This document shows, piece after piece, positions 1 through 64,000 of a stretch of DNA of 64,000 nucleotides (position 1 is the first letter of the stretch; every line of letters starts with the position of its first letter). Below the pieces are notes generated by a model, which saw only the letters and a list, made by a program, of their open reading frames with translations, had not been told where the DNA came from and searched no databases. A program made the translations under genes and the position numbers. This DNA is from an uncultured Amylibacter sp. (GTDB lineage Bacteria; Pseudomonadota; Alphaproteobacteria; Rhodobacterales; Rhodobacteraceae): NCBI GenBank assembly GCA_959347425.1, contig OY365741.1, forward strand, positions 1,760,501-1,824,500, read 5' to 3'.

Positions 1-171
1 GTTGCCATTCACCGCAGCCTCGTAATCATTGCCAATAACCCAAGCGAAAATCGCCGTAACGACCATCGCCGTTGACATCAGCCCATAGACTTTGTTCATA
101 TGTGTGCGTAAGCCCGCGTCAATCTGAGCACCACTAACCGCACTGCGCGGCATTGTTTTGTATTCAACCAT
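1..171 (-). CDS. Bax inhibitor-1/YccA family membrane protein (N-terminal part)
   Basis: The first 57 codons of a gene that runs off the left edge. The start is ATG at 171, with a GGAG ribosome site about 7 bases upstream. The N-terminus (DAGLRTHMNKVYGLMSTAMV, then a hydrophobic run) matches the alphaproteobacterial Bax inhibitor-1/YccA family, whose members begin with a short cytosolic tail and a DxGLRxxMxxVY motif before the first of about seven membrane helices. Family members are inner-membrane proteins of poorly defined role, possibly ion leak or FtsH-linked quality control. Only the first helix is visible, so the assignment rests on the N-terminal motif. It is divergent from the XRE regulator at 528. 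Confidence 0.8.
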   Translation of the reverse strand, partial: MVEYKTMPRSAVSGAQIDAGLRTHMNKVYGLMSTAMVVTAIFAWVIGNDYEAAVNGN

Positions 172-420
172 TTTGTTTCTCCATAATAGATATTTTGCCC
201 GCGAATTTGCGGGCTCTTAGGTCTTATATTGTGTTTTTGGGGTGAAAATCAAGAGCTTTTATGCGTTTTTTGTCATTTTTTTAAAATTATATGGAATTTT
301 CACTAACCAGCAAAGCCTGCACTTGCATATATGCGTGGACCTGTGTATATGAACGGGTAAAGTGTTATCACTATCACGCTATTTTGATGAAAAAAGGCTG
401 GATAGCGGTGTTATGTCGCA

Positions 421-447
421 TTATATAAGATTTATCTTATATAAGAT
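421..447. promoter_or_regulatory. Candidate operator, palindrome plus direct repeat
   Basis: The 14-base perfect palindrome ATCTTATATAAGAT occupies 434-447. Its right half-site TTATATAAGAT (437-447) is also present as a direct repeat at 421-431. This arrangement about 80 bases upstream of the XRE gene is typical of an autoregulatory operator, but that role is inferred from position only. Confidence 0.45.
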
Positions 448-479
448 ACATCATTGTAATAAAATGTTAACACTTTGGT

Positions 480-494
480 CTGTAATGTTTACAG
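480..494. promoter_or_regulatory. Candidate operator, CTGTAA-TGT-TTACAG dyad
   Basis: A perfect 6+6 inverted repeat with a 3-base spacer lies 33 bases upstream of the XRE start codon. Small SinR/HipB-like repressors commonly bind such short dyads over their own promoter. The site differs in sequence from the palindrome at 434-447, so the two may serve different proteins. Confidence 0.45.
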
Positions 495-527
495 ACTTTC
501 ACAGAGCAAACTAAAAGGGGAACCCTC

Positions 528-932
528 ATGGTAAAAAATACTAGACACGCCGTCGATATACACGTCGGTAAAAAAATCAGATATCGTCGTTGGATGGTTG
601 GGATGACACAAACCGAACTGGCCGTCGCGGTGAATATAAAATTTCAGCAGATTCAGAAATATGAAACGGCGGCGAATCGCGTTAGCGCGTCTCGGCTGCA
701 TGATATTGCGGTCGCGTTGGAAACGCCGGTTTATTTCTTTTTCGACGGGCTGGAGTCCGGCGAGATTGAAACAAAATTCGGTGGCGAGCGTGATGACAGG
801 GGCACTGCCCCCGTGGATAACGCGCTGGTCGATAAACACGCGCTGGCGTTTATCCGTTATGCCCACCAATTGCCAGAAGGACAGCGGAATGCGTTGTTCG
901 AACTGGCACGGACTATGGCACGCGAGACTTAG
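528..932 (+). CDS. XRE-family helix-turn-helix transcriptional regulator
   Basis: A 134-residue DNA-binding protein. Residues about 12-70 form a Cro/C1-type HTH: VGKKIRYRRWMVGMTQTELA, then IKFQQIQKYE as the recognition helix region and NRVSASRLHDIAVAL. This signature (KFQQIQKYE, NRVSASRL, followed by PVYFFFDGL) is typical of a widespread alphaproteobacterial regulator group. The remaining 60 residues are acidic and could mediate dimerisation; they carry no recognisable domain. The start ATG has a strong AAAAGGGG ribosome site. Two palindromes just upstream suggest autoregulation. Target genes are unknown; the divergent Bax-inhibitor gene is one possibility. Confidence 0.88.
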   Translation: MVKNTRHAVDIHVGKKIRYRRWMVGMTQTELAVAVNIKFQQIQKYETAANRVSASRLHDIAVALETPVYFFFDGLESGEIETKFGGERDDRGTAPVDNALVDKHALAFIRYAHQLPEGQRNALFELARTMARET

Positions 933-970
933 GTTTTTTGTAATGAATTAAGGCGGGGGTTGGTTTTAGG

Positions 971-2029
971 TTAAGACTGACTGACCCCAGCGCTTTCAAA
1001 ACTTGCCATGTTTGCGTGGCAAGCCAATGCCCCTTGGACTATGCCAAGGGCTAAGGCCGCGCCGCTGGCCTCTCCCAAACGCATATCCAGTGATAAAATC
1101 GGGGCTTTGCCCAGCTTTTCTAACAGGGCTTTATGGGCGGTCTCGTCCGATTGATGCGCCGCCAAGCAGTGGTCTAAAAACCCCGCATCAAGCCGTGTTA
1201 AAATCGCGGCGGCTGCCGTGCAGATAAATCCATCCAGCAAAACGGGAATCGATAAAGCACGAGCGCGGGCTATCGCGCCGACCATCGCTGCCATCTCTCG
1301 CCCACCGAAATTGGCAAGGATATTCAGACCGTCCGTGCTTGTACCACCTGCCGCGTGATACCGCGCCAAACCCTTGTCTATTATAGCGGTTTTCCGTGCC
1401 AAGCCCGCCTGATCGACACCCGTACCACGCCCAACCCAATCACCGCCCGCCCCGTCATATAGGGCGCAACATATCGCGGCGGCGGCGGTGGTATTGCCAA
1501 TCCCCATCTCACCCGCGATCAGCATATCTGCGGTTTCATCCACATTCTGCCAGCCCGTTTGCAAGGCCGATAAGCAATCAGTTTCCGTCATCGCAGGGGT
1601 TTGCGTGAAATCCGCCGTCGGGCGGTTTAATTCCAACGCCAGCACATCCAAACGCGCCCCGTAACACTTGCATAACTGGTTTATCGCCGCCCCGCCGTTG
1701 TGGAAATTGGCAACCATTTGCTCGGTAACTTCGGGGGGGAAGGCGGACACGCCAAGGCTCGCCACGCCGTGGTTGCCCGCGAAAACCAGCACTTGCGGGT
1801 TTTTCATCAGTGGCGCGATTTGCCCACGCCAAGAGGCGTACCAGATGGCTATGTCTTCTAGCCGTCCCAGAGCGCGAGGCGGTTTGGTCAAGTTTTGATT
1901 GTGCAGAACCGCCTGTTGTTTTATTGCCGAATCCGCCTGTGGTAGGGGTGTTAAAAACGCGGTTAGGCTGGTAAAGTTATCAAAATGAGGGTTGGAATTG
2001 GGCTGTAAATCGTTTTGTAAATTGGGCAA
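971..2029 (-). CDS. cobT: Nicotinate-nucleotide--dimethylbenzimidazole phosphoribosyltransferase
   Basis: A cytosolic enzyme of late cobalamin synthesis. It transfers phosphoribose from nicotinate mononucleotide to 5,6-dimethylbenzimidazole to give alpha-ribazole phosphate. At 352 residues it has the usual family length. Visible signatures are KPPRALGRLE (about 49-58), VFAGNHGV (about 82-89), the glycine-rich MGIGNTTAAAAI (about 175) and GRGTGVD (about 200), and near the C-terminus RLGEASGA, which holds the expected catalytic glutamate. The start is a TTG at 2029 preceded at good distance by AAAGGA. It is divergent from cobS at 2221, the next step of the pathway. I see no cobalamin riboswitch in the 190-base gap. 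Confidence 0.93.
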   Translation of the reverse strand: MPNLQNDLQPNSNPHFDNFTSLTAFLTPLPQADSAIKQQAVLHNQNLTKPPRALGRLEDIAIWYASWRGQIAPLMKNPQVLVFAGNHGVASLGVSAFPPEVTEQMVANFHNGGAAINQLCKCYGARLDVLALELNRPTADFTQTPAMTETDCLSALQTGWQNVDETADMLIAGEMGIGNTTAAAAICCALYDGAGGDWVGRGTGVDQAGLARKTAIIDKGLARYHAAGGTSTDGLNILANFGGREMAAMVGAIARARALSIPVLLDGFICTAAAAILTRLDAGFLDHCLAAHQSDETAHKALLEKLGKAPILSLDMRLGEASGAALALGIVQGALACHANMASFESAGVSQS

Positions 2030-2220
2030 GGCGTTTTCCTTTGTTGGTAAATTGGGGTAAGATGAGGGGTATTTCGGGATGGGCTTGGCGGTATTATCGG
2101 GCTATTATCACAGGGTGCATAGCCCTTTGTGCGATAAAAATCCAGCCCTTTTTGATATAAAAAACGCGGGTTTCATAAAACCGCAAAAATAAATAAAATA
2201 ACGACACAAAGCAGGACACA

Positions 2221-3018
2221 ATGGCGAAGAAAAAGACAACAAAGAAAACAAAAATGGACATGAAAACGGGGCTTGCTCTGGGTGATATTTGGGCGGGGTT
2301 TGCCTTGCTATCGCGTGTTCCTGTGCCTGATTCGGGTGAGCCAAAGGATGAACCAAAGGGCGATTCCGCTTGGGCTTGGCCGATAGTCGGCGGTTGTTTG
2401 GGCGCGATAAGCGGAATAATCGGGCTGATTTTTATCGGTTTGGGTTTGCCTGTGATACTGGCGGCGGCGATTGCCGTTGCCGTGCTGATTGGCTTGTGTG
2501 GAGCCTTACACGAAGACGGGCTTGCCGATTTTGCCGATGGATTCGGCGGTGGTAAGGATAAAAAAACCACCCTAGCCATTATGAAAGACAGCCGTTTGGG
2601 CAGTTACGGCACGATTGCGCTGGTTATGATAATTCTGCTGCGGGTGCTTGCGCTGGGCAGTGTCGGGGCGGGTAATTTCCTGCCTGCACTGATTGTTATT
2701 GGCGCGGTCAGCCGTCTGCCCATGGGCTGGGCGATGGCGGGACTGCCGCCCGCGCGGGTGGATGGTTTATCGGCTGGAGTCGGTGCGCCGTCTATTTTTG
2801 CCTTGTTTGTAGGCAGTTTGATTGGGTTGTTTATGGCGATCGTGTTCTTTGGGCTGGCGGGGATTGTGATTTTTGCCCTGAGTATAATGGCGGGGTTGCC
2901 CGTGCTTGCCCTTGCGTGGCGGCGGATTGACGGGCAGACGGGCGATGTTCTGGGCGCATCACAGCAGTGTTGTGAAGCGATGGGGTATATTGCGGTGGTG
3001 TTGTTTTTTGGGATTTAG
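2221..3018 (+). CDS. cobS: Adenosylcobinamide-GDP ribazoletransferase (cobalamin synthase)
   Basis: An inner-membrane enzyme that joins alpha-ribazole (or its phosphate) to adenosylcobinamide-GDP, the last assembly step of cobalamin. The 265-residue protein shows the CobS pattern: SRVPVP near the N-terminus (about 30), WAWPIVGGCLG, then the metal-binding LHEDGLADFADGFGG (about 97-111), MKDSRLGSYG, and several hydrophobic helices to the end. The Lys/Thr-rich first 14 residues are unusual; an internal ATG around 2260 (MKTGLALGD) could be the true start. No cobU, cobC or cobD lies in the window. The gene ends 10 bases from the convergent carD. Confidence 0.92.
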   Translation: MAKKKTTKKTKMDMKTGLALGDIWAGFALLSRVPVPDSGEPKDEPKGDSAWAWPIVGGCLGAISGIIGLIFIGLGLPVILAAAIAVAVLIGLCGALHEDGLADFADGFGGGKDKKTTLAIMKDSRLGSYGTIALVMIILLRVLALGSVGAGNFLPALIVIGAVSRLPMGWAMAGLPPARVDGLSAGVGAPSIFALFVGSLIGLFMAIVFFGLAGIVIFALSIMAGLPVLALAWRRIDGQTGDVLGASQQCCEAMGYIAVVLFFGI

Positions 3019-3028
3019 CGATTAAAAA

Positions 3029-3610
3029 TTAACTGCCCAAAACCTCTGGCAGAGTTGGCAGGGGCGTGGGTTCTTCGGTTGTGGTCGTCGCCCGCGTGCC
3101 ACTGCCCCGCCGTGATTCCAAAATCGTAACCAGTTTTTCCATAGCCTCCGCCTCGCTTATTCCATCAAGCGCGGAATGCTCGCGCACCAGTCGTTCCAAA
3201 GACAGCTCATAAAGTTGGCGTTCGGAATAGGATTGCTCGCGCTGGTCATCACTGCGGTGCAAATCGCGCACCACCTCTGACAAAGCGACCAAATCGCCAG
3301 AGTTAATCTTTTGTTCATATTCCTGCGCCCGCCGCGCCCACATAACCCGTTTCACCCGCGCCCGCGTTTTCAATGCACGTAGGGATTTCGTCACATCTTT
3401 GGGCGAAGCCAAACGGCGCAACCCCACGGATTTAGCCTTGGCGGTCGGCACGCGCAAAATCATTTTATCCTTTTCAAATTGGATAATAAACAACTCCATC
3501 AGCATTCCCGCCACGGTTTGTTTTTCAATAGCGGTGATTTTGCCCACGCCATGGGTCGGGTAGATTACGTGCTGATTTACGCAAAACCCTGCGACTTTTC
3601 TTTTTGCCAT
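3029..3610 (-). CDS. carD: CarD-family transcriptional regulator
   Basis: A 193-residue RNA-polymerase-binding regulator. Residues about 8-65 form the CarD/RID Tudor-like domain (VNQHVIYPTHGVGKI, then KMILRVPTAKAKSVGLR), which in the family contacts the RNAP beta subunit. The rest (RARVKRVMWARRAQEYEQKI, RSDDQREQSYSERQLYE) is the helical DNA-binding domain with the conserved tryptophan. CarD proteins stabilise the open promoter complex and affect rRNA and stress expression. The start ATG has AAAGGA about 8 bases upstream. Gene order fdxA-carD on one strand is typical of alphaproteobacteria. An acidic/Thr-rich tail of about 20 residues ends the protein. Confidence 0.93.
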   Translation of the reverse strand: MAKRKVAGFCVNQHVIYPTHGVGKITAIEKQTVAGMLMELFIIQFEKDKMILRVPTAKAKSVGLRRLASPKDVTKSLRALKTRARVKRVMWARRAQEYEQKINSGDLVALSEVVRDLHRSDDQREQSYSERQLYELSLERLVREHSALDGISEAEAMEKLVTILESRRGSGTRATTTTEEPTPLPTLPEVLGS

Positions 3611-3684
3611 GGTCTGTGTCCTTTTGTGGTTGGTTATGTTTTATTTAGCCGAAATGCCGTGCGAATGTCAAGAGGATTAGAGGA

Positions 3685-4023
3685 TTATCCGCCCTGCCCG
3701 GGGTTTTCAGAAAAATATTTTTCTAGCTTGCCTTCTTGTCCTTCAAAGCTCTCCGCATCAGGCGAGTGTTCTTTTTTGGTGATAATAACAGGCCAAATTT
3801 CCGAATATTTGCGGTTAAATTCCACCCATTTTTCCATATCAGGCTCGGTATCAGGGCGAATCGCATCGGCGGGGCATTCTGGCTCACACACGCCGCAATC
3901 GATACATTCATCGGGGTGGATAACCAGCATATTTTCACCCTCATAAAAACAATCAACCGGGCAAACTTCGACGCAATCTGTGTATTTACAGTTAATGCAG
4001 CTATCATTGACAATATAGGTCAT
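3685..4023 (-). CDS. fdxA: Seven-iron ferredoxin FdxA
   Basis: A 112-residue soluble electron carrier with one 3Fe-4S and one 4Fe-4S cluster. The N-terminal C-x7-C-x3-CP pattern (C9, C17, C21) and the following [12 protein letters not shown] (C40-x2-C-x2-C-x3-CP) are both intact. The C-terminal half ([17 protein letters not shown]) is the usual FdxA extension, with an acidic tail rich in Glu and Gly. Start ATG at 4023 with AAGGCA upstream. It sits directly upstream of carD, a conserved alphaproteobacterial pairing, and downstream of the helicase-derived gene at 4580, separated by a repeat element. The redox partner is unknown. Confidence 0.95.
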
Positions 4024-4101
4024 GGGGGTGCCTTGTGGGTTCTTCAGGGTTTTTGTGGGTTATACACTAAAATTACGGATTACGCAAGGAGGGTTTGTTG
4101 G

Positions 4102-4597
4102 TAACGATTAACGATTAACGATTAACGATTAATGGGGGCTTTTGTGTATATAGAGCTTTTGCATAAGGGCAGTTGAACCTGCCCGACCAAGATAAAAACG
4201 TGCAAAAGCCCATACACAAAAGCCTTTGGTTGCAAGACGCTAGGTTTTTTATAAATTTACTATCTGGAATAACAAGACGGTAGAGTGGATTATTTGCAAA
4301 GAATACTTGGGAAGTGGTGATAGGTAATTTCTAAATTTATTTAGGCTTTGCCTAGATGCTTGGACAGACTTTAGCCATAAAACCCCGTCCAGCTCTCCGC
4401 AGGAGGGGTGGGCGGGTGGGCGACCGAACAAAGGGGCTTGCCCCGAAGTGAGGGCGCAACAAAAAACCTCTGCTCTTAACCTCTAATAACCAATCATCAT
4501 TATTTAGCCCTTCGGGTCTTCGTCATTTCTTCGAAATGCCGACCAGTCAAGAAGTGGCGGAAACATTAATCGTTAATCGTTAATCGTTCATCGTTAG
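4102..4597 (+). repeat. Modular intergenic repeat R1 with 7-bp arrays at both ends
   Basis: A full copy of the dispersed family, filling the gap between fdxA and the helicase-derived gene. Order: TTAACGA-type array (4102-4133); hairpin H2 with outer stem GGCTTTTGTGTAT (from 4138) pairing with ATACACAAAAGCC near 4212-4224, inner stem GAGCTTTTGCA with TGCAAAAGCCC, and a nested hairpin GGGCAG-TTGAAC-CTGCCC at 4167-4184; core (4225-4380) with ATTACTATCTGGAATAACAAG-like sequence; GC-rich hairpin block (about 4385-4460); hairpin H1 CATTTC-TTC-GAAATG at 4524-4538; second array (4565-4597). Here H1 lies after the core, unlike other copies. The final array supplies the stop codon of the gene at 4580. 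Confidence 0.85.
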
Positions 4598-5839
4598 TTT
4601 TAAAGCCTTAAGCTGGGCAAAGGGGTTATCAGGGTCAATCGGTTGTTTATGCGGGGGTTTTGGGTCTTTGCGATTGTCGGGGGATTTTTTACCACCAGCA
4701 TTTTTGCCTTTATCGTTTTTACCAGCAAAAACCTTGCGTCCAAAACTTTTGCCCTTATCGCTTTTGAACTTGTCAGTCTTAAATTTGGTGGGCGAATCGG
4801 TTTTAGGGGACTCTGCTCGTGCAAAGGGCTTGCGTTTGAAAATATAATAAATTTCTTCGTTGGGGTTGGGGGTGGTGGGTTCGGTCGTATCAGCTTTGGT
4901 TTTATCAACCTCGGTTGGCACAGGTTCAACCTCCTCAGTCGCAACTTCTTCAACCGCTTCAGCCACCGCCTCAGCCTTAACCGCCTCCGCCACATCATCC
5001 CCCGCAACCTCCGCAACCGCAACCTTCATCCGTGTATGCCTGTCCGCCGAATACCCCAATTCCTGCATCATCGCGGCGAAAGTTTCAAGGCTTGCCCCCG
5101 TGATAGACAGCATATCGCAATGCGATTCAAACCCCTCTTTCACATCACACTCCCGAATCATATTCGCCAGCCGTTCCAGCATATCAATCCGCACCGCCCA
5201 ATCGCCCAATTCCTGATAACCTGCCCGCCAATGATACCCCGAAGGCATATCTTTTAATGCAGGAATCGTCACCAAACCAGCCGATGGCACGATTGGGAAA
5301 TCCGCAAACCCCTCAAAAACCGCCCATAAAACCAGCCGTAACTGGGTTGGTGCGGGCTTTAATAACAGGGGTAAATAAATCATATATTGCCCAAACCGTA
5401 CGCCACATTTGCGCAACGGAGTGCGCGCGTCTTGGTCCATCTCTTTTATCGTTCTGCGCAGGAAACCACGGGGGACAACGCCCAGAGCCTCCACCAGACG
5501 TTTTGCCAAATACGCCCCGTTTGCGTGTTCGGGGGTTTTCAATGTTTCATCATCGCGCAGTGCCAAAAGCGGGGCGAAATGCATGGCAATTTTGCGTTCA
5601 ATAAAATGCCCCAAACGGCGGTGGATTTTTTCACGAATATCCGCGCCGACAGCTTCATCAATAAAAATCGCAACATCAGGGGTCAGCGCATCCGCGCCAC
5701 GGGTCAGCTTGCCCAGCGCAAGCCCATCCCTTGAGACCACACCATCCGCGCCCAAATCAAAATCTGTATCCGCCGCGTGGTAGAGTTTTTCCGCCCAAAG
5801 CGCGTGTTCGGCCTCCGTCTTGCCTATATCAATGGTCAT
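4580..5839 (-). CDS. SUV3-like helicase C-terminal region, helicase domain missing
   Basis: A 419-residue protein matching only the C-terminal part of alphaproteobacterial SUV3/MgpS-like helicases. Residues 1-250 carry that family's C-terminal signatures: RLGHFIERKIAMHFAPLLAL, LVEALGVVPRG, RKCGVRFGQYMIYLPLLLKP, and RIDMLERLANMIR. A Glu/Ala/Val-rich linker (about 265-330) and a Lys-rich tail ending DPDNPFAQLKALK follow, as in full-length relatives. Walker motifs and the rest of the helicase core are absent, and the next gene leaves no room for them. Start ATG at 5839 follows AGGACAAAT; a longer frame to 5941 exists but has no such site. The position beside fdxA-carD is the normal locus of the full helicase, so this looks like an N-terminal deletion kept open. 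The remaining function is unknown, possibly RNA binding. Confidence 0.7.
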   Translation of the reverse strand: MTIDIGKTEAEHALWAEKLYHAADTDFDLGADGVVSRDGLALGKLTRGADALTPDVAIFIDEAVGADIREKIHRRLGHFIERKIAMHFAPLLALRDDETLKTPEHANGAYLAKRLVEALGVVPRGFLRRTIKEMDQDARTPLRKCGVRFGQYMIYLPLLLKPAPTQLRLVLWAVFEGFADFPIVPSAGLVTIPALKDMPSGYHWRAGYQELGDWAVRIDMLERLANMIRECDVKEGFESHCDMLSITGASLETFAAMMQELGYSADRHTRMKVAVAEVAGDDVAEAVKAEAVAEAVEEVATEEVEPVPTEVDKTKADTTEPTTPNPNEEIYYIFKRKPFARAESPKTDSPTKFKTDKFKSDKGKSFGRKVFAGKNDKGKNAGGKKSPDNRKDPKPPHKQPIDPDNPFAQLKALKLTMND

Positions 5840-5955
5840 ATTTGTCCTAAATCCTAAAGGGAATGGGTCTGTTGGTTTATTCGCCCCCTGCGCTATGGTA
5901 ATTTTGCCAATAATGCAAGCCCTTTTATGGGTTTTATGCAAATTTACTATGTTTT

Positions 5956-6000
5956 AAGGGGGATTTAAAGGGGATTTGCAGGGGATTTACAGGGGGATTC
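5956..6000. repeat. Four tandem 11-bp repeats after the TPR gene
   Basis: Four imperfect units of the form (A/G)(A/C)AGGGGATTT run from 5956 to 6000, in the 3' end and downstream region of the leftward TPR gene. The stop codon of that gene is formed at the last unit (5999-6001). It may be a replication-slippage array with no function. Confidence 0.75.
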
Positions 6001-6628
6001 ACAGCGATTCGCCCTGCAATTCCTGTTCAAGCCGTTCAATCGCCTGTTTTGCCCCGATTTGATGGGGATTAACCGCAATCGCGGCCTTATAGGCATCCAG
6101 AGCCTCGCGTTTTTTATCCAGTTGCAGCAACATCGCGCCCAACCCTGCCAAGGCCCCGAAATGACGCGGCTCGCGGATAAGGACTTGCTGAACATCGTCA
6201 ATAGACCGCCCGTAATCCCCCATTAAATAATAGACCGTGGCGCGCATATTCCACGCTTCGGTGAAATCGGGGTAGGTATCAATTAACACGGAAAACTGGG
6301 TGATGGCGGCATCATAGACCTTTTGTCGCATCGCTTTTTGTCCGTTTTGCAGCATAATATCGGCAAGGCGGTCGCCCGATTTTGACCATTCGCGCCAGAT
6401 AGCACGTTCAATTCTGCGTGGGTTTGGCGTGTCTTTTTGCTGTAATTGGGCAAAAAGAGCGTCCAGCATATCCCTATTATGGGGCGGGGTTGCCTGTATT
6501 TGTATGGGGTGCGGGGTTAAACCCCGTGCCTCCGCCCGTGCCTCTTGTGCGCCCAGCCCGCCCAAAAAGCCACAAAATAACAGGATTAAAACGCCCATGC
6601 GTCTTGTTTTTTTATAAAAAAACCACAT
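5999..6628 (-). CDS. Exported tetratricopeptide-repeat protein
   Basis: A 209-residue protein with an N-terminal signal peptide: basic start MWFFYKKTRRM, hydrophobic GVLILLFCGFLGGL, and a likely cleavage after AQEARA (about residue 32). The mature part holds about three TPR units from residue 95 (VYDAAITQFSVLIDTYPDF; AWNMRATVYYLMGDYGRSI; ALAGLGAMLLQLDKKREALDAYKAAIAVNP). TPRs are protein-binding scaffolds, so the protein is probably periplasmic and part of an unknown complex. An alternative start ten codons in (MGVLIL) would shorten the n-region. It is divergent from the SCP2 gene. No specific function can be assigned. Confidence 0.8.
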   Translation of the reverse strand: MWFFYKKTRRMGVLILLFCGFLGGLGAQEARAEARGLTPHPIQIQATPPHNRDMLDALFAQLQQKDTPNPRRIERAIWREWSKSGDRLADIMLQNGQKAMRQKVYDAAITQFSVLIDTYPDFTEAWNMRATVYYLMGDYGRSIDDVQQVLIREPRHFGALAGLGAMLLQLDKKREALDAYKAAIAVNPHQIGAKQAIERLEQELQGESL

Positions 6629-6645
6629 AATACATGGATATTAAC

Positions 6646-6669
6646 CGCTATTTCTGCGAAAAGATAGCG
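6646..6669. promoter_or_regulatory. Inverted repeat CGCTAT-N12-ATAGCG between divergent genes
   Basis: A 6+6 dyad lies midway between the starts of the TPR gene (6628, leftward) and the SCP2 gene (6699, rightward). Its position suits a shared operator. The evidence is symmetry and location only. Confidence 0.3.
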
Positions 6670-6698
6670 TTTTCACACTAAAACATTACAAAAGAGGG

Positions 6699-6995
6699 AT
6701 GATAATGAACATACAGATTGAAACCGCCCGCAAAGGGCTGGAAGAAAAACTAGCAGGTAAGGGCTTTGACGGCTCTATACAGGTATTGATAGAGGGCGAG
6801 GGCGCGTTTTTCATAGACGAGCACGGAGTTCATGACGGCAAAACCCCCGCCGATTGTACGCTCAGCGCGAATGCGGACACTTTTGCCGCCTTGCTGGCAG
6901 GCGACCTGCACCCGACTTCGGCTTTTATGAGCGGTAAGCTCCGCCTTGATGGCGATATGAGCGTGGCAATGAAACTGGGGTCGCTTCTTGGATAA
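6699..6995 (+). CDS. SCP2 sterol-binding domain protein
   Basis: A 98-residue single-domain protein of the SCP-2 lipid-binding fold. Typical elements are VLIEGEGAFFIDEHGV, ADCTLSANADTFAALLAGDLHPTSAF (the usual D-x-T-x3-D-x3-ALL-x-GxLxPxxAF pattern) and the ending MSGKLRLDGDMSVAMKLGSLL. Such bacterial proteins bind fatty acyl or other lipid ligands; the ligand here is unknown. The start is ATG 6699 or 6705, after AGAGGG. Its last codons overlap the TTG start of the downstream hydrolase, so the two are probably translated together, suggesting a shared lipid-related job. Confidence 0.88.
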   Translation: MIMNIQIETARKGLEEKLAGKGFDGSIQVLIEGEGAFFIDEHGVHDGKTPADCTLSANADTFAALLAGDLHPTSAFMSGKLRLDGDMSVAMKLGSLLG

Positions 6996-7923
6996 AGCTC
7001 CGTTTTTCAGCGATATTTGTGATGTGGGGGGCTTGGATAAAGGGCTCCACTGCCAGTGGGCGCGTGCGGTTGACGGGCGGCGATTGCGGATTGCCGTTTG
7101 GAATAGGGACGCGGATAAATCCGTTTTGATTATCCAAGGGCGCACCGAATATATGGAAAAATATGACGGAGTGATTGGGCAATGGTTGGCGCGAGGCTAT
7201 AATGTGCTGACCTATGATGTGCGCGGGCAGGGGCTATCGGCGCGGGCGTTTGCTTTGCCGATTATCGGGCATGTCAAATCTTTCGGCGAATATCAGTTGG
7301 ATATTGATGCGGTGTTGGATGTGGCGATGGATTTGGGCGTGGCGTTTCCGAAGACTCTGTTGTGTCATTCCATGGGCGGAGCGATTGGATTGCGGGCGTT
7401 GCACCGAAACCCGCGGTTTGAGCGGGTGATATTCTCTGCCCCCATGTGGGGGATTGAAATGCCTCGCCTGCAACGGTTTGTGTTTCAGCCGTTGTCGTTA
7501 TTAATGTGGGCGTTTGGGCAGGCGCATCAGCGCACGCCCTCTACCATGACGCGTAATTATGTTTTCACCGCGCCGTTTGAGGATAATATATTAACGACTA
7601 ACCGCGCCGAGTACGATAAGATTAAGCAGCAATTATTGGCGCGTCCGCAGTTAGAAATTGCTGGGCCGTCCATGGCGTGGTTACGTGCCGCGTTAAAAGA
7701 GACGCACGGGTTGCGCCGATTGCCCCCTCCTGACCGCCCGTGTTTGTGTTTGTTAGGCGGGCAGGAGCAGGTGGTGGATAGTCAGGCTATCCGTGATAAG
7801 ATGGGGTTATGGGGTGACGGTGAGCTGGCGTTTTATGAAGGTGCACGGCATGAGGTTTTGTTTGAAACGCCAAGGATTGTGGAGGATGCGTGGGCACGGA
7901 TTGATAAGTTTTGTGGGCATTAG
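6988..7923 (+). CDS. Alpha/beta hydrolase, lysophospholipase (PldB/monoglyceride lipase) type
   Basis: A 311-residue cytosolic serine hydrolase. It shows the alpha/beta-hydrolase order: oxyanion region IIQGRTEYMEKY (family HGxxEHxxRY, here with QGRTEY), strand YDVRGQGLSA, nucleophile elbow CHSMGGAIG (Ser near 130), and a late Asp (VVDSQ) and His (ARHEVLFE) to complete the triad. This pattern fits PldB-like lysophospholipases common in alphaproteobacteria. The likely start is TTG at 6988, overlapping the SCP2 stop; GTG at 7024 is an alternative. Coupling to the SCP2 lipid-binding gene supports a lipid substrate. Its 3' end abuts repeat R2. Confidence 0.85.
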   Translation: MDKAPFFSDICDVGGLDKGLHCQWARAVDGRRLRIAVWNRDADKSVLIIQGRTEYMEKYDGVIGQWLARGYNVLTYDVRGQGLSARAFALPIIGHVKSFGEYQLDIDAVLDVAMDLGVAFPKTLLCHSMGGAIGLRALHRNPRFERVIFSAPMWGIEMPRLQRFVFQPLSLLMWAFGQAHQRTPSTMTRNYVFTAPFEDNILTTNRAEYDKIKQQLLARPQLEIAGPSMAWLRAALKETHGLRRLPPPDRPCLCLLGGQEQVVDSQAIRDKMGLWGDGELAFYEGARHEVLFETPRIVEDAWARIDKFCGH

Positions 7924-8361
7924 TGAATGGTGAATTATGAATGGTGAATTGTGAATGATGCCCTTCGGGTCTTCGTCATTGCTGCGCAATACCGACCAGC
8001 GTGGTCTTTTGTGCGTAGCCCCCGCTTCGCGGGAGCATGCCAAAAGCCCTTGGGTTTCAAGACGCTAGGGATTGTCATAAATTTACTATCTGGAATAACA
8101 AGACGATAGATTGGATTATTTGCAAAGAATACTTGGGAAGTGGTGATAAGTTTGCTCTAAATTTATTTAGGCTTTGCTTAAATGCTCGGACAGGCTTTAG
8201 CAAATAAAACCCGTCCGCCCAAGCCTCGCAGAGGGGTGGGCGGGCGGGCAAGCGAACGAAGTGAGTGCGCAAGAAAAAACCTCTGCCCTTAAATTCCAAT
8301 ACCTAACTCTTAATCCCTAATAACCAATCATTCATCGTTAATCGCTAATAGTTAATCGTTA
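7922..8361 (+). repeat. Modular intergenic repeat R2
   Basis: A full copy between the convergent hydrolase and methyltransferase genes. Order: GTGAATT/GTGAATG heptamers (7923-7960); H1 with stem ATTGC-TGC-GCAAT (7978-7990); H2 inner stem GCCCCCGC-TTC-GCGGGAGC (8018-8036, one mismatch) inside TCTTTTGTG...CCAAAAG; core from about 8075 to 8200; GC-rich block to 8260; AAAAAACCTCTGCCCTTAA; then degenerate TTAATCG arrays (8325-8361). The terminal array provides the methyltransferase stop codon at 8352-8354. Confidence 0.85.
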
Positions 8362-9641
8362 TTAAAACCCTCTATATCCTTAACAATCTTTTGCATATCA
8401 GGCTCGCGTACCCACTCGTGGCGACTTTTATATGTTGTATGGATATATTTTTCAATTTCGCGAAAGTTCGGAGTTAGGAAACTATATTCCAAAACATACC
8501 CACGGTCAGGGTCGGAGGTTTGGTAAGAATTCAGGCGTTTTTTCACATCAGACGCAATGCCAACTTTCCATTCTTTATCAATCCCTTCGTTAAACTTTTT
8601 ATTAGAAATAATATAAACATATTTCTGCGGTCGGGTATCCGCACCCATATCCGTGCGAACAGGCGGGTCGGTTTTGAAATCCACCAAATCCTCGGCAAAC
8701 AACGACCCTTCCCATTCCACTTCTTTTTTCATGCGGTCTTTGACCAATTCATACGCCTTTATCGACACATCCACGCCAACCCAAGCCCGACCCAGTTTTT
8801 CCGCCGCAACGCAGGTGGTCGCACACCCGCAAAACGGGTCTAAAACAATCCCACCGACAGGACAAGACGCGGCAATAATCCGTTCCAACAACGCCAGAGG
8901 TTTTTGCGTAGGATAACCAGTTCGTTCGCTTTCAATCCGCCCAACGGGGGAAAATTCATCCCACCAAGTCTCTGGCACTTTGCCTTTTTCAAGTTGCGCC
9001 TCCCGATACTCCCCGTGCAATTTACCGCCAATCCCACCGCCCCCGATTTGCTGGTTCAGCTTTTTATACGGCACACGGACGGCATCGGTATTAAACACCC
9101 AATCGCCACTGCAAACATAGCGGAAAATCACATCATGCTTGCGGGCGAAATCGCGCGTGGCATTGCTGGGGCCAGTGTAGCACCAGATGATTTCATTGCG
9201 GAAATTAGCCTCGCCAAAGATGCAATCCAACAGCAGTTTCAAATAATGCGACATGGTCGGGTCGCAATGGAGGTAAATTGACCCTGTTTGTTTCAGCACC
9301 CGTTGGCATTCTATCAGGCGAATCGCCATATAGGCAAGATAACAAAAGTTATAGGACGCACGACCCTCTATTACTTTCACGGTGGAAAGCAGGTTATGAA
9401 TAAAATAATGGTCTTCTTTAATATCCAGCAACCAGTCGTCTTTTACGTCTTCCTCGCGGAATATATCGGAAAAAGACGCACCTTCGGCATTACTGCCAAT
9501 AGGGGCTGTGAAAGTTTTCTTTTTATTAAACGGCGGGTCAAGGTAGATTAAATCCACGCAATCGGAATCTATCCCACGTAAAATTTCCAAATTATCGTGG
9601 CAAAATATCGTGCGGTTTTTTATGGAATCGTTGTTTAGCAA
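8352..9641 (-). CDS. Orphan beta-class DNA methyltransferase fused to a GIY-YIG-like domain
   Basis: A site-specific DNA methyltransferase of the N4-cytosine/N6-adenine type. Catalytic motif IV (YLDPPFN, about residue 34) precedes the AdoMet-binding motif I (LDPFCGCATT, about 270), the beta-class order, with TGYPTQKPLALLERII between. From about residue 345 a second domain begins (YVYIISN, WKVGIASDVKKRLNSYQT, FREIEKYIHTTYKSRHEW) resembling the T5orf172/MUG113 branch of GIY-YIG nucleases. I chose TTG 9641 as start because AAAGGGG lies 6 bases upstream; a TTG at 9674 gives 11 more residues. No restriction enzyme gene is adjacent, so it may be a solitary regulatory methylase or a self-contained modification/nicking protein. 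Its stop codon lies in repeat R2. Confidence 0.82.
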   Translation of the reverse strand: MLNNDSIKNRTIFCHDNLEILRGIDSDCVDLIYLDPPFNKKKTFTAPIGSNAEGASFSDIFREEDVKDDWLLDIKEDHYFIHNLLSTVKVIEGRASYNFCYLAYMAIRLIECQRVLKQTGSIYLHCDPTMSHYLKLLLDCIFGEANFRNEIIWCYTGPSNATRDFARKHDVIFRYVCSGDWVFNTDAVRVPYKKLNQQIGGGGIGGKLHGEYREAQLEKGKVPETWWDEFSPVGRIESERTGYPTQKPLALLERIIAASCPVGGIVLDPFCGCATTCVAAEKLGRAWVGVDVSIKAYELVKDRMKKEVEWEGSLFAEDLVDFKTDPPVRTDMGADTRPQKYVYIISNKKFNEGIDKEWKVGIASDVKKRLNSYQTSDPDRGYVLEYSFLTPNFREIEKYIHTTYKSRHEWVREPDMQKIVKDIEGFNND

Positions 9642-9720
9642 GATCTGCCCCTTTGTTTGGATGTGTGATAGCAAATATAGTAAGGGGTGTAAAGATTAAT
9701 AAGGAATTAATAATTAACAA

Positions 9721-10542
9721 CTAACCACCAATCGCTAACAACGCGGCCTCATACACCCGCCTATCCCCTGCGGCAATAATCTGCCCGTTATGTCCCCCGC
9801 CAATATACTCGCCACCTTGCCAATCGGTGATAATCCCACCGCTCGCCTGAACCAAGGCAATCGGCGCACAGATATCATAGGCATTCAAACCCGCCTCTAT
9901 CACCAAATCAATCTGCCCAGCCGCCAGCAAAGCATAAGCATAACAATCCAACCCATAGCGCACTAGCTGACACTGCCCCGCAACTCGCCCAAAGGCTGCG
10001 TGTTCCGCCCCTGTCCCAATCTCTGGAAACGTGGAAAACAGCACGGCATCGCGCAAATCGCGACACTCACGCACCGCCAACCCACGCACCGCGCCCATAA
10101 TAGCCTCCCGATGCACAACTTCCGCCCGCCCGAGCCCGCCACAAAACCGCTCGCCAATATAAGGCTGGTCAATCACCCCCAAAATCGGCGCACCCGTTTC
10201 ATCACACACCGCCACCAAAACCCCCCAACACGGCGTGCCAGAGATAAACCCCCGCGTTCCATCAATCGGATCAAGCACCCAGTTTAACCCAGACCGCCCG
10301 CTCACCGTGCCGAATTCTTCGCCAATAATCCCATCATCGGGGCGCACCCGCGCCAATATATCACGCATGGCCGATTCGATCTCGCGATCCGCGCGAGTCA
10401 CCGGATCAAACCCCGCCGTATCCTTGTTTTGCACACCCTGATTGGTTCGTCGGAAATAAGATAAAGCAATGTCATCCGCCACATCGCAGAGGTTTAAGGC
10501 TATATCCCATAGGCCTGCGTAGTTTTGTTTTGAACCAGTCAT
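9721..10542 (-). CDS. hisN: Inositol-monophosphatase-family phosphatase, probably histidinol-phosphatase
   Basis: A 273-residue Mg-dependent phosphatase. It has the family metal site: GEEFG (about 78), LDPIDGTRGFISGTPCWG (about 92-109) and the C-terminal AYDICAPIALVQASGG (about 223). The DPIDGTRxFxxGxPxWG form is characteristic of HisN, which removes phosphate from L-histidinol phosphate in histidine synthesis; a general IMPase role cannot be excluded. Start ATG follows AGGTTCAG. It lies 12 bases downstream of ubiG on the same strand and is probably cotranscribed. The stop sits at an AACAACTAACC heptamer-like tract similar to the repeat arrays seen elsewhere. Confidence 0.82.
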   Translation of the reverse strand: MTGSKQNYAGLWDIALNLCDVADDIALSYFRRTNQGVQNKDTAGFDPVTRADREIESAMRDILARVRPDDGIIGEEFGTVSGRSGLNWVLDPIDGTRGFISGTPCWGVLVAVCDETGAPILGVIDQPYIGERFCGGLGRAEVVHREAIMGAVRGLAVRECRDLRDAVLFSTFPEIGTGAEHAAFGRVAGQCQLVRYGLDCYAYALLAAGQIDLVIEAGLNAYDICAPIALVQASGGIITDWQGGEYIGGGHNGQIIAAGDRRVYEAALLAIGG

Positions 10543-10554
10543 ATCTGAACCTAC

Positions 10555-11313
10555 CTATTTACACGGGCGATTGACGCACGCGGTGACATAATTCACGCTG
10601 GTATCCGTATCCGACATCGCCCATTCCCACCGATGCGGATAAAAAACAAAGCCCTTGCAATCCAGCAACTCCAGCCCCGCCTCGGTTATCATATCCGTTA
10701 GCTCCTCAGGCGTGATAAATTTATCATAGTCATGGGTGCCCTTCGGCAACCACCGCATAATGTATTCCGCCCCGATAACCGCCAACAGATAGCTCTTCGG
10801 ATTGCGGTTAATCGTGGAACAAATCATTAACCCGTTGGGGTTTAACAGGGTTTGGCAGGTTTTGATAAAGTCCCTGGGGCTTGCGACATGCTCGATAACC
10901 TCCATATTCAAAAGGACATCAAAGACCTCACCCGCGTCCGCCAAATCTTCGGCGGTCGTGTGGCGGTAGTCTATATCCAGCTTTGATTGTTCGGCATGCA
11001 GGCGGGCAACGGGGATGTTCCGTGCGGCCGCATCCGCGCCGATAACGGTTGCACCGAGCCGAGCCATAGGCTCGCACAACAGCCCCCCGCCACAGCCTAT
11101 ATCCAAAATTCGCAGGCCTTTGAACGGCTTGGGTTTGGCCAAATCCCGCCCGTATTCGGCGGCGATTTGGGCGGTGATATAACGCAAACGAGTCGGGTTC
11201 AACATATGCAGAGGTTTGAATATCCCGCCTTCATCCCACCATTCATCCGCCATGGCTTGGAATTTTGCAATCTCTTCATCGTCTATACTGGTGGCTTTGG
11301 TGGCTTGTTTCAT
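10555..11313 (-). CDS. ubiG: Ubiquinone biosynthesis O-methyltransferase
   Basis: An AdoMet-dependent enzyme that performs both O-methylations of ubiquinone synthesis on the inner side of the membrane. The start ATG at 11313 gives 252 residues, the usual length; a TTG at 11364 would add 17 residues unlike the family. Signatures: [16 protein letters not shown] (about 10-25), [13 protein letters not shown], motif [20 protein letters not shown] (about 72-90), [12 protein letters not shown], and [20 protein letters not shown] with [19 protein letters not shown], all typical of UbiG. The gene precedes hisN in one transcription unit and is divergent from the CPBP protease. Confidence 0.93.
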
Positions 11314-11422
11314 AGGGTCTGATAGCACGGTTGTTTCCAAAATATCAAGGCGAATTATCGGCAAACCGTAAAGGTAAATCTCGGGCTTTGCAAAACCGCA
11401 TAAAATAATTTACAAGGGCGCG

Positions 11423-12244
11423 ATGATGATACCGATGTTTCCCCAAACTGCCCCGCCATTTGTGCGGTTTATCGTGGCTTTGTTCGCGCTGATAATCCTT
11501 AGCATTGCCGTGGATTATGCCTTGCTGGGGGTGTCCTTGCCCGATACGACTACGCCCGTTGGGATGATTGCGATTTTATCGCGGTTTGCCGCGGATTTTG
11601 TCGTGATTTGGCTGGTTGTGCGGTATTTTTATAACCACGGGCTGGGGGTTTTGTTTTATCAAGGGTTTGCCGCGACTTTGCGTAAGTTCCTTATTTGCTT
11701 TGCTATTTTTGCGTTCATTACGGGGGGGAGCCTGTATTTGGCGTTTGACCCTAGCCTTGATCAGGCGAACCTGCCGTTTGAGCAATGGGTGGTTTGGTTT
11801 CCCATTGCTCTGCCTTTTATTATGATTCAAATCAGCGCGGAGGAGGTGATATTTCGCGGGTTTTTACAGCAGAAATTACGTGGGTTATCGCGGAGTCCGT
11901 GGGTTTGGCTGGTGTTGCCCTCGGTTATTTTTGGCGTGTTGCATTATGACCCAAGTCAGCCTGATTGGGATGCGTGGTGGATTATGGCGGCGGCTGGGTT
12001 GCTGGGGATTTTTCTGGCGGATTTGACCTATCGCACGGGGAATTTGGGGGCGGCTATGGGGTTTCATTTCGCCAATAATATCATTAGCCTGTGTTTTTTC
12101 GCGCCCGATGACGTGCTGAATGGGTTGGCTTTGTATGTCGTGCCGATTATGGATGACGGGGCGAGCGGGGGTGCGCTTTATATCGTAAGACCGATTGTTT
12201 TGCTGGTTTTGTATTTTTTGATTTTTAGGCGGTGGGTGCGGTAG
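11423..12244 (+). CDS. CPBP-family intramembrane metalloprotease (CAAX-like)
   Basis: A 273-residue inner-membrane protein with about seven hydrophobic helices. Three conserved motifs are present in order: EEVIFRG (about 140), FGVLHYD (about 172) and HFANN (about 214). They carry the glutamates and histidines of the Rce1/Abi-type active site. Bacterial members have varied and mostly unknown roles in peptide processing or self-immunity. There is no bacteriocin gene nearby. It is divergent from ubiG; its stop codon is immediately followed by a TTAACGA array. Confidence 0.88.
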   Translation: MMIPMFPQTAPPFVRFIVALFALIILSIAVDYALLGVSLPDTTTPVGMIAILSRFAADFVVIWLVVRYFYNHGLGVLFYQGFAATLRKFLICFAIFAFITGGSLYLAFDPSLDQANLPFEQWVVWFPIALPFIMIQISAEEVIFRGFLQQKLRGLSRSPWVWLVLPSVIFGVLHYDPSQPDWDAWWIMAAAGLLGIFLADLTYRTGNLGAAMGFHFANNIISLCFFAPDDVLNGLALYVVPIMDDGASGGALYIVRPIVLLVLYFLIFRRWVR

Positions 12245-12376
12245 TGATTAACGATTAACGATTAACGATTAACGATGAATGATGAATTGTGAATTGTGAA
12301 TGATGCCCACAAGGGCAGTTGAACCTGCCCGAAAATAAAAATAATGTCTTCGTCATTTATTCGAAATGCCGACCAG
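12244..12376 (+). repeat. Partial copy of the modular repeat: heptamer array, nested hairpin, H1
   Basis: Between the convergent CPBP and Doc genes. The TTAACGA array (12245-12276) passes into GTGAATT/GATGAATG heptamers, then the nested hairpin GGGCAG-TTGAAC-CTGCCC at 12313-12330 followed by an A-rich run, then H1 (CATTT-ATTCG-AAATG near 12354-12368) ending GCCGACCAG. H2, the core and the GC-rich block are absent. The nested hairpin splits the CCCTTCGGGTC motif that precedes H1 in other copies. Confidence 0.8.
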
Positions 12377-12422
12377 CTTTTAGCGGGGCGTGGGATCAGG
12401 GGGCGGTTGTTTTGGAGGGTGT

Positions 12423-12797
12423 CTAAATATGCGCACGAAGCCAATCTGCCAGTGCGTCTTCATCAATATTACCCTGCGCAACGGATATGATTAAATCGCC
12501 GATTTCTTTTTTGTCAAAATCAAAATCAATTCCGTTCGCGTGCAAACACGCCCGCATGACCTTATAGGCGGTTCGTTTATTGGCATCATTAAACACATGC
12601 CCCGTGGCAATCGCCACAGCATAAACCGCCGCCAGAGCGATTGCATCGTCTATCATCCCATAGGCGATGCGATTTTCCACACGCCCCAATGCACCCTCGA
12701 TAGATTTATCCCGTGCCAGCCCTTGAAGCTCGCCCGGGTTTATCGCCTCATCATGAATCGCGATAATTTCATCTGCCGTAAAAGTTTCCCAAGTCAC
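12423..12797 (-). CDS. doc: Doc-like toxin of a type II toxin-antitoxin pair
   Basis: A 124-residue Fic/Doc-fold protein. The active-site motif HVFNDANKR (about residue 66) matches HxFx(D/N)ANKR. The lysine in place of the Fic glycine is the Doc form, which in phage P1 phosphorylates EF-Tu rather than transferring AMP. The N-terminus (FTADEIIAIHDEAI, then GLARDKSIEGALGRVENRIAYG) also fits Doc. The start is a GTG at 12797, only three bases after the stop of the small upstream gene, so the two are translationally coupled. A growth-arrest role and partner neutralisation are inferred from the family. Confidence 0.88.
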   Translation of the reverse strand: MTWETFTADEIIAIHDEAINPGELQGLARDKSIEGALGRVENRIAYGMIDDAIALAAVYAVAIATGHVFNDANKRTAYKVMRACLHANGIDFDFDKKEIGDLIISVAQGNIDEDALADWLRAHI

Positions 12798-12800
12798 AGA

Positions 12801-13001
12801 CTATTTGTCTTTCAAATAATCCAAAACAGGTTGGTCTTTTTCCCTGATAGCATCCAAAGTCGCCAGAAATTTCTCACGACTAATCCGCCTTGTTTTCACA
12901 GGTTCGGGTTTAGCGGTCGGTTTCGCCGTAGCTTTCACTGTGGCTTTCGCCCCAAAATGTGCTGTTGATTGTGTCGTCGTTTGTTTGTTTGCCTGTGTCA
13001 T
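12801..13001 (-). CDS. Probable antitoxin partner of Doc
   Basis: A 66-residue protein directly upstream of doc, with the strong ribosome site AGGAGGT. The first half is low-complexity, rich in Thr, Ala and Lys (KATVKATAKPTAKP). The second half (RISREKFLATLDAIREKDQPVLDYLKDK) is predicted helical and could fill the toxin groove as Phd-type tails do. I see no Phd/AbrB DNA-binding motif, so assignment as antitoxin rests on size, position and coupling. A dyad just upstream is a candidate operator. Confidence 0.65.
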   Translation of the reverse strand: MTQANKQTTTQSTAHFGAKATVKATAKPTAKPEPVKTRRISREKFLATLDAIREKDQPVLDYLKDK

Positions 13002-13022
13002 AATGACCTCCTGTTAGCGTTT

Positions 13023-13043
13023 CATGGGATAATTCAGCCCATG
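13023..13043. promoter_or_regulatory. Candidate toxin-antitoxin operator CATGGG-N9-CCCATG
   Basis: A perfect 6+6 inverted repeat lies 22 bases upstream of the antitoxin start, where type II antitoxins usually bind to repress their own operon. The role is inferred from symmetry and position. Confidence 0.4.
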
Positions 13044-13280
13044 CCTCTCTCATATTACCATTAAAAAACAAAATTACAAGCTGATTCGCAAAAAACCCCC
13101 GCATATCGGTGAAAAAATTAGCAAAAACAACGATATAGTGGAAAAACCCCACAAACCACGGAAAAAACCTGCCGTTTTTTTATTTACAAAACCCTTAGAA
13201 AAAAGCAAACTTGTTATTCACGTATTAACACTCAGCTATTTGCTTTTATTAATATATAACCATATTGAAAGAGCAAATTT

Positions 13281-13916
13281 ATGCCCAAACAACCCGATAC
13301 GCAAAACGATCTTGCGACCCTTACGGCAGCGCGAATTTGCCATGACCTCCTTAATCCCATTGGCGCGATTCAAAATGGGATGGAGCTGTTGGACCTAGAC
13401 AACACCCCCAAATCCGAAGAAATGCAGCTGATTGAAACCAGCGCACAGGCGGCGATTGCGCGGTTGTGGTTTTTCCGTATTGCCTTTGGTCAGGCACAAG
13501 CGGGGCAGGTAATAGAGGCGGAAGAGCTGCGCCACAATATTTTCAACGCCTTTAATAAAAGGCGGATACAGCTGGATTGGCATATTAATGGACCGCAATC
13601 TGCGCGTCATATTAAACTGGTGTTTTTATTGCTGATGTGTTTTGAAACGGCTTTGCCCTTGGGTGGCAGGATTAAGGTTGAGAAAAGCGGCGATATATGG
13701 GAGGTGAATGGCCGTGGTGAGGATTCTCGGTTTGGACTGGAAGAGGGTGATGGGATGTGGAAGTGCCTGAAACAAAACACGCCTTTGGGCAACTTAAACC
13801 CAGCCGAGGTGCAGTTTCATATGGTTCAGCAATTCCTGCATGATAATGATGTTGCCTGTAATTGGATATTTGGGATGGCGGGTGCTAGGCTGATTTTTGA
13901 AACGGATTTTGATTAG
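13281..13916 (+). CDS. chpT: Histidine phosphotransferase ChpT
   Basis: A 211-residue phosphotransfer protein of the alphaproteobacterial cell-cycle phosphorelay. It passes phosphate from the kinase CckA to CtrA and CpdR. The HisKA-like helix TAARICHDLLNPIGAIQNGMELL (about 13-35) carries the phosphorylated histidine in ICHD. The C-terminal half is the degenerate ATPase-like fold (LVFLLLMCFETALPLGGRIKV, then NPAEVQFHMVQQFL) that does not bind ATP. Start ATG with GAAAGAG upstream. cckA, ctrA and cpdR are not in the window. It ends about 20 bases from the convergent LpxR-like gene. Confidence 0.9.
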   Translation: MPKQPDTQNDLATLTAARICHDLLNPIGAIQNGMELLDLDNTPKSEEMQLIETSAQAAIARLWFFRIAFGQAQAGQVIEAEELRHNIFNAFNKRRIQLDWHINGPQSARHIKLVFLLLMCFETALPLGGRIKVEKSGDIWEVNGRGEDSRFGLEEGDGMWKCLKQNTPLGNLNPAEVQFHMVQQFLHDNDVACNWIFGMAGARLIFETDFD

Positions 13917-13937
13917 GGGGGAATGCACATTTAACGC

Positions 13938-14993
13938 CTAAAAATGCCACATCATATCCACCGACCCGCTTAACTGTCCCTCTTGTTGCGCGGGGAATTC
14001 GCGCCCCAAATGCACCGCGCCTAAGAACAAATCATACTGCCGTCTCTGCCAATAAACCCCCGCCCGCAATCGCGTCCGCGTCCGCAAAAACTTTACATCG
14101 CCAAAAATACGGCTATCGGCAATAAAGCTGACATCCCCGCCAAAGCCAAAGGCAAAGGCGGATTTATAGGGTCGCTGTCCGCTAATCGCCAAAACATGCC
14201 CCGCCACAGGTTCGCGCAGGACAAACCCGCCGATATAATTCTGCCCGATTAAAACATCCGCGCCAATGCGAACAAAACTCTCCACCCCCGCTTGGGCTTC
14301 GCCAAAATAACGCACAATAGGCTTCGCACCCGCATTCTGCCACGCCAATTCGTAATTAACCGTGGGATAAATCGCGTTGCCCACTTGAGTATCACGGACA
14401 GCATTACTGGGCGGTACCGCCAACCCGCCCAAAATATGATGCAAATGCTCTTGCACCTTAATCGCGCCAGTATTCGGACCCACAAACGATACATCGGCGT
14501 AGATACGCTGATGCAACTCGCCTCGCCCACCCACACGGACACTATGCCACGCCATACCAAAAGACGCTATACCAGCGTATGGGCGGTCAATCTTATGCAA
14601 GGGGGCGTTTAACGCTATCGGGGCAACAATCTCACCCGTCATGTGAAAGGATTTGGCACGGCGGAATGCGTCATTGGACGCGGCTTTATCCCCGCGCGAT
14701 TGCGTCATCGCGGCAGCATAAGCACCCGCAGACCGCCAGCGATCGCGAAACCCGAAAAACAAATCGTTATTATGACCAATCATAATGCCAATAACCGAAT
14801 CGGGGATGAAACGCGGGTGTTTTAATTCAGGTTGATCTTGGGTTGGGTTTGGGGTTTGGGTTTGGGTCTGGGTTTGCGCCCACGCCCCCGCGCCCACAAA
14901 CACAAACACGAACACAAAGCACCCAATCAAACAGGCAAACACCCCCTGCCAGATATAAAAGATATAAAAATGTTGCTTTTTCAAACCCTGCAC
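13938..14993 (-). CDS. LpxR-like outer-membrane lipid A deacylase (DUF2219)
   Basis: A 351-residue outer-membrane beta-barrel with a signal peptide (GVFACLIGCFVFVFVFVGAG, cleaved near AWA). A Thr-Gln/Pro low-complexity linker (about 39-55), encoded by a (GGTTTGGGTTTGG)-like simple repeat at 14826-14876, precedes the barrel. The barrel has family landmarks: an N/D-rich start HNNDLFFGFRDRW (about 75, the ENDxFxGxDR equivalent), RPYAGIASFGMAW, and VGPNTGAIKVQEHLHHILG. LpxR removes the 3'-acyloxyacyl group of lipid A in other species. The weaker match at the active-site region leaves activity uncertain. It is convergent with chpT and divergent from glnE. Confidence 0.75.
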   Translation of the reverse strand: MQGLKKQHFYIFYIWQGVFACLIGCFVFVFVFVGAGAWAQTQTQTQTPNPTQDQPELKHPRFIPDSVIGIMIGHNNDLFFGFRDRWRSAGAYAAAMTQSRGDKAASNDAFRRAKSFHMTGEIVAPIALNAPLHKIDRPYAGIASFGMAWHSVRVGGRGELHQRIYADVSFVGPNTGAIKVQEHLHHILGGLAVPPSNAVRDTQVGNAIYPTVNYELAWQNAGAKPIVRYFGEAQAGVESFVRIGADVLIGQNYIGGFVLREPVAGHVLAISGQRPYKSAFAFGFGGDVSFIADSRIFGDVKFLRTRTRLRAGVYWQRRQYDLFLGAVHLGREFPAQQEGQLSGSVDMMWHF

Positions 14994-15075
14994 CCTTTTT
15001 TAATATTGACACTTATCGCTAAATACTGTCATTTTAATCATTGCTATTTTCACATTTTTTATCAATATAACAGTT

Positions 15076-17853
15076 ATGATTTTCACCCGCCCTATACAGC
15101 AAATTCCTCTGCCCTGCAATAAAGCATTCGCCCAAGAAGTGCAAGAACTCTATCACGAGTTGCCTGCCGATACCCGCGAAGTGCTTATCGGGATCGCGGG
15201 TTCCAGCCCTTATTTACACGGGCTTTTGCTGCGCCATGCCGATTGGCTCACCGCCACGATGCACAACCCGCCACAAACCGTATTTCAAACCTTGCTGGAT
15301 GAAACCCGCGCCGATTTGCCCGATAATAGCGAGCAAACCTTAATGAATCACTTACGCAGGCAAAAGGCGAGGGTCGCCCTTGCCCTGGCTTTGTGCGATT
15401 TATCGGGGATTTTGCCTCTGGAAGATATTACCAAAACCCTGACCCAATTTGCCGATTGCGTGGTTGATGTCGCCTGTCGCTTTGAGATAATCCGCGCCCA
15501 AACCGCCCACGATTTGCCAAAGGATAGGCAAACCCTTAACGGCTATTGCGTGATAGCCATGGGCAAAATGGGCGCGTTTGAATTAAATTATTCCTCCGAT
15601 ATTGATTTGATTTTCCTGTTTGATGACGCGGGGCTAACCGACGCAGAGCGCATTGACCACGCCCAAATCTTTCGCAAAATAACCAATACCGTGTTGCGGA
15701 TATTATCAGAGCAAACGCCGACGGGCTATGTGTTTCGTACCGATATTCGCTTGCGGCCAAATCCCTCTGCCACGCAGGTTTGCGTGCCTATCAGCAAGGC
15801 GGCGGCCTATTATCAAAACGATGGGCGCAGTTGGGAGCGGGCGGCGTTTATCAAAGCACGCGCCTGCGCGGGGGATATAAAAGGCGGGCAGAAATTCCTA
15901 AAATCCCTGCAAGGATTCATCTGGCGGTCGCAGGTGGATTTTGACGCACGGGGCGATATTAACGCAATGATGCAGGCGACCCATCACCACAAACGCCAGA
16001 CGAGGGCGGCGTTGGACGCGGGGCGACTGGACGGCTATAATATGAAAGTAGGTTATGGCGGGATTCGCACGATAGAAATGATAGCCCAAAGCAGGCAACT
16101 GGTTTATGGCGGGCGTGATGCCGATTTGCGCGAATCGCAAACGTTAAATGCCTTGGCGGTGCTAGCGGATAAGGGCTGGATAGAGCGTGAATATGCCGAG
16201 CGGCTTGCCGTAAGCTATCGCCATCATCGCATGGTGGAACATCGCATACAGATGCTGCGTGATGCCCAAGGGCATAGTTTGCCGAATAATGATGAGGGAT
16301 TTATGCAAATCAGCAACCTATGTGGCTATCCCGACCCCGCGCCGTTTAAGGCGGCGGTTTTGCATCACTTGCATAATGTCGCGGAAGTCCCCCCTACCAG
16401 TGCGATTGTGGCTAATCCGCCTTTGGATACGGGCTCGGATTCGGCGAACCTAACCCCCGATAATCAAGCCCGTATGACCGCGTGGTTAGACTATTCGTGT
16501 TTGCAAACACAAAAAGCCCGCGATAGTTTCAACGAATTCCGCACGGTTATTGTGCAGGAGGCGACCGATTCCAAAGACGAGACCGCCATAATATCAGGGT
16601 TTGAAACCTTCCTACGCCACCTAAACAAATCCGTGCAGGTTTTCGCACTCTTCGCCAATCGCCCCGATATTTTGAAAAAAGTTTTGTCCCTGTGTGCGAT
16701 GTCGGACGGGTTGGCTGTTCATCTCAGCCAACACCAAGACGTGCTGGACGGATTGGTTGAATCTGGCACTTCACCGATAACTCACAAGCGGGCGGATTAT
16801 GAAAAAATAATTGCCAAACTCATCACCGATGCCGATGATTTTGAATTATCGGCAACCCAGTTGCGCAAGTGGCATAAGGAAGAATTATTCCGCATTATTA
16901 TGGAAACCCTAGGCGATACGGCTCTGCTGGTGCAAAACCGCCACGCCTTTTCGTATCTGGCAGAGGCTTGTATTCAAACCGCCCTATCCCTGTGCAAACG
17001 CGAGATGACGCGAAGGTACGGTTTGATGGACGGCATGGGGATTAGTATATTGGTCATGGGGCGGCTGGCAACCCGCGATATGAACGCGGGCAGTGATTTG
17101 GATATGATTACAGTGTATTCTGGCGGGGATGGGGCCGATGGCTATTACGCTAAATTAACCCGTTTGCTGATTACGTTTTTATCGGCGCAGATGGCGCATG
17201 GGCGGTTGTATGATGTGGATATGCGCCTGCGTCCGTCGGGGCGAGCGGGGCCAGTTGCCAGCAGTTTGGCGGCGTTTAAGGATTATCACGAAACCCAAGC
17301 GTGGGTGTGGGAGCATCTTGCGCTCTGTCGGATGAAACCTTTGGGCGGTTTGGGCGAGCTACACCGCGCGATTGAGGATATTCGCCGTGATATTATCGCC
17401 AGTCCCCGTGATATGGCTGAGGTCAAACTGCGGATAAAAGAGATGTTAGCACGGTTGCGCGAACAGCATCAGGCGGGGGCGAATGCTCTGTCCGTGAAGA
17501 AATGCGCGGGCGGGTTGTTAGAGATTTCCCTGCTGGGGCAGGCTTTGGTTCTGCTGGGGGATGGTGGGTTGCAGATTGCTACGAGTGACCAGTTGCGCCA
17601 AGGGGCGGCGGGCGGTTTGATAACGACCGCAGAGGCGGATGATCTATGCACCACCCACGCGTTTTTGGAACGGATAGAGCAGGTGCAGCATTTGCTTTTA
17701 ACCGTGCCGTTTGCGGTGGATAAATTGTCCGCGCCCGCTTGTGATTTTTTATTACGGGCGATGGGGTGTGAGAGTGTGGCGGAGTTGCAGGAGGATTTAG
17801 CCGCGCGGTGTAGCAGGGCGCAGGGGGTTATTGATGATTTTTTTAGTTGTTAG
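15076..17853 (+). CDS. glnE: Bifunctional glutamine synthetase adenylyltransferase/deadenylase
   Basis: A 925-residue cytosolic enzyme that adenylylates glutamine synthetase when nitrogen is plentiful and reverses this under limitation, steered by PII. It contains two nucleotidyltransferase units: the N-terminal adenylyl-removing domain (MGKMGAFELNYSSDIDLIFLF, about 157-177, then DIRLRPN) and the C-terminal adenylylating domain (GSDLDMITVY near 674 with DMRLRPSGRAGP). GlnE linker helices lie between. The length is standard. GlnD, which acts in the same cascade, is encoded at 54.4-57.2 kb. The last four codons and the TAG stop come from the TTAGTTG array of repeat R3. Confidence 0.95.
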   Translation: MIFTRPIQQIPLPCNKAFAQEVQELYHELPADTREVLIGIAGSSPYLHGLLLRHADWLTATMHNPPQTVFQTLLDETRADLPDNSEQTLMNHLRRQKARVALALALCDLSGILPLEDITKTLTQFADCVVDVACRFEIIRAQTAHDLPKDRQTLNGYCVIAMGKMGAFELNYSSDIDLIFLFDDAGLTDAERIDHAQIFRKITNTVLRILSEQTPTGYVFRTDIRLRPNPSATQVCVPISKAAAYYQNDGRSWERAAFIKARACAGDIKGGQKFLKSLQGFIWRSQVDFDARGDINAMMQATHHHKRQTRAALDAGRLDGYNMKVGYGGIRTIEMIAQSRQLVYGGRDADLRESQTLNALAVLADKGWIEREYAERLAVSYRHHRMVEHRIQMLRDAQGHSLPNNDEGFMQISNLCGYPDPAPFKAAVLHHLHNVAEVPPTSAIVANPPLDTGSDSANLTPDNQARMTAWLDYSCLQTQKARDSFNEFRTVIVQEATDSKDETAIISGFETFLRHLNKSVQVFALFANRPDILKKVLSLCAMSDGLAVHLSQHQDVLDGLVESGTSPITHKRADYEKIIAKLITDADDFELSATQLRKWHKEELFRIIMETLGDTALLVQNRHAFSYLAEACIQTALSLCKREMTRRYGLMDGMGISILVMGRLATRDMNAGSDLDMITVYSGGDGADGYYAKLTRLLITFLSAQMAHGRLYDVDMRLRPSGRAGPVASSLAAFKDYHETQAWVWEHLALCRMKPLGGLGELHRAIEDIRRDIIASPRDMAEVKLRIKEMLARLREQHQAGANALSVKKCAGGLLEISLLGQALVLLGDGGLQIATSDQLRQGAAGGLITTAEADDLCTTHAFLERIEQVQHLLLTVPFAVDKLSAPACDFLLRAMGCESVAELQEDLAARCSRAQGVIDDFFSC

Positions 17854-18219
17854 TTATTAGTTATTAGTTGTTAGTTATGAATAGTTGTTAGAGATTGTAG
17901 GTTTGTTATGTGTCGTTAAGGTCAGAGGTTTTTTGGTGCCCACCCGCCCACCCCTCCTGCGGAGAGCTGGCGTGCGGGTTTTATTGGCTAAAGCCTGTCT
18001 TTACATCTAGGCACAGCCTAAATAAATTTAGAGCAAACCCATCACCACTTCCCAAGTATTCTTTGCAAATAATCCAATCTCTCGTCTTGTTATTCCAGAT
18101 AGTAAATTTATAGAATCCCTAGCGTCTTGCAGCCAAAGGCTTTTGTGTATGGGCTTTTTCGCAAGAAAAAGCTCTATATGCACAAAAGCCACCACTAATC
18201 ACTAATCGCTAATCACTAA
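17841..18219 (-). repeat. Modular intergenic repeat R3 (reverse orientation)
   Basis: A copy between glnE and the BKACE gene, reversed relative to R1. Reading along the plus strand: ATTAGTT arrays (17843-17887), AGAGGTTTTTTG, GC-rich hairpin block (17937-17970), core in reverse complement (17985-18125), then H2 with outer stem GGCTTTTGTGTAT / ATGCACAAAAGCC and inner stem CTTTTTC-GCAA-GAAAAAG (about 18138-18190), and a terminal CTAATCA array (18191-18219). H1 is missing. Glutamine-synthetase adenylyltransferase translation stops inside the first array. Confidence 0.85.
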
Positions 18220-18225
18220 AACCCA

Positions 18226-18252
18226 TTGACTCCCACAAAAAAAATCCATAAA
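18226..18252 (+). promoter_or_regulatory. Possible promoter of the BKACE-SDR pair
   Basis: TTGACT (18226-18231) and CATAAA (18247-18252) lie immediately beyond repeat R3 with a 15-base spacer, shorter than ideal. A similar CATTGACA...CATAAAA layout follows repeat R5 at 37446, so a promoter directly after the repeat is plausible but weakly supported. Confidence 0.3.
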
Positions 18253-18286
18253 ACCAAACAAACCAACCCACGAAAAGGAAACCCCC

Positions 18287-19195
18287 ATGCCCCTCTCCAT
18301 AAATCTAAAACCGTTTATCACCTGTGCCATCACTGGCTCTGGCGCGACCCAAGATCGCAGCCCCCACGTCCCTCGCAGCCCAAAACAAATCGCCGACTCC
18401 GCCATTAAAGCCGCCCAAGCAGGCGCCGCCATAGTCCATTGCCACGTCCGTGATCCGCAAACGGGTGCGCCCTCTCGCGACCTGAAACTCTACCGCGAAG
18501 TCACCGACCGCATCCGCGATGCCAAGATAGATATGGTTTTGAACCTAACCGCGGGCATGGGCGGGGATATGGTTTTCGGCCCGCCCGACGCGCCTCTGCC
18601 GCTGAATAAATCCACCGATATGGCCAGTGCTGCCGACCGCGTTGCCCATATTGCCGAGTGTCGCCCCGAAATCTGCACGCTTGATTGCGGTACGATGAAC
18701 TTTGCCGAGGCCGATTATGTGATGACAAACACCCCTGGGATGCTCCGCGAAATGGGGCGGATGATGGAGGATTTGGGCGTGAAACCCGAAATAGAAGCCT
18801 TTGATACAGGGCACCTCTGGTTCGCCAAAACCCTTGTGGAACAGGGGGTTTTGACCTCCCCCGCGTTGGTGCAACTGTGCATGGGTGTGCCTTGGGGTGC
18901 GCCTGATGACTTGCACACGTTTTTGGCGATGGTCGCGAATGTGCCGCAGGGTTGGAACTGGTCGGCGTTTTCCTTGGGGCGGAATGAGCTGCCCTATGTC
19001 AGCGCGGCGGTTCTGGCGGGCGGGAATGTCCGCGTCGGGCTGGAGGATAATTTGTGGCTGGGCAAGGGGGTGCTGGCAAGGAATGAGGATTTGGTCGCCC
19101 GCGCCCGCGTGATTATTGAAGGCATGGGGGCAGAGCCTATGGGTGCCGCGGAAGTCCGCGAGGTTCTGGGTCTCACAAAACACGCACCGAATTAG
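18287..19195 (+). CDS. Beta-keto acid cleavage enzyme (BKACE, Kce family)
   Basis: A 302-residue zinc-dependent TIM-barrel enzyme that condenses a beta-keto acid with acetyl-CoA and splits it into acetoacetate and an acyl-CoA. Key residues appear in order: FITCAITGSG (about 9), the zinc ligands in VHCHVRDP (about 45), CTLDCGTMNF (about 125), and the late NVRVGLEDN (about 257). The substrate of each BKACE depends on pocket residues and context; known ones include 3-keto-5-aminohexanoate (lysine fermentation) and dehydrocarnitine. The downstream SDR is cotranscribed (9-base gap). Ribosome site AAGGAA. The substrate here is not determinable from sequence alone. Confidence 0.88.
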   Translation: MPLSINLKPFITCAITGSGATQDRSPHVPRSPKQIADSAIKAAQAGAAIVHCHVRDPQTGAPSRDLKLYREVTDRIRDAKIDMVLNLTAGMGGDMVFGPPDAPLPLNKSTDMASAADRVAHIAECRPEICTLDCGTMNFAEADYVMTNTPGMLREMGRMMEDLGVKPEIEAFDTGHLWFAKTLVEQGVLTSPALVQLCMGVPWGAPDDLHTFLAMVANVPQGWNWSAFSLGRNELPYVSAAVLAGGNVRVGLEDNLWLGKGVLARNEDLVARARVIIEGMGAEPMGAAEVREVLGLTKHAPN

Positions 19196-19204
19196 GGGGG
19201 GATT

Positions 19205-19993
19205 ATGGCTGATAAAAATAAAATGCGTGTTTTAATCACCGCAGGGGCGAGTGGTATCGGCGCACAGATTGCCCGTGATTTTCTAAACGCAGGGCATAAG
19301 GTCGCCATTTGCGATATTGATGCGGACGCGTTGCGGGAGTTCCAAACGCAAAACCCTACAGAAAAGAACTTGCAAGCGACCCTTTGCGATGCCACCGACC
19401 CCGCGCAAATGACCACCTTTTTCACCGAGGCTCTTGCCCATCTGGGCGGGCTGGATGTCGTGGTGGCCAGTGCGGGTACGGGCGGCCCGGCGGGTGCGAT
19501 TGAAACCTTGACCGCGCCTGATTGGAACGCCTGTATCGCCGCGAATTTAACCAGCGCGTTTCTGACGGCAAAGCTGACCGCGCCGATTATGCGAGGGCAG
19601 AAATCGGGGTTGCTGGTGTTTATGTCCTCCACCGCTGGGTTGTTTGGCTATCCGTATCGCAGCCCTTATGCGGTGGCGAAATGGGGGATTATTGGGCTGA
19701 CAAAGACCTTGGCGATGGAGCTGGGTGGTGATGGAATCCGCGTCAATGCGATATGTCCGGGCGCGGTGGAAGGTGCGCGGATGGAGCGAGTGGTGGCGAA
19801 CGAGGCGGCCGCACGCGGGCTGTCTTTGGACGAGGTTCGCGCCTTGTATGTAAAGGGAGTGTCGTTGAAAACGTGGGTTACGGCGGGCGATGTTTCCGCG
19901 ATGGTTCAGTTTTTGGCGGGGCCTATGGGCGCGAAAATATCAGGGCAAGCCCTGCCCATTGATGGACATACGGAGACTTTGGATCCTGGGTGA
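19205..19993 (+). CDS. SDR-family NAD(P)-dependent oxidoreductase
   Basis: A 262-residue Rossmann-fold dehydrogenase. The cofactor loop is TAGASGIGAQIA (about 11-22), followed by CDIDADAL (Asp after strand 2, favouring NAD), the catalytic Ser in FMSSTAGLFG (about 140) and the YAVAK pair (about 155-159), then CPGAVEG. The ribosome site AGGGGGGGAT overlaps the end of the BKACE gene, so they form one operon. The reaction probably interconverts a hydroxy and keto acid feeding BKACE. The family is too broad for a precise substrate. It is convergent with the 3-hydroxyisobutyrate dehydrogenase-like gene. Confidence 0.88.
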   Translation: MADKNKMRVLITAGASGIGAQIARDFLNAGHKVAICDIDADALREFQTQNPTEKNLQATLCDATDPAQMTTFFTEALAHLGGLDVVVASAGTGGPAGAIETLTAPDWNACIAANLTSAFLTAKLTAPIMRGQKSGLLVFMSSTAGLFGYPYRSPYAVAKWGIIGLTKTLAMELGGDGIRVNAICPGAVEGARMERVVANEAAARGLSLDEVRALYVKGVSLKTWVTAGDVSAMVQFLAGPMGAKISGQALPIDGHTETLDPG

Positions 19994-20024
19994 TGGGGGT
20001 TGTAATTCCCCTCCGCATAAAACC

Positions 20025-20894
20025 CTAACCCCCCAACCGCCGTATCATTGCCGAGAAGTCCTGCCCTCGGCCTCCGCCATTTTCTACAAAATCGCTATAA
20101 ACCTCTAACGCACGGCGCGCCATCGGCAACTCCAATCGCGCCAAATCCCCCGCTTCCAAATCCCCCGCCTCCACCGCCAAAAGCAAGTCTTTCACCATCA
20201 GCTCTGCCGCGAAACCCGGGCGATAATCGTTATCCGCAGGGCTGGTCGGCCCCACCCCCTGCGCTGGGCAATAGGTATTCATCGACCACGACGCGCCAGA
20301 GGCCGATGCCACCACATCAAACATTTTCTGGCGATCAAGCCCCAGTTTATCCGCCAGCACAAACGCCTCGCAGGTGGCAATCATCGTCGCCCCCAAAATC
20401 ATATTGTTGCAGATTTTGGCCGCCTGCCCCGCGCCCGAACCGCCGCAATAAACCGCTTTGCTGCCCATAATATCAAACAAAGGGGTGGCGCGGGCAAACC
20501 CCGCGGGCTCGCCGCCAACCATGAAGGTCAGCGTCCCCGCCGCAGCCCCACTGATACCGCCCGATACGGGCGCGTCCAGAACGGCTCGCCCACCGCCCAA
20601 GCCCGCCAAATCCCGCGCCGATTGCACATCCACGGTCGAGCAATCCAGCCATAATGTATCGTCAGGCAGGGTGGGCATCAGCTCTGCCGCGACTTCGTGC
20701 AGGATTGTGCCACTCGCCAGCATAGTGATGATAATATCGGCGTTTTGCAACGCGTCTTGGGCGGACTTGCAGACCGTCACGCCCTTTATTGTGGGGTTAA
20801 TTGGGTCAAATCCGCGCACGGCAAACCCCGCAGAGGCAAGGTTTTTTGCCATCGGTGCGCCCATATTTCCAAGTCCGATAAATGCGATGTTCAT
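20025..20894 (-). CDS. mmsB: 3-hydroxyisobutyrate dehydrogenase family protein
   Basis: A 289-residue NAD-dependent beta-hydroxyacid dehydrogenase. Visible are the dinucleotide site FIGLGNMGAPMAKNL (about 4-18), the substrate loop DAPVSGGISGA (about 118-128), the catalytic lysine in GAGQAAKICNN (about 170) and the C-terminal D-x-x-LA helix. The valine-degradation enzyme MmsB oxidises 3-hydroxyisobutyrate to methylmalonate semialdehyde; the SPADNDYRPGF segment is typical of MmsB. Other beta-hydroxyacid substrates remain possible. It follows tolA on the same strand after 35 bases, where tolB would be expected. Confidence 0.87.
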   Translation of the reverse strand: MNIAFIGLGNMGAPMAKNLASAGFAVRGFDPINPTIKGVTVCKSAQDALQNADIIITMLASGTILHEVAAELMPTLPDDTLWLDCSTVDVQSARDLAGLGGGRAVLDAPVSGGISGAAAGTLTFMVGGEPAGFARATPLFDIMGSKAVYCGGSGAGQAAKICNNMILGATMIATCEAFVLADKLGLDRQKMFDVVASASGASWSMNTYCPAQGVGPTSPADNDYRPGFAAELMVKDLLLAVEAGDLEAGDLARLELPMARRALEVYSDFVENGGGRGQDFSAMIRRLGG

Positions 20895-20929
20895 GATGGT
20901 GTCTTTCTGTTTTGGGGTAATAATGGTTA

Positions 20930-21958
20930 TTAACGGAGCACTAATTCTTTCGGATCAAAGGTCATTTCAATCCGTTTCCAAGTTTCATATTTATCGGCGG
21001 GCAGGTCGCTAAACGGGGCGCATCGGTTAATCGCCCGCCGAGCCGCGTCAAACGCACGTTGATGCAGGTTAGAAATCGCGCCACTGGGTGAAATCAAAAC
21101 GGGCTGGCTGGCAAGGCTGCCATCGCGGTTCATATCAACACCGATAACCACGCGTAAATCCTCGGCATTTTCCACACCCGCAGGGGGGTTCCAGCATTTT
21201 TCTATAGATAAAATCACCGCGTTGCGTTCGGCTTGGGATAGGGAACTGCCCAAACGTTGGGGTTCGGGGTTCGGTTCTGGCGTGGGGTCGGGGGTTGGGT
21301 CTGGTTCTGTTTCTGTTTCTGGCGTGGGTTCTGGTTCTAGCTCGGTCAAATCGGCAGGGCGCGGTTTGGGACGGGCGGTTTTCACCGCAGATGGCGTGTC
21401 TTCGTCCGCCAATATCGGGCTGATTTCGGTCGTTGCCTCTGGCAGGTCTAGAATCGGCGCGGGAGTATCATCAACTGGAGCGGGCGGGGTGTCTTCAATA
21501 ATAGGCTCTGGTTCGGGTTCGGGCTCTGGTTCTGTCTCCACATCGGGTTGTTCTGTTGGTGCGACCTCGGGGGTTTCTTCCGCCGCTATCGGCGCGATTT
21601 TATCGCTTTGACGGGGTGGAATTTCGGTTTGCTCTTCGGGTAAATCGGGTGACAACTGACCGCTTTGTTCAACCTCATCGGCAAGCCCCAAATCAGATTG
21701 ATTCGGGGTTTCAATCTCTGGTTCTGGCTCTGGCAAAGGTTCGGGTTCAATCTCAGGCTCAGGCACAATCTCAGGTTCTGGCACCACCGCATCAATCCCT
21801 GTTGCATCCAACGCCGCCAGCTCATCGCCAGAGATTAGCGAAACAGAGGTTACCTTCAGGCTCTCTTCGCTCTCCCCATCAAACAGCGGACCCGTTATCA
21901 TCAAGGCTGTGATAAAAACCACATGTCCAAACAGCGATATTTTTAACCCTGTATCCAT
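20930..21958 (-). CDS. tolA: TolA-like cell-envelope protein
   Basis: A 342-residue periplasm-spanning protein of the Tol-Pal system, which uses proton motive force through TolQR to constrict the outer membrane at division. One N-terminal membrane helix (about 8-26) is followed by a long Pro/Glu-rich stretch (about 58-240, many EPEPEP-type repeats, encoded by a simple-sequence tract at 21240-21790) and a TolA/TonB-like C-terminal domain (about 243-342, QAERNAVILSIEKCWNPPAG, then RRAINRCAPFSDLP with two Cys). The start lies 3 bases after the tolR stop. The linker is Pro/Glu rather than the Ala/Lys helix of enteric TolA. Confidence 0.87.
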   Translation of the reverse strand: MDTGLKISLFGHVVFITALMITGPLFDGESEESLKVTSVSLISGDELAALDATGIDAVVPEPEIVPEPEIEPEPLPEPEPEIETPNQSDLGLADEVEQSGQLSPDLPEEQTEIPPRQSDKIAPIAAEETPEVAPTEQPDVETEPEPEPEPEPIIEDTPPAPVDDTPAPILDLPEATTEISPILADEDTPSAVKTARPKPRPADLTELEPEPTPETETEPDPTPDPTPEPNPEPQRLGSSLSQAERNAVILSIEKCWNPPAGVENAEDLRVVIGVDMNRDGSLASQPVLISPSGAISNLHQRAFDAARRAINRCAPFSDLPADKYETWKRIEMTFDPKELVLR

Positions 21959-21961
21959 TCA

Positions 21962-22486
21962 TCAGTTATCGCTATTTAAAGTGTCGCTGTTTGCCCCAGA
22001 TTCGCCCGATTCACCCGAATTCTCAGAGTCCAAAGTCGGCCCCCCCGAATCCGTCACCAGCCCAATATCCAAAAACCCAGCCGCATTTAACGCCCCCATG
22101 ACTTGGGCGACCAGTTCATAGCGAACCTGCCCATCGGCGCGTAGGAAAATCTTATTCCCCTCCCGCTCTGCCGCAATAATCCGCAGTTTATCAACCAAAT
22201 CAGTGGGCTCTATATCCTCATCCTGAAGTTGCACCGTACCGTCCGCACTGATGGAAATGGTCAGGGGCGATTCGGATTCACTCGGCAAGGCCGAGGCCGC
22301 CGTTTTAGGCAATTCAATCGGCACACCCACGGTTAAAAGCGGGGCTGCCACCATAAAAATAATCAGCAAAACCAGCATAACATCAACGAACGGTGTGACG
22401 TTTATCTCTGACATTGGGCGACTGCCCAAAGCCCTGCGCCCGCGTTTGCGTGGCGATTGTGATTTAGAGTTTAACGATGCCACCAT
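21962..22486 (-). CDS. tolR: TolR (ExbD/TolR family)
   Basis: A 174-residue inner-membrane protein that with TolQ forms the proton channel driving TolA. After a basic tail come MSEINVTPFVDVMLVLLIIFMV (about 23-44), the single membrane helix with the essential aspartate, and a periplasmic ExbD domain (ISADGTVQLQDEDIEP, FLRADGQVRYELVAQVMGALNAAGF). A Ser/Gly/Asn-rich tail of about 25 residues extends past the domain. It lies between tolQ (28-base gap) and tolA (3-base gap) in one operon. Confidence 0.93.
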   Translation of the reverse strand: MVASLNSKSQSPRKRGRRALGSRPMSEINVTPFVDVMLVLLIIFMVAAPLLTVGVPIELPKTAASALPSESESPLTISISADGTVQLQDEDIEPTDLVDKLRIIAAEREGNKIFLRADGQVRYELVAQVMGALNAAGFLDIGLVTDSGGPTLDSENSGESGESGANSDTLNSDN

Positions 22487-22514
22487 AGCCCTGCCCCCTT
22501 GTCTTTATGTTTTG

Positions 22515-23207
22515 TTAATCATCCATTTGGCGCGATAAAATCGTAATGAATTCATCGGCAAAATTGTTATAATTCATAACGATTGCATCCGCATCCGCGC
22601 TGAGCTTGTTGTAAAAAATCACCGCAGGAATCGCCGCCAAAAGCCCCAATGCCGTCGCCACCAGAGCCTCTGCAATACCAGGTGCAACCACCGCCAAATT
22701 AGTGTTTTGCTGGATGGCGATTTCTTCAAAGGCGTTTTTAATCCCCCAAACCGTGCCGAAAAGCCCGATAAACGGCGCGGTAGAGCCAACCGTGGCAAGG
22801 AACGTCAGCCCTTTGCTGAGCCGTGTTGACTCGCGCCCAATCGCCACGTCCATTGCTCGTTCCAGCCGTTGTCCTGTGCCCGGAATAATACCCTCGGGTT
22901 TATAGGAACGTTGCCATTCGGACATGGCGGCGACAAAAATCCGCTCCGAGCCCGATTTGCCCTGTGTGCCAATACGTTCATAGAGGTGTTCCAGTGGGTT
23001 GCCCGACCAGAAAACCTTATCAAACAGGGCGACATTACGGCGCGAGCGGGTGTACATTAGGGTTTTCTGGATGGCAATCCCCCACGACCAGATGGACGCG
23101 CCGATCAGCATAAGCATCACGATTTTAACGGTTAAAGTGGCACGGAAGAAAAGGGCGAGGACAGAGAAATCAATGTCGGCGGCGGTGTGGGTTATTAAAG
23201 GGATCAT
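22515..23207 (-). CDS. tolQ: TolQ proton channel subunit
   Basis: A 230-residue protein with three membrane helices (about 25-45, 135-155 and 170-195). Conserved features include WSWGIAIQKTL near the first helix, FLATVGSTAPFIGLFGTVWGI in the second and VAPGIAEALVATALGLLAAIPAVIFYN in the third. I chose ATG 23207 (MIPLITHTAAD); a longer frame to 23288 adds 27 polar residues absent from the family. It begins the tolQ-tolR-tolA run, preceded by a small gene of unknown function and ybgC. Confidence 0.93.
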   Translation of the reverse strand: MIPLITHTAADIDFSVLALFFRATLTVKIVMLMLIGASIWSWGIAIQKTLMYTRSRRNVALFDKVFWSGNPLEHLYERIGTQGKSGSERIFVAAMSEWQRSYKPEGIIPGTGQRLERAMDVAIGRESTRLSKGLTFLATVGSTAPFIGLFGTVWGIKNAFEEIAIQQNTNLAVVAPGIAEALVATALGLLAAIPAVIFYNKLSADADAIVMNYNNFADEFITILSRQMDD

Positions 23208-23315
23208 AGTGGGGCTCGTGGTTTTTGTGTGGTTAGCGTGTGAGACATATAGCAAAGTTTTTTTGGATTTGCTAGGGATGTTTTTCAATTTGTTGTGTCA
23301 ATAGTGTTAGGAGTC

Positions 23316-23846
23316 CTAGTTATCGGGTTCGCCTGTTATTGAATCCCACCATTCTTTTGATTTGTCTAAAGTAGCTTTGGGTAAATCTTTTACACTCTGC
23401 CAAACCTCTTCTTTGCTAGGCACTTCAAGCCCGCATATTTTTGTTACCTCTGCTTCGTTTTTTAATGGAAAGCCTAGTTTATTGTGTAGCTCTTGTAAAT
23501 CTGTGACTGTATCACAAGAATCTTTTAAATCCCAAACCGTAGCACCAACAACTGCCGCAACCCCAATATAAGGAATTGACTGTCCCACCATAGCACCAAG
23601 GTCGCGCGTTGTTGAATGAACCGTCCGTCTAACAATGAGATTTGATGTTTTACTAATTTCGGCATTCATTTTTGAATAAACAGTTTTTGTTCCTCTGACC
23701 GATTTAACAGGGCTATAATCAATAACCGTTTCAATGACATTGGAAGCAATCGCTGCGACTCCGCCTATCATTAAAATTCCAACATTTAATGCCAAAGAGC
23801 CAATCAGCAAAAGTGCGAAAATTATACGCATAATCCATTTAATCAT
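23316..23846 (-). CDS. Small membrane protein of unknown function in the ybgC-tolQ gap
   Basis: A 176-residue protein I cannot assign firmly. Hydrophobic segments lie at about 5-35 (an N-terminal anchor or signal) and about 88-103 (YIGVAAVVGATVW). A basic middle region (KTSNLIVRRTVHSTTRDLG) precedes the second segment, and DSCDTVTDLQELHNKLG and KICGLEVPSKEEVW follow. This order resembles uncharacterised proteobacterial proteins having an 'IPFIGAAVVVG-LKDxCDTL' core. The gene sits between ybgC and tolQ on the same strand and has a lower GC content than its neighbours, so it may be an insertion into the Tol operon. The two cysteines near the second half could pair in the periplasm. Confidence 0.6.
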   Translation of the reverse strand: MIKWIMRIIFALLLIGSLALNVGILMIGGVAAIASNVIETVIDYSPVKSVRGTKTVYSKMNAEISKTSNLIVRRTVHSTTRDLGAMVGQSIPYIGVAAVVGATVWDLKDSCDTVTDLQELHNKLGFPLKNEAEVTKICGLEVPSKEEVWQSVKDLPKATLDKSKEWWDSITGEPDN

Positions 23847-23851
23847 AATTT

Positions 23852-24268
23852 TTATACCGCATCAAAAAACCCCTGCAACCGCTCCCGCACCGCCTTTGGC
23901 CAAGCCATCGCGCCCTTGCCTAATTTCACACAAACCAACGTAACCACAGAGGAAAATATCATCTTATCACCCAAAAACACATCCTGCTTTAAATCCAAAC
24001 TCGCCCCGCCGATTTTCTCAAACCGCGTTTGAACCAGCAAATCATTGCCCAGAGTCGCAGACGCTAAATATTCCGCAGACACAGCGCGGACGGCGAAAAC
24101 AATCCCCTCATCACGCAACACCGACTGGTCAATACCAACCGAGGCAACGGCTTCGCTCCGCGCCCGTTCAATAAACCGCAGATAATTGGCGTAATACACA
24201 ATCCCCGCCAAATCCGTGTCTTCGTAATAAACCCGTAATCTAAATTCGTGGCTAAATTCAGGGGTCAT
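23852..24268 (-). CDS. ybgC: YbgC-family acyl-CoA thioesterase
   Basis: A 138-residue hot-dog-fold thioesterase. The active-site motif [24 protein letters not shown] (about 14-37) has the catalytic aspartate of the 4-hydroxybenzoyl-CoA thioesterase family. YbgC acts on short or long acyl-CoA or acyl-ACP at the membrane and is genetically linked to tol-pal. The ATG overlaps the stop of ruvB (ATGA), so it is translated as part of the ruvCAB-ybgC run. Confidence 0.93.
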
Positions 24269-25359
24269 TCGCTTTCACCCCCAGAATCTCCAGAACCCAC
24301 AGGCGCAGCCTCAAACAATTCGCGCGTTTGCTTATCGATGGGGGGCGGGGTTATGCCCAAATGTTGCCAAGCCTTCTGCCCCAATAACCGCCCGCGAGGG
24401 CTCCGCAAAACCAACCCTTGTTGCAGTAAATAAGGCTCTACCACCTCCTCTATCGCGTCACGCGATTCCGACAGAGCCGCCGCGATTGTTTCTATCCCAA
24501 CTGGCCCGCCACCATAGTTTTCCGCCAACAGGGACAAATACCGCCTATCGGCACTATCCAACCCCAAGGCATCCACGTTCAGACGGCGCAAGGCGTAATC
24601 CGCCACGGCTTGGGTAATGATGGTGTCGTTTTGCACGGTGGCGAAATCAATGACTCGGCGCAATAACCGCTCGGCAATTCGTGGCGTTCCCCGCGCCCGC
24701 CGTGCGATTTCCTTTGCCCCATCGGCGGCAATGGGATAGTTCAGCAACCCAGCCGCACGGGTCACTATTCGGCACAAATCCGCCTGTCCGTAAAATTCCA
24801 ACCGCACGGGAATGCCAAACCTATCACGCAGAGGCGTGGTCAAAAGCCCCAGCCGAGTCGTCGCCCCAACCAGTGTAAAACGATGTAAATCAATCCGTAC
24901 CGACCGAGCGGCGGGGCCTTCGCCTATGACTAAATCCAGTTCAAAATCCTCCAACGCTGGGTATAGGATTTCCTCGACAATCGGGTTTAGCCGATGGATT
25001 TCATCAATAAACAAAACATCCCCTTGTTCAAGGTTTGTTAATATCGCCGCCAAATCGCCCGCCTTTGCCAAAACGGGGCCAGAGGTGATGCGAAAGCTCA
25101 CCCCCAATTCCTTTGCTATTATTTGCGAAAGGGTGGTTTTGCCCAATCCTGGTGGTCCGTAAAACAGCACGTGGTCCATTGATTCGCCGCGTTTGCGGGC
25201 GGATTCGATAAAAACGCTGAGGTTGGAACAGGCATCATCCTGCCCGATAAAATCCGCCAGAGTCTGCGGGCGCAACAGGCTGTCTTGGGCTGGTGGACTG
25301 GCGTGTTCGTCCTGCGTCTTTTCAGGCTTTAGGATGGGGTCTTTTGGGTCGGTTTTCAT
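24265..25359 (-). CDS. ruvB: Holliday junction branch migration helicase RuvB
   Basis: A 364-residue AAA+ ATPase that, as hexamers on RuvA, drives branch migration. It has [11 protein letters not shown] (about 29), Walker [11 protein letters not shown] (about 70), Walker [10 protein letters not shown] (about 115), the sensor region [19 protein letters not shown] (about 164-182) and the C-terminal winged helix with [14 protein letters not shown]. It is slightly longer than E. coli RuvB because of an N-terminal extension and a Ser/Gly/Glu tail. It lies downstream of ruvA by 14 bases. Confidence 0.96.
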
Positions 25360-25373
25360 CGGTTTTACTACTT

Positions 25374-26072
25374 TTATTCATTCTTACTAGATAGGATTTT
25401 CAGGGTCAGTTTAATCAAATCTTGGGCGGTTTTAATATCCGTATCGGTGGTATCCAACGCCATCATAATGGCTTGGGCGGCATCGCCTTGACTGTATCCT
25501 AGATTAACCAAAGCGGACATACTATCGGCCTTAATCTGGCTTAAACTATTGCCCAAATCTTGCTTGGGGGCGGGGGCGGACTCCTCCACCAACACATCAT
25601 CGCTGTTATTGGCAGGATTATCGGCGGGAGCGGGCATATCGCTCGGCTCTGGCATCGCCCGCGCCATCAGCGCAGGTGCTTTATCCTTTAATTCCGTGGC
25701 AATCCTTTGCGCCAATTTCGGCCCCACGCCAGAGGCAGATTTTAACGCGGTACTATCGCCGAGGGTCAGGGCGCGGCCAACACCCTCCACCCCCAAGGCG
25801 GACACAATCGCAAGCGCCGCCTTCGCCCCAACCCCCTGCACAGTCATCAGCAATTTGTGCCATTGAAGCTCTGCCACGGTTAAAAATCCAAACAACTGCA
25901 AGTTATCCTCGCGCACGATTAAATCGGTATAAAGCGCGGTCATCCCGCCAGTATTAGGCAACCGAGCCAGCGTATAATCGGCGCAATAAACCAAATAGCC
26001 AACACCATTCACATCAATCAAAACATAGTCTTTTGCCGTGTAATCCACGCGCCCGCGTATTTTGCCAATCAT
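25374..26072 (-). CDS. ruvA: Holliday junction DNA helicase subunit RuvA
   Basis: A 232-residue tetrameric junction-binding protein. The OB fold opens with [10 protein letters not shown] (1-10) and ends around LFGFLT; two helix-hairpin-helix motifs follow ([21 protein letters not shown] and [22 protein letters not shown]). An acidic/Pro/Ala linker (about 140-175) leads to domain III ([24 protein letters not shown]), which contacts RuvB. It lies between ruvC and ruvB, the usual operon order. Confidence 0.95.
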
Positions 26073-26082
26073 TTTATTATTC

Positions 26083-26619
26083 CTATTTTATGGTCGCAAG
26101 ACGGGGTGTATATTTCGCATCAGCACGGGCTATCCGCTCGGATAATCGGCTATCCGCACCGCTATGCTGGGCGTGGCACAGGGCAATCGCCAAAGCATCC
26201 GCCGCATCTGCCGAGTCTATCGCAATCGCGCCAAGTCGTATGCGCACCATGTGGGTGACTTGAGTTTTGTCGGCATGCCCCACGCCTACGACCGCTTTTT
26301 TAATGGAATTGGGGGCGTATTCGCCCACCGCCAGCCCGAATTGCGCGGGGACTAACAGGCAAATCGCCCGTGCCTGCCCTAGTTTCAAAGTCGCCGCCCC
26401 GTCTTTATTCACAAAGGTTTGCTCCACCGCCGCGCTGTTTGGGCGGTGCTCGGTGAAAACGGCGGTTAATTGCTCGTGCAAAGACAACAGCCTTGCGGAC
26501 AAATCCTCCCCCACAGACGCACAGGCTCCATTGGCGATATGATGGGTTTTAGAGCCAACAGTCTCAATAACCCCCCAGCCCATTTTGCGCAGACCTGGGT
26601 CAATTCCTATGATTCGCAT
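26083..26619 (-). CDS. ruvC: Crossover junction endodeoxyribonuclease RuvC
   Basis: A 178-residue Holliday-junction resolvase. The RNase H-like acidic residues are present: D7 in [17 protein letters not shown] in [11 protein letters not shown] (about 67), and the late D residues in [15 protein letters not shown] (about 138-145). ATG 26619 follows AAAGGACACATA and matches family starts; a longer frame to 26700 is unlikely. First gene of ruvCAB; the promoter lies in the 240 bases before the divergent DUF1127 gene. Confidence 0.95.
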
Positions 26620-26859
26620 TATGTGTCCTTTGGGGTTTTGTGCGGGGTTTTTGTGCGTTCGGTTTCGTATAGCGTTTCGCATAGCATAGCGTAAAGACAC
26701 CCCAAATGCAAAGAGCCAATTTTAATCGTATTTTAAGCTATGCCAAACACGCAATTCGGGATTGCAAAACTATCTGTTGTGGGGGGCGGGGGAAGTGTCT
26801 ATATGGGGGGTATGGGATTGATACCCATCACGAATAACCAAACTTAAAGGAACAAAACA
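26620..26859. other. Divergent region, ruvC / DUF1127 gene
   Basis: A 240-base gap with G-rich tracts. Near 26808-26826, GGGTAT and ATACCC form a small hairpin or operator about 35 bases upstream of the DUF1127 start. I see no RNA gene or confident promoter. Confidence 0.4.
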
Positions 26860-27078
26860 ATGGCTATCCAAACAAACCTAAACTCCGCACCCTTTGTTGC
26901 AATGACTCTGTCACAGAGTTTCAGCTTTCTTGAGACTGTGAAAGTCGCCGTGGCAAACTGGCGTGCGCGCAATGAAACCCATAAAGAATTGAGCCGCCTG
27001 TCGGCACGGGAACTGGCCGATATCGGTATTTGTTATGCTGATATTCCGCGGATTTGCCGTGATGCCCGTGCGAAGTAG
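26860..27078 (+). CDS. DUF1127 (YjiS-like) small protein
   Basis: A 72-residue protein whose C-terminal half is a DUF1127 domain: WRARNETHKELSRLSARELADIGICYADIPRI. In alphaproteobacteria such proteins bind RNA and affect phosphate and carbon metabolism and sRNA maturation, and many respond to stress. The ribosome site AAAGGA is strong. A rho-independent terminator follows 52 bases after the stop, so it is monocistronic. The N-terminal 30 residues are Ser/Phe-rich with no known motif. Confidence 0.9.
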   Translation: MAIQTNLNSAPFVAMTLSQSFSFLETVKVAVANWRARNETHKELSRLSARELADIGICYADIPRICRDARAK

Positions 27079-27129
27079 TTTTTCTGTAAAGAAAAGCTCC
27101 TCGTAAGGCTTTTAAAAGTTTCTCCCTTA

Positions 27130-27170
27130 AAAGGGCGTGTGTCTGCGGATACGCGCCCTTTTTTGTTTTT
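27130..27170 (+). terminator. Rho-independent terminator of the DUF1127 gene
   Basis: A 13-bp stem (AAGGGCGTGTGTC pairing with GATACGCGCCCTT, including G-T pairs) with a TGCG loop is followed by TTTTTTGTTTTTTTG. Confidence 0.9.
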
Positions 27171-27232
27171 TTGTTTTTTTGTGCATGGTTGCATGTTCGC
27201 CCGATAAGTGTGATATAAGGGGTAAAGACAAT

Positions 27233-28144
27233 ATGGAAAACACTATGATAAACAGAATCATTCCTTTAATAATCCTTTTGGTTGTGGGGTGTGCGCCAGC
27301 ATTTACCCATACCACTTCTTATGTTCTTAATACAAACCCCCAAGGGGCTACTATTGTATGCGATGGGACAGACAGGGGTTATTCACCAATTATTTCTAAA
27401 AGAAAAAATATTGACCTTATCGGTGAAAATCGTGCACCCACTGATGAAGAAACAAAAGAAGCTATACAAAACACATTCGCAGTGCATAGTGCATTAATGT
27501 TTGATAAAAATATAGACCTCACCGCCGAAGCAGATAAGGGTGTGGCACATAGCATAGAACAAATAAAAAAGGGTCTTGAACTCATGAAAATCATAAATGG
27601 TGAATTAAAAATTGGTGAAAATAAATTTTATACTGATGAAGCAGTGATGAAAATCATAAAAGCAGGACATAAAGCAGGAGATAAAGAAACCATAGACATA
27701 GAAAAATGGTTGGAAACTGTAAAAATTACACGTGGTGAAGTAAAGGTTGGTGAAAGTAAAATTTTCACCGACGAAGAAATACTAACGATAATAGAACAGG
27801 TAAAAGATATAAAAAACAATTATTACATAGGGGATTGTACTGCCTATTGGAGCAGTGGGGTTAGTAAGAAATACCCTTATTCTTTTGCTCCTCCTTACAA
27901 GTACGCGGGCAATGGGATATTCATATATACACTTCAAAGACCTGAGGGCGAGGGTTATTCGCAAGATGCAGAGTTTGCATTAAAAGTTCAGCAGCTCAAG
28001 CAAAATCAGCAAACCGCCGAAATCAACGCTCTAATAGCAATACGTTCAACCGAAGCTCAAGAACGCTCCGCCAGAGCCCAAGAACGTCAAAACACTAAAT
28101 CCACGACTTGTTATACCAATCTTGGCATAACCACCTGCTATTAG
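27233..28144 (+). CDS. AT-rich lipoprotein with PEGA-like segment and internal repeat
   Basis: A lipoprotein of 303 residues. The lipobox is LVVGC (cysteine about residue 20). Right after it NTNPQGATIVCDGTDRGYSPI resembles the first half of a PEGA domain. Residues about 55-200 are a charged insert holding two related blocks: INGELKIGENKFYTDEAVMK and TRGEVKVGESKIFTDEEILT. The end (YIYTLQRPEGEGYSQDAEF-like, then QLKQNQQTAEINAL and an Arg/Gln helix) resembles proteobacterial lipoproteins in which the PEGA half-domains are adjacent. ATG 27233 is chosen because AAGGGG precedes it; ATG 27245 is an alternative. A frame from 27137 would translate the upstream terminator and is not credible. Composition is clearly AT-richer than neighbours. 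Function unknown. Confidence 0.7.
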   Translation: MENTMINRIIPLIILLVVGCAPAFTHTTSYVLNTNPQGATIVCDGTDRGYSPIISKRKNIDLIGENRAPTDEETKEAIQNTFAVHSALMFDKNIDLTAEADKGVAHSIEQIKKGLELMKIINGELKIGENKFYTDEAVMKIIKAGHKAGDKETIDIEKWLETVKITRGEVKVGESKIFTDEEILTIIEQVKDIKNNYYIGDCTAYWSSGVSKKYPYSFAPPYKYAGNGIFIYTLQRPEGEGYSQDAEFALKVQQLKQNQQTAEINALIAIRSTEAQERSARAQERQNTKSTTCYTNLGITTCY

Positions 28145-28229
28145 CAAAAACATGTTTATTCGGCAGTTTTTAGATATTATTAACTAAATTACGATACATC
28201 GTGCGTCATAACCAAACACAAAAAAACAA

Positions 28230-28248
28230 AGGCATATTTAATATGCCT
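28230..28248 (+). other. Hairpin GGCATAT-TTA-ATATGCC in the leader of the 77-residue gene
   Basis: A 7-bp perfect stem lies 24 bases upstream of the next start codon and is followed by an A-rich tract. It could be an attenuator or operator. The role is unproven. Confidence 0.35.
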
Positions 28249-28271
28249 AAACAAAAAAAGGAGACATTAAC

Positions 28272-28505
28272 ATGTCAAAACAAATTATCAACCACCATAA
28301 CCTGTCTGATGACGAATTTACATATTTATGGGATATGGAAAAGCGTTACGGCTTTGAAAGACCCCATACTCCGTTGTCTGATGATGATAGGGTTACTTGT
28401 AATAGCCTGACGAATCATGGCGTATTTTCTAAAAATGCGGACGGGTTTTATACATTAACACAAGCGGGCAAAGACATGCTAGATGCGTCCGAAAATACGC
28501 AATAA
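28272..28505 (+). CDS. Small hypothetical protein, AT-rich
   Basis: A 77-residue protein with the strong ribosome site AAAGGAGA. It is acidic in its first half (NLSDDEFTYLWDMEKRYGF, PLSDDDRVTCNSLTNHGVF) and ends GFYTLTQAGKDML. The pattern 'L...G.....GFYTLTxxGxxxL' resembles the recognition helix and wing of a small winged-helix domain, but I cannot assign a family. AT-richer than the flanking rpsD, like the lipoprotein upstream; both may have entered together. Confidence 0.6.
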   Translation: MSKQIINHHNLSDDEFTYLWDMEKRYGFERPHTPLSDDDRVTCNSLTNHGVFSKNADGFYTLTQAGKDMLDASENTQ

Positions 28506-28666
28506 ATCTGCTATAACTCTAAAAAACCGCTTGACTCCTGCTAATATATCGCTAAACGGGCAGAAGTTATCCGTAAAAGATAGCAAAAAACAAAAAAATG
28601 GTGTTTGTGGCCCTAGCAATAGGATGCCTGTCGCTCTGCGCAAATCAGCAAAGAGAGAGGAAAGCA

Positions 28667-28685
28667 CCTTTCATAACTTGAAAGG
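28667..28685 (+). promoter_or_regulatory. Hairpin covering the rpsD ribosome-binding site
   Basis: CCTTTCA (28667-28673) pairs perfectly with TGAAAGG (28679-28685) around a 5-base loop. The right arm contains the AAAGG Shine-Dalgarno of rpsD, whose GTG start is at 28694. Pairing would hide the ribosome site. S4 is a known translational autoregulator in other bacteria, so a control role is plausible. Confidence 0.5.
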
Positions 28686-28693
28686 AACCAGCC

Positions 28694-29314
28694 GTGACGA
28701 AACGTACCGCTGCCAAATATAAAATCGATCGCCGTATGGGCGAAAACATTTGGGGTCGCCCCAAATCCCCCTTTAACCGCAGAAGCTATGCCCCTGGGCA
28801 ACACGGCCAAGCGCGCAAGCAAAAGCTGTCCGATTTCGGCGTGCAGTTAAGGGCGAAACAAAAGCTAAAAGGCTATTACGGTGATTTAACCGAAAAACAA
28901 TTCCGCCGTACTTTTACCGAGGCTGGTCGCATTAACGGCGATACTGGTGAAAATCTGGTCGGGCTGTTGGAACGGCGTTTGGATGCCGTGTGTTATCGCG
29001 CTAAATTCATCCCAACCATCTTTGCCGCGCGGCAATTTGTTAATCATGGGCATGTTATGGTCAATGGCAAAAAGGTTAATATCCCGTCGTATCGCGTGAA
29101 AGAGGGCGATGTGATTGAGGTGCGGGAGCGGTCTAAATCCATGTCGCTGATTGCCGAGGCTATTGTTCTGGCGGAACGCGATGTCCCCGATTATATTGAT
29201 GTTGATCATTCCAAACTCCGTGCCAAATTCCTGCGGATGCCCAGCCTGTCTGACGTGCCGTATCCGGTGATGATGGAGCCAAATCTGGTCGTGGAGTATT
29301 ATGCTAAAAACTAG
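28694..29314 (+). CDS. rpsD: 30S ribosomal protein S4
   Basis: A 206-residue primary rRNA-binding protein that nucleates 30S body assembly. The N-terminus ([21 protein letters not shown]) and the [13 protein letters not shown] segment are typical of alphaproteobacterial S4. The S4 RNA-binding domain spans about 95-160 ([47 protein letters not shown]). The start is GTG with AAAGGAACC upstream. It is unlinked to other ribosomal genes here, as is common in this class. The stop codon lies within a hairpin that leads into the MATE gene. Confidence 0.97.
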
Positions 29315-29320
29315 CATAAT
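29298..29320 (+). other. Hairpin ATTATGCTA-AAAAC-TAGCATAAT at the rpsD stop
   Basis: A perfect 9-bp stem spans the last codons and TAG stop of rpsD and ends just before the TAAGGA ribosome site of the MATE gene. There is no T-run, so it is not a classic terminator; it may protect the rpsD 3' end or reduce readthrough translation. Confidence 0.45.
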
Positions 29321-29333
29321 GTAAGGACACCCA

Positions 29334-30650
29334 ATGAAACAAGAGGCGCGTTTTCTAACCGGCTCTACCATGCGCCATGTTATCGTTATGACGATGACGG
29401 GGATGATTGGGTTGACCTTTTTATTCCTTGTCGATGCGGTGACGTTATTTTGGGTCTCGCAATTAAATCGCGAAGTCCTGATGGCGGCGATGGGCTATGC
29501 TTGGACGGTGCAGTTTTTCACCATTTCGGCGAGTGTCGGCTTAATGATAGCAACCTTGGCGATGGTCTCAAAATCCATAGGGCGCAAGCGATTCGTGCTG
29601 GCGCGAAAGCAAGCCACGGTTGGGGTTGTGGCGACCTGCGCTTTCCTGTGTATAGTAGCGGTGTTTTTATCGGTATTTCGCACGGAATCCCTGATGATTA
29701 TAGGGGCGACGGGTGAGAGCCTGGCCCTTGCCACGCGGTTTCTGGCGATTTCCATCCCGTCCCTGCCGATTATGGGGCTGGGGATGGCAAGCTCCGCGAT
29801 TCTGCGGGCAGAAGGCGATGGAGTGAAAGCCATGTATATCACCATTTTTTCTGGTATAGTCGCCCTGTTCATTGACCCGTTTTTGATATTTACCCTGAAT
29901 TTGGGGCTGGATGGGGCGGCGTTGGGTGTTGTTATCGCGCGGGTTGCTTCTACGATGCTTGCCCTTTGGATGGTGATTTATCAAAAAAACCTGCTGGCGT
30001 GGATTAATTTGCAGGATTTGCGCCGTCATATCCGCCCGTTTGTTATCATAGCTATCCCTGCGTTAATGACCCAAATGGCGAGTCCCTTTGGCAATTTCGT
30101 GATTACTTGGGCGATTTCCGATTACGGAGAATCGGCGGTCGCGGGGTGGGCGGTTTTAAGTCGTTTAACGGTGCTGGCGTTTGGGGGGATATTCGCGCTA
30201 TCGGGGGCGATTGGCGGGATTATCGGGCAGAATTACGGGGCTGGGCGGATTGACCGAGTCCGCACTGCCTATCGCGATGCGCTGATTTTTTCCAGCCTGT
30301 ATGTGCTGGTGGTTTGGATGATTTTAATAAGCATGACGGGGGTGATTAATACCGTGTTTCGCCTGTCCCCCGATGCGCAAGAGGTGGTTTGGGCTTTCAC
30401 CACGATAGGCTCTGCTGGGTTTATTTTCGCGGGGGCGTTGTATGTGTCCAATGCCGCGTTTAATAATATGGGGCGGCCGTTTTATTCCACGATGTTTAAT
30501 TGGATTAAAGATGGGTTACTGATGTGGCCGTTTTGTATGATGGGCAGTGTGTGGCTGATGGCGAATGGCGTTATTTATGGGCAAGCCGTGGCGTTTGTTG
30601 TGGCGGGGTCTCTGTCCGCGTTTGTCGGCTGGCGGTTTATTGGGCGGTAG
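29334..30650 (+). CDS. MATE-family multidrug/cation antiporter
   Basis: A 438-residue inner-membrane exporter with about twelve hydrophobic helices in two halves. Family features include MRHVIVMTMTGMIGLTFLFLVDAVTLFW at the start, GATGESLALATRFLAISIPSLPIMGLGMASSAILRAEGD (about 120-160) and the parallel LSGAIGGIIGQNYGAGRIDRVRTAYRDA in the second half. MATE proteins export organic cations or other compounds using H+ or Na+; the substrate is unknown. The gene starts 20 bases after rpsD and may be partly cotranscribed. Its 3' end abuts repeat R4. Confidence 0.9.
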   Translation: MKQEARFLTGSTMRHVIVMTMTGMIGLTFLFLVDAVTLFWVSQLNREVLMAAMGYAWTVQFFTISASVGLMIATLAMVSKSIGRKRFVLARKQATVGVVATCAFLCIVAVFLSVFRTESLMIIGATGESLALATRFLAISIPSLPIMGLGMASSAILRAEGDGVKAMYITIFSGIVALFIDPFLIFTLNLGLDGAALGVVIARVASTMLALWMVIYQKNLLAWINLQDLRRHIRPFVIIAIPALMTQMASPFGNFVITWAISDYGESAVAGWAVLSRLTVLAFGGIFALSGAIGGIIGQNYGAGRIDRVRTAYRDALIFSSLYVLVVWMILISMTGVINTVFRLSPDAQEVVWAFTTIGSAGFIFAGALYVSNAAFNNMGRPFYSTMFNWIKDGLLMWPFCMMGSVWLMANGVIYGQAVAFVVAGSLSAFVGWRFIGR

Positions 30651-31120
30651 GTTTTTAGCCCTTGCGGGTCTTCGTCATCGCGACATAGGGCAGTTGAACC
30701 TGCCCGCAAATTAAAACAATGAATGCCGACCAGCGTGGTCTTTTGTGCGTAGCCCCCACTTCGTGGGGGCATGCCAAAAGCCCTTTGGTTACAAGATGGT
30801 AATGATTCTATAAATTTACTATCTGGAATAACAAGACGTTAAATTGGATTATTTGCAAAGAATACTTGGGAATTGGTGATGGGTTTGCTCTAAATTTATT
30901 TAGGCTTTGCCTAGATGCTAGAACAGGCTTTAGCCATAAAAACCCGTCCGCCCAAGCCTCGCAGAGGGGTGGGCGGGCGGGAAGCCCGAACGAACGGGGC
31001 TTGCCCCGAAGTGAGGGCGAAACAAAAAACCTCTGCCCTTAACTTCTCATAACCAACCCACAATTCTTAATAACCAATCACTAATAACTAATAACTAACA
31101 ACTAATAACTATTAACACTT
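30651..31120 (+). repeat. Modular intergenic repeat R4
   Basis: A full copy between the MATE and msrA genes. H1 (from 30665) has the nested hairpin GGGCAG-TTGAAC-CTGCCC (30688-30705) inserted in its loop. H2 has the perfect inner stem GCCCCCAC-TTC-GTGGGGGC (30752-30770). The core runs about 30809-30940, the GC-rich hairpin (CCTC-GCA-GAGG) and GGGGC-TT-GCCCC follow to 31020, then AAAAAACCTCTGCCCTTAA and ACTAATA/ACTAACA arrays (31078-31112). Confidence 0.87.
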
Positions 31121-31148
31121 TGCATTTTCCATAAAAACCTCCTATACT
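31119..31148 (+). promoter_or_regulatory. Candidate promoter of msrA
   Basis: TTTGCA (31119-31124) and TATACT (31143-31148) are separated by 18 bases, close to a sigma-70 promoter. The annotated ATG at 31155 is only about 7 bases past the -10, so the transcript would be leaderless or start at the internal ATG 31176. Confidence 0.5.
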
Positions 31149-31154
31149 CCCCCT

Positions 31155-31793
31155 ATGTTAAATAGGATACGCAAAATGCTCTCATCAAACGCCCCAACTG
31201 GTCGCCCTGACCCTATTCCCACCGCACAAACCCATTTTGTTAATGGGCAGAACCTGCACACCCCGCCACAAAACGGCTTGGAACAAGCGATGTTCGGCAT
31301 GGGGTGTTTTTGGGGGGTGGAACGGATATTTTGGCAAACGCAGGGGGTTTTTGTCACTGCCGTTGGCTATTCTGGTGGGCAGACTCCGAACCCCACGTAT
31401 CAAGAGGTTTGCACGGGGCAAACCGCCCATAATGAGGTTGTTTGGCTGACTTATGACCCCAAAATCATTCCCTATTCTGCCCTGTTGCAGGTATTCTGGC
31501 AGGGGCATAATCCCACGCAAGGCATGCGTCAAGGCAATGACCGTGGCACGCAATACCGCTCTGGTATTTATACCTATTCGCCCGTGCAGGAAACCGAGGC
31601 GAAGACCAGCAAAACCATGTATCAAAACGAATTAAACGCGGCGCAACACGGCATGATTACCACCGAAATCCTGCCCGCCGAGCCGTTTTATTACGCCGAG
31701 GATTATCATCAGCAGTATTTGGCGAAAAACCCGGCGGGCTATTGCGGAATAGGCGGGTTGGGCGTGGCATGCCCCTTGCCCGCGCAGGTTTAA
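31155..31793 (+). CDS. msrA: Peptide-methionine (S)-S-oxide reductase
   Basis: A 212-residue repair enzyme that reduces methionine-S-sulfoxide in proteins. The catalytic GMGCFWGVERIF (about 48-59) has the active Cys and is followed by YSGGQTPNPTYQEVCTG, QGMRQGNDRGTQYRSGIY and YHQQYLAKNP. The C-terminal GYCGIGG supplies a resolving Cys. The first 40 residues resemble E. coli-type long MsrA. The start is ATG 31155 or 31176 (MLSSNAP), the latter if transcription begins at the promoter noted above. It is directly followed by prmA. Confidence 0.94.
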   Translation: MLNRIRKMLSSNAPTGRPDPIPTAQTHFVNGQNLHTPPQNGLEQAMFGMGCFWGVERIFWQTQGVFVTAVGYSGGQTPNPTYQEVCTGQTAHNEVVWLTYDPKIIPYSALLQVFWQGHNPTQGMRQGNDRGTQYRSGIYTYSPVQETEAKTSKTMYQNELNAAQHGMITTEILPAEPFYYAEDYHQQYLAKNPAGYCGIGGLGVACPLPAQV

Positions 31794-31794
31794 T

Positions 31795-32655
31795 ATGGTT
31801 TGCTATACCGCCCTGACGGTTTGCCCTGATAAATCGCGGGCGGAGGCTCTGGCGTTGGCTTGCGAGGGTTTGACCCCCGATGGGATTGGCGTGTTTGAAG
31901 TGGAAGACGGCTCGGGTTTGTATGAAGTCGGGTTGTATTTTTCAAATCCCCCAGATGAGGTGGCGTTGTGCCTATTGGCAGCAGTGCATCACGCACAGGA
32001 TTTTGCCGTATCCAAGCTGCCGCAAACCGATTGGGTATCGCATGTGCGCCGTACCCTTGCCCCCGTGCATGTCGGACGGTTTTTCCTATACGGCGGGCAT
32101 GACGCGGATAAAATCCCCCCCGATGTTGTGCCTTTACGGATAGAGGCAGCGATGGCGTTTGGAACAGGGCATCACTATACCACGCAGGGGTGTTTGTCGG
32201 CGTTGGAATGGTTATTTGCGCGGGGCGTTTCGGGCAATAACATCGCCGATATAGGCTGTGGCACGGCAGTTCTGGCTATGGCAGCCGCGCATTTATGGGA
32301 CGGGCGGATTATCGCCAGCGATATTGATGAAATCGCTTTGGAGGTCGCACAGGTTAATATAACGCGGAATGATTTGGGTTTGCGGGTTGATTTGCGCACC
32401 TGCGCGGGGTTTGGCGCGGATTTGCCCGCCCGTGCGCCATACGATTTGATTTTCGCCAATATATTAAAGGGAGCTTTGATTGACCTTGCCCCCGATATGG
32501 CTCGGTTTTGCGCCGTGGGCGGGTTTATCGTGTTATCGGGCGTTTTAACCGAGCAAGCCGATGCCGTAATCGCCTGTTATGGAGCGGTTGGGTTTTCCCT
32601 CTGTCATCATATAAAATTGGCGGATTGGTCGGTTTTGGTTGTTGTTAAAAATTAG
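31795..32655 (+). CDS. prmA: Ribosomal protein L11 methyltransferase
   Basis: A 286-residue AdoMet-dependent enzyme that trimethylates lysines of ribosomal protein L11. The N-terminal substrate domain (about 1-95) is divergent, as is usual. Motifs: EAAMAFGTGHHYTTQGCL (about 117-134), motif I IADIGCGTAVLAMAAAHLW (about 150), SDIDEIALEVAQVN, and FANILKGALIDLAPDMARF (about 218). Its start overlaps the end of msrA (TAATATG), so they form an operon. Confidence 0.92.
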   Translation: MVCYTALTVCPDKSRAEALALACEGLTPDGIGVFEVEDGSGLYEVGLYFSNPPDEVALCLLAAVHHAQDFAVSKLPQTDWVSHVRRTLAPVHVGRFFLYGGHDADKIPPDVVPLRIEAAMAFGTGHHYTTQGCLSALEWLFARGVSGNNIADIGCGTAVLAMAAAHLWDGRIIASDIDEIALEVAQVNITRNDLGLRVDLRTCAGFGADLPARAPYDLIFANILKGALIDLAPDMARFCAVGGFIVLSGVLTEQADAVIACYGAVGFSLCHHIKLADWSVLVVVKN

Positions 32656-32722
32656 GGGTTGCATTATTGCTGGGTTTGTGTTTATTATCAAAGCACCTTT
32701 AATTTAAAAACGGAGACTTCCT

Positions 32723-33337
32723 ATGGCACCCACCAAAAAAACCCCTAGCTATCCCGTGCGTTTGCACATTGATTACCCTGAAAAATTGAACCGCCTTACG
32801 ACCTTTCTGCGGATTCTTTGGATTATTCCAATTTTTGTTATTCAAGCACTGGTTGATGGCTCAATGCTCAGCGATAACGGGATTAACATTGTTTTCGGTC
32901 TTGCCTTTGCCCTTGTTTTAATGATTTTATTTCGGCAAAAATACCCGCGTTGGTGGTTTGATTTTCTGGTGGAATTGATGCGTTTCACGGGGCGCGTTTT
33001 CTCGTATTTGTTTTTGCTGACGGATACATATCCGTCAACAGATGAAAAACAATCGTTTCATTTGGATATAGATTATCCCGATGCTGGGACGGATTTGAAT
33101 CGGTTCTTACCTTTGATTAAATGGATTTTGTTATTGCCACATTATATTGTGATGATGTTTTTGCTTCTGGGATTGATTATTGCGGTGCTGGCAGCGTGGG
33201 TTTGTATTCTTTTCACCGGGGCTTATCCGCGTATTTTGTTTGATTATGTTGTCGGCGTGATGCGCTGGGCTGCGCGGATGCAGGGCTATGCGCTTATGAT
33301 GGTGACCGACCGCTATCCGCCGTTTAGCTTGGAATAG
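32723..33337 (+). CDS. DUF4389 membrane protein
   Basis: A 204-residue inner-membrane protein built from two related halves, each opening with an IDYP motif (RLHIDYPEKLNRLTTFLRIL, about 12-31; LDIDYPDAGTDLNRFLPLIKW, about 113-133) followed by hydrophobic helices, with about four helices in total. This duplicated pattern defines DUF4389, of unknown function. The ribosome site ACGGAGAC is good. The last codons overlap the convergent hydrolase by 14 bases. Confidence 0.85.
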   Translation: MAPTKKTPSYPVRLHIDYPEKLNRLTTFLRILWIIPIFVIQALVDGSMLSDNGINIVFGLAFALVLMILFRQKYPRWWFDFLVELMRFTGRVFSYLFLLTDTYPSTDEKQSFHLDIDYPDAGTDLNRFLPLIKWILLLPHYIVMMFLLLGLIIAVLAAWVCILFTGAYPRILFDYVVGVMRWAARMQGYALMMVTDRYPPFSLE

Positions 33338-34112
33338 CCTTCGTCACAGAATGAATCGCCTTTTGAATCAGCCCCAAACACGGGGGGGATGAAAACCCAT
33401 GGTCGGCGTTTTTAACGATATAAAGGCGGATATCCGCGCCCTCCATATGGTCTAATAGGCGCAAAGTCACGTCGCGCGATACATCCTTATCGTCCGTCCC
33501 CCAAAGCAATCGGGTTGGGAATTTCACCGCCAACGGCGTGTTCAAAACAAAATTATCGGCACCGTCCAAAATCAATTTATGGCTAATGGAATAAGGGGTG
33601 TCATAATCGGAGGGCAAGTCTATCGCCCCGTCCGCGACCAGCGTTTTTTGTTGTTTTGCACTCATCCCATCCCACATAGTTGCGGTAAAATCGGGCGCGG
33701 CGGCGATACCGACAAATCCAGCGATTTTCACTGCCTTGCGTTTGGCTACGCGACGAGTCGCCAACAGCAAAGAAATCCACCCACCCATGGAAGAGCCGAC
33801 CAAAATCTGCGCACCCTGTGTCCCCCCTTTTGTAACCGTGTTTATCACATCGGCCGCATCCGCCGCCCATTCGCCGATACACCCTTGTTCAAAAACCCCA
33901 TCGGATTGCCCATGCCCCGAATAATCAAACCGCAAAAATCCACGCCCATGCCGCTCTGCCCAGTCCTGTAAATACATCGCCTTACTGCCGTTCATATCGG
34001 AGCGGAAACCGCCCAGAAACACAACACTCGGCAAGGTTTTATCCTTTGGCGGGGTATAGTGATAGGCAAGTTTCTGCCCACGTTCGTTGGTAATAAAATC
34101 AGGGTTAGTCAT
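33324..34112 (-). CDS. Alpha/beta hydrolase
   Basis: A 262-residue soluble hydrolase. It shows VVFLGGFRSDMNGSKA (oxyanion loop, about 29-44), FLRFDYSGHGQSDG (about 59-72), nucleophile elbow VGSSMGGWISL (Ser near 107), a late Asp in LLWGTDDKDVS and a His in NADHGFS (about 245). It resembles ABHD10-like or palmitoyl-protein thioesterase-type hydrolases found in alphaproteobacteria, but the substrate is unknown. Convergent, overlapping the DUF4389 gene; divergent from thrS. Confidence 0.85.
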   Translation of the reverse strand: MTNPDFITNERGQKLAYHYTPPKDKTLPSVVFLGGFRSDMNGSKAMYLQDWAERHGRGFLRFDYSGHGQSDGVFEQGCIGEWAADAADVINTVTKGGTQGAQILVGSSMGGWISLLLATRRVAKRKAVKIAGFVGIAAAPDFTATMWDGMSAKQQKTLVADGAIDLPSDYDTPYSISHKLILDGADNFVLNTPLAVKFPTRLLWGTDDKDVSRDVTLRLLDHMEGADIRLYIVKNADHGFSSPPCLGLIQKAIHSVTKAIPS

Positions 34113-34290
34113 TTTTTCGCTCGCGGTTTTTATCTTATCGGCAAACTATAAACCAGCGTGGCATTTTACGCAAGCCCCTCTTATTACGGCTTATTACCGC
34201 TCTTGACAAAATAGACAAAACAGGCGAAAAGCCCCCTATATAATCACGCCCCTAGCCACTAAAACTAACCATTAAAAAGGTATCCGCCAA

Positions 34291-36237
34291 ATGTCCGCCA
34301 TCACCATCACCCTGCCTGACGGCAACACCCGCAGCTATGATTCTGGCATAACCGCCGCGCAAATCGCCGCCGATATATCGCCATCCTTGGGCAAACGCGC
34401 GATTAGCTGTACGCTGGACGGCACGCATTGCGATTTATCGCAACCCATCACGCAAAACACGCACCTTGCCATTCATACTATGGCCGATGATACCCCCGCG
34501 TTAGAGCTGATTCGCCACGATTGCGCCCATATCATGGCGCGTGCCGTGCAGGAATTATGGCCAGAGACAAAGGTCACCATCGGCCCAGTTATTGAAAACG
34601 GCTGGTATTACGATTTTGACCGTGCCGAGCCGTTTTCCGCCGATGATTTAACCAAAATAGAGCAAAAAATGCGCGAAATCATCAACAAACGCGACCCCGT
34701 TCGGTTTGAAATTTGGGATCATGCCCGCGCGATTAAACATTATGAAACGCAAAACGAGCCGTATAAAGTTGAATTGGTGAACGCAATCCCCCATGGCGAA
34801 GATTTGCGGATGTATTGGCACGGCGACTGGCAGGATTTGTGCCGTGGTCCGCATTTGGCGCATACCGGGCAAATTCCGGGCGATTGTTTTAAGCTGATGT
34901 CGGTTGCGGGTGCTTATTGGCGCGGGGATGCGAAAAACGCCATGTTGCAACGGATTTATGGCGTGGCGTTTAAGACTCGCGCCGATTTGAAAGCCCATTT
35001 ATTGATGCTGGAAGAGGCAGAAAAACGCGACCATCGTAAAATTGGTAAAGCATTGAACCTTTTTCATTTGCAAGAAGAAGCCCCGGGCATGGTGTTTTGG
35101 CATCCCAACGGTTGGACGATTTACCGCGCGTTAGAGGATTATATGCGGCGGCGATTAACCCACGCGGGCTATCAAGAAATAAAAACGCCTCAGGTCGTTG
35201 ATCGCAAGTTGTGGGAGGCTTCAGGTCACTGGGATAAATATCGCGAAAACATGTTTATCACCGAAATTGACGAAGAACACGCCAATGAAAAAAGGGTGAA
35301 TGCGTTAAAACCGATGAACTGCCCCTGCCACGTTCAGATTTACAATCAAGGGATGAAATCCTATCGCGACCTGCCGTTGCGCCTTGCCGAATTCGGCTCT
35401 TGCCATCGGTATGAGAGTTCTGGTTCCATGCATGGATTGATGCGAGTGCGCGGTTTTACCCAAGATGATGGGCATATTTTCTGCACGGAAGAGCAGATTG
35501 AAAACGAAACCGCTCTGTTTATCGCGCTGTTATCGCGGGTTTATAATGACCTAGGGTTTGAAAGGTTTGATATTAAACTATCTACCCGACCAGAGGTGCG
35601 TGTTGGCAGTGATGCGGTCTGGGATAAGGCCGAATTGGCACTGGAAACCGCCATTAAAAAGCTGGATTTGCCCTATGAAGTGGATGAGGGTGAGGGCGCG
35701 TTTTACGGACCAAAGCTGGATTTCAAATTAACCGATGCGATTGGGCGTGAATGGCAATGTGGCACGTTTCAGGCGGATTTTAACCTGCCCGAACGTTTGG
35801 ATGCGAAATATATCGGCACGGATGGCGCGACCCATCGCCCTGTTATGATGCATCGGGCTATTTTGGGGTCGTTTGAGCGGTTTTTGGGGATTTTAATTGA
35901 AAACTACGCGGGGAAATTGCCGTTTTGGTTGGCGCCGCGTCAAGTTGTTATTACCACGATTGTGTCCGATGCGGATGACTATGCCGCGCAAATCGCCGCG
36001 GTTTTGGTGGAAAAAGGCATTCGGGCAGAGACCGATACGCGGAATGAAAAAATCAACTATAAAATCCGCGAGCATTCGGTTGCCAAAGTCCCCGTTATCC
36101 TGACGGTTGGGCAAAAAGAGATGGAATCGGGGCAGGTGTCCTTGCGCCGATTGGGGGAAAAACACGCTAGTGTGCAGGATTTGGACGCGGTGGTGGTGGA
36201 TTTGGTGGCAGAGGCGAGACCGCCTGATTTGACGTGA
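34291..36237 (+). CDS. thrS: Threonyl-tRNA synthetase
   Basis: A 648-residue class II aminoacyl-tRNA synthetase. Domains in order: N-terminal TGS (1-62), the editing domain with [16 protein letters not shown] (about 70-85) and the later zinc/editing motif, and the catalytic core (about 245-535) with [13 protein letters not shown] (zinc Cys, about 337), [35 protein letters not shown] (motif 2) and [18 protein letters not shown] (motif 3). The C-terminal anticodon-binding domain is at about 545-640. The 178-base upstream region holds TTGACA (34203) and TATAAT (34239), but their spacing is too long for one promoter. I see no T-box. Confidence 0.97.
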
Positions 36238-36261
36238 TTTTGCGGTAGGATTACAGAGGGA

Positions 36262-36474
36262 TTACAACAAAATCCCAATCGTCACCAGCGATAATCCCAT
36301 CGCCGATAGGCACAGGGCGGCAAGATTAATCGGCACAAGACGGCGTAAAACGGCGATTAAAGCATCACCTTGCAACCCCGCCCTTCGCGCCCGCACCCCG
36401 CAAAAAATACAATAGCCCAGCGCACCCAGCCCAATCAGGGTTATCAATGCGCCGATTGCAATTAAATTTTCCAT
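36262..36474 (-). CDS. Small two-helix membrane protein
   Basis: A 70-residue protein with two hydrophobic segments (about 4-25, LIAIGALITLIGLGALGYCIF; about 47-68, INLAALCLSAMGLSLVTIGIL) around a basic loop (RARRAGLQGDALIAVLRRLV). The ATG 36474 start sits after a weak AGAGG-like site (GAGGCTAAAT). This layout is common in uncharacterised Rhodobacterales-type proteins. Convergent with thrS and divergent from gapR. No function assignable. Confidence 0.7.
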   Translation of the reverse strand: MENLIAIGALITLIGLGALGYCIFCGVRARRAGLQGDALIAVLRRLVPINLAALCLSAMGLSLVTIGILL

Positions 36475-36600
36475 ATTTAGCCTCTTAATGTTGATTTTGC
36501 TCTTGCCTATTTGATTTTCAAAGGATAGGCAAGGCAAAAGAAAAGCAAAATGGGTTTGCTGTGAATTTTTTGTGAAAATTATCTTAAAAAGGAGAGAACA

Positions 36601-36909
36601 ATGGATGATAAAGTGGTAACAAATCAAGGGGCTGGAGCGGGCCAAACTTCGGGGCAAACACCCCCGTCAGACCAAACACATAGCGTGAATGCCGAGCAGT
36701 TGCGTGCGTTTGTCGAGCGGTTTGAGAGGTTAGAGACGGAGAAAAAGGATATTACCGAGGCGCAAAAGGATGTTATGTCAGAGGCGGCTGCCTATGGCTA
36801 TGATGCCAAAATCCTGCGCCGTGTTATTGTTTTGCGTAAGAAAGACCCTGAAAAGCTGTCCGAAGAAGAGGCGGTTTTGAACCTGTATCGGGATGTGCTG
36901 GGACTTTAG
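36601..36909 (+). CDS. gapR: GapR-family nucleoid protein (DUF2312)
   Basis: A 102-residue protein whose last 75 residues form the DUF2312 helical domain: VNAEQLRAFVERFERLETEKKDITEAQKDVMSEAAAYGYDAKILRRVI, then LRKKDPEKLSEEEAVLNLYRDVLGL. In Caulobacter GapR encircles overtwisted AT-rich DNA ahead of replication and transcription forks. The first 28 residues are a Gly/Gln/Ser-rich flexible tail. The ribosome site AAAGGAGA is strong. Repeat R5 follows directly after the stop. Confidence 0.92.
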   Translation: MDDKVVTNQGAGAGQTSGQTPPSDQTHSVNAEQLRAFVERFERLETEKKDITEAQKDVMSEAAAYGYDAKILRRVIVLRKKDPEKLSEEEAVLNLYRDVLGL

Positions 36910-36910
36910 T

Positions 36911-37446
36911 TTAATAGTGAACTATTAGTGATTAACGATTAACGAGTCTGCCCTTCGGGTCTTCGTCATTTCTTCGAAATGCCGACCAGCTCCAAGCGAT
37001 GGCGTGGTCTTTTGCGCGTAGTCTCTTACGCTCATAAGGGCAGTTGAACCTGCCCGACAAATAGGAAATTCGAGCGTAAGCAGACGTGGCGCAAAAGCCC
37101 TTTGGTTTCAAGACGCTAAGGATTCTATAAATTTACAAGCAGGATATACAAGACGATAGTTTAGATTATTTGTTTAGAATACTTGGGAAATGGCGATAGG
37201 TTTTCTATAAATTTATTTAGACACTATACAAGACGCTGAGCCAAACCCCAGCCAAAAAATAGCCCGTCCAGCTCTCCGCAGGAGGGGTGGGCGGGCGGGC
37301 GACATTTCAAAGTGGCTTGCCACAAAGAAATGGCGCAACAAAAAACCTCCGACCCTAATCCCAAATAACGAACCCCTAATCTCTAATAACCAATCACTAA
37401 CAACTAATAACTAACAACTAATAACTAACAACTAATAACTAAAAAC
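36911..37446 (+). repeat. Modular intergenic repeat R5 (longest copy)
   Basis: A copy between gapR and the ABC permease gene. TTAACGA array (36930-36944); H1 CATTTC-TTC-GAAATG (36967-36981); an extra small hairpin near CCAAGCGATGGCGTGG; H2 with arms CTTACGCTC/GAGCGTAAG and the nested GGGCAG-TTGAAC-CTGCCC hairpin (37038-37055) in its loop; a diverged core with a repeated CTATAAATTTA segment (about 37128-37225); GC-rich block; CATTTC-AAA-GTGGC-TT-GCCAC-AAA-GAAATG (about 37303-37332); then a 14-bp-period AACTAATAACTAAC array (37393-37440). The core reading frame seen in other copies is interrupted here. Confidence 0.87.
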
Positions 37447-37539
37447 ATTGACAACCCCATAAAAATCAATCACACACACCACAGACTCCCGAACCATAAC
37501 CATAACCACCCACCACCACCAAAAAACCGATGCAAACCA
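37447..37539 (+). other. CA-rich leader of the ABC permease gene
   Basis: 93 bases rich in C and A (CACACACACCACAG, CACCCACCACCACC) between repeat R5 and the permease start. TTGACA at 37448-37453 could be a -35, with CATAAA near 37460 too close to be its -10. No clear ribosome site precedes the ATG. Confidence 0.35.
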
Positions 37540-39171
37540 ATGACCCCCTCCAAATTCCCCAAATTTGACATCTGGGTGCTTGCCCCGATTTTCATCGCCG
37601 CCTTTGTTTTGCTGCCCGTCTTCTGCGTGTTTTACCTAGCCCTCTTCCCCGACCAAAACATCTGGCCACACCTGTTAAACACGGTTCTGCCACATTACCT
37701 CACCAATTCGCTGATTATGATGGGCGGAGTCGGCACTTGGGCGTTGCTTATCGGGGTGCCGACGGCTTGGCTGGTGGCGCATTATGATTTCACCGCCCGC
37801 AATATCCTGCAATGGGCGTTGTTTCTGCCTTTGGCGATTCCCACTTATATCGGTGCATACGCCTTTGTGGATTTTTGGGAGTATGCGGGCCCCGCCCAAA
37901 CCCTTTTGCGTGATACGTTCGGATGGCAAAACCCGCAAGATTATTCGCAATGGTTCATCCCCGTGCGCAGTCAGCTCAGCGCGATTTTCGTGCTGGGATT
38001 CGGGTTATACCCCTATGTTTATATGCTTGCCCGCGCCGCCTTTGTCGAACAATCGGCCAATGCGGTTGAATCGGCGCGATGCTTAGGGACAGGCGCGTGG
38101 GGCTGTTTTTTCCGCGTGTCCCTGCCTTTGGCTTGGCCTGCGATTGTTATTGCGCTTGCGCTGGTGGCGATGGAAACGCTGGGCGAATTCGGCGCGATGG
38201 AGTTCTTTGCCGTCCAAACCCTAACCACTGGGATTTTCACCGTGTGGTTAGAGGGCTCTAATATAGGCGGTGCGGCGCAGATTGCCAGTATTATTTTTGC
38301 CCTGATTATGGCGTTGGTTTTGATTGAGCGAATCAGCCGCCGTCGGGTGCAGGTTTTTTCAAACGCGGTGCGCCCGATTGCGCGGTATAGCCTGACGGGG
38401 ATGGCGAATATCATGGCGACTGGGTTTTGTGCTATCGTGGTTTTTCTGGGCTTTATTCTGCCCTTTGGCATCATCGCAAATTACGCCCTGCAAAGGGGAG
38501 ATTGGGGCAGTGCACGGCTGTGGATTGCCGCTTTTACCTCTATCTGGACGGCGATTGTGGCGGTGATTGCGATTGTTTGCCTTGCCCTGATTTTGATTTT
38601 TGCCCTGCGACTGTCGCGCTCGGTTCTGCCCCGCCTTCTGGCACCGATAAGCACGATTGGCTATGCCGCGCCTGGGGCGATTTTGGGCTTGGGTATTTTG
38701 ATAGCCTTCGCGTGGTTTGACCATGCCGTTGCCGATGTGGTTTTCTGGCTGTTCGGGTTGGATATTGGGCTGCTGTTAACAGGCAGTGCCGCGGGGGTGA
38801 TTTGCGCCTATGTCATTCGGTTTTTCGCCTTGGCGAGTGGTGGGCTGGACGCGGGATTTGGTCGTATTGCGCCCAGTCTTGGGCTGGTTGCACGCTCCTT
38901 AGGCGCGACCCCGGGCAGGGTTTTACGCCGTGTTCATATGCCGATGATGCGTACGACTATTCTCAGTATCAGTGCGTTGATTTTCGTTGATTGTATTAAA
39001 GAGCTGCCAGCGACCTTGTTATTGCGTCCTTTTGGCTATCACAATTTGGCGACTCATGTGTATGATTTTGCTTCGCTAGAGGATATTCGCGGGGCTTCTG
39101 TCGGCGCGGTTTTGATTATTTTAACCAGTATTGGTGCGGTTGCCCTGTTGGCACGGAGTTGGCGCGGATAA
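37540..39171 (+). CDS. Iron(III)-type ABC transporter permease (FbpB/SfuB family)
   Basis: A 543-residue inner-membrane permease with about twelve helices, a fused pair of six-helix halves. Each half carries an EAA loop for the ATPase: ESARCLGTGAWGCFFRVSLPLAWPAI (about 184-209) and ARSLGATPGRVLRRVHMPMMRTTIL (about 455-480). FbpB-type double permeases import Fe3+ delivered by a periplasmic binding protein. No binding protein or ATPase gene is adjacent, so this subunit is isolated in the window. Upstream is repeat R5; downstream is a convergent acyltransferase gene. Confidence 0.9.
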   Translation: MTPSKFPKFDIWVLAPIFIAAFVLLPVFCVFYLALFPDQNIWPHLLNTVLPHYLTNSLIMMGGVGTWALLIGVPTAWLVAHYDFTARNILQWALFLPLAIPTYIGAYAFVDFWEYAGPAQTLLRDTFGWQNPQDYSQWFIPVRSQLSAIFVLGFGLYPYVYMLARAAFVEQSANAVESARCLGTGAWGCFFRVSLPLAWPAIVIALALVAMETLGEFGAMEFFAVQTLTTGIFTVWLEGSNIGGAAQIASIIFALIMALVLIERISRRRVQVFSNAVRPIARYSLTGMANIMATGFCAIVVFLGFILPFGIIANYALQRGDWGSARLWIAAFTSIWTAIVAVIAIVCLALILIFALRLSRSVLPRLLAPISTIGYAAPGAILGLGILIAFAWFDHAVADVVFWLFGLDIGLLLTGSAAGVICAYVIRFFALASGGLDAGFGRIAPSLGLVARSLGATPGRVLRRVHMPMMRTTILSISALIFVDCIKELPATLLLRPFGYHNLATHVYDFASLEDIRGASVGAVLIILTSIGAVALLARSWRG

Positions 39172-39210
39172 GTCGGGGGTAGGGTAGGGGGCGCAAAATA
39201 ATCATTAAAA

Positions 39211-40083
39211 TTAGCTCTGCCAACGGTTGTGCAACCAATGCCATTGCTCTGGATTCGCACGGATTTTTTCTTCCAAACGTTGGTTGAATTCTGTCATCAT
39301 CTGTTCGGGGGTGCTGGGCGCAATCGGTGCCTGAAAATCAAGGTAAATATCGCGTTTGTTCTCTGCCACGCGGGTAAAAACCGTCACCATTGGCAGGTCT
39401 AATTTCAACGCCATCCGTGCGGGCGCAAGGCTGGTTTTCGCGCCATGCCCCATAAACGGCAAAATCGGCGATACATTCTGACGTTGGTCTGATAGAATCG
39501 CTATAATTCTACCCTGTTTTAATGCTCTTACCGTCTGTGTCGTGCCTATCCTTCCAATAAGTGCAATCGGCTCTCCTGTTATTTTAAGGTTATCAATCAA
39601 CAGCTTAGCAACAAACGGATGTGCCATCGGGCGGACGAGTGCGCCGACCTCCATCCCTTGGCTGCGCAGGTAAATCCTCGGCGAATCCCACTGGCCAATA
39701 TGGGCGGATAGTAGTATCGCGCCCTTGCCTTTCGCCTGTTCCTGCCGCAAAATCGCCAACCCATCACCCGAAGCATGCAGGCGATGATGCAACCGATTGC
39801 ATCCGCGTGCATTAACCATGGCACAGCTAACTCGCCCCGTTTGACACGCGATTTTATAGCGCAAAACCCGCCGTTCCTCTGCCGTCATATCAGGGAAAAT
39901 CAGGCGTAAGTTTTTATCAATTTGTGCCGAGCGTTTTTTGAACAATCGGCAAAGCGCACCCGTCAGCCAGCCGACAAATAGGCATCGGGTTTCCACGGGC
40001 AGAATCTTTATGATTTGCAAAAACAGCCACAGGGGCAGATAGCCGATGAAATCAACCAAGACCTGTTTGTGTAGTTTATTCAT
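39211..40083 (-). CDS. Lipid A biosynthesis lauroyl/myristoyl acyltransferase (LpxL/HtrB-like)
   Basis: A 290-residue inner-membrane enzyme adding a secondary acyl chain to Kdo-lipid A. An N-terminal hydrophobic anchor (about 12-50, YLPLWLFLQIIKILPVETRCLFVGWLTGAL) precedes the acyltransferase core with the HxxxxD motif in LLSAHIGQWDSPR (about 125-137), GALVRPM and SDQR (about 198). Length and motifs fit the LpxL/LpxM family. Acyl specificity cannot be read from sequence. It is divergent from trpS and convergent with the ABC permease. Confidence 0.9.
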   Translation of the reverse strand: MNKLHKQVLVDFIGYLPLWLFLQIIKILPVETRCLFVGWLTGALCRLFKKRSAQIDKNLRLIFPDMTAEERRVLRYKIACQTGRVSCAMVNARGCNRLHHRLHASGDGLAILRQEQAKGKGAILLSAHIGQWDSPRIYLRSQGMEVGALVRPMAHPFVAKLLIDNLKITGEPIALIGRIGTTQTVRALKQGRIIAILSDQRQNVSPILPFMGHGAKTSLAPARMALKLDLPMVTVFTRVAENKRDIYLDFQAPIAPSTPEQMMTEFNQRLEEKIRANPEQWHWLHNRWQS

Positions 40084-40181
40084 GGGGTAATCTCTGGGGT
40101 TTATGGGGGCGTTTATAGGTTATTTTGTTTGCAATCTATCACAAAAAACTCTATAACAAAACCAAGATTTTGGGGTTTTCT

Positions 40182-41216
40182 ATGTCATCTGCACCTTTTA
40201 CAAACGACTTTCCACAGCGTATTTTTTCTGGGATTCAACCCTCTGGGCAGTTGACTCTGGGCAATTATCTGGGCGCGTTAAAGCGGTTTGTTGCTTTACA
40301 AAACAACGGGATTGAAACGATTTATTGCGTTGTTGATTTGCATGCGATTACGGTTTGGCAGGACCCTGTCGCGTTGCAACAAAACACGCGGGAGCTGACG
40401 GCGGCGTTTATTGCCTGCGGTTTGGATGCGAAGAAATCGATTTTATTTAATCAAAGCCAAGTCCCCGCCCACGCCCAATTGGGCTGGATTCTTAACACGG
40501 TTGTGCGGCTTGGCGATATGAAACGGATGACCCAGTTTAAGGATAAAGCGGGCAAGAATTCGGAACATGTTTCGCTGGGATTGTTCGCCTATCCTGCGCT
40601 GATGGCGGCGGATATTTTGCTGTATAAAGCGACGGGTGTGCCTGTCGGTGACGACCAAAAACAGCACCTTGAATTAACCCGTAAGATTGCAGAAAAGTTC
40701 AATCATGACTATGATTGCAAGGTTTTTCCCCTGCCCGAACCGATGATAGAGGGCGCGGGAATGCGGGTGATGTCCCTGCGTGATGGCAGTAAAAAAATGT
40801 CAAAATCCGACCCCTCCGATTTGTCGCGGATTAACCTCAGCGATGATGCCGATACGATTGCCAAGAAAATCCGCAAGGCGAAGACGGATGCAGAGTCTCT
40901 GCCCGATAATTTGGACGCGTTGGATGGGCGAGCTGAGGCGCGTAATCTTATCAATATTTTTGCTGGATTGGCGGATAAAACCGCGCAACAGGTTTTGGAT
41001 GAATTCGCGGGCAAGGATTTTGCGAATTTCAAACCAGAATTGGCGGATTTGGCTGTGGCGAAGCTATCGCCCATCACCGCGCGAATCAATGAATTGATGC
41101 AAGATCCCGCCCAGATAGATGCGGTTTTGTGCGAAGGAGCGCAAAAGGCGCGTGACATAAGCACCCCCGTTTTGAACGAGGTTATGGAGACGGTTGGGCT
41201 TATTTCTAAAAGCTAA
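40182..41216 (+). CDS. trpS: Tryptophanyl-tRNA synthetase
   Basis: A class I synthetase of 344 residues. The HIGH-region is [18 protein letters not shown] (about 14-31), in the PSGxxTLGNY form usual for Trp[21 protein letters not shown] (about 152-170) contacts substrates, and [10 protein letters not shown] (about 204-213) is the KMSKS loop. ATG 40182 ([17 protein letters not shown]) is chosen over the longer frame at 40125. The stop codon is followed at once by a fragment of the modular repeat. Confidence 0.96.
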
Positions 41217-41316
41217 TTTATCGTCTTGGTGCCAAAGGCTTTTGTGTATGGGCTTTTTCGCAAGAAAAAGCTCTATATACACAAAAGCCCCCACCTTCGC
41301 GTGGGGCTGGTCGTTA
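41217..41316 (-). repeat. Partial modular repeat: H2 hairpin between convergent genes
   Basis: A reversed fragment filling the whole gap between trpS and the histidine kinase. It contains AAGACGATAAA-like core edge, the H2 hairpin with outer stem GGCTTTTGTGTAT (41237-41249) / ATACACAAAAGCC (41277-41289), inner stem CTTTTTC-GCAA-GAAAAAG (41253-41270), then hairpin CCCCAC-CTTCGC-GTGGGG (about 41290-41307) and CTGGTCGTTA. The kinase stop codon lies at the end of the element. It is likely a bidirectional transcript end. Confidence 0.85.
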
Positions 41317-42705
41317 AGCAGGTTTCGGCAAACTAATCCGAAAGATCACCCCTGTATTATCGCTTTTCACCAAATCCAGCATCCCGCCGTGTCCTTTAAT
41401 CAGCTCTGCGCTAATCGCCAAACCCAGCCCAGTGCCACCCCTCCGCGCCCCGCCTTCAAAGGGTTTAAACAAATTATCCAACGCCTTGGCGGGCAGCCCC
41501 GGACCATCATCGCTTACCTCTATCAGCCACGCGGTAGCATTATCCTCTATCCGAACATCAATCTGCCCGGCCTTTTTACCCTGTTCCAAAACCTGCCTTG
41601 CATTGCGAATCAGGTTTAACAAAACGCGGTATAACTGCTCGCGGTCGGCAAAAATCTGCACGGCACGGTCGATATCATGAGCAAAGACTATCTGTCCAGA
41701 TTCCCCCGCCCCAAGCGATAGTTTTTCATCCTCAAAAATATCATCAATAATCTCTGCGACCGAGAAATAACCCAATTCGGGCTGGCGTTCCTCGGCGCGA
41801 CCATAGCGCAGAGTACTCTCACACAAGCTAACCGCCCGCGACAGAGTCGTCATCAATTTCGGCACGGTTTTTTGCACCTGCGGGTCTTTGCTGATTTCCA
41901 TCCTATCCGCCAATAATTGCGTTGTCGTCAATATATTACGCAAATCGTGGCTGATTTTGGATACAGCCCCGCCCAGATTCGCCAGCCGTCTGCGTTCCTT
42001 AAACGACGCATTAATCTGCTGTTGCATATCGTGCAGGGTTTCTTCCGCCTCATATAACTCGTTAATGCCCGCCGTTGGGGTGATGAAATTATCATTATCG
42101 GGCGCGTCCTTAAACGCCCGCATGGAGAATATCACGCGGTTAATCGGGCGCACAATCAATCGCTGAACCGCCCAAAATAACAACCCTGCCGTGACCCCCG
42201 AAATCAGCAGGGATAGGCGTAGGATATTGTAAAAATACTCCCACATAGCCTCATGCAACGGGGTTTCCACCAGCACCACATCTATCAAATCGCCACCGCT
42301 TTTCACCGGCAAGCCAATCACCCGTACCAGACGATCCTGACCGTTAAACATGGTATCAAACGAATCGCTTATTAAATAGCGAAAGTTGTCATCGCGCAGA
42401 TCAACGATACGCCCAACCGCACTGGGCAAGGTACTCCGCAATACCAACACGCGCAAATCATCACGACGCAAAGCAATGGAAATAACACTGGCGGTGTCCA
42501 GCAATTCTTTCGCCAAATCTGGCCCCAGCGATAAATTCGGTCCAGCAAGCACCGCCAGCGATGCGATTTGGGCGCGTTGCAATCGCTCGTTCAAATAATC
42601 ATAGCGAAACCGTGCCAAGGATGGCACAAGAATCAAAACCTCCGCCAGCATGACAAATACAATTGTCAGCATTAAGAATCGCCCCGAAAGTGATCGTAAG
42701 AACAT
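41314..42705 (-). CDS. Membrane sensor histidine kinase
   Basis: A 463-residue two-component kinase. Helix one (about 8-30) and helix two (about 160-180) enclose a periplasmic sensor region of about 130 residues. A HAMP-like segment (RLIVRPINRVIFSMRAFKDAP) follows, then a dimerisation helix with the phospho-acceptor in KISHDLRNILTTTQLL (about 254-269), and an HATPase_c domain with NLIRNARQ (N box, about 364), DDGPGLP (G1) and GGTGLGLAI (G2). A response regulator is not adjacent, so the signal and partner are unknown. The stop overlaps the neighbouring repeat fragment. Confidence 0.9.
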   Translation of the reverse strand: MFLRSLSGRFLMLTIVFVMLAEVLILVPSLARFRYDYLNERLQRAQIASLAVLAGPNLSLGPDLAKELLDTASVISIALRRDDLRVLVLRSTLPSAVGRIVDLRDDNFRYLISDSFDTMFNGQDRLVRVIGLPVKSGGDLIDVVLVETPLHEAMWEYFYNILRLSLLISGVTAGLLFWAVQRLIVRPINRVIFSMRAFKDAPDNDNFITPTAGINELYEAEETLHDMQQQINASFKERRRLANLGGAVSKISHDLRNILTTTQLLADRMEISKDPQVQKTVPKLMTTLSRAVSLCESTLRYGRAEERQPELGYFSVAEIIDDIFEDEKLSLGAGESGQIVFAHDIDRAVQIFADREQLYRVLLNLIRNARQVLEQGKKAGQIDVRIEDNATAWLIEVSDDGPGLPAKALDNLFKPFEGGARRGGTGLGLAISAELIKGHGGMLDLVKSDNTGVIFRISLPKPA

Positions 42706-42745
42706 GGTGTTTAATTTCCTATTTAATCCGAATCAGCCCTGTTTA

Positions 42746-44173
42746 TCAGAACTTTTGTACAAAGCGTACCATTTTTTTCACAAACGCACTCTCAAACAAA
42801 CGCGGTGCGAAATACGCACCCGCAACCCGTTTGTTAATCTCACCCAATGTGGGGTAGGGCGCGACCATCGCGGCAACCTGCCCCATTTTCAAATCATTGG
42901 CAATCGCCAAAGCCCAAATGCCAATCAGCTCACCCGCTTGCTCGCCAACGATGGACGCACCGATGGGGCGACCTTTGACAACCATGACCTTCACCAACCC
43001 TTGGGTTTGCAACTGCGCACGGGCGCGGTCGTTTTCTGCATAGGGGAACCGCACGACTTCTAACGTCTTGCCAAATTTCTCCCGCGCTTGGGCTTCGGTA
43101 AGCCCAACCTGTGCCAATTCAGGCGAGGTATAAGTTGCCCACGGAATATGGCTGGTTTTCATTTTGGAGGACATACCAAACAACGCGGATTTCAAAATAA
43201 CACTAGCATGATAGCTGGCAACATGGGTGAATTGCAAACCCGCGGCAATATCACCGATAGCATAAACGCGGCGGTTGCTGGTTTTTAACGAGGCATCCAC
43301 TTTTATCCCACCGCGAGTTGGTTCTATCCCCCCCGCCGCCAAATCCAATTTATCAACATTCGGCTTGCGTCCAACAGCCATCAGCAAATGACTGCCTTTG
43401 TAAATCTTACCACCCTTTGTTTGCACGCGAATATCGCCCTTTTTACCGGTAATCTGTTCGGCAATCGCGCCCTCCACGATTTTCACGCCTTCCTTGGTAA
43501 TCGCTTTCAGGGCAACGGCGGTGAGTTCGGGATCGTCCTTGCCGAGGGCTTTAAACCCCTCCAAAACCGTGACTTCGCAACCCAAACGCAGATGCGCCTG
43601 TGCCAATTCCATGCCGATGGGTCCGCCGCCGATGACGATCAAATGTTCAGGGCGTTTTTGCAAGGCAAAGATGGTTTCATTGGTGTAATAGGGGACTTTG
43701 TCCAGCCCGTTAATCGGTGGCACAAACGGGGCAGAGCCTGTTGATATCACAAACCGCCTTGCCGTGATGGTGAATTTGCCCGCCTGCACTTGGGTGGGGG
43801 ATATAAACCGCCCGTATTCGGTGATGACTCGCACGCCAAGCGATTCGAATCGCTCGACACTATCATGGGGTTCAATCCCCTTAATAACTTTGGCAACATG
43901 GCGTTTAGCGGCGGTATAATCGATTTCGGGCTTATGCGGTTTCACGCCAAACCGCGCCCCGCTTTGCATCGCGTGGGCGTGTTTCGCCGCGGCAATTAAC
44001 GCCTTTGATGGCACACAGCCGTAATTCAGGCAATCCCCGCCCATTTTATGCCCTTCCAGCAGAACGACTTTCGCGCCCATTTGCACAGCACCCGCCGCGA
44101 CGGATAACCCGCCAGAGCCCCCGCCAATAACGCATAAATCGGTTTTAATATGGTTTTTTGTCTCGTTTTTCAT
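42746..44173 (-). CDS. FAD-dependent disulfide oxidoreductase (mercuric reductase/Lpd-like)
   Basis: A 475-residue class I pyridine nucleotide-disulfide reductase. FAD site DLCVIGGGSGGLSVAAGA (about 11-28), redox disulfide GGDCLNYGCVPSKALIAAAK (about 47-66), NAD site IVIGGGPIGMELAQAHLRLG (about 182-200), GDIA near 315 and a C-terminal dimer domain (ATYTSPELAQVGLTEAQA, then AMVAPYPTLGEINKRVAGAYF). The HPT-type His-Glu pair of true lipoamide dehydrogenases is replaced by APYPT-LGE, as in the group paired with TVP38 proteins. The start overlaps the upstream TVP38 gene, so the two are coupled. The substrate is unknown. Confidence 0.9.
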   Translation of the reverse strand: MKNETKNHIKTDLCVIGGGSGGLSVAAGAVQMGAKVVLLEGHKMGGDCLNYGCVPSKALIAAAKHAHAMQSGARFGVKPHKPEIDYTAAKRHVAKVIKGIEPHDSVERFESLGVRVITEYGRFISPTQVQAGKFTITARRFVISTGSAPFVPPINGLDKVPYYTNETIFALQKRPEHLIVIGGGPIGMELAQAHLRLGCEVTVLEGFKALGKDDPELTAVALKAITKEGVKIVEGAIAEQITGKKGDIRVQTKGGKIYKGSHLLMAVGRKPNVDKLDLAAGGIEPTRGGIKVDASLKTSNRRVYAIGDIAAGLQFTHVASYHASVILKSALFGMSSKMKTSHIPWATYTSPELAQVGLTEAQAREKFGKTLEVVRFPYAENDRARAQLQTQGLVKVMVVKGRPIGASIVGEQAGELIGIWALAIANDLKMGQVAAMVAPYPTLGEINKRVAGAYFAPRLFESAFVKKMVRFVQKF

Positions 44174-44907
44174 TTTGTGTCTTCTTTCCTAAGTCGTTTG
44201 ATAATAATCGGCAAAACTGCCAAAATACAGAGCCCGATAATCGGCCCCAGAATGTAAGGTTCAAAAATAATCCCTAAATTGGGGTCTTCACCACGGGCGA
44301 AAACTCCGCCCAAACCCGCGCCAACAGCCGTATAAACAAAACTGCCCGGCATAATACCGAAAAACGTGGTTAGGGCAAAATTGCGCAATCCAACACCCAG
44401 AAACGCAGGGGCGAGGTTGGCAACAAAAAACGGCACAGCAGGGACAAGCCGCATCAAAAACAAATAGCTGATTTCATTATCGCGCAGACCTTGTTCCATA
44501 CGGGTCATCAAACCCGCGTTGCCTTTTGTATTCAGCCGTTTGTGCAAGGCATCGCCCGCACCCATTTTTGCCGCCATAAAAATCCCGCATGCACCGATAG
44601 TCGCGGCTATCACAACGAAAAATCCGCCCGGAAATAGCCCGAATAAAAACCCACCTGTCAGGGTCATTAACGCCCCACCGGGCAGGGAAAACGCAACCAC
44701 CAGAATATAGGCGAGCATAAAAACCAGCACCGCCAGCAGATAATTATTATCCCGCCAGTCTATTAAAAAAGTGCGATTATCGCGCAGGGTATCAAAGCTG
44801 AGCACATCACGTAGCAGAAAAAACCCCGCCAGTGCAACGATAAGAATCACGATAAGGGGAATCATGCGTTTTAACGCACCCGATTCGGTTTTTTTAGAGG
44901 GGGTCAT
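44170..44907 (-). CDS. TVP38/TMEM64 (DedA-like) membrane protein
   Basis: A 245-residue inner-membrane protein with about six hydrophobic stretches. The family core appears as VAFSLPGGALMTLTGGFLFGLFPGGFFVVIAATIGACGIF (about 67-106) and LRLVPAVPFFVANLAPAFLGVGLRNFALTTFFGIMPGSFVYTAVGAGL (about 152-200). SNARE-associated/DedA-like proteins are implicated in lipid scrambling and envelope homeostasis. It shares an ATGA junction with the flavoprotein downstream, a recurring bacterial pairing. Confidence 0.92.
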   Translation of the reverse strand: MTPSKKTESGALKRMIPLIVILIVALAGFFLLRDVLSFDTLRDNRTFLIDWRDNNYLLAVLVFMLAYILVVAFSLPGGALMTLTGGFLFGLFPGGFFVVIAATIGACGIFMAAKMGAGDALHKRLNTKGNAGLMTRMEQGLRDNEISYLFLMRLVPAVPFFVANLAPAFLGVGLRNFALTTFFGIMPGSFVYTAVGAGLGGVFARGEDPNLGIIFEPYILGPIIGLCILAVLPIIIKRLRKEDTK

Positions 44908-45097
44908 GCCGTGGTTTCCTTAGGATATAGTCTTTAACGCGAATGCGTTGGGCTGATTTCGTATGATTCGCCAAGATTTACCACATAACCCGCGTTATTC
45001 CCACTTTAATTTGTTGCTTTTTCTTAACAATCGGTAAAAAAAACTTCATAATTCACGCGAATCAGCCCGAATCCAAAAAAAATCCCAAAAAACAGGC

Positions 45098-45126
45098 TTG
45101 ACAAAATCGCAAATCCTCTTTAATTG
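45098..45126 (+). promoter_or_regulatory. Candidate rpmH promoter
   Basis: TTGACA at 45098-45103 is followed 15-17 bases later by TTTAAT/TAATTG (45119-45126). The start codon of rpmH is at 45153, preceded by AAGGAGA. The -35 is perfect while the -10 is weak. Confidence 0.5.
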
Positions 45127-45152
45127 GGGATAAATCTTGAAGGAGACCTCTT

Positions 45153-45287
45153 ATGAAACGGACATTCCAACCCAGCAACCTTGTGCGCAAGCACCGTCAC
45201 GGGTTTCGCTCTCGTATGGCGACAAAAAACGGTCGGCGGATTTTGAACCGTCGGCGGGCGCAGGGGCGTAAGAACCTTTGCGCATAG
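45153..45287 (+). CDS. rpmH: 50S ribosomal protein L34
   Basis: A 44-residue ribosomal protein, read directly from the DNA. It begins [20 protein letters not shown] and ends with the basic [12 protein letters not shown]; nearly every residue matches the universal L34 pattern. The ribosome site AAGGAGA is strong. It lies 47 bases upstream of rnpA, the conserved bacterial order. dnaA does not precede it here. Confidence 0.97.
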
Positions 45288-45334
45288 CGCAGGGGGCTGT
45301 ATCCCGCAGCCCTGTATCGCAAAGCCCAGTTCCA

Positions 45335-47083
45335 ATGGTCGAGCTAACATCGCTTAAGAAACGTTATGATTTCCTTGCCTGTGCTAAGGCGAATCGCGTG
45401 CGCTCGCAGGGGTTTTACCTGCAAGCACAGCCACGCGGCGATGATGATGCACGGATTCACTTTGGGCTGACATGCTCGCGTAAGGTGGGCGATGCGGTTG
45501 TGCGTAATCGGGCGAAACGCCGTTTGCGACAGGCGGCGTGTAGCGTATTGCCCGAATGTGGGCGGGCTGGTTGGAACTATGTTTTGATTGGATTGGCAGA
45601 GGCGACGGTGATTCGCGATTGGGATGCGTTGTTGGAGGATTTGCGTAAGGCTATCAAACGGATTCACGATATGCCGATTGAGGAAGAAGAGGTTGTGGCG
45701 GTGGCGAAACCCTATAAGAAACCCGCGCCCCGTACCTATAAACGCACGGGTGAGCATACGGGCGAATGGACAGAGCCCGCGCCAGAGAGCGACTATAAGC
45801 CCAAGCCACGGGGTGATTCGCGGGGTGATTCGCGCGAACCACGCAGGAATTCGGGGCGGGAGTCTGGACGCGATTCAGGACGCGACTGGGATGAAACAAA
45901 ATACAAACAAACGGCAGACCAACCCATCGCGCAATCGATGGACTCGACAGAAAAATCAGCAGAAAAATCAGTAGAAAAATCAATGGACACACAGACTTAC
46001 CAACCAACGCACTCTTTGCCCGATAGCCGTGCGCGTAGCATAACCCGTGGCTGGACCGACAGCCGAACCAGTGGCGGTTGGACGGACAACCGCACCTATA
46101 AAACCGACTATGATGATGAACCGCAGGAGGAACGCAAATCCGAAGAACGAGGCGAACGCTCGGGTGGCGGACGTGACGGCGGACGCGGGGGCGGGCGTGA
46201 TGGTCGACGTGATAGCAAACCACGCGGGCGAGATGGCGGGCGAGATGGTGGGCGCAATGATTGGAAACCACGCGGGCGACCCGATGATAGAAGAGACGAC
46301 CGCAGGGATGACAAACCAAGAGGCGGTGGTTGGAAAGGCAAACCCTCTGGCGACCGTACCGACTGGAAACCACGCGGGCGACCCGATGATAGGCGTGACG
46401 ATAGACGCGACGACAAACCAAGAGGCGACCGTCCAAGAGAAGGCGGTTGGAAGGGCAAACCCTCTGGCGAACGTACCGACTGGAAACCTCGCGGGCGACC
46501 CGATGATAGAAGAGACGACAGGCGAGATGACAAACCAAGAGGCGACCGCCCAAGAGAGGGTGGCTGGAAGGGCAAACCTTCAGGCGACCGTACCGACTGG
46601 AAACCACGTGGGCGGCCCGATGGCAGAAGAGATGACAGGCGAGACGATAAACCAAGAGGCGACCGCCCAAGTGGTGGTGGCTGGAAAGGCAAACCTTCTG
46701 GCGAACGTACCGATTGGAAACCACGCGGGCGACCCGATGATAGAAGAGACGATAGGCGAGACGACAAACCAAGAAGCGACCGCCCAAGCGGTGGTGGTTG
46801 GAAGGGCAAACCATCAGGCGACCGCCCAAGCGGTGGTGGCTGGAAGGGAAAACCCTCTGGCGAACGCAGGGATGACCGCAAGGATTACGGGCGCGATGAC
46901 AAGCCAAGTGGCGGTTGGAAACCCAAACCAGCGGGCGAGCGTAAATACGACCGTGACGGCAAACCAACTGGCAGACCCCCAGGCAGACCGACTGGAAAAC
47001 CATCAGGCAGACCACAGGGCAGACCTACAGGAAAACCCTCTGGTCAACGGACAAAAAGCCCCCCACGTAACCGAGACTCATGA
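45335..47083 (+). CDS. rnpA: RNase P protein component with a very long Arg/Gly/Asp-rich extension
   Basis: The first 112 residues are ordinary RnpA, the protein cofactor that helps RNase P RNA mature tRNA 5' ends: [44 protein letters not shown] (RNR motif, about 48-70) and the final helix [14 protein letters not shown]. The frame then stays open for about 470 more codons. This tail has a Lys/Pro/Ser/Arg region (115-300), five tandem [13 protein letters not shown] repeats (about 310-500; unit 39 residues, the first 34) and a [13 protein letters not shown] end. It is intrinsically disordered in character and resembles RGG-like RNA-binding tails. ATG 45335 matches family starts. The stop overlaps yidD (ATGA). 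Normal bacterial RnpA is about 110-150 residues, so the fourfold length is exceptional. Confidence 0.85.
46262..46832 (+). repeat. 117-bp tandem repeats inside rnpA
   Basis: Five units start at the TGG codons at 46262, 46364, 46481, 46598 and 46715. Spacing is 102 bp for the first interval and 117 bp for the next three, always a multiple of three. Each encodes [33 protein letters not shown] and (D/E)RTD. Small substitutions distinguish the units. The T-poor sequence leaves long open shadow frames on both strands. Confidence 0.92.
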
Positions 47084-47325
47084 CCCCCCTTGCTTTTATC
47101 CTTGCCCTGCCCATCCGCGCCTATCGCGTGATTTTCTCACCCATCGTTGGGCATAATTGCCGATTTCAACCGACATGTTCGGCCTATGGGTTGGAGGCTT
47201 TGGCGAAACACGGCGGTATTAAAGGCACATATCTAACGATAAAACGGATTTTGCGGTGTCATCCTATGGGCGGAGCGGGGCTTGACCCCGTGCCAGACCC
47301 TCTGCATGAGAAAAAGCACGATTAG
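47080..47325 (+). CDS. yidD: Membrane protein insertion efficiency factor YidD
   Basis: An 81-residue peripheral membrane protein that assists YidC-dependent insertion. The amphipathic start [21 protein letters not shown] is followed by the Cys motif [15 protein letters not shown] (about 27-41), then [20 protein letters not shown]. Its ATG overlaps the rnpA stop, so translation is coupled despite the long rnpA tail. yidC, normally next, is absent; repeat R6 follows directly and the TAG stop borders its first array. Confidence 0.95.
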
Positions 47326-47829
47326 TGGTTAGCGATTAACGATTAATTTTTTAGCCCTTCGGGTCTTCGTCATAACTTCGTTATGCCAACCAGCGTGGTC
47401 TTTTGTGCGTAGCCCCCGCTTCGCGGGGGCATGCCAAAAGCCCTTTGGTTATAAGATGCTAGGGATTCTATAAAATTACTATCTGGAATAGCAAGACGTT
47501 AGATTGGATTATTTGCAAAGAATACTTGGGAAGTGGCGATAGGCAATTTCTAAATTTATTTAGGCTGTGCCTAGATGCTCGGATAGGCTTTAGCCATAAA
47601 AACCCGTCCGCCCAAGCCTCGCAGAGGGGTGGGCGGGCGGGAAGCCCGAACGCAGGGGCTTGCCCCGAAGTGAGGGCGAAAGCAAAAAACCATTCACCTC
47701 TCGCCATTAACCGCTAATCGTTAATTTTAGCCCTTGCGGGTCTTCGTCATCCCTGCGGGATGCCGACCAATCAAGAAGTGGCAAAAACATTCACCGTTAA
47801 TCGCTAATCGTTAATCGTTAAATAGACAG
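47326..47829 (+). repeat. Modular intergenic repeat R6, with a second H1 copy
   Basis: A full copy between convergent yidD and the DUF1223 gene. TTAGCGATTAACGA array (47329-47346); H1 CATAAC-TTC-GTTATG (47371-47385); H2 inner stem GCCCCCGC-TTC-GCGGGGGC (47412-47430); core 47468-47600; GC-rich block with CCTC-GCA-GAGG and GGGGC-TT-GCCCC; TTAACCGCTAATCGTTAA array (47707-47726); second H1 CATCCC-TGC-GGGATG (47748-47762); GACCAATCAAGAAGTGGC as also found after H1 in R1; final TTAATCG array (47793-47822). Confidence 0.87.
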
Positions 47830-47831
47830 GG

Positions 47832-48581
47832 CTATTCGCTCAACCGTCTTGCAATCAAAATAGGCCCTTGCCCGCGATTTTGTACAATCACTGCAACGGG
47901 TTCATCCCGCGTCAATGTATGGCTTAGATTAATCTCAGACTCCCCGTCCCAATCGGCTATCTTCTCAATATGCGACACGACATTATTGTATTCCATCTCC
48001 CGCCCGCTCAGCTCTCCGCGTTCAATCGGCACAATCGTTTTGGGCTCAAAATGCACCAGATTCACATCCGACCGCCCCAAATTTCCACCCAAACTGGACA
48101 GCATAATGCTTAAAACATCATCATCGCGTTGTAAATGCAGGGTCGCTGGCTCTACCTGCGCCCGCGCCTGTTTGATTAAATCGCGCACCCGCGCAGGACT
48201 AGCCCCAACACCGCCCGCCACCTGCCCAGTGGCATGAACCACGGTTTGCGGGGTCACCAGAGTATATCGGCTGGGCAGCACTATATTATAAATCTCTTGA
48301 CGTTCGGTGTGTTTTGGGTCGGCCATTTCATCCTTCCAGCCCAGATGATCCCAGTAATCCACGTGCAAACTGATACCAATCACATCGCTATATTGTTCTA
48401 GGATTTTGCGAAACATCGCATCGGCGGGGGGGCAGGACGAGCACCCTTGGGAGGTGAATAATTCTATCACGACAACGGATTTGTCGGTTGTATCATCGGC
48501 GTAGGCTGGGGCTATGGCTGTTGCCATCGCGATAATGGTTGCGGTTATGATATATTTGAGCAGGTGGAGTTTATGTAACAT
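47832..48581 (-). CDS. DUF1223 secreted thioredoxin-fold protein
   Basis: A 249-residue protein with a signal peptide (YIITATIIAMATAIAPAYA, cleaved near residue 28). The mature N-terminus has the thioredoxin-like ELFTSQGCSSCPPADAMFRKI (CxxC at about 51-54) and HVDYWDHLGWKDEMADPKHTERQ, the hallmark of DUF1223. QTVVHATGQVAGG follows. Function is not established; a periplasmic redox role is plausible from the CxxC motif. The stop lies at the edge of repeat R6. Divergent from the BRCT gene. Confidence 0.9.
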   Translation of the reverse strand: MLHKLHLLKYIITATIIAMATAIAPAYADDTTDKSVVVIELFTSQGCSSCPPADAMFRKILEQYSDVIGISLHVDYWDHLGWKDEMADPKHTERQEIYNIVLPSRYTLVTPQTVVHATGQVAGGVGASPARVRDLIKQARAQVEPATLHLQRDDDVLSIMLSSLGGNLGRSDVNLVHFEPKTIVPIERGELSGREMEYNNVVSHIEKIADWDGESEINLSHTLTRDEPVAVIVQNRGQGPILIARRLSE

Positions 48582-48787
48582 AGTCTTTGGCGTACCTTTT
48601 CTTTTGGCAAAATAATCTTTGCCTCTATCCTTTTATGGAAAAATAGATTCAAATGCCAATAAAGATTTCGCGAGCAGGGCGAAAAACGGCGAAATACACA
48701 AAGAATTGATGATTTTGACTTCTAAACTTCTAAATTTTTGCTTTAATCAATCTTACTATACAAAAAATTTAACTCGGAGGACATCCA

Positions 48788-49159
48788 ATGACAAGCAACA
48801 ATAAACCTAAAGACCCAGATAGTATTCTTAGGTCAAGATTTAACAAAACGAAAGAAGAGATAGAAAAATTATCCCTTAGTGAAAAATGGAAGATCATATA
48901 CAGCGCTCCTAAAAAAGGTCGTGATAATCGCGATCCAATCTGTTTTACAGGTTTTGATACAAATCAGGAAAAAGAAGACCTCATAGAACTTATTAAGGAC
49001 AGCACGATATACAAAAGAACCAGAGAAGTACGGAAAAGTACTAAATTTCTTGTTTGTGGTGCAGGAAAACCCGGCCCCGTTAAAATGGAAAAAGCTGAGC
49101 AGTACAATGTTAAAATATTAGACAAAGCCGCGTATTTACAATTAATTAAAACGGGTTAA
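48788..49159 (+). CDS. Stand-alone BRCT-domain protein, AT-rich
   Basis: A 123-residue protein. Residues about 54-122 look like a single BRCT domain: ICFTGFDTNQEKEDLIELI (start strand and helix), VRKSTKFLVCGAGKPGPVKMEKAEQYNVKIL (the strand T-x-LV..G.GK..KA pattern) and the ending YLQLIK. BRCT domains bind phosphopeptides or DNA ends and in bacteria are usually fused to DNA ligase. The first 50 residues are charged and helical with no assigned domain. The ribosome site CGGAGGA is strong. The sequence is A-rich relative to neighbours, pointing to acquisition. Convergent with acnA. Confidence 0.72.
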   Translation: MTSNNKPKDPDSILRSRFNKTKEEIEKLSLSEKWKIIYSAPKKGRDNRDPICFTGFDTNQEKEDLIELIKDSTIYKRTREVRKSTKFLVCGAGKPGPVKMEKAEQYNVKILDKAAYLQLIKTG

Positions 49160-49170
49160 CTTCCCTAACC

Positions 49171-51864
49171 CTACCCCGCCTTTGCCAAATCGCGCAACAC
49201 ATAGTGCAACACCCCGCCATTGCGGACATAATCAATTTCAATCCCCGTATCTATGCGACAGGTTAATTCCACCTGTTTCACATCACCATTGGCGTATTTA
49301 ATAGTACATGGCACCTTTGATAACGGCACCAAATCCCCCGCCAACCCAGCGATGCTAATCTGCTCATCGCCGCGAAGCCCCAGAGTTTTCCGCGTATCGC
49401 CTGCACTGAATTCAAACGGAATAACCCCCATTCCAACTAGGTTAGAACGATGAATCCGCTCAAAACTCTCAGCTATCACCGCCTTTACCCCCAGCAACGC
49501 GGTCCCTTTGGCCGCCCAATCGCGCGAGCTACCCATACCGTATTGCTCGCCACCGATAACAACCAGAGGCACGCCGTCATTTTGAAACGCCATCGCCACA
49601 TCAAAAATAGACTCCTGCTTGCCGTCCGCCCCGACGGTATAACCGCCCTCAACCCCGTCCAGCATTTCATTCTTTATACGGATATTGGCGAAAGTCCCAC
49701 GCATCATCACCTCGTGATTGCCGCGCCTTGCGCCATAGGAATTGAACTCCCGCACAGGCACTTGGCGATCGTTCAAATACTGCCCCGCAGGGGTGGTTTC
49801 TTTGAACGAACCAGCAGGGCTGATATGGTCGGTGGTAATCATATCGCCCAATACCGCCAGAATCCGCGCGTTGTTAATGTCAGAGATAACCCCTGCCTCT
49901 GCCTTCATTCCCTTAAAATAAGGCGGATTTTGCACATAAGTAGAATTCACTGGCCAATCGTAAGTTTTCTCGGCACTGACCTTTACTGCCCGCCATTTGT
50001 CATCACCCTTAAACACATCGGCGTATTTGCTGATAAAAGCATCACGGGTGACGGTGCGTTCAACCAGCTCTGCCACCTCTTGCGACGTTGGCCAAATATC
50101 GCGCAAATACACATCGCGCCCGTTTTTATCCTGCCCCAAAGCGTCCTTGACCAAATCAATATCCATCGTTCCCGCGATAGCGTAAGCCACGACCAAAGGT
50201 GGGCTTGCCAGATAATTGGCGCGGACATCCGGGCTTATCCGTCCTTCAAAATTGCGGTTGCCTGATAGCACCGATACGGCGACCAAATCACCCTGGGCTA
50301 TCGCGCCCGATAATTCGGTTTGAATCGGCCCCGAATTGCCAATACAAGTCGTGCAACCATAGCCGACCAGATGAAACCCCAGTGCGTCCAAATCCTTTTG
50401 CAAATCGGCCGCTTCCAGATAGCTGGACACGACCTGCGAGCCAGGCGCAAGCGAAGTTTTCACCCAAGGTTTGCGGTTTAATCCCAATGCCGCCGCCTTT
50501 CGTGCGACCAGCCCCGCGCCTATCATAACATAGGGGTTAGAGGTATTGGTACAAGACGTAATAGAGGCAATGACAATCTTACCACTGTTCATTTTGTAAT
50601 CCTCACCCGCTACATCAACCTGTTTATCCATGGGGCGTTTGAAGGTATTTTTCATTTCATCCTGAAACGCGGTTTGCGCTTCGCTGAGCAAAACATAATC
50701 CTGCGGGCGTTTTGGACCAGAAATCGCGGGGACAATACTGCACATATCCAAATGCAGTTTATCGGTATAAATCGGGGCATAGTCGGCCCCACGCCACAAT
50801 CCATTCGCCTTGGCGTAGGCTTTCACCAGGGCAATCCGTGTATCCTCACGCCCGGTGTTTTTCAAATAACGCAAGGTTTCATCGTCAATAGGAAAAAACC
50901 CGCAGGTCGCGCCGTATTCTGGTGCCATATTGGCGATGGTGGCGCGGTCTGCCAAGGGTAATTTATCCAGCCCTTTGCCGTAGAATTCCACGAATTTGCC
51001 AACCACGCCTTTGGCACGGAGCATCTCCACAACCTTTAGCACCAAATCCGTGCCAGTCGTGCCTTCGCCCATTTCACCTGTTAATTCAAACCCAACAACC
51101 TCTGGTATCAGCATAGAAATGGGCTGCCCTAGCATTGCCGCCTCAGCCTCTATCCCGCCGACTCCCCAACCCAAAACTGCCACGCCATTGACCATAGTCG
51201 TATGGCTATCCGTGCCAACCAATGTATCGGGGTAGGCAACCTGTGCGCCATTTTGGTCGCTATCCGTCCAAACGGTTTGCGATAGATATTCCAGATTTAC
51301 TTGATGGCAAATCCCTGTGCCTGGGGGGACAACCCTGAAATTATCAAAGGCTTTCTGCCCCCATTTTAGGAAACTATAGCGTTCCATATTGCGTTCATAT
51401 TCGCGTTCCACATTCATCTGAAACGCGCGGGGTGTGCCGAAAGCATCAATCATAACCGAATGGTCAATCACCAAATCAACGGGGTTCAGCGGATTGATTT
51501 TATCCGCATCCCCGCCCAAGGCGACTATCCCATCGCGCATCGCTGCCAAATCAACCACGGCTGGCACACCCGTGAAGTCTTGCAATAAAATCCGTGCGGG
51601 GCGATAGGCGATTTCACGCGGGTTTTTACCGCCCTGTTTTGCCCAAAGAGCAAAGGCCTTTATATCATCAAGGGAAATGGTTTTGCCGTTATCTTCAAAA
51701 CGGAGCAGGTTTTCCAAAACCACACGCAAAACCGCGGGCAGGTTTGAAAAATCGCCAAGCCCTGCGTCCGTGGCCGCCTGTATGGAATAATAATCAAACG
51801 AGTCGGTGCCAAGGGCTAGGGTTTTGCGGGTTTTTGCGGAATCTGTGCCGACGGTGATTGTCAT
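49171..51864 (-). CDS. acnA: Aconitate hydratase A
   Basis: An 897-residue 4Fe-4S enzyme of the citric acid cycle, converting citrate to isocitrate. Iron-sulfur ligands are in ASITSCTNTSNP (about 432-443) and GYGCTTCIGNSGP (about 498-510). Other landmarks are VDLVIDHSVMIDAFG, GTDSHTTMVNGVAVLGWGVGGIEAEA (about 218-243), DMITTDHISPAGSF and GEQYGMGSSRDWAAKGTALLGVKAVIAESFERIHRSNLVGMGVIP (swivel domain). The length matches AcnA. Monocistronic as far as can be seen. Confidence 0.97.
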   Translation of the reverse strand: MTITVGTDSAKTRKTLALGTDSFDYYSIQAATDAGLGDFSNLPAVLRVVLENLLRFEDNGKTISLDDIKAFALWAKQGGKNPREIAYRPARILLQDFTGVPAVVDLAAMRDGIVALGGDADKINPLNPVDLVIDHSVMIDAFGTPRAFQMNVEREYERNMERYSFLKWGQKAFDNFRVVPPGTGICHQVNLEYLSQTVWTDSDQNGAQVAYPDTLVGTDSHTTMVNGVAVLGWGVGGIEAEAAMLGQPISMLIPEVVGFELTGEMGEGTTGTDLVLKVVEMLRAKGVVGKFVEFYGKGLDKLPLADRATIANMAPEYGATCGFFPIDDETLRYLKNTGREDTRIALVKAYAKANGLWRGADYAPIYTDKLHLDMCSIVPAISGPKRPQDYVLLSEAQTAFQDEMKNTFKRPMDKQVDVAGEDYKMNSGKIVIASITSCTNTSNPYVMIGAGLVARKAAALGLNRKPWVKTSLAPGSQVVSSYLEAADLQKDLDALGFHLVGYGCTTCIGNSGPIQTELSGAIAQGDLVAVSVLSGNRNFEGRISPDVRANYLASPPLVVAYAIAGTMDIDLVKDALGQDKNGRDVYLRDIWPTSQEVAELVERTVTRDAFISKYADVFKGDDKWRAVKVSAEKTYDWPVNSTYVQNPPYFKGMKAEAGVISDINNARILAVLGDMITTDHISPAGSFKETTPAGQYLNDRQVPVREFNSYGARRGNHEVMMRGTFANIRIKNEMLDGVEGGYTVGADGKQESIFDVAMAFQNDGVPLVVIGGEQYGMGSSRDWAAKGTALLGVKAVIAESFERIHRSNLVGMGVIPFEFSAGDTRKTLGLRGDEQISIAGLAGDLVPLSKVPCTIKYANGDVKQVELTCRIDTGIEIDYVRNGGVLHYVLRDLAKAG

Positions 51865-51880
51865 GTGTTTGCTTTCTTTG

Positions 51881-52750
51881 TTAATTATTATTGGCTGGTT
51901 CTGCCACTGGTGGTTCTACCAAAAACCCCCCGCCGAGGCTGTATCTTGTGCCAGACCGACTATGACTAGCGAAAACACCAACCGCACCGTCCTGCCCGAT
52001 ACGCCCGATAATGGGGGCTTCAAAATCCAGACTGCTTCCATTTGGGGTAAAAGTGGCTTTACCATCTGTAATTCTATTGCCACCAAATTTGCCTTCTATT
52101 TGCAACCTTGCGCCATTAAATCTTTCATCCGCATCTATTTCTTTGTCGTTAAAATTAATGTTGAGGGTAATCGGCTGTTCCGTTATTGATTCACTTAATG
52201 GGGGCGGGTCTTTTACTTCGTTAGTTGGGCGCGGAAACGCTAGGAATCGGAGGGTATATTCACCTGTAAAAGTCGCGCTTGTGTTTGCGTCCAAAGCCGG
52301 TCCAACATCGGTTGTTTCAAACAAGCCAACCACGCTATGGGCGTAGTTTTCGGATGAATCGCCGATAAAAGTCATCACAAACCCTGTGCGTTCGTTTAAT
52401 CCCCCGCCGCCATTTTCGCCTTTTAATGTAAGGGTTTGCACATCCCCACCCCGAGGGATATTAAAAGAAATCTCTCTTAAATAATTCTCACCCAAGCGCA
52501 AAAATTGTAAATCCTTTACGGCACCTTCTTCTGCCGAAATAACGGCGATTTGGCTTTGAATATTGGCTGGCACATCGTCAATAACGCGCGAGGTAAAAGT
52601 AGGCGGGGGGGGCGGAGGAGTAAAAGTAGGCAAAGCCCCCGATTTTTTCCCACCACAGGCGGTTATCATAAAAACGCTTGCCAGCAAAACAACGGGCAGC
52701 AAAACAGGGGTAAGGCGTAGAAAAACCAAGGGTTTATTCGTTTGGGTCAT
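51881..52750 (-). CDS. TbpB-like surface lipoprotein
   Basis: A 289-residue lipoprotein: signal VLLASVFMITACGG with the lipobox cysteine at about residue 32, then a Pro-rich linker (PTFTPPPPPPTF). The remainder resembles one handle/barrel lobe of transferrin-binding-like proteins, with ATFTGEYTLRFLA, ITLNINFNDKEIDADERF, LQIEGKFGGNRITDGKATF and PIIGRIGQDGAVGVFASHS-GGGFLV near the end. Such lobes occur in Slam-dependent surface lipoproteins that bind host or metal ligands; no Slam gene is visible. The ligand is unknown. It lies 16 bases downstream of acnA's start region on the same strand. Confidence 0.7.
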   Translation of the reverse strand: MTQTNKPLVFLRLTPVLLPVVLLASVFMITACGGKKSGALPTFTPPPPPPTFTSRVIDDVPANIQSQIAVISAEEGAVKDLQFLRLGENYLREISFNIPRGGDVQTLTLKGENGGGGLNERTGFVMTFIGDSSENYAHSVVGLFETTDVGPALDANTSATFTGEYTLRFLAFPRPTNEVKDPPPLSESITEQPITLNINFNDKEIDADERFNGARLQIEGKFGGNRITDGKATFTPNGSSLDFEAPIIGRIGQDGAVGVFASHSRSGTRYSLGGGFLVEPPVAEPANNN

Positions 52751-52871
52751 AAGTTTAATCCTATGTTATATGGTTATTAGCGGCTCTTTGTCCGCATGTA
52801 AGGTCACTTTACACACTCTTGGGGGCAGTTTCAAGCGTAATTATGCATAATCACGCAAAATTGGCGGATTT

Positions 52872-54422
52872 TTATCGTTTCAGTACCGATTTTATCTGTT
52901 CCAGCTTAAAAACACCCAAAATCCAGCACATTCCCAGATAGCTGATACCACCCGCGAAAATAATCCCAGCCAATGCCAAATACCGCCAGCCCGCGTTAAA
53001 TAACGCCTCATCCAGCGTGATATTTACCCCATAAAGCACCGCCCCCATTACCACGCTTGCCACAATAATCCGCCCGATTTGCCCGCGAGTCCGCCCGTCC
53101 AACCGCGCCGCCTGCCATCCCTGCCAGCGCATCCAAAACCACAGACACCCAACCAACGCCCAAGACGCAACCGTCGCCCCAATCGCGGCTGCCAAAAACC
53201 CAAAATAAGGCGATAACCCAAGGGCAAACCCCGCGTTAATCGCCACGGAGACAAGGCTAAACCGCATGGGGGTTTTGGTATTTTGATAGGCGAAATACAG
53301 GGTCAAACATAGCTTTTGCAGGGCAATCGCGGGCAACCCCAACGCGTAAATCTGCAACGCAAAGGCGGCAGAAACAGAATCACTACGCACCAGCGCACCC
53401 CGTTCAAACACGACCGAGTTCAAAGGCAAGGCAATCAAAATCAATGCCACCATAGACGGCAGAATAAAAAACAGTGACAATTCCACGGCGCGGTTAAAAT
53501 TATCACGCACCCGCCCCGCGTCATTATTCTGCACAGCGAAGGACAGGCTGGGCAATAAAGCCACGCTGATGGAAATCCCAACCAGCCCAATCGGGAATTG
53601 ATACAGCCGATTTGACATCGCCAACCATTGAATCGCCCCTGGCTCATAACTGGCAACAAACCGCCCAATAATAAGGTTTATTTGCAAAACAGAGGCGGCC
53701 ATAGCCGTCGGCAAAGCTATCCAAAACAGCCGTTTCACATCCTCGGTTATGCGCGGCCATTGCCAGCGAATCTGAAACCCCAAACGGCGGACGAAAACCC
53801 AAACCAGCATCAGTTGAGCTATACCCGCAAGGGGAACGCCCCAAACCAACGCCCGTTCCGCCGCCACGCCAAACCGCGGGGCAAACACCATCGCGGCACA
53901 TAAAATCACATTCAAACATATCGGTGCCGCCGCGACCACGCCAAACCGCGCAGAGGATTGCAAAATCCCCCCCAGCAGAGTTGCCAGCGATATAAAAATA
54001 ATATAGGCAAAGGTGATTCGCCCAAAATCCGTTGCCAGAGCCAACCGCCCATCCCCGCCAAAACCGCCCGCCATCCCCAGAATCAGCCACGGCATAACCA
54101 CCATAGCCAACAGGCACAGGACGATTAACGCGGCCCCCAGAACTGCCCAAATTTCGGATACAAATGTTTCCGCTTTCTGCCCCTTTTTCTTGGCAAACAT
54201 CGGGATGAAAGCACTGCTAAACGCGCCTTCGGCAAAAATTTGGCGAAACAGATTGGGCATGGTAAAGGCGATTTGAAACGCTTCCGCCACAGCCGAAGAG
54301 CCAAATAACGCCGCGAAAATAATCTCCCGTGCCAGCCCGCTGATACGGCTGATAAATGTCCAAATACCAATGGTTATCGAATTGGAAAACAAACGAAAGG
54401 GGGATTTTAAAGGGGGTTTCAT
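52872..54422 (-). CDS. murJ: Lipid II flippase MurJ
   Basis: A 516-residue inner-membrane protein with about fourteen helices that moves lipid II outward for peptidoglycan synthesis. Conserved N-terminal pieces are TFISRISGLAREIIFAALFG (about 22-41), AFQIAFTMPNLFRQIFAEGAFSSAFIPMF (about 48-76), and further on PTAMAASVLQINLIIGRFVAS and ALPSLSFAVQNND. The start overlaps the stop of glnD (ATGA), so glnD-murJ is one translational unit. The pairing of glnD with murJ is found in many alphaproteobacteria. Confidence 0.95.
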   Translation of the reverse strand: MKPPLKSPFRLFSNSITIGIWTFISRISGLAREIIFAALFGSSAVAEAFQIAFTMPNLFRQIFAEGAFSSAFIPMFAKKKGQKAETFVSEIWAVLGAALIVLCLLAMVVMPWLILGMAGGFGGDGRLALATDFGRITFAYIIFISLATLLGGILQSSARFGVVAAAPICLNVILCAAMVFAPRFGVAAERALVWGVPLAGIAQLMLVWVFVRRLGFQIRWQWPRITEDVKRLFWIALPTAMAASVLQINLIIGRFVASYEPGAIQWLAMSNRLYQFPIGLVGISISVALLPSLSFAVQNNDAGRVRDNFNRAVELSLFFILPSMVALILIALPLNSVVFERGALVRSDSVSAAFALQIYALGLPAIALQKLCLTLYFAYQNTKTPMRFSLVSVAINAGFALGLSPYFGFLAAAIGATVASWALVGCLWFWMRWQGWQAARLDGRTRGQIGRIIVASVVMGAVLYGVNITLDEALFNAGWRYLALAGIIFAGGISYLGMCWILGVFKLEQIKSVLKR

Positions 54423-57196
54423 GAGATTGCGCCCTTTGTACCTTGTTCCAAAACCGCACGAAGCCCCGTGGCTATCGCATCTTGTTTCGCCTTATCGTGG
54501 ATTTTCTTACCCACCATGTCTTTCACATAAAACACATCCACCGCCTGAACTCCATAGGTGACAATCACGGCATGGACGATATAAATGTTCGCCGCCAGCA
54601 GGTTTTTCGTTAAATCAAACAGCAAACCACGCCGATCGCGGGTGCTGATTTCTATGATAGAATAGCGTTCAGACCCCTCATTATCAATCGTAATCGTGGT
54701 GGCAACCTTAAAATCACGCTCGCGTTTTTTAAATTTATCCTTGGCGGTTAGCTCCTTTTTCGCCTGAACCTTGCCCATTAGGGTTTTCATAATCATCGGG
54801 TGAAGCCGTTTGATATGGTTTTCCTGATAGGGTTTGCCGTTCGTGTCCTGCAACCAGAAAATGGCAATGGAAAACCCGTCAGAGGTAGTGTAAATATGGG
54901 CATAAATAATATTCGCCTTAACCAGAGCCAACGCCCCGCTAATACGTGAAAAAATCCCCGGATGCTCGTGCATGACAAAACACGCACGGGTGGCATCGCG
55001 GCTTTCATCTTGTTCCAAATGGCTGAGCAGGCTTTCCTTGCCCATATCGTTTAACAACCGCGCACAGGTGAGGTGAGAGGCCGCGTCCAGCTCTAACCAA
55101 TACGGCTCATAATGGCGATTCATTTCGGTTTCCACCTGTTTGGGCGACCAATCGGTAAGGTTTTGACGCAGAGTATCCTTGGCGAGTTTTATCCGCTCCG
55201 CCCCCTGGGTGTCGGTGCTATCCTCGCCCATCAAACGAGTATGGGTCACGCGGTATAAATCGCGCAATAATTGCGCCTTCCAGTTATTCCAGCAATTCGG
55301 ACCAACCCCGCGAATATCGCAAACGGTCAGCACGGTCAGTAAATCCAAGCGGTTCGTATCTTGCACCTGTTCGGCAAACTTCTGCACGGTACGCGGGTCG
55401 GACACATCGCGTTTTTGGGCAAAATCGGACATCACCAGATGATTGCGTACCAGCCAAATCACTGTATCCGTCTCTGCCTTATCCAAGCCCAAACGCGGGC
55501 AAATATCACGAGCAAGCCGCGCCCCCGCGATGGAATGGTCTTCGGGCAAACCCTTGCCAATATCGTGTAATAAAATAGCGATATACAAAATCCGCCTTTG
55601 CACCCCGCGTTCAATAATGCCAGAGACTACTGGCAAATCCTCTTTCAAATCGCCTGATTCCAGCTTTGCCAGCACGGATATACATTGAATCGTATGCTCA
55701 TCAACCGTGTAATGATGGTAAATGTTAAACTGCATCATGGCGATGATACGCCCAAATTCGGGGATAAACGCGCCAAGCACGCCCAATTCATTCATTAAAC
55801 GCAGGGCGTGTTCGGGATTGCCATAGACCAGCAGAAGGTCAAGAAAAATCTTTTGTGCCTCTTGCGATTGGTGCAAGGTTTCATCAATCAGGTGCAGGTT
55901 GGAGATAATCAACCGCCGCGCATCGGGATGGATGATAAAATCGGTACGTAGGGAGTCTTCAAAAATCCGCATGATATTGACTGGGTCTTTCAGAAAAACC
56001 TCCTCATCCGTTATGATAATATCACGGCGTTTCGCGCCGTAACCGTTAATACCACGCAGCGAGCGACCACGTCGCCAAGCAACCGTCTCCCACAATCGTT
56101 TGTGCAGGGGACGGGGGACTTTTATATGTTGCTCACGCAGGGCGGTTAGGAAAAGACCGCTGAGTTCCCCCACCAAAGTTGCCGTGCGGAAATAATCCTG
56201 CATAAAGGATTCCACCCCGTGTTGGCCTTGGTTATCCTTATAGCCCAGCACGCGGGCAATATGGATTTGCGCATCAAAGGTCAAATGCTCGGCGGCGCGC
56301 CCGGCGTAAAGATGCAAATGACAGCGCACGGTTAGCAAAAACCCATGCGCCGTTTCAAACCGTTCGTACTCGGTGCGGTTAAGATAGCCCTTGGCAATCA
56401 TCGATTCGGCGGTTTTCGTCTGGGCGAGGTGTTTGGTAATCCAATATAACGCTTGCAGGTCGCGCAGACCGCCTTTGCCTTCCTTTATATTCGGCTCTAA
56501 CACATACCGCGCCCGCCCATGCCGATGATGGCGGTTTTCGCGTTCCTCTAGTTTTTCTTTGACATAGGTGGTTTGGTTCGCCACCGCCAGTTTTTTCATA
56601 AATACCGTGTCAAGCTGGTCGGCAAGGATGGTATCTCCGCAGAGGTATCTGCTTTCTAATAGGGCGGTTTGGATGGTTTGGTCGTTTGCGCCCAGTGTGA
56701 TACATTCGTCTATTGTCCGCGTGGCATAGCCCAGTTTTATCCGTAAATCCCATAGGATATAAAGCATGGTTTCAATGGCGGTTTTCGTCCATTGGCATTT
56801 TTTATCGGCGAAAAGGAAGAGCAAATCAATATCCGAATAGGGTGCCATTTCGCCGCGTCCATAACCGCCAACGGCTATCAGGCTGAGCCCTTTTGGGGCG
56901 GTTGGATTGGGGCTGGTTTTTAGGGTGAAATCAAAGACGGCTTGGATGATTTGGTCGATAAGGGTGCTGTAATGCTGGGTTGCTTGCTTGCCATTATGCG
57001 GGGTTTTGTGGAAGGTGTCGCTGATTTCGGTAAAGCCTGTTTTATAGGCGGTATTGAGGATTTGGGCGGCTTGTTTGCGTAAGATATCGGCGGTTAGGTC
57101 TTGGGTGAGTAAGGCGTTTAGCTCACGCATCACCGTTTTTTTATTGAAAAAGGTGGCGGGTTTGGGGGGAGTTTTTTTTTGGGGAGTGGCTGGCAT
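54419..57196 (-). CDS. glnD: [Protein-PII] uridylyltransferase/uridylyl-removing enzyme
   Basis: A 925-residue glutamine sensor that uridylylates PII when nitrogen is low. Domains in order: nucleotidyltransferase (AVGGYGRGEMAPYSDIDLLFLF, about 107-128), GlnD linker, HD hydrolase (ILLHDIGKGLPEDHS, about 535-549) for deuridylylation, and two C-terminal ACT domains (FVMHEHPGIFSRISGALAL, about 720; EISTRDRRGLLFDLTKNL, about 840). The length is typical. It feeds the PII cascade that controls GlnE at 15.1 kb. Translationally coupled to murJ. Confidence 0.96.
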   Translation of the reverse strand: MPATPQKKTPPKPATFFNKKTVMRELNALLTQDLTADILRKQAAQILNTAYKTGFTEISDTFHKTPHNGKQATQHYSTLIDQIIQAVFDFTLKTSPNPTAPKGLSLIAVGGYGRGEMAPYSDIDLLFLFADKKCQWTKTAIETMLYILWDLRIKLGYATRTIDECITLGANDQTIQTALLESRYLCGDTILADQLDTVFMKKLAVANQTTYVKEKLEERENRHHRHGRARYVLEPNIKEGKGGLRDLQALYWITKHLAQTKTAESMIAKGYLNRTEYERFETAHGFLLTVRCHLHLYAGRAAEHLTFDAQIHIARVLGYKDNQGQHGVESFMQDYFRTATLVGELSGLFLTALREQHIKVPRPLHKRLWETVAWRRGRSLRGINGYGAKRRDIIITDEEVFLKDPVNIMRIFEDSLRTDFIIHPDARRLIISNLHLIDETLHQSQEAQKIFLDLLLVYGNPEHALRLMNELGVLGAFIPEFGRIIAMMQFNIYHHYTVDEHTIQCISVLAKLESGDLKEDLPVVSGIIERGVQRRILYIAILLHDIGKGLPEDHSIAGARLARDICPRLGLDKAETDTVIWLVRNHLVMSDFAQKRDVSDPRTVQKFAEQVQDTNRLDLLTVLTVCDIRGVGPNCWNNWKAQLLRDLYRVTHTRLMGEDSTDTQGAERIKLAKDTLRQNLTDWSPKQVETEMNRHYEPYWLELDAASHLTCARLLNDMGKESLLSHLEQDESRDATRACFVMHEHPGIFSRISGALALVKANIIYAHIYTTSDGFSIAIFWLQDTNGKPYQENHIKRLHPMIMKTLMGKVQAKKELTAKDKFKKRERDFKVATTITIDNEGSERYSIIEISTRDRRGLLFDLTKNLLAANIYIVHAVIVTYGVQAVDVFYVKDMVGKKIHDKAKQDAIATGLRAVLEQGTKGAIS

Positions 57197-57254
57197 GGGG
57201 AATGCAATCGGGCGTTTGTGTTTTTGTGTAGTGTGGTTTATTTTTGACGGATTG

Positions 57255-57705
57255 TAAATAGTGATTAGTTATTAGTTATTAGTTATTAGTTGTTAGTTAT
57301 TAGTGATGCCCTTGCGGGTCTTCGTCATCGCTTGCGCGAATGCCAACCAGCGTGGTCTTTTGTGCGTAGCCCCCGCTTCGCGGGGGCATGCCAAAAGCCC
57401 TTTGGTTACAAGATGATAATAATTCTATAAAATTACTATCTGGAATAACAAGACTATAGATTGGATTATTTGTTTAGAATACTTGGGAATTGGCGATAGG
57501 TTTGCTCTAAATTTATTTAGGCTGTGCCTAGATGCTTGGATAGGCTTTAGCCATAAAAACCCGTCCGCCCAAGCCTCGCAGAGGGGTGGGCGGGCGGGCA
57601 ACCGAACGCAGTGAGGGCGCAACAAAAAACCTCCGCTCTTAACCTCTAATAACGAACCCATAATTCTTAACAACTAATAACTAACAACTAACAACTAAAA
57701 CAAGG
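57255..57705 (+). repeat. Modular intergenic repeat R7
   Basis: A full copy between the glnD start and the end of the lpoA-like gene. ATTAGTT array (57259-57302); H1 region CATCGC-TTGCGCGAATG (57326-57342); H2 inner stem GCCCCCGC-TTC-GCGGGGGC (57369-57387); core 57425-57560; GC-rich block with CCTC-GCA-GAGG; AAAAAACCTCCGCTCTTAACC; ACTAATAACTAACA array (57671-57700). Confidence 0.86.
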
Positions 57706-58903
57706 GGCTATTCACATTTTGCGGCGCGGGGGAAATCACACGAAACGATGTCCCCGTCGGCTCGCCAATCGCCAAAGCACGGCGATTCGTCCCGTCCTTT
57801 TGCAAAATAAACAACCCCGCCGCCCCGATAAACCCTTGCCGCCGCGTCAGAGCATTGCGCATCAACGCACCCGTATCACCGTTTTGCAACCCCGTGCCAA
57901 TGGCGATAATCGCATCATAAGCCAACCCAGCAAGCGGATGCGGCGCACGATAATATCTATCCAAAAACCGTTGATTAAACGCGCTGGTGGCAAAGGTATC
58001 TGGCAAGGTAAACCACCCCGAATTGAGCCCAGGCGTGGAAAGATTGGACGCAGGAATATCCCAACGGGTGGTGCCAAGGACTTTGACCCTTGCGTCATCC
58101 AATCCCTCACGCGAAAGCGCTTGCCCCAATTGCGACAACCCACCATCCGAATCGGCACTTAACACAATCGCGCCTGTCGCCGTTGCAATCACTTGCTGTA
58201 TAATAAACGGGCTGGCCTCAACAATCCCTTTGGGGGAAAACGGATAGGTGAAATCGCCGCTATATTCCAGCCCCAAGGTCTGCGCCGCGCTGGCAACGGC
58301 AGTGGCGGTCTGCACCCCGCCCGCGTTTTGGGCAGAGACACTGGCAAAACGGTTATACCCGCGTGTGGCGGCATAGCCCATCACTCGATTGGCGCGATTT
58401 TCAAAGGTTGTGCCAAGGATAAACAGGTTCTTATCGGCGATTCGACCGTTGTTTGAAAAGCTAAGAATGTTGATATTGGCATCCGTCAATTCGCGTTTCA
58501 CCGCCGTGGCGGAGGTTGAAAACAACGGCCCAACGATGATTTGTGATTCAAATTGGCGGGCATCTTGGGCGGCTTTTATCGCGCCCTCAGTTGTGCCTTC
58601 GGTGATAAAGATGTTAAGGTTCAGGTTCAGGTTGGGAAAGCTATCGCGGGCAAGTTCGGCGGCTTCCACCAGATTTGTCGCCAAGGCGTGGATATTCGGA
58701 TCCGTGGCGTTTAACGGCACCAACAGGGCGATGTTTATCGGCTCTGCCAAATCAACCAATTGCCCATAATTATCAGGGTCTATTGGCGCAATTTCTGTTT
58801 TGGGCGGTCTTGGCGCACAGGCAATCAGCCCGCCAAGCAAAAACAGGCATAGGGCAAAAATCCCCAAATGGGTGGCGGTTTTGGGCGATGGATATTTGAG
58901 CAT
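57695..58903 (-). CDS. LpoA/YraM-like penicillin-binding protein activator
   Basis: A lipoprotein of 402 residues. The signal LCLFLLGGLIACAP has the lipobox cysteine at about residue 28. The rest is a periplasmic binding-protein type 1 fold (INIALLVPLNATDPNIHALATNLVEAAELA, about 48-77; IIVGPLFSTSATAVK; ILSFSNNGRIADKNLFILGTT; AGLAYDAIIAIG). This matches the LppC/LpoA family, which in enterics activates PBP1a from the outer membrane; in alphaproteobacteria the enteric TPR half is missing, as here. ATG 58903 is chosen because the longer frame (58984) adds no family sequence. yraN and gshB lie divergently next to it, the usual locus, but rsmI is absent. Confidence 0.85.
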   Translation of the reverse strand: MLKYPSPKTATHLGIFALCLFLLGGLIACAPRPPKTEIAPIDPDNYGQLVDLAEPINIALLVPLNATDPNIHALATNLVEAAELARDSFPNLNLNLNIFITEGTTEGAIKAAQDARQFESQIIVGPLFSTSATAVKRELTDANINILSFSNNGRIADKNLFILGTTFENRANRVMGYAATRGYNRFASVSAQNAGGVQTATAVASAAQTLGLEYSGDFTYPFSPKGIVEASPFIIQQVIATATGAIVLSADSDGGLSQLGQALSREGLDDARVKVLGTTRWDIPASNLSTPGLNSGWFTLPDTFATSAFNQRFLDRYYRAPHPLAGLAYDAIIAIGTGLQNGDTGALMRNALTRRQGFIGAAGLFILQKDGTNRRALAIGEPTGTSFRVISPAPQNVNSPLF

Positions 58904-59119
58904 GGGGTCTTTTTTATAACTGTTTTGGTGGCAAAAGCGCGGGGATGAAACCTGCATTATAAGGCAGTTAGGCAAAGAGTGCAAATGCTGTATAAAACCG
59001 TGGCGGTAAAAAAGTGGAAAAAGTTGGCTGGCGTTAACCTTTTGTTAACCTTTTTGCTGCACGGTATTAGGTGTGATATAAGTTTGACTTGAAAAACGAT
59101 ACAATAGGGACGATAGGTT

Positions 59120-59509
59120 ATGGATTGCAAAATCAGTTACGAAGACATCAAAATCAAAAATAAAATCAGCAGGAACTATCGTGCTGGTTTGCAGGCAGAG
59201 GAAATCGTTGCCCAGAAATATCAGGACTGCGGTTTTGAAATCATCGGGCGACGGGTGCGACGGCGGGAGGGGGAGCTGGATATCATCGCCGCCCACAAAA
59301 ACAAATTTTATTTTATCGAAGTGAAGAAATCCACGGATTTTTATTCGGCGGGCATACGGATTACTCCACAAAAGATAGAACGACTAAAATGTGCGGCCTT
59401 GCGGTTTTTAGCCGATCATAAGCATCCTTTGGATACGTATATGCGGTTTGACGCGGCTTTGGTTGATAAATTCTGGCGGGTTAAGGTTATTACAAACGCC
59501 TTTGCATAA
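59120..59509 (+). CDS. yraN: YraN-family (UPF0102) endonuclease-like protein
   Basis: A 129-residue protein of the UPF0102 family with a restriction-endonuclease-like core: G-x-x-AEEIVAQKYQDCGFEIIGRRVRRREGELDIIAAHKNKFYFIEVKKS (about 24-72), where E-D and E-x-K form the predicted metal site, then ITPQKIERLKCAALRFL. Members are linked to DNA or cell-wall processes but have no settled activity. The N-terminal 20 residues (YEDIKIKNKISRNYRAG) form a basic helix. A terminator separates it from gshB. Confidence 0.9.
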   Translation: MDCKISYEDIKIKNKISRNYRAGLQAEEIVAQKYQDCGFEIIGRRVRRREGELDIIAAHKNKFYFIEVKKSTDFYSAGIRITPQKIERLKCAALRFLADHKHPLDTYMRFDAALVDKFWRVKVITNAFA

Positions 59510-59540
59510 TTGCATAATGCGCCGATAAAGGCTATTAAGG

Positions 59541-59586
59541 CTTTGTGTCTTTTGTTCATTCCGGACAAAAGGTGCAAAGTTTTTTT
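59541..59586 (+). terminator. Rho-independent terminator after yraN
   Basis: CTTTG-TGT-CTTTTGT pairs with ACAAAAG-GTG-CAAAG around a 9-base loop (TCATTCCGG), followed by seven Ts. It ends 13 bases before the gshB start, so gshB transcription likely depends on readthrough or a promoter within the same short region. Confidence 0.85.
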
Positions 59587-59599
59587 ATGAGGTCAAACC

Positions 59600-60547
59600 A
59601 TGCCCCTTCACGTTGCCTTTCAAATGGATTCGATTGAATCCATTGACATAAACGCCGATACTACTTTCCGCTTGATGGAGGAGGCGCAAGCCCGTGGTCA
59701 TCAGTTATTTTATTATCTGCCCGATATGCTGTCCTATCAGCAGGGGCGAATCACGGCGCGGGGTTGCCCGATAACCCTGCGCAGAAAACAAGGTGCGCAT
59801 TTTGTTTTGGGCGATATGCAAGAGGTGGATTTGGCAAAGCAAGACGTGATTTGGCTGCGCCAAGACCCGCCTTTTGATATGAATTACATCACGACAACCC
59901 ATATTTTGCAGATGCTTGGTGAAAAAACTGTGGTTGTTAATGACCCGTTTTGGGTGCGTAATTTTCCCGAAAAGCTGCTGGTTTTGCAGTTTCCTGATTT
60001 AACCGTGCCAACGACTATTGCCCGTGATTTGACAACGATTAAGCAGTTTAAAAAGGAGTATGGCGATATTATATTAAAGCCTCTTTACGGCAATGGCGGG
60101 GCTGGGGTGTTTCGCCTGTCTGATACGGATCAGAATTTGAATGCTTTGCATGAGATGTTTTGTGCCACCAGCCGCGAGCCGATGATTGTGCAAAAGTTTC
60201 TAAAAGACGTGACCTTTGGCGATAAACGTATTATTTTGGTGAATGGTGAGCCGATTGGCGCGATTAACCGTATTCCGCAAAAGGGCGAAGTGCGCTCTAA
60301 CATGCATATCGGCGGGGTTGCCCATAAGGATGGTTTGACCGAGCGGGATTATGAGATTTGTCGCGCGATTGGTCCTTTGTTGCGTGAAAAGCGGCAGGTT
60401 TTGGTTGGGATTGATGTGATTGGCGGGTTTTTGACGGAAATCAATGTGACCTCGCCCACGGGGATACAGGAGATTGAGCGGTTTGATGGGATAAATATTG
60501 CGGAAGCTGTTTGGCAGGCGGTGGAAGGTTTAGTTGTTAGTTATTAG
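59600..60547 (+). CDS. gshB: Glutathione synthetase
   Basis: A 315-residue ATP-grasp enzyme joining gamma-glutamylcysteine and glycine. Characteristic segments are AFQMDSIESIDINADTTFRLMEEAQARGH (about 5-33), WLRQDPPFDMNYITTTHIL (about 91-109), VNDPFWVRNFPEKLL, ILKPLYGNGGAGVFRL (ATP-grasp, about 153-168), and GIDVIGGFLTEINVTSPTGIQEI (about 271-293). The ribosome site TGAGGT is weak. Its final codons (LVVSY) and TAG stop are formed by the TTAGTTG array of repeat R8, a clear case of the repeat contributing coding sequence. Confidence 0.96.
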   Translation: MPLHVAFQMDSIESIDINADTTFRLMEEAQARGHQLFYYLPDMLSYQQGRITARGCPITLRRKQGAHFVLGDMQEVDLAKQDVIWLRQDPPFDMNYITTTHILQMLGEKTVVVNDPFWVRNFPEKLLVLQFPDLTVPTTIARDLTTIKQFKKEYGDIILKPLYGNGGAGVFRLSDTDQNLNALHEMFCATSREPMIVQKFLKDVTFGDKRIILVNGEPIGAINRIPQKGEVRSNMHIGGVAHKDGLTERDYEICRAIGPLLREKRQVLVGIDVIGGFLTEINVTSPTGIQEIERFDGINIAEAVWQAVEGLVVSY

Positions 60548-60908
60548 TTGTGAGTTATTAGTGATTGGTTATTAAGAATTGTGGGTTCGTTATTAGAAGT
60601 TAAGAATAGAGGTTTTTTGTTGCGCCATTTCTTCGAAATGTCGCCCGCCCGCCCACCCCTCCTGCGGAGAGCTGGACGGGCTATTTTTTGGCTGGGGTTT
60701 GGCTCAGCGTCTTGTATATAGTCTAAATAAATTTATAGAATCACTATCGTCTTGAAACCCAAGGTCTTTTGCGCCACGTCTGCTTACACGCCAAAGCGTG
60801 TAAGAGACTACGCGCAAAAGACCACGCCATCGCGTGGAGCTGGTCGGTATCGCGTAAGCGATGACGAAGACCCGCAGGGCTATTCATCATTCATCGTTAA
60901 TCATTAAA
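60531..60908 (-). repeat. Modular intergenic repeat R8 (reverse orientation, core deleted)
   Basis: A copy between convergent gshB and comM. In plus-strand order: TTAGTTG/ATTAGTT array (60531-60570); GAGGTTTTTTG; CATTTC-TTC-GAAATG (60627-60641) in the GC-rich block; CTCC-GCA-GGAG-type hairpin; a short core remnant with AAATAAATTTATAGAAT; H2 with CTTACACGC-CAAA-GCGTGTAAG (60783-60804) and outer arms CTTTTGCGC/GCGCAAAAG; H1 ATCGC-GTAA-GCGAT (60849-60862); TTAATC array (60890-60908). Compared with R5, a segment of about 80 bp (one of two CTATAAATTTA units) is missing. Confidence 0.87.
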
Positions 60909-62421
60909 ACCTTGCCCCAGTGATTTGCCGATAATTCAACGCCTCGGCGATATGGGGATAGCGCACATCCTCACTGCCATCCAAATCGGCAATCGTCCGC
61001 GCAACCCGCAACACCCGATGATACCCACGCGCGGTCAAATTAAACTTATCCACGGCGCGATGCAACATATCCTTACCCTCTTTATCAGGGGTTGCCACAG
61101 CCTCTAACACTTTACCCTCTATATCCGCGTTCAGACGGACATTGGGATAGGGTTCATACCGCGCCCGTTGCAAATTCCACGCAGCCTCCACACGGGCGGC
61201 CACGGCAGTGCTTGGCTCGCTATCAGACGGCAAGCTGAGGTCGGCTAAATCCACGCTTGGCACCTCTATCCGCAGATCAAACCTGTCCATTAACGGCCCC
61301 GATATCCTATCCAAATAATCGGCCCCGCAAATCGGCGCACGGGAACACGCCCGATTCGGATCAACCAGATAGCCACATTTACACGGATTCGCCGCCGCCA
61401 CCAGCATAAAACGGCAATCATAGTACGTGTGAGCATTCGCCCGTGCCACCATAATTTGGTCGGTTTCCAACGGCTGACGCAGAGTTTCCAGCACTTGACG
61501 CGGGAATTCGGGGAACTCATCCAAAAACAACACCCCATTATGCGCCAAAGAAATCTCACCAGGCAGAGCATCCCGCCCACCGCCAACAATCGCCACCATA
61601 GACGCGGTATGATGCGGGTCACGAAACGGGCGGATTTTGGTAATCCCACCAGAATTCAATCGCCCCGCGATGGAATGAATCATAGATGTCTCCAAAGCCT
61701 CCTCCGCCAACATCGGCGGTAAAATGGACGGAAACCGCGCCGCCAGCATGGATTTGCCCGCGCCCGGACTGCCGACCATAATCATGTGATGTCGCCCTGC
61801 GGCGGCAACTTCCATCACCCGTTTTGCCCGTTCCTGCCCCTTTACATCGGATAGGCATTTGTGATTCGTGGTTTCTTCAACCGCGCCTGGCTCTGCTGGT
61901 TGTATCACCGCCCGCCCGCGAAAATGGTTCAAAACCTCTAACAACGTTCTTGGTGCGATAACTTGAACAGCATCCACCCACGCCGCCTCTGCCCCGCAAT
62001 CATGGGGACAAACCAGAGTGCAAGACACGCTCGCCGCCGTAATCGCGGCGGGCAGGCAGCCAACGACACGTATAAGTTTGCCGTCCAAAGACAGCTCCCC
62101 CAAGGACAAAGTTTCCTCTATATCCTCTGCTGGCAGCACCTCCATAGCCGCCATAATCCCCAATGTAATAGGCAAATCAAAGTGCGACCCGCCCTTGGGC
62201 AGATTCGCGGGCGACAGATTGACCGTGATTTTACTGGACGGCAAGGACAGACCCAAAGAGGATATCGCGGCGCGAACCCGCTCTTTCGCTTCACTAATCG
62301 CTTTATCGGGCAAGCCGACGATTTGAATAGAGGGCATGCCCGGGGAAATGGCGCATTGAATTTCGATCAACTGTGCTTCCACCCCATGGAAGGCGACAGT
62401 ATAGGTACGGGCAATCATCAT
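60904..62421 (-). CDS. comM: ComM/YifB-family Mg-chelatase-like AAA ATPase
   Basis: About 505 residues. In naturally transformable bacteria ComM is a hexameric helicase that promotes branch migration during uptake-linked recombination; elsewhere its role is less clear. Lon-like N-terminal domain (ARTYTVAFHGVEAQLIEIQCAISPGMP, about 4-30), Walker A MVGSPGAGKSMLA (about 210), Walker B FLDEFPEF (about 293), a Cys cluster around CGYLVDPNRACSRAPICG (about 352-369) and RISGPLMDRFDLRIEVP. ATG 62421 or 62418 (MIARTYTVAF) matches family starts. The stop codon overlaps the terminal array of repeat R8. Confidence 0.94.
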   Translation of the reverse strand: MMIARTYTVAFHGVEAQLIEIQCAISPGMPSIQIVGLPDKAISEAKERVRAAISSLGLSLPSSKITVNLSPANLPKGGSHFDLPITLGIMAAMEVLPAEDIEETLSLGELSLDGKLIRVVGCLPAAITAASVSCTLVCPHDCGAEAAWVDAVQVIAPRTLLEVLNHFRGRAVIQPAEPGAVEETTNHKCLSDVKGQERAKRVMEVAAAGRHHMIMVGSPGAGKSMLAARFPSILPPMLAEEALETSMIHSIAGRLNSGGITKIRPFRDPHHTASMVAIVGGGRDALPGEISLAHNGVLFLDEFPEFPRQVLETLRQPLETDQIMVARANAHTYYDCRFMLVAAANPCKCGYLVDPNRACSRAPICGADYLDRISGPLMDRFDLRIEVPSVDLADLSLPSDSEPSTAVAARVEAAWNLQRARYEPYPNVRLNADIEGKVLEAVATPDKEGKDMLHRAVDKFNLTARGYHRVLRVARTIADLDGSEDVRYPHIAEALNYRQITGARF

Positions 62422-62629
62422 AAAAACTTTCTTAACATTTTGCATAAAATTGCGTTAAAATCCTTTATGATTCGTTAATAAACCAAAATTAAAAGCACAA
62501 AAAAATGATTAACAAAAATAAAAACCTGTTATATTAGGCAAAATAGCCCTTGCATAATGCGTTTTCTTATGGTTTGCTCTCGCTAACAGGTAAATTTTAC
62601 CACAGATAAAATATAGTAGGAGAGTATTT

Positions 62630-63715
62630 ATGACGGCAAAAGCCGATAAAACCGTTGGTGAAACCGCTAACAAAATCGTCATTGAAACCAATAATGTTTG
62701 GAAAATCTTTGGCGAACGCGCCACCGAAGCCTTTGAGGCAATCAAAAACGAAGACCTATCCAAGGCAGAAGTGCTGGACCGATTCGGCTGTGTTGTTGGT
62801 GTCCGTGATGTGTCTTTGTCGGTCGCTCTGGGGGAGGTTTTTTGCATTATGGGCTTATCTGGCTCTGGCAAATCCACTTTGGTGCGGCATATTAACCGCC
62901 TGATTGAACCCACGGCGGGGCAGATTATCATTAATAACCAAGATGTGAATGCCCTGAATGCTGAGGATTTGCGCGAGCTACGGGCAGATAAAATCGGCAT
63001 GGTTTTTCAAAATATGGCGTTATTACCCCATCGCACGGTGCGCGATAATATCGCCTTTGCCTTGGAATTGCGCAATGTTGATGCTTTCCGCCGTGCAGAG
63101 GCCGCGGATGAGGTTATATCACGGGTGAGCCTTGATGGTTATGGCGATTATATGCCCGCGCAGTTATCGGGTGGCATGCAACAACGGGTTGGTTTGGCGC
63201 GTGCGCTGGCGGCTGACCCTGATATTTTGCTGATGGATGAGCCGTTTTCTGCCCTTGATCCGCTGATTCGCCGTGGGTTGCAGGATGAATTCCTAACGCT
63301 ATCCAAAGAAATGAATAAAACCACCTTATTCATCACCCACGATTTGGACGAAGCGATTCGCATGGGCTCGCGCATTGCTATTATGAAGGACGGTGCGATT
63401 GTGCAAATCGGCACGCCAGAGGATATCGTGACAAACCCCGCCGATGAATATGTCGCCGATTTTGTCCAAGGGATTTCCAAATTAAAACTGGTTTTCGCCC
63501 ATACCGTGATGAAAACCGTTGCCGAATATGAGAAGAAATTCAAGAAAATTGGCAAAATTGCCGATTATCCCCAAGCCCATACCGAAGACGATTTGGATAC
63601 GCTGGTTGGCTTGTGCGTTGATCGCGATAAACCCGTTTTGATTATGGCGGATGGCAAACCCGTTGGCGTTGTCACAAAAGATTCGCTATTACATGCAATA
63701 AGAGGAGAGACCTAA
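62630..63715 (+). CDS. proV: Glycine betaine/proline ABC transporter ATP-binding protein
   Basis: A 361-residue ATPase driving uptake of compatible solutes. Motifs: VWKIFGERA (about 23), Walker A MGLSGSGKSTLVRHINRLI (about 80-98), Q-loop MVFQNMALLPHRTVRDN, signature LSGGMQQRVGLARALA (about 180-195), Walker B ILLMDEPFSALDPLIRR, and HDLDEAIRMGSR. A CBS-like tail follows (about 285-361, KPVGVVTKDSLLHAI), as in OpuA/ProV types that sense ionic strength. The start has AGGAGAG upstream. Cotranscribed with the permease gene beginning 2 bases later; expression is probably osmotically controlled. Confidence 0.95.
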   Translation: MTAKADKTVGETANKIVIETNNVWKIFGERATEAFEAIKNEDLSKAEVLDRFGCVVGVRDVSLSVALGEVFCIMGLSGSGKSTLVRHINRLIEPTAGQIIINNQDVNALNAEDLRELRADKIGMVFQNMALLPHRTVRDNIAFALELRNVDAFRRAEAADEVISRVSLDGYGDYMPAQLSGGMQQRVGLARALAADPDILLMDEPFSALDPLIRRGLQDEFLTLSKEMNKTTLFITHDLDEAIRMGSRIAIMKDGAIVQIGTPEDIVTNPADEYVADFVQGISKLKLVFAHTVMKTVAEYEKKFKKIGKIADYPQAHTEDDLDTLVGLCVDRDKPVLIMADGKPVGVVTKDSLLHAIRGET

Positions 63716-63717
63716 AC

Positions 63718-64000
63718 ATGGCACAAGAAGAACTATTAAAACCCTTTAAGGAATTTGCGGGACAGCAAGGCGATTACTACGCCAAAGTCTTCTTGGCGAT
63801 TCAACAGGCGCGATTGCCCCGTTGGCATGTCAATTGGGCGGCGGTTATTTGCAGTTTTGCTTGGGCGAAATTGCGCGGAAGCTGGCTGTTATTCTGGATT
63901 GGGTTTTTGATTGATTTGGTGGTTGTTGTGCAATTGGGCACGGCATACCGCTATAAACAAGGTGCGGGCGAGGTTCAAGTTGATATTGACGCGCTGATGG
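63718..64000 (+). CDS. proW: Glycine betaine/proline ABC transporter permease, N-terminal part
   Basis: The first 94 codons of the permease, cut by the window edge. ATG 63718 is preceded by AGGAGAGA at the end of proV. The visible region (FAGQQGDYYAKVFLAIQQARLP, then WHVNWAAVICSFAWAKLRGSWLLFWIGFLIDLVVVVQLG) is the long N-terminal domain with two helices found in marine alphaproteobacterial ProW-like permeases; the six-helix core must lie beyond 64000. Confidence 0.82.
   Translation, partial: MAQEELLKPFKEFAGQQGDYYAKVFLAIQQARLPRWHVNWAAVICSFAWAKLRGSWLLFWIGFLIDLVVVVQLGTAYRYKQGAGEVQVDIDALM

What the first reader, a model, noticed from the sequence alone, without database searches (positions are those of the whole stretch)
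4524..60862. Compensatory changes preserve the H1 stem in different copies
H1 lies between CTTCGTC and GCCGACCAG. Its stem differs between copies yet stays paired: CATTTC/GAAATG (4524-4538, 36967-36981), ATTGC/GCAAT (7978-7990), CATAAC/GTTATG (47371-47385), CATCCC/GGGATG (47748-47762) and ATCGC/GCGAT (60849-60862). Loops are TTC, TGC or GTAA. Both arms changed together four times while flanks remained nearly identical, the classic sign of selection on a folded RNA or hairpin DNA. An alternative is template-switch repair copying one arm onto the other.
Basis: seen in the sequence. Interest (0 to 1): 0.85.

Follow-up and report, generated by a model that had tools for sequence, protein, structure and literature searches.

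The report
Shuffled palindromic repeats with swapping hairpins
Copies of a small DNA hairpin scattered between genes of a probable sponge-symbiont bacterium keep their two arms matched while the letters change, but the hairpin resembles a known kind of bacterial repeat, and its tip may be replaced as a block rather than mended letter by letter.

Summary
In the eight uninterrupted copies two inner pairs change on both sides without one-sided standard intermediates; covariation 0.444 against 0.090 shuffled, 0 of 500. The two measures least misled by relatedness are not significant (285 and 48 of 500). H1 has the layout of a CGTC-tagged REP (PMC3733652), but its stem is 5-6 bp, not 8-9. It sits in a composite repeat beside gene ends, also found in contigs named Candidatus Halichondribacter symbioticus.

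'Selection on a fold' is only partly supported. Stem types do not follow element relationship: F and I differ by 8% elsewhere yet have different stems; H and I differ by 27% yet share one; 3 of 10 element pairs show significantly faster stems, uncorrected. A mini-hairpin insert of about 36 bp maps to loops of four hairpins here (4 of 4). Block replacement of hairpin tips (template switching or exchange), on elements that may also be transcribed, fits best. Function was not shown. New variant of a known kind.

The parts
4524..4538 (+). H1 copy A2, CATTTC/TTC/GAAATG, in a short unit (about 4490-4590)
7977..7991 (+). H1 copy B, ATTGC/TGC/GCAAT, outer C.A unpaired; element B about 7955-8290
12354..12368 (+). 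H1 copy C, CATTTA/GAAATG, one pair broken; truncated element with the insert in the H0 hairpin (insert core 12313-12330; part of H0's right arm is missing)
30676..30725 (+). H1 copy E interrupted in its loop by the insert (core 30688-30705; part of the right arm is missing); element E about 30655-31045
36967..36981 (+). H1 copy F, CATTTC/TTC/GAAATG; element F about 36946-37350; insert core 37038-37055 in its H2 loop
47371..47385 (+). H1 copy G, CATAAC/TTC/GTTATG; element G about 47350-47700
47748..47762 (+). H1 copy G2, CATCCC/TGC/GGGATG, in a short unit (47716-47820) 80% identical to the A2 unit (4492-4596)
57326..57342 (+). H1 copy H, CATCGC/TTGC/GCG-A-ATG (bulge); element H about 57306-57640
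60848..60863 (-). H1 copy I, ATCGC/TTAC/GCGAT, outer C.A unpaired; element I about 60600-60886
4130..4470 (+). Element A without H0/H1; insert core 4167-4184 in the loop of its H2-type hairpin (9-bp perfect flanking arms)
17895..18200 (-). Element D without H0/H1
41225..41320 (-). Fragment J: H2-type hairpin between two convergent genes
60623..60646 (+). Near the far end of element I, on the strand opposite to the element's H1: CATTTC/TTC/GAAATG, the same 15 bases as H1 of A2 and F
   Evidence: family D10, 88% identity over 24 nt

Best explanation
H1 is a short hairpin laid out like a CGTC-tagged REP (tag CGTC, stem beginning AT and ending AT, small loop, unpaired CC after it), built into a larger composite palindromic repeat that lies beside gene ends in an alphaproteobacterium, most likely Candidatus Halichondribacter symbioticus or close kin. 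Shown: arms differ between copies and still pair; stem type is uncoupled from the relatedness of the elements. Seen by comparison of copies: several other hairpins of the repeat do the same, and a mini-hairpin of about 36 bp with an A-rich tail sits where hairpin loops are. Inferred: hairpin tips are rewritten as units, because a polymerase at a hairpin switches to the other arm or to another copy's hairpin and copies a perfectly paired tip. Pairing is then produced by the mutation process itself, and tips that break the fold may also be weeded out if the repeat acts in the 3' ends of mRNAs.
For: Covariation against shuffles and slid structures, with no one-sided standard intermediates at the two varying pairs; arm permutation 2 of 720. 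F and I: 21 of 261 positions different elsewhere, both inner pairs replaced; H and I: 64 of 236 different elsewhere, same inner stem. The 15-base hairpin of A2 and F recurs inverted at another site of element I. Two-sided changes also in H2 tips, H4 and H5. Insert in hairpin loops: 4 of 4 in the window by comparison with uninterrupted copies; two of them (4167, 37038) keep 9-bp perfect flanking arms, a length reached at 7 of 3000 random positions. Of the 120 peptide relatives 22 carry an insert motif; by my reading of the peptides 20 of these 22 place it in the loop of H0, H1, H2 or H4. Template switching is a described source of multi-base compensatory changes (PMC8794818, abstract and passages).
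Against: Only eight uninterrupted DNA copies and two varying pairs in H1; copies are related, so events are few. The two measures least misled by relatedness are not significant (285 and 48 of 500). Only 3 of 10 element pairs are below 0.05 before correction (0.007, 0.015, 0.018), and none would survive correction for ten tests. Of 102 peptide copies of H1 from other contigs (E up to 1; 95 of them below 0.001), 79 read as one stem type, though frame and query bias that sample. No loop inversion with a stem change was demonstrated. The insert flanks of C and E no longer form arms above chance, and 2 of 22 insert-bearing peptides (P0090, P0119) seem to carry it beside H0 rather than in a loop.
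Confidence: 0.5

Rival explanations
1. Classic RNA selection: the repeat is transcribed in 3' untranslated regions and single mutations in a stem are compensated one by one because the folded RNA protects or ends the message.
For: All 10 element sites lie beside at least one gene end and none between divergent genes, by my choice of ORFs. RNA fold z-scores -1.9 to -5.9 for the H0-H2 part of elements B, G, H and I on both strands. REPs are described as lying downstream of genes and plausibly transcribed (PMC3733652).
Against: No one-sided standard intermediates at the varying pairs; in 3 of 10 element pairs the stem is faster than the rest, uncorrected; both strands fold about equally well, and on the element strand of H the predicted best fold does not contain H1 as drawn. 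No expression data.
Confidence: 0.28
2. Neutral recombination among an old library of REP variants: different H1 hairpins existed first, and gene conversion through the nearly identical flanks shuffles them; nothing rewrites arms now.
For: Identical H1 in A2 and F in different downstream contexts; H and I share an inner stem across 27% divergence. REP families are reported to contain subsets with alternative complementary stem residues (PMC3733652).
Against: Does not explain how the variants arose, nor why inserts sit in loops; does not by itself explain two-sided changes in the inner tips of H2 and H5.
Confidence: 0.17
3. Chance likeness of short hairpins.
For: Stems are short (5-6 bp); two of five measures are not above shuffles.
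Against: 0 of 500 shuffles on three measures and 2 of 720 permutations.
Confidence: 0.03

Closest known systems
CGTC-tagged REP sequences (Di Nocera et al. 2013, PMC3733652; includes dRS3 of Neisseria and RPE-4/RPE-6 of Rickettsia conorii)
   Same: CGTC tag, complementary AT at the first two stem positions, small loop, unpaired bases with CC after the stem, downstream of genes, alphaproteobacterial, variants with alternative complementary stem residues; no transposase among the ORFs scanned here
   Different: Stem 5-6 bp instead of 8-9; loop 3-4 instead of 4-5; part of a composite element of about 300-450 bp; tail GCC or ACC rather than CCA
BIMEs, bacterial interspersed mosaic elements (as described in PMC3733652)
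   Same: Several palindromic modules together in intergenic regions
   Different: Modules differ in sequence; long AT-rich core; AT-rich heptamer tracts at the ends
REPs lodged in palindromes (A. variabilis GTAG-15, T. roseum GTAG-23, H. neapolitanus CGTC-1; PMC3733652, passage)
   Same: A small repeat placed inside a palindrome
   Different: Here one insert maps to several different hairpins (H0, H1, H2 and, from peptides, H4) of one composite repeat
Template-switch compensatory changes in RNA genes (PMC8794818)
   Same: Several compensatory changes at once, fold kept
   Different: There in rRNA genes; here in non-coding repeats, with loop insertions and apparent exchange between copies

Membership tests
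CGTC-tagged REP | CGTC tag before the hairpin | tested here: met
   9 of 9 copies. A perfect hairpin of 5 bp or more follows CGTCAT at 7 of 38 places against 1 of 319 for the 11 other orders of the letters; but 6 of the 7 are H1 copies themselves, so beside H1 it is 1 of 32, and this shows no wider CGTC family in the window
CGTC-tagged REP | Complementary AT at the first two stem positions | tested here: met
   Columns 8-22 and 9-21 invariant in 7 of 7 distinct rows
CGTC-tagged REP | Stem 8-9 bp | tested here: not met
   5-6 bp in the uninterrupted copies, with a bulge in H and a broken pair in C
CGTC-tagged REP | Loop 4-5 nt | tested here: inconclusive
   3 nt in A2, B, C, F, G, G2; 4 nt in H and I; longer if the closing C-G is counted as loop
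CGTC-tagged REP | Unpaired short tail, mostly CCA | tested here: inconclusive
   GCC or ACC follows the AT arm in 9 of 9 copies; not CCA
CGTC-tagged REP | Between co-directional or convergent genes, downstream of coding regions | tested here: met
   10 sites: 5 convergent, 5 co-directional, 0 divergent, by my choice of ORFs supported by protein families for most flanking genes; the ORF at 4580-5941 has no Pfam match and yidD was recognised by eye
CGTC-tagged REP | Mostly head-to-head dimers | tested here: inconclusive
   One H1-like hairpin inverted at the far end of element I; other elements not resolved
CGTC-tagged REP | No dedicated transposase | tested here: inconclusive
   No transposase family reported for 46 distinct ORF products of the 113 ORFs listed (NCBIfam at 1e-20; Pfam at 1e-3; Pfam at 1e-5); the rest of the genome was not available
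Intrinsic terminator | GC-rich hairpin followed by a T run | tested here: inconclusive
   Only 47000-61000 was scanned: 28 sites against a shuffled mean of 20.9; two lie in an element, both in I (60837-60822 and 60691-60708), none at H1
Known Rfam RNA | Match at gathering score | tested here: not met
   0 matches in the window

The most novel reading that the evidence does not exclude
A process acting on DNA hairpins is at work in this symbiont: hairpin loops are preferred landing sites for a mini-hairpin of about 36 bp, and hairpin tips are exchanged or rewritten as perfectly paired blocks between different hairpins, in either orientation. Covariation, normally read as proof of a functional RNA, would then be produced by mutation throughout a repeat family.
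Probability: 0.3. Interest if true: 0.7.

Novelty: new variant of a known kind. Interest (0 to 1): 0.42.

Why it matters
Covariation is the standard proof of a functional RNA. A repeat family in which stems covary but seem to change faster than their surroundings, with an insert marking hairpin loops, is a natural test of whether template switching or loop-directed insertion can imitate that proof. It also extends CGTC-like palindromes to a probable sponge symbiont, in a composite form.

Tried and rejected
Relatives by DNA. The pattern scan of 84,980 species genomes gave 65 stretches; blastn of four window elements against all 65 gave one 24-base match, so I judged them chance. The core DNA in related genomes gave 3 weak short matches of 198 (E 0.002-0.009), 0 of 390 and 0 of 293; the sets overlap and the tool warns that an empty answer proves nothing. 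The insert pattern gave 0 of 33 genomes and the H1 flank pattern 1 of 33, two matches that do not look like hairpins. Viral contigs, plasmids and phages: no match; with the core peptide alignment 47 pattern stretches in viral contigs but no confirmed relative.

Tag control: 6 of its 7 positives are H1 itself, so it was dropped as support for a wider CGTC family.

Wobble asymmetry (C.A against G.T mismatches, to tell which strand folds): too few events, inconclusive. In one search the helix arms were chosen by eye, H and E were left out of H1, elements B, E, G and H were left out of the H2 outer arm, and the H2 outer-arm rows of F and I were out of register, so that helix is not used; a further helix (H1b) has no two-sided change. 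The H1 identity figures used wrong columns and were replaced. Nucleotides read back by hand from peptides are inference and carry no weight in the statistics.

Papers: seven searches. PMC2267715 was seen as abstract and outline and PMC12306157 as passages; neither changed the reading.
Full report
What was checked. A search for each flank with up to one mismatch adds three copies it missed: C at 12354 with one broken pair, H at 57326 with a one-base bulge, and E at 30676, whose loop holds an insert of about 36 bp. The copy at 60849 lies on the minus strand.

Is it more than chance? Eight uninterrupted copies (7 distinct) were aligned and the six pairs counted. 90.5% of 42 cells pair (shuffled mean 74.6, 0 of 500 as high); 7 cells change on both sides (2.2, 0 of 500); the covariation score is 0.444 (0.090, 0 of 500; slid structures at most 0.159). 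Two measures are not above shuffles: pairs with a two-sided change (2 against 1.5, 285 of 500) and further pair types (5 against 2.9, 48 of 500). The tool states that these two are the least misled by relatedness and that the shuffle counts are not probabilities. Two pairs carry all the two-sided changes (T-A, A-T and C-G at one; G-C, T-A, A-T and C-G at the other); two pairs never vary; two depart only by unpaired cells. No cell shows a one-sided standard change. Permuting right arms among six distinct rows, without H and E, gives 2 of 720. Folded alone, H1 is the predicted structure in 7 of 9 copies, not in C and E.

What H1 is. The hairpin always follows CGTC and its stem has AT at the first two positions, paired. 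The paper by Di Nocera and colleagues (PMC3733652; abstract, first part, first half of the Discussion, the CGTC section and passages read) describes CGTC-tagged REPs: tag CGTC, AT at the first two stem positions, stems of 8-9 bp, loops of 4-5, tails mostly CCA, predominance in alphaproteobacteria, position downstream of genes, no associated transposase genes, and subsets with alternative stem residues. H1 meets tag, AT and position; its stem is shorter, and loop and tail deviate. So it is laid out like a CGTC REP and is best called a short variant, not a member of the four described families. In this window a perfect hairpin of 5 bp or more follows CGTCAT at 7 of 38 places, against 1 of 319 for the eleven other orders of the letters; six of the seven are H1 itself and the seventh (29399, minus strand) lies elsewhere, so this is no evidence for a wider CGTC family here.

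The larger element. H1 is one module of a composite repeat (names H0 to H5 are mine): heptamer tract, H0 (GCCC-loop-GGGT), H1, a large hairpin H2 with exchangeable tips, an AT-rich core (CTATCTGGAATAACAAGACG...), a GC-rich hairpin H4, a further hairpin H5, and a second heptamer tract. Not every copy has every part. Elements A, B, D, E, F, G, H and I, the short units A2 and G2, the truncated C and the fragment J lie in the window. The 10 sites all lie beside a gene end: 5 between convergent and 5 between co-directional genes, by my choice of ORFs. Rfam has no match. No transposase family was reported for 46 distinct products of the 113 ORFs listed.

Where it comes from. No genome is held for the window. 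Its GlnD is at most 59% identical in the matches listed from 289, 244, 33 and 394 sampled genomes (overlapping sets). The repeat was sought through the meaningless peptides it encodes: 3, 16 and 102 proteins (at E up to 0.01, at E up to 1, 95 of the 102 below 0.001; 120 distinct). Eight of the 102 are named Candidatus Halichondribacter symbioticus, which NCBI taxonomy places in Rhodobacterales, Paracoccaceae. The window is therefore most likely from that sponge symbiont or close kin; this is inference. The genome paper by Knobloch and colleagues (2020), seen only as a reference in PMC8994243 (passages), is not held, so I cannot say whether it describes these repeats. The listed results of searches (15 of 28 papers; 10 of 5,736) show none about them by title and start of abstract.

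How it changes. Other hairpins show two-sided changes too: nine pairs in six helices counting H1, with arms chosen by eye, for example GCCCCCGC/GCGGGGGC against GCCCCCAC/GTGGGGGC in H2, and CTTACGCTC/GAGCGTAAG against CTTACACGC/GCGTGTAAG in F and I. Each of these other helices has only two or three variants, so none is significant alone. Comparing whole elements, F and I differ at 21 of 261 other positions but at both inner H1 pairs (p=0.007 with pairs as units); G against H (p=0.015) and B against G (p=0.018) point the same way; the other seven of ten pairs do not reach 0.05 (0.065 to 1.0), and none of the ten would survive correction. H and I share their inner stem although 64 of 236 other positions differ. 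The 15 bases of H1 in A2 and F appear inverted at another place in element I. Slow compensation under RNA selection would not be expected to give faster stems, no intermediates and stem types crossing element lineages; replacement of the tip as a block would.

Inserts in loops. The sequence GGGCAGTTGAACCTGCCC with an A-rich tail occurs four times in the window: in the loops of an H2-type hairpin (A), H0 (C), H1 (E) and H2 (F). In A and F the flanks form 9-bp perfect arms, a length reached at 7 of 3000 random places; in C and E the arms are damaged (3 bp, ordinary), and the assignment rests on comparison with uninterrupted copies. Of the 120 peptides 22 carry an insert motif. Read by eye, they place it at H1 (12, one of which also has it at H0), H0 (P0108, P0109), H2 (P0011, P0042, P0106, P0113) and, in the opposite orientation, H4 (P0006, P0018); P0090 and P0119 seem to carry it beside H0 rather than in a loop. 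REPs lodged in palindromes are known from other bacteria (PMC3733652, passage).

Mechanism. Template switching during replication can make or restore perfect stems in a single event and gives clustered compensatory changes (PMC8794818; abstract and passages). It accounts for matched arms without intermediates; switching to another copy accounts for exchanged tips; loops would be natural sites for templated or transposed inserts. The last two steps are my inference. RNA folding of the H0-H2 part of B, G, H and I is stronger than shuffles on both strands (z -1.9 to -5.9), though on the element strand of H the best fold does not contain H1 as drawn; an RNA role at gene ends is possible but not shown, and selection may still filter outcomes. 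Against this reading: the sample is small, the measures least misled by relatedness are not significant, and 79 of 102 peptide copies read as one stem type, although that search was biased by query and reading frame.

Verdict. Observation confirmed; the interpretation as plain RNA selection is only partly supported; the kind is known (REP/BIME), the form is new to me and to the searches made. A complete genome of the symbiont would settle most of it.

Noticed in passing
4100-4136, 4561-4598, 9705-9728, 12242-12288, 17840-17880, 18191-18220, 31073-31117, 36924-36947, 37396-37447, 47795-47823, 57257-57308, 57668-57702, 60529-60558, 60882-60907: AT-rich heptamer tracts (TAACGAT, TAGTTAT, TGAATGG types): 14 of the 16 period-7 runs found, two T/G-rich runs (14843, 27159) dropped; 8 of the 14 lie within 60 bases of one of the gene stops I listed, 2 near a gene start. 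They carry stop codons in all three frames on 27 of 28 strand-tracts, against a mean of 15.4 (maximum 23) when the unit letters are shuffled and repeated, 5.3 when the tract letters are shuffled, and 128 of 4200 random window pieces. Compare TAACTGA heptamer repeats in Beggiatoaceae (PMC4679880, abstract only), mostly just before start codons.
   Followed up: partly
4167-4184, 12313-12330, 30688-30705, 37038-37055: A mini-hairpin with an A-rich tail (about 36 bp) found in hairpin loops; it recurs in peptides of other contigs in both orientations.
   Followed up: partly
45278-47083: RNase P protein (PF00825 at residues 24-129) whose ORF runs on for about 470 residues of Arg/Asp/Gly-rich text with 117-base tandem repeats, directly before a YidD-like ORF (recognised by eye, not by a call).
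   Followed up: no
8352-9674: DNA methylase (PF01555) fused to a T5orf172 domain (PF10544), next to element B.
   Followed up: no
29399, minus strand: One CGTC-tagged hairpin (ATCGT/CATA/ACGAT) outside the composite repeats.
   Followed up: no
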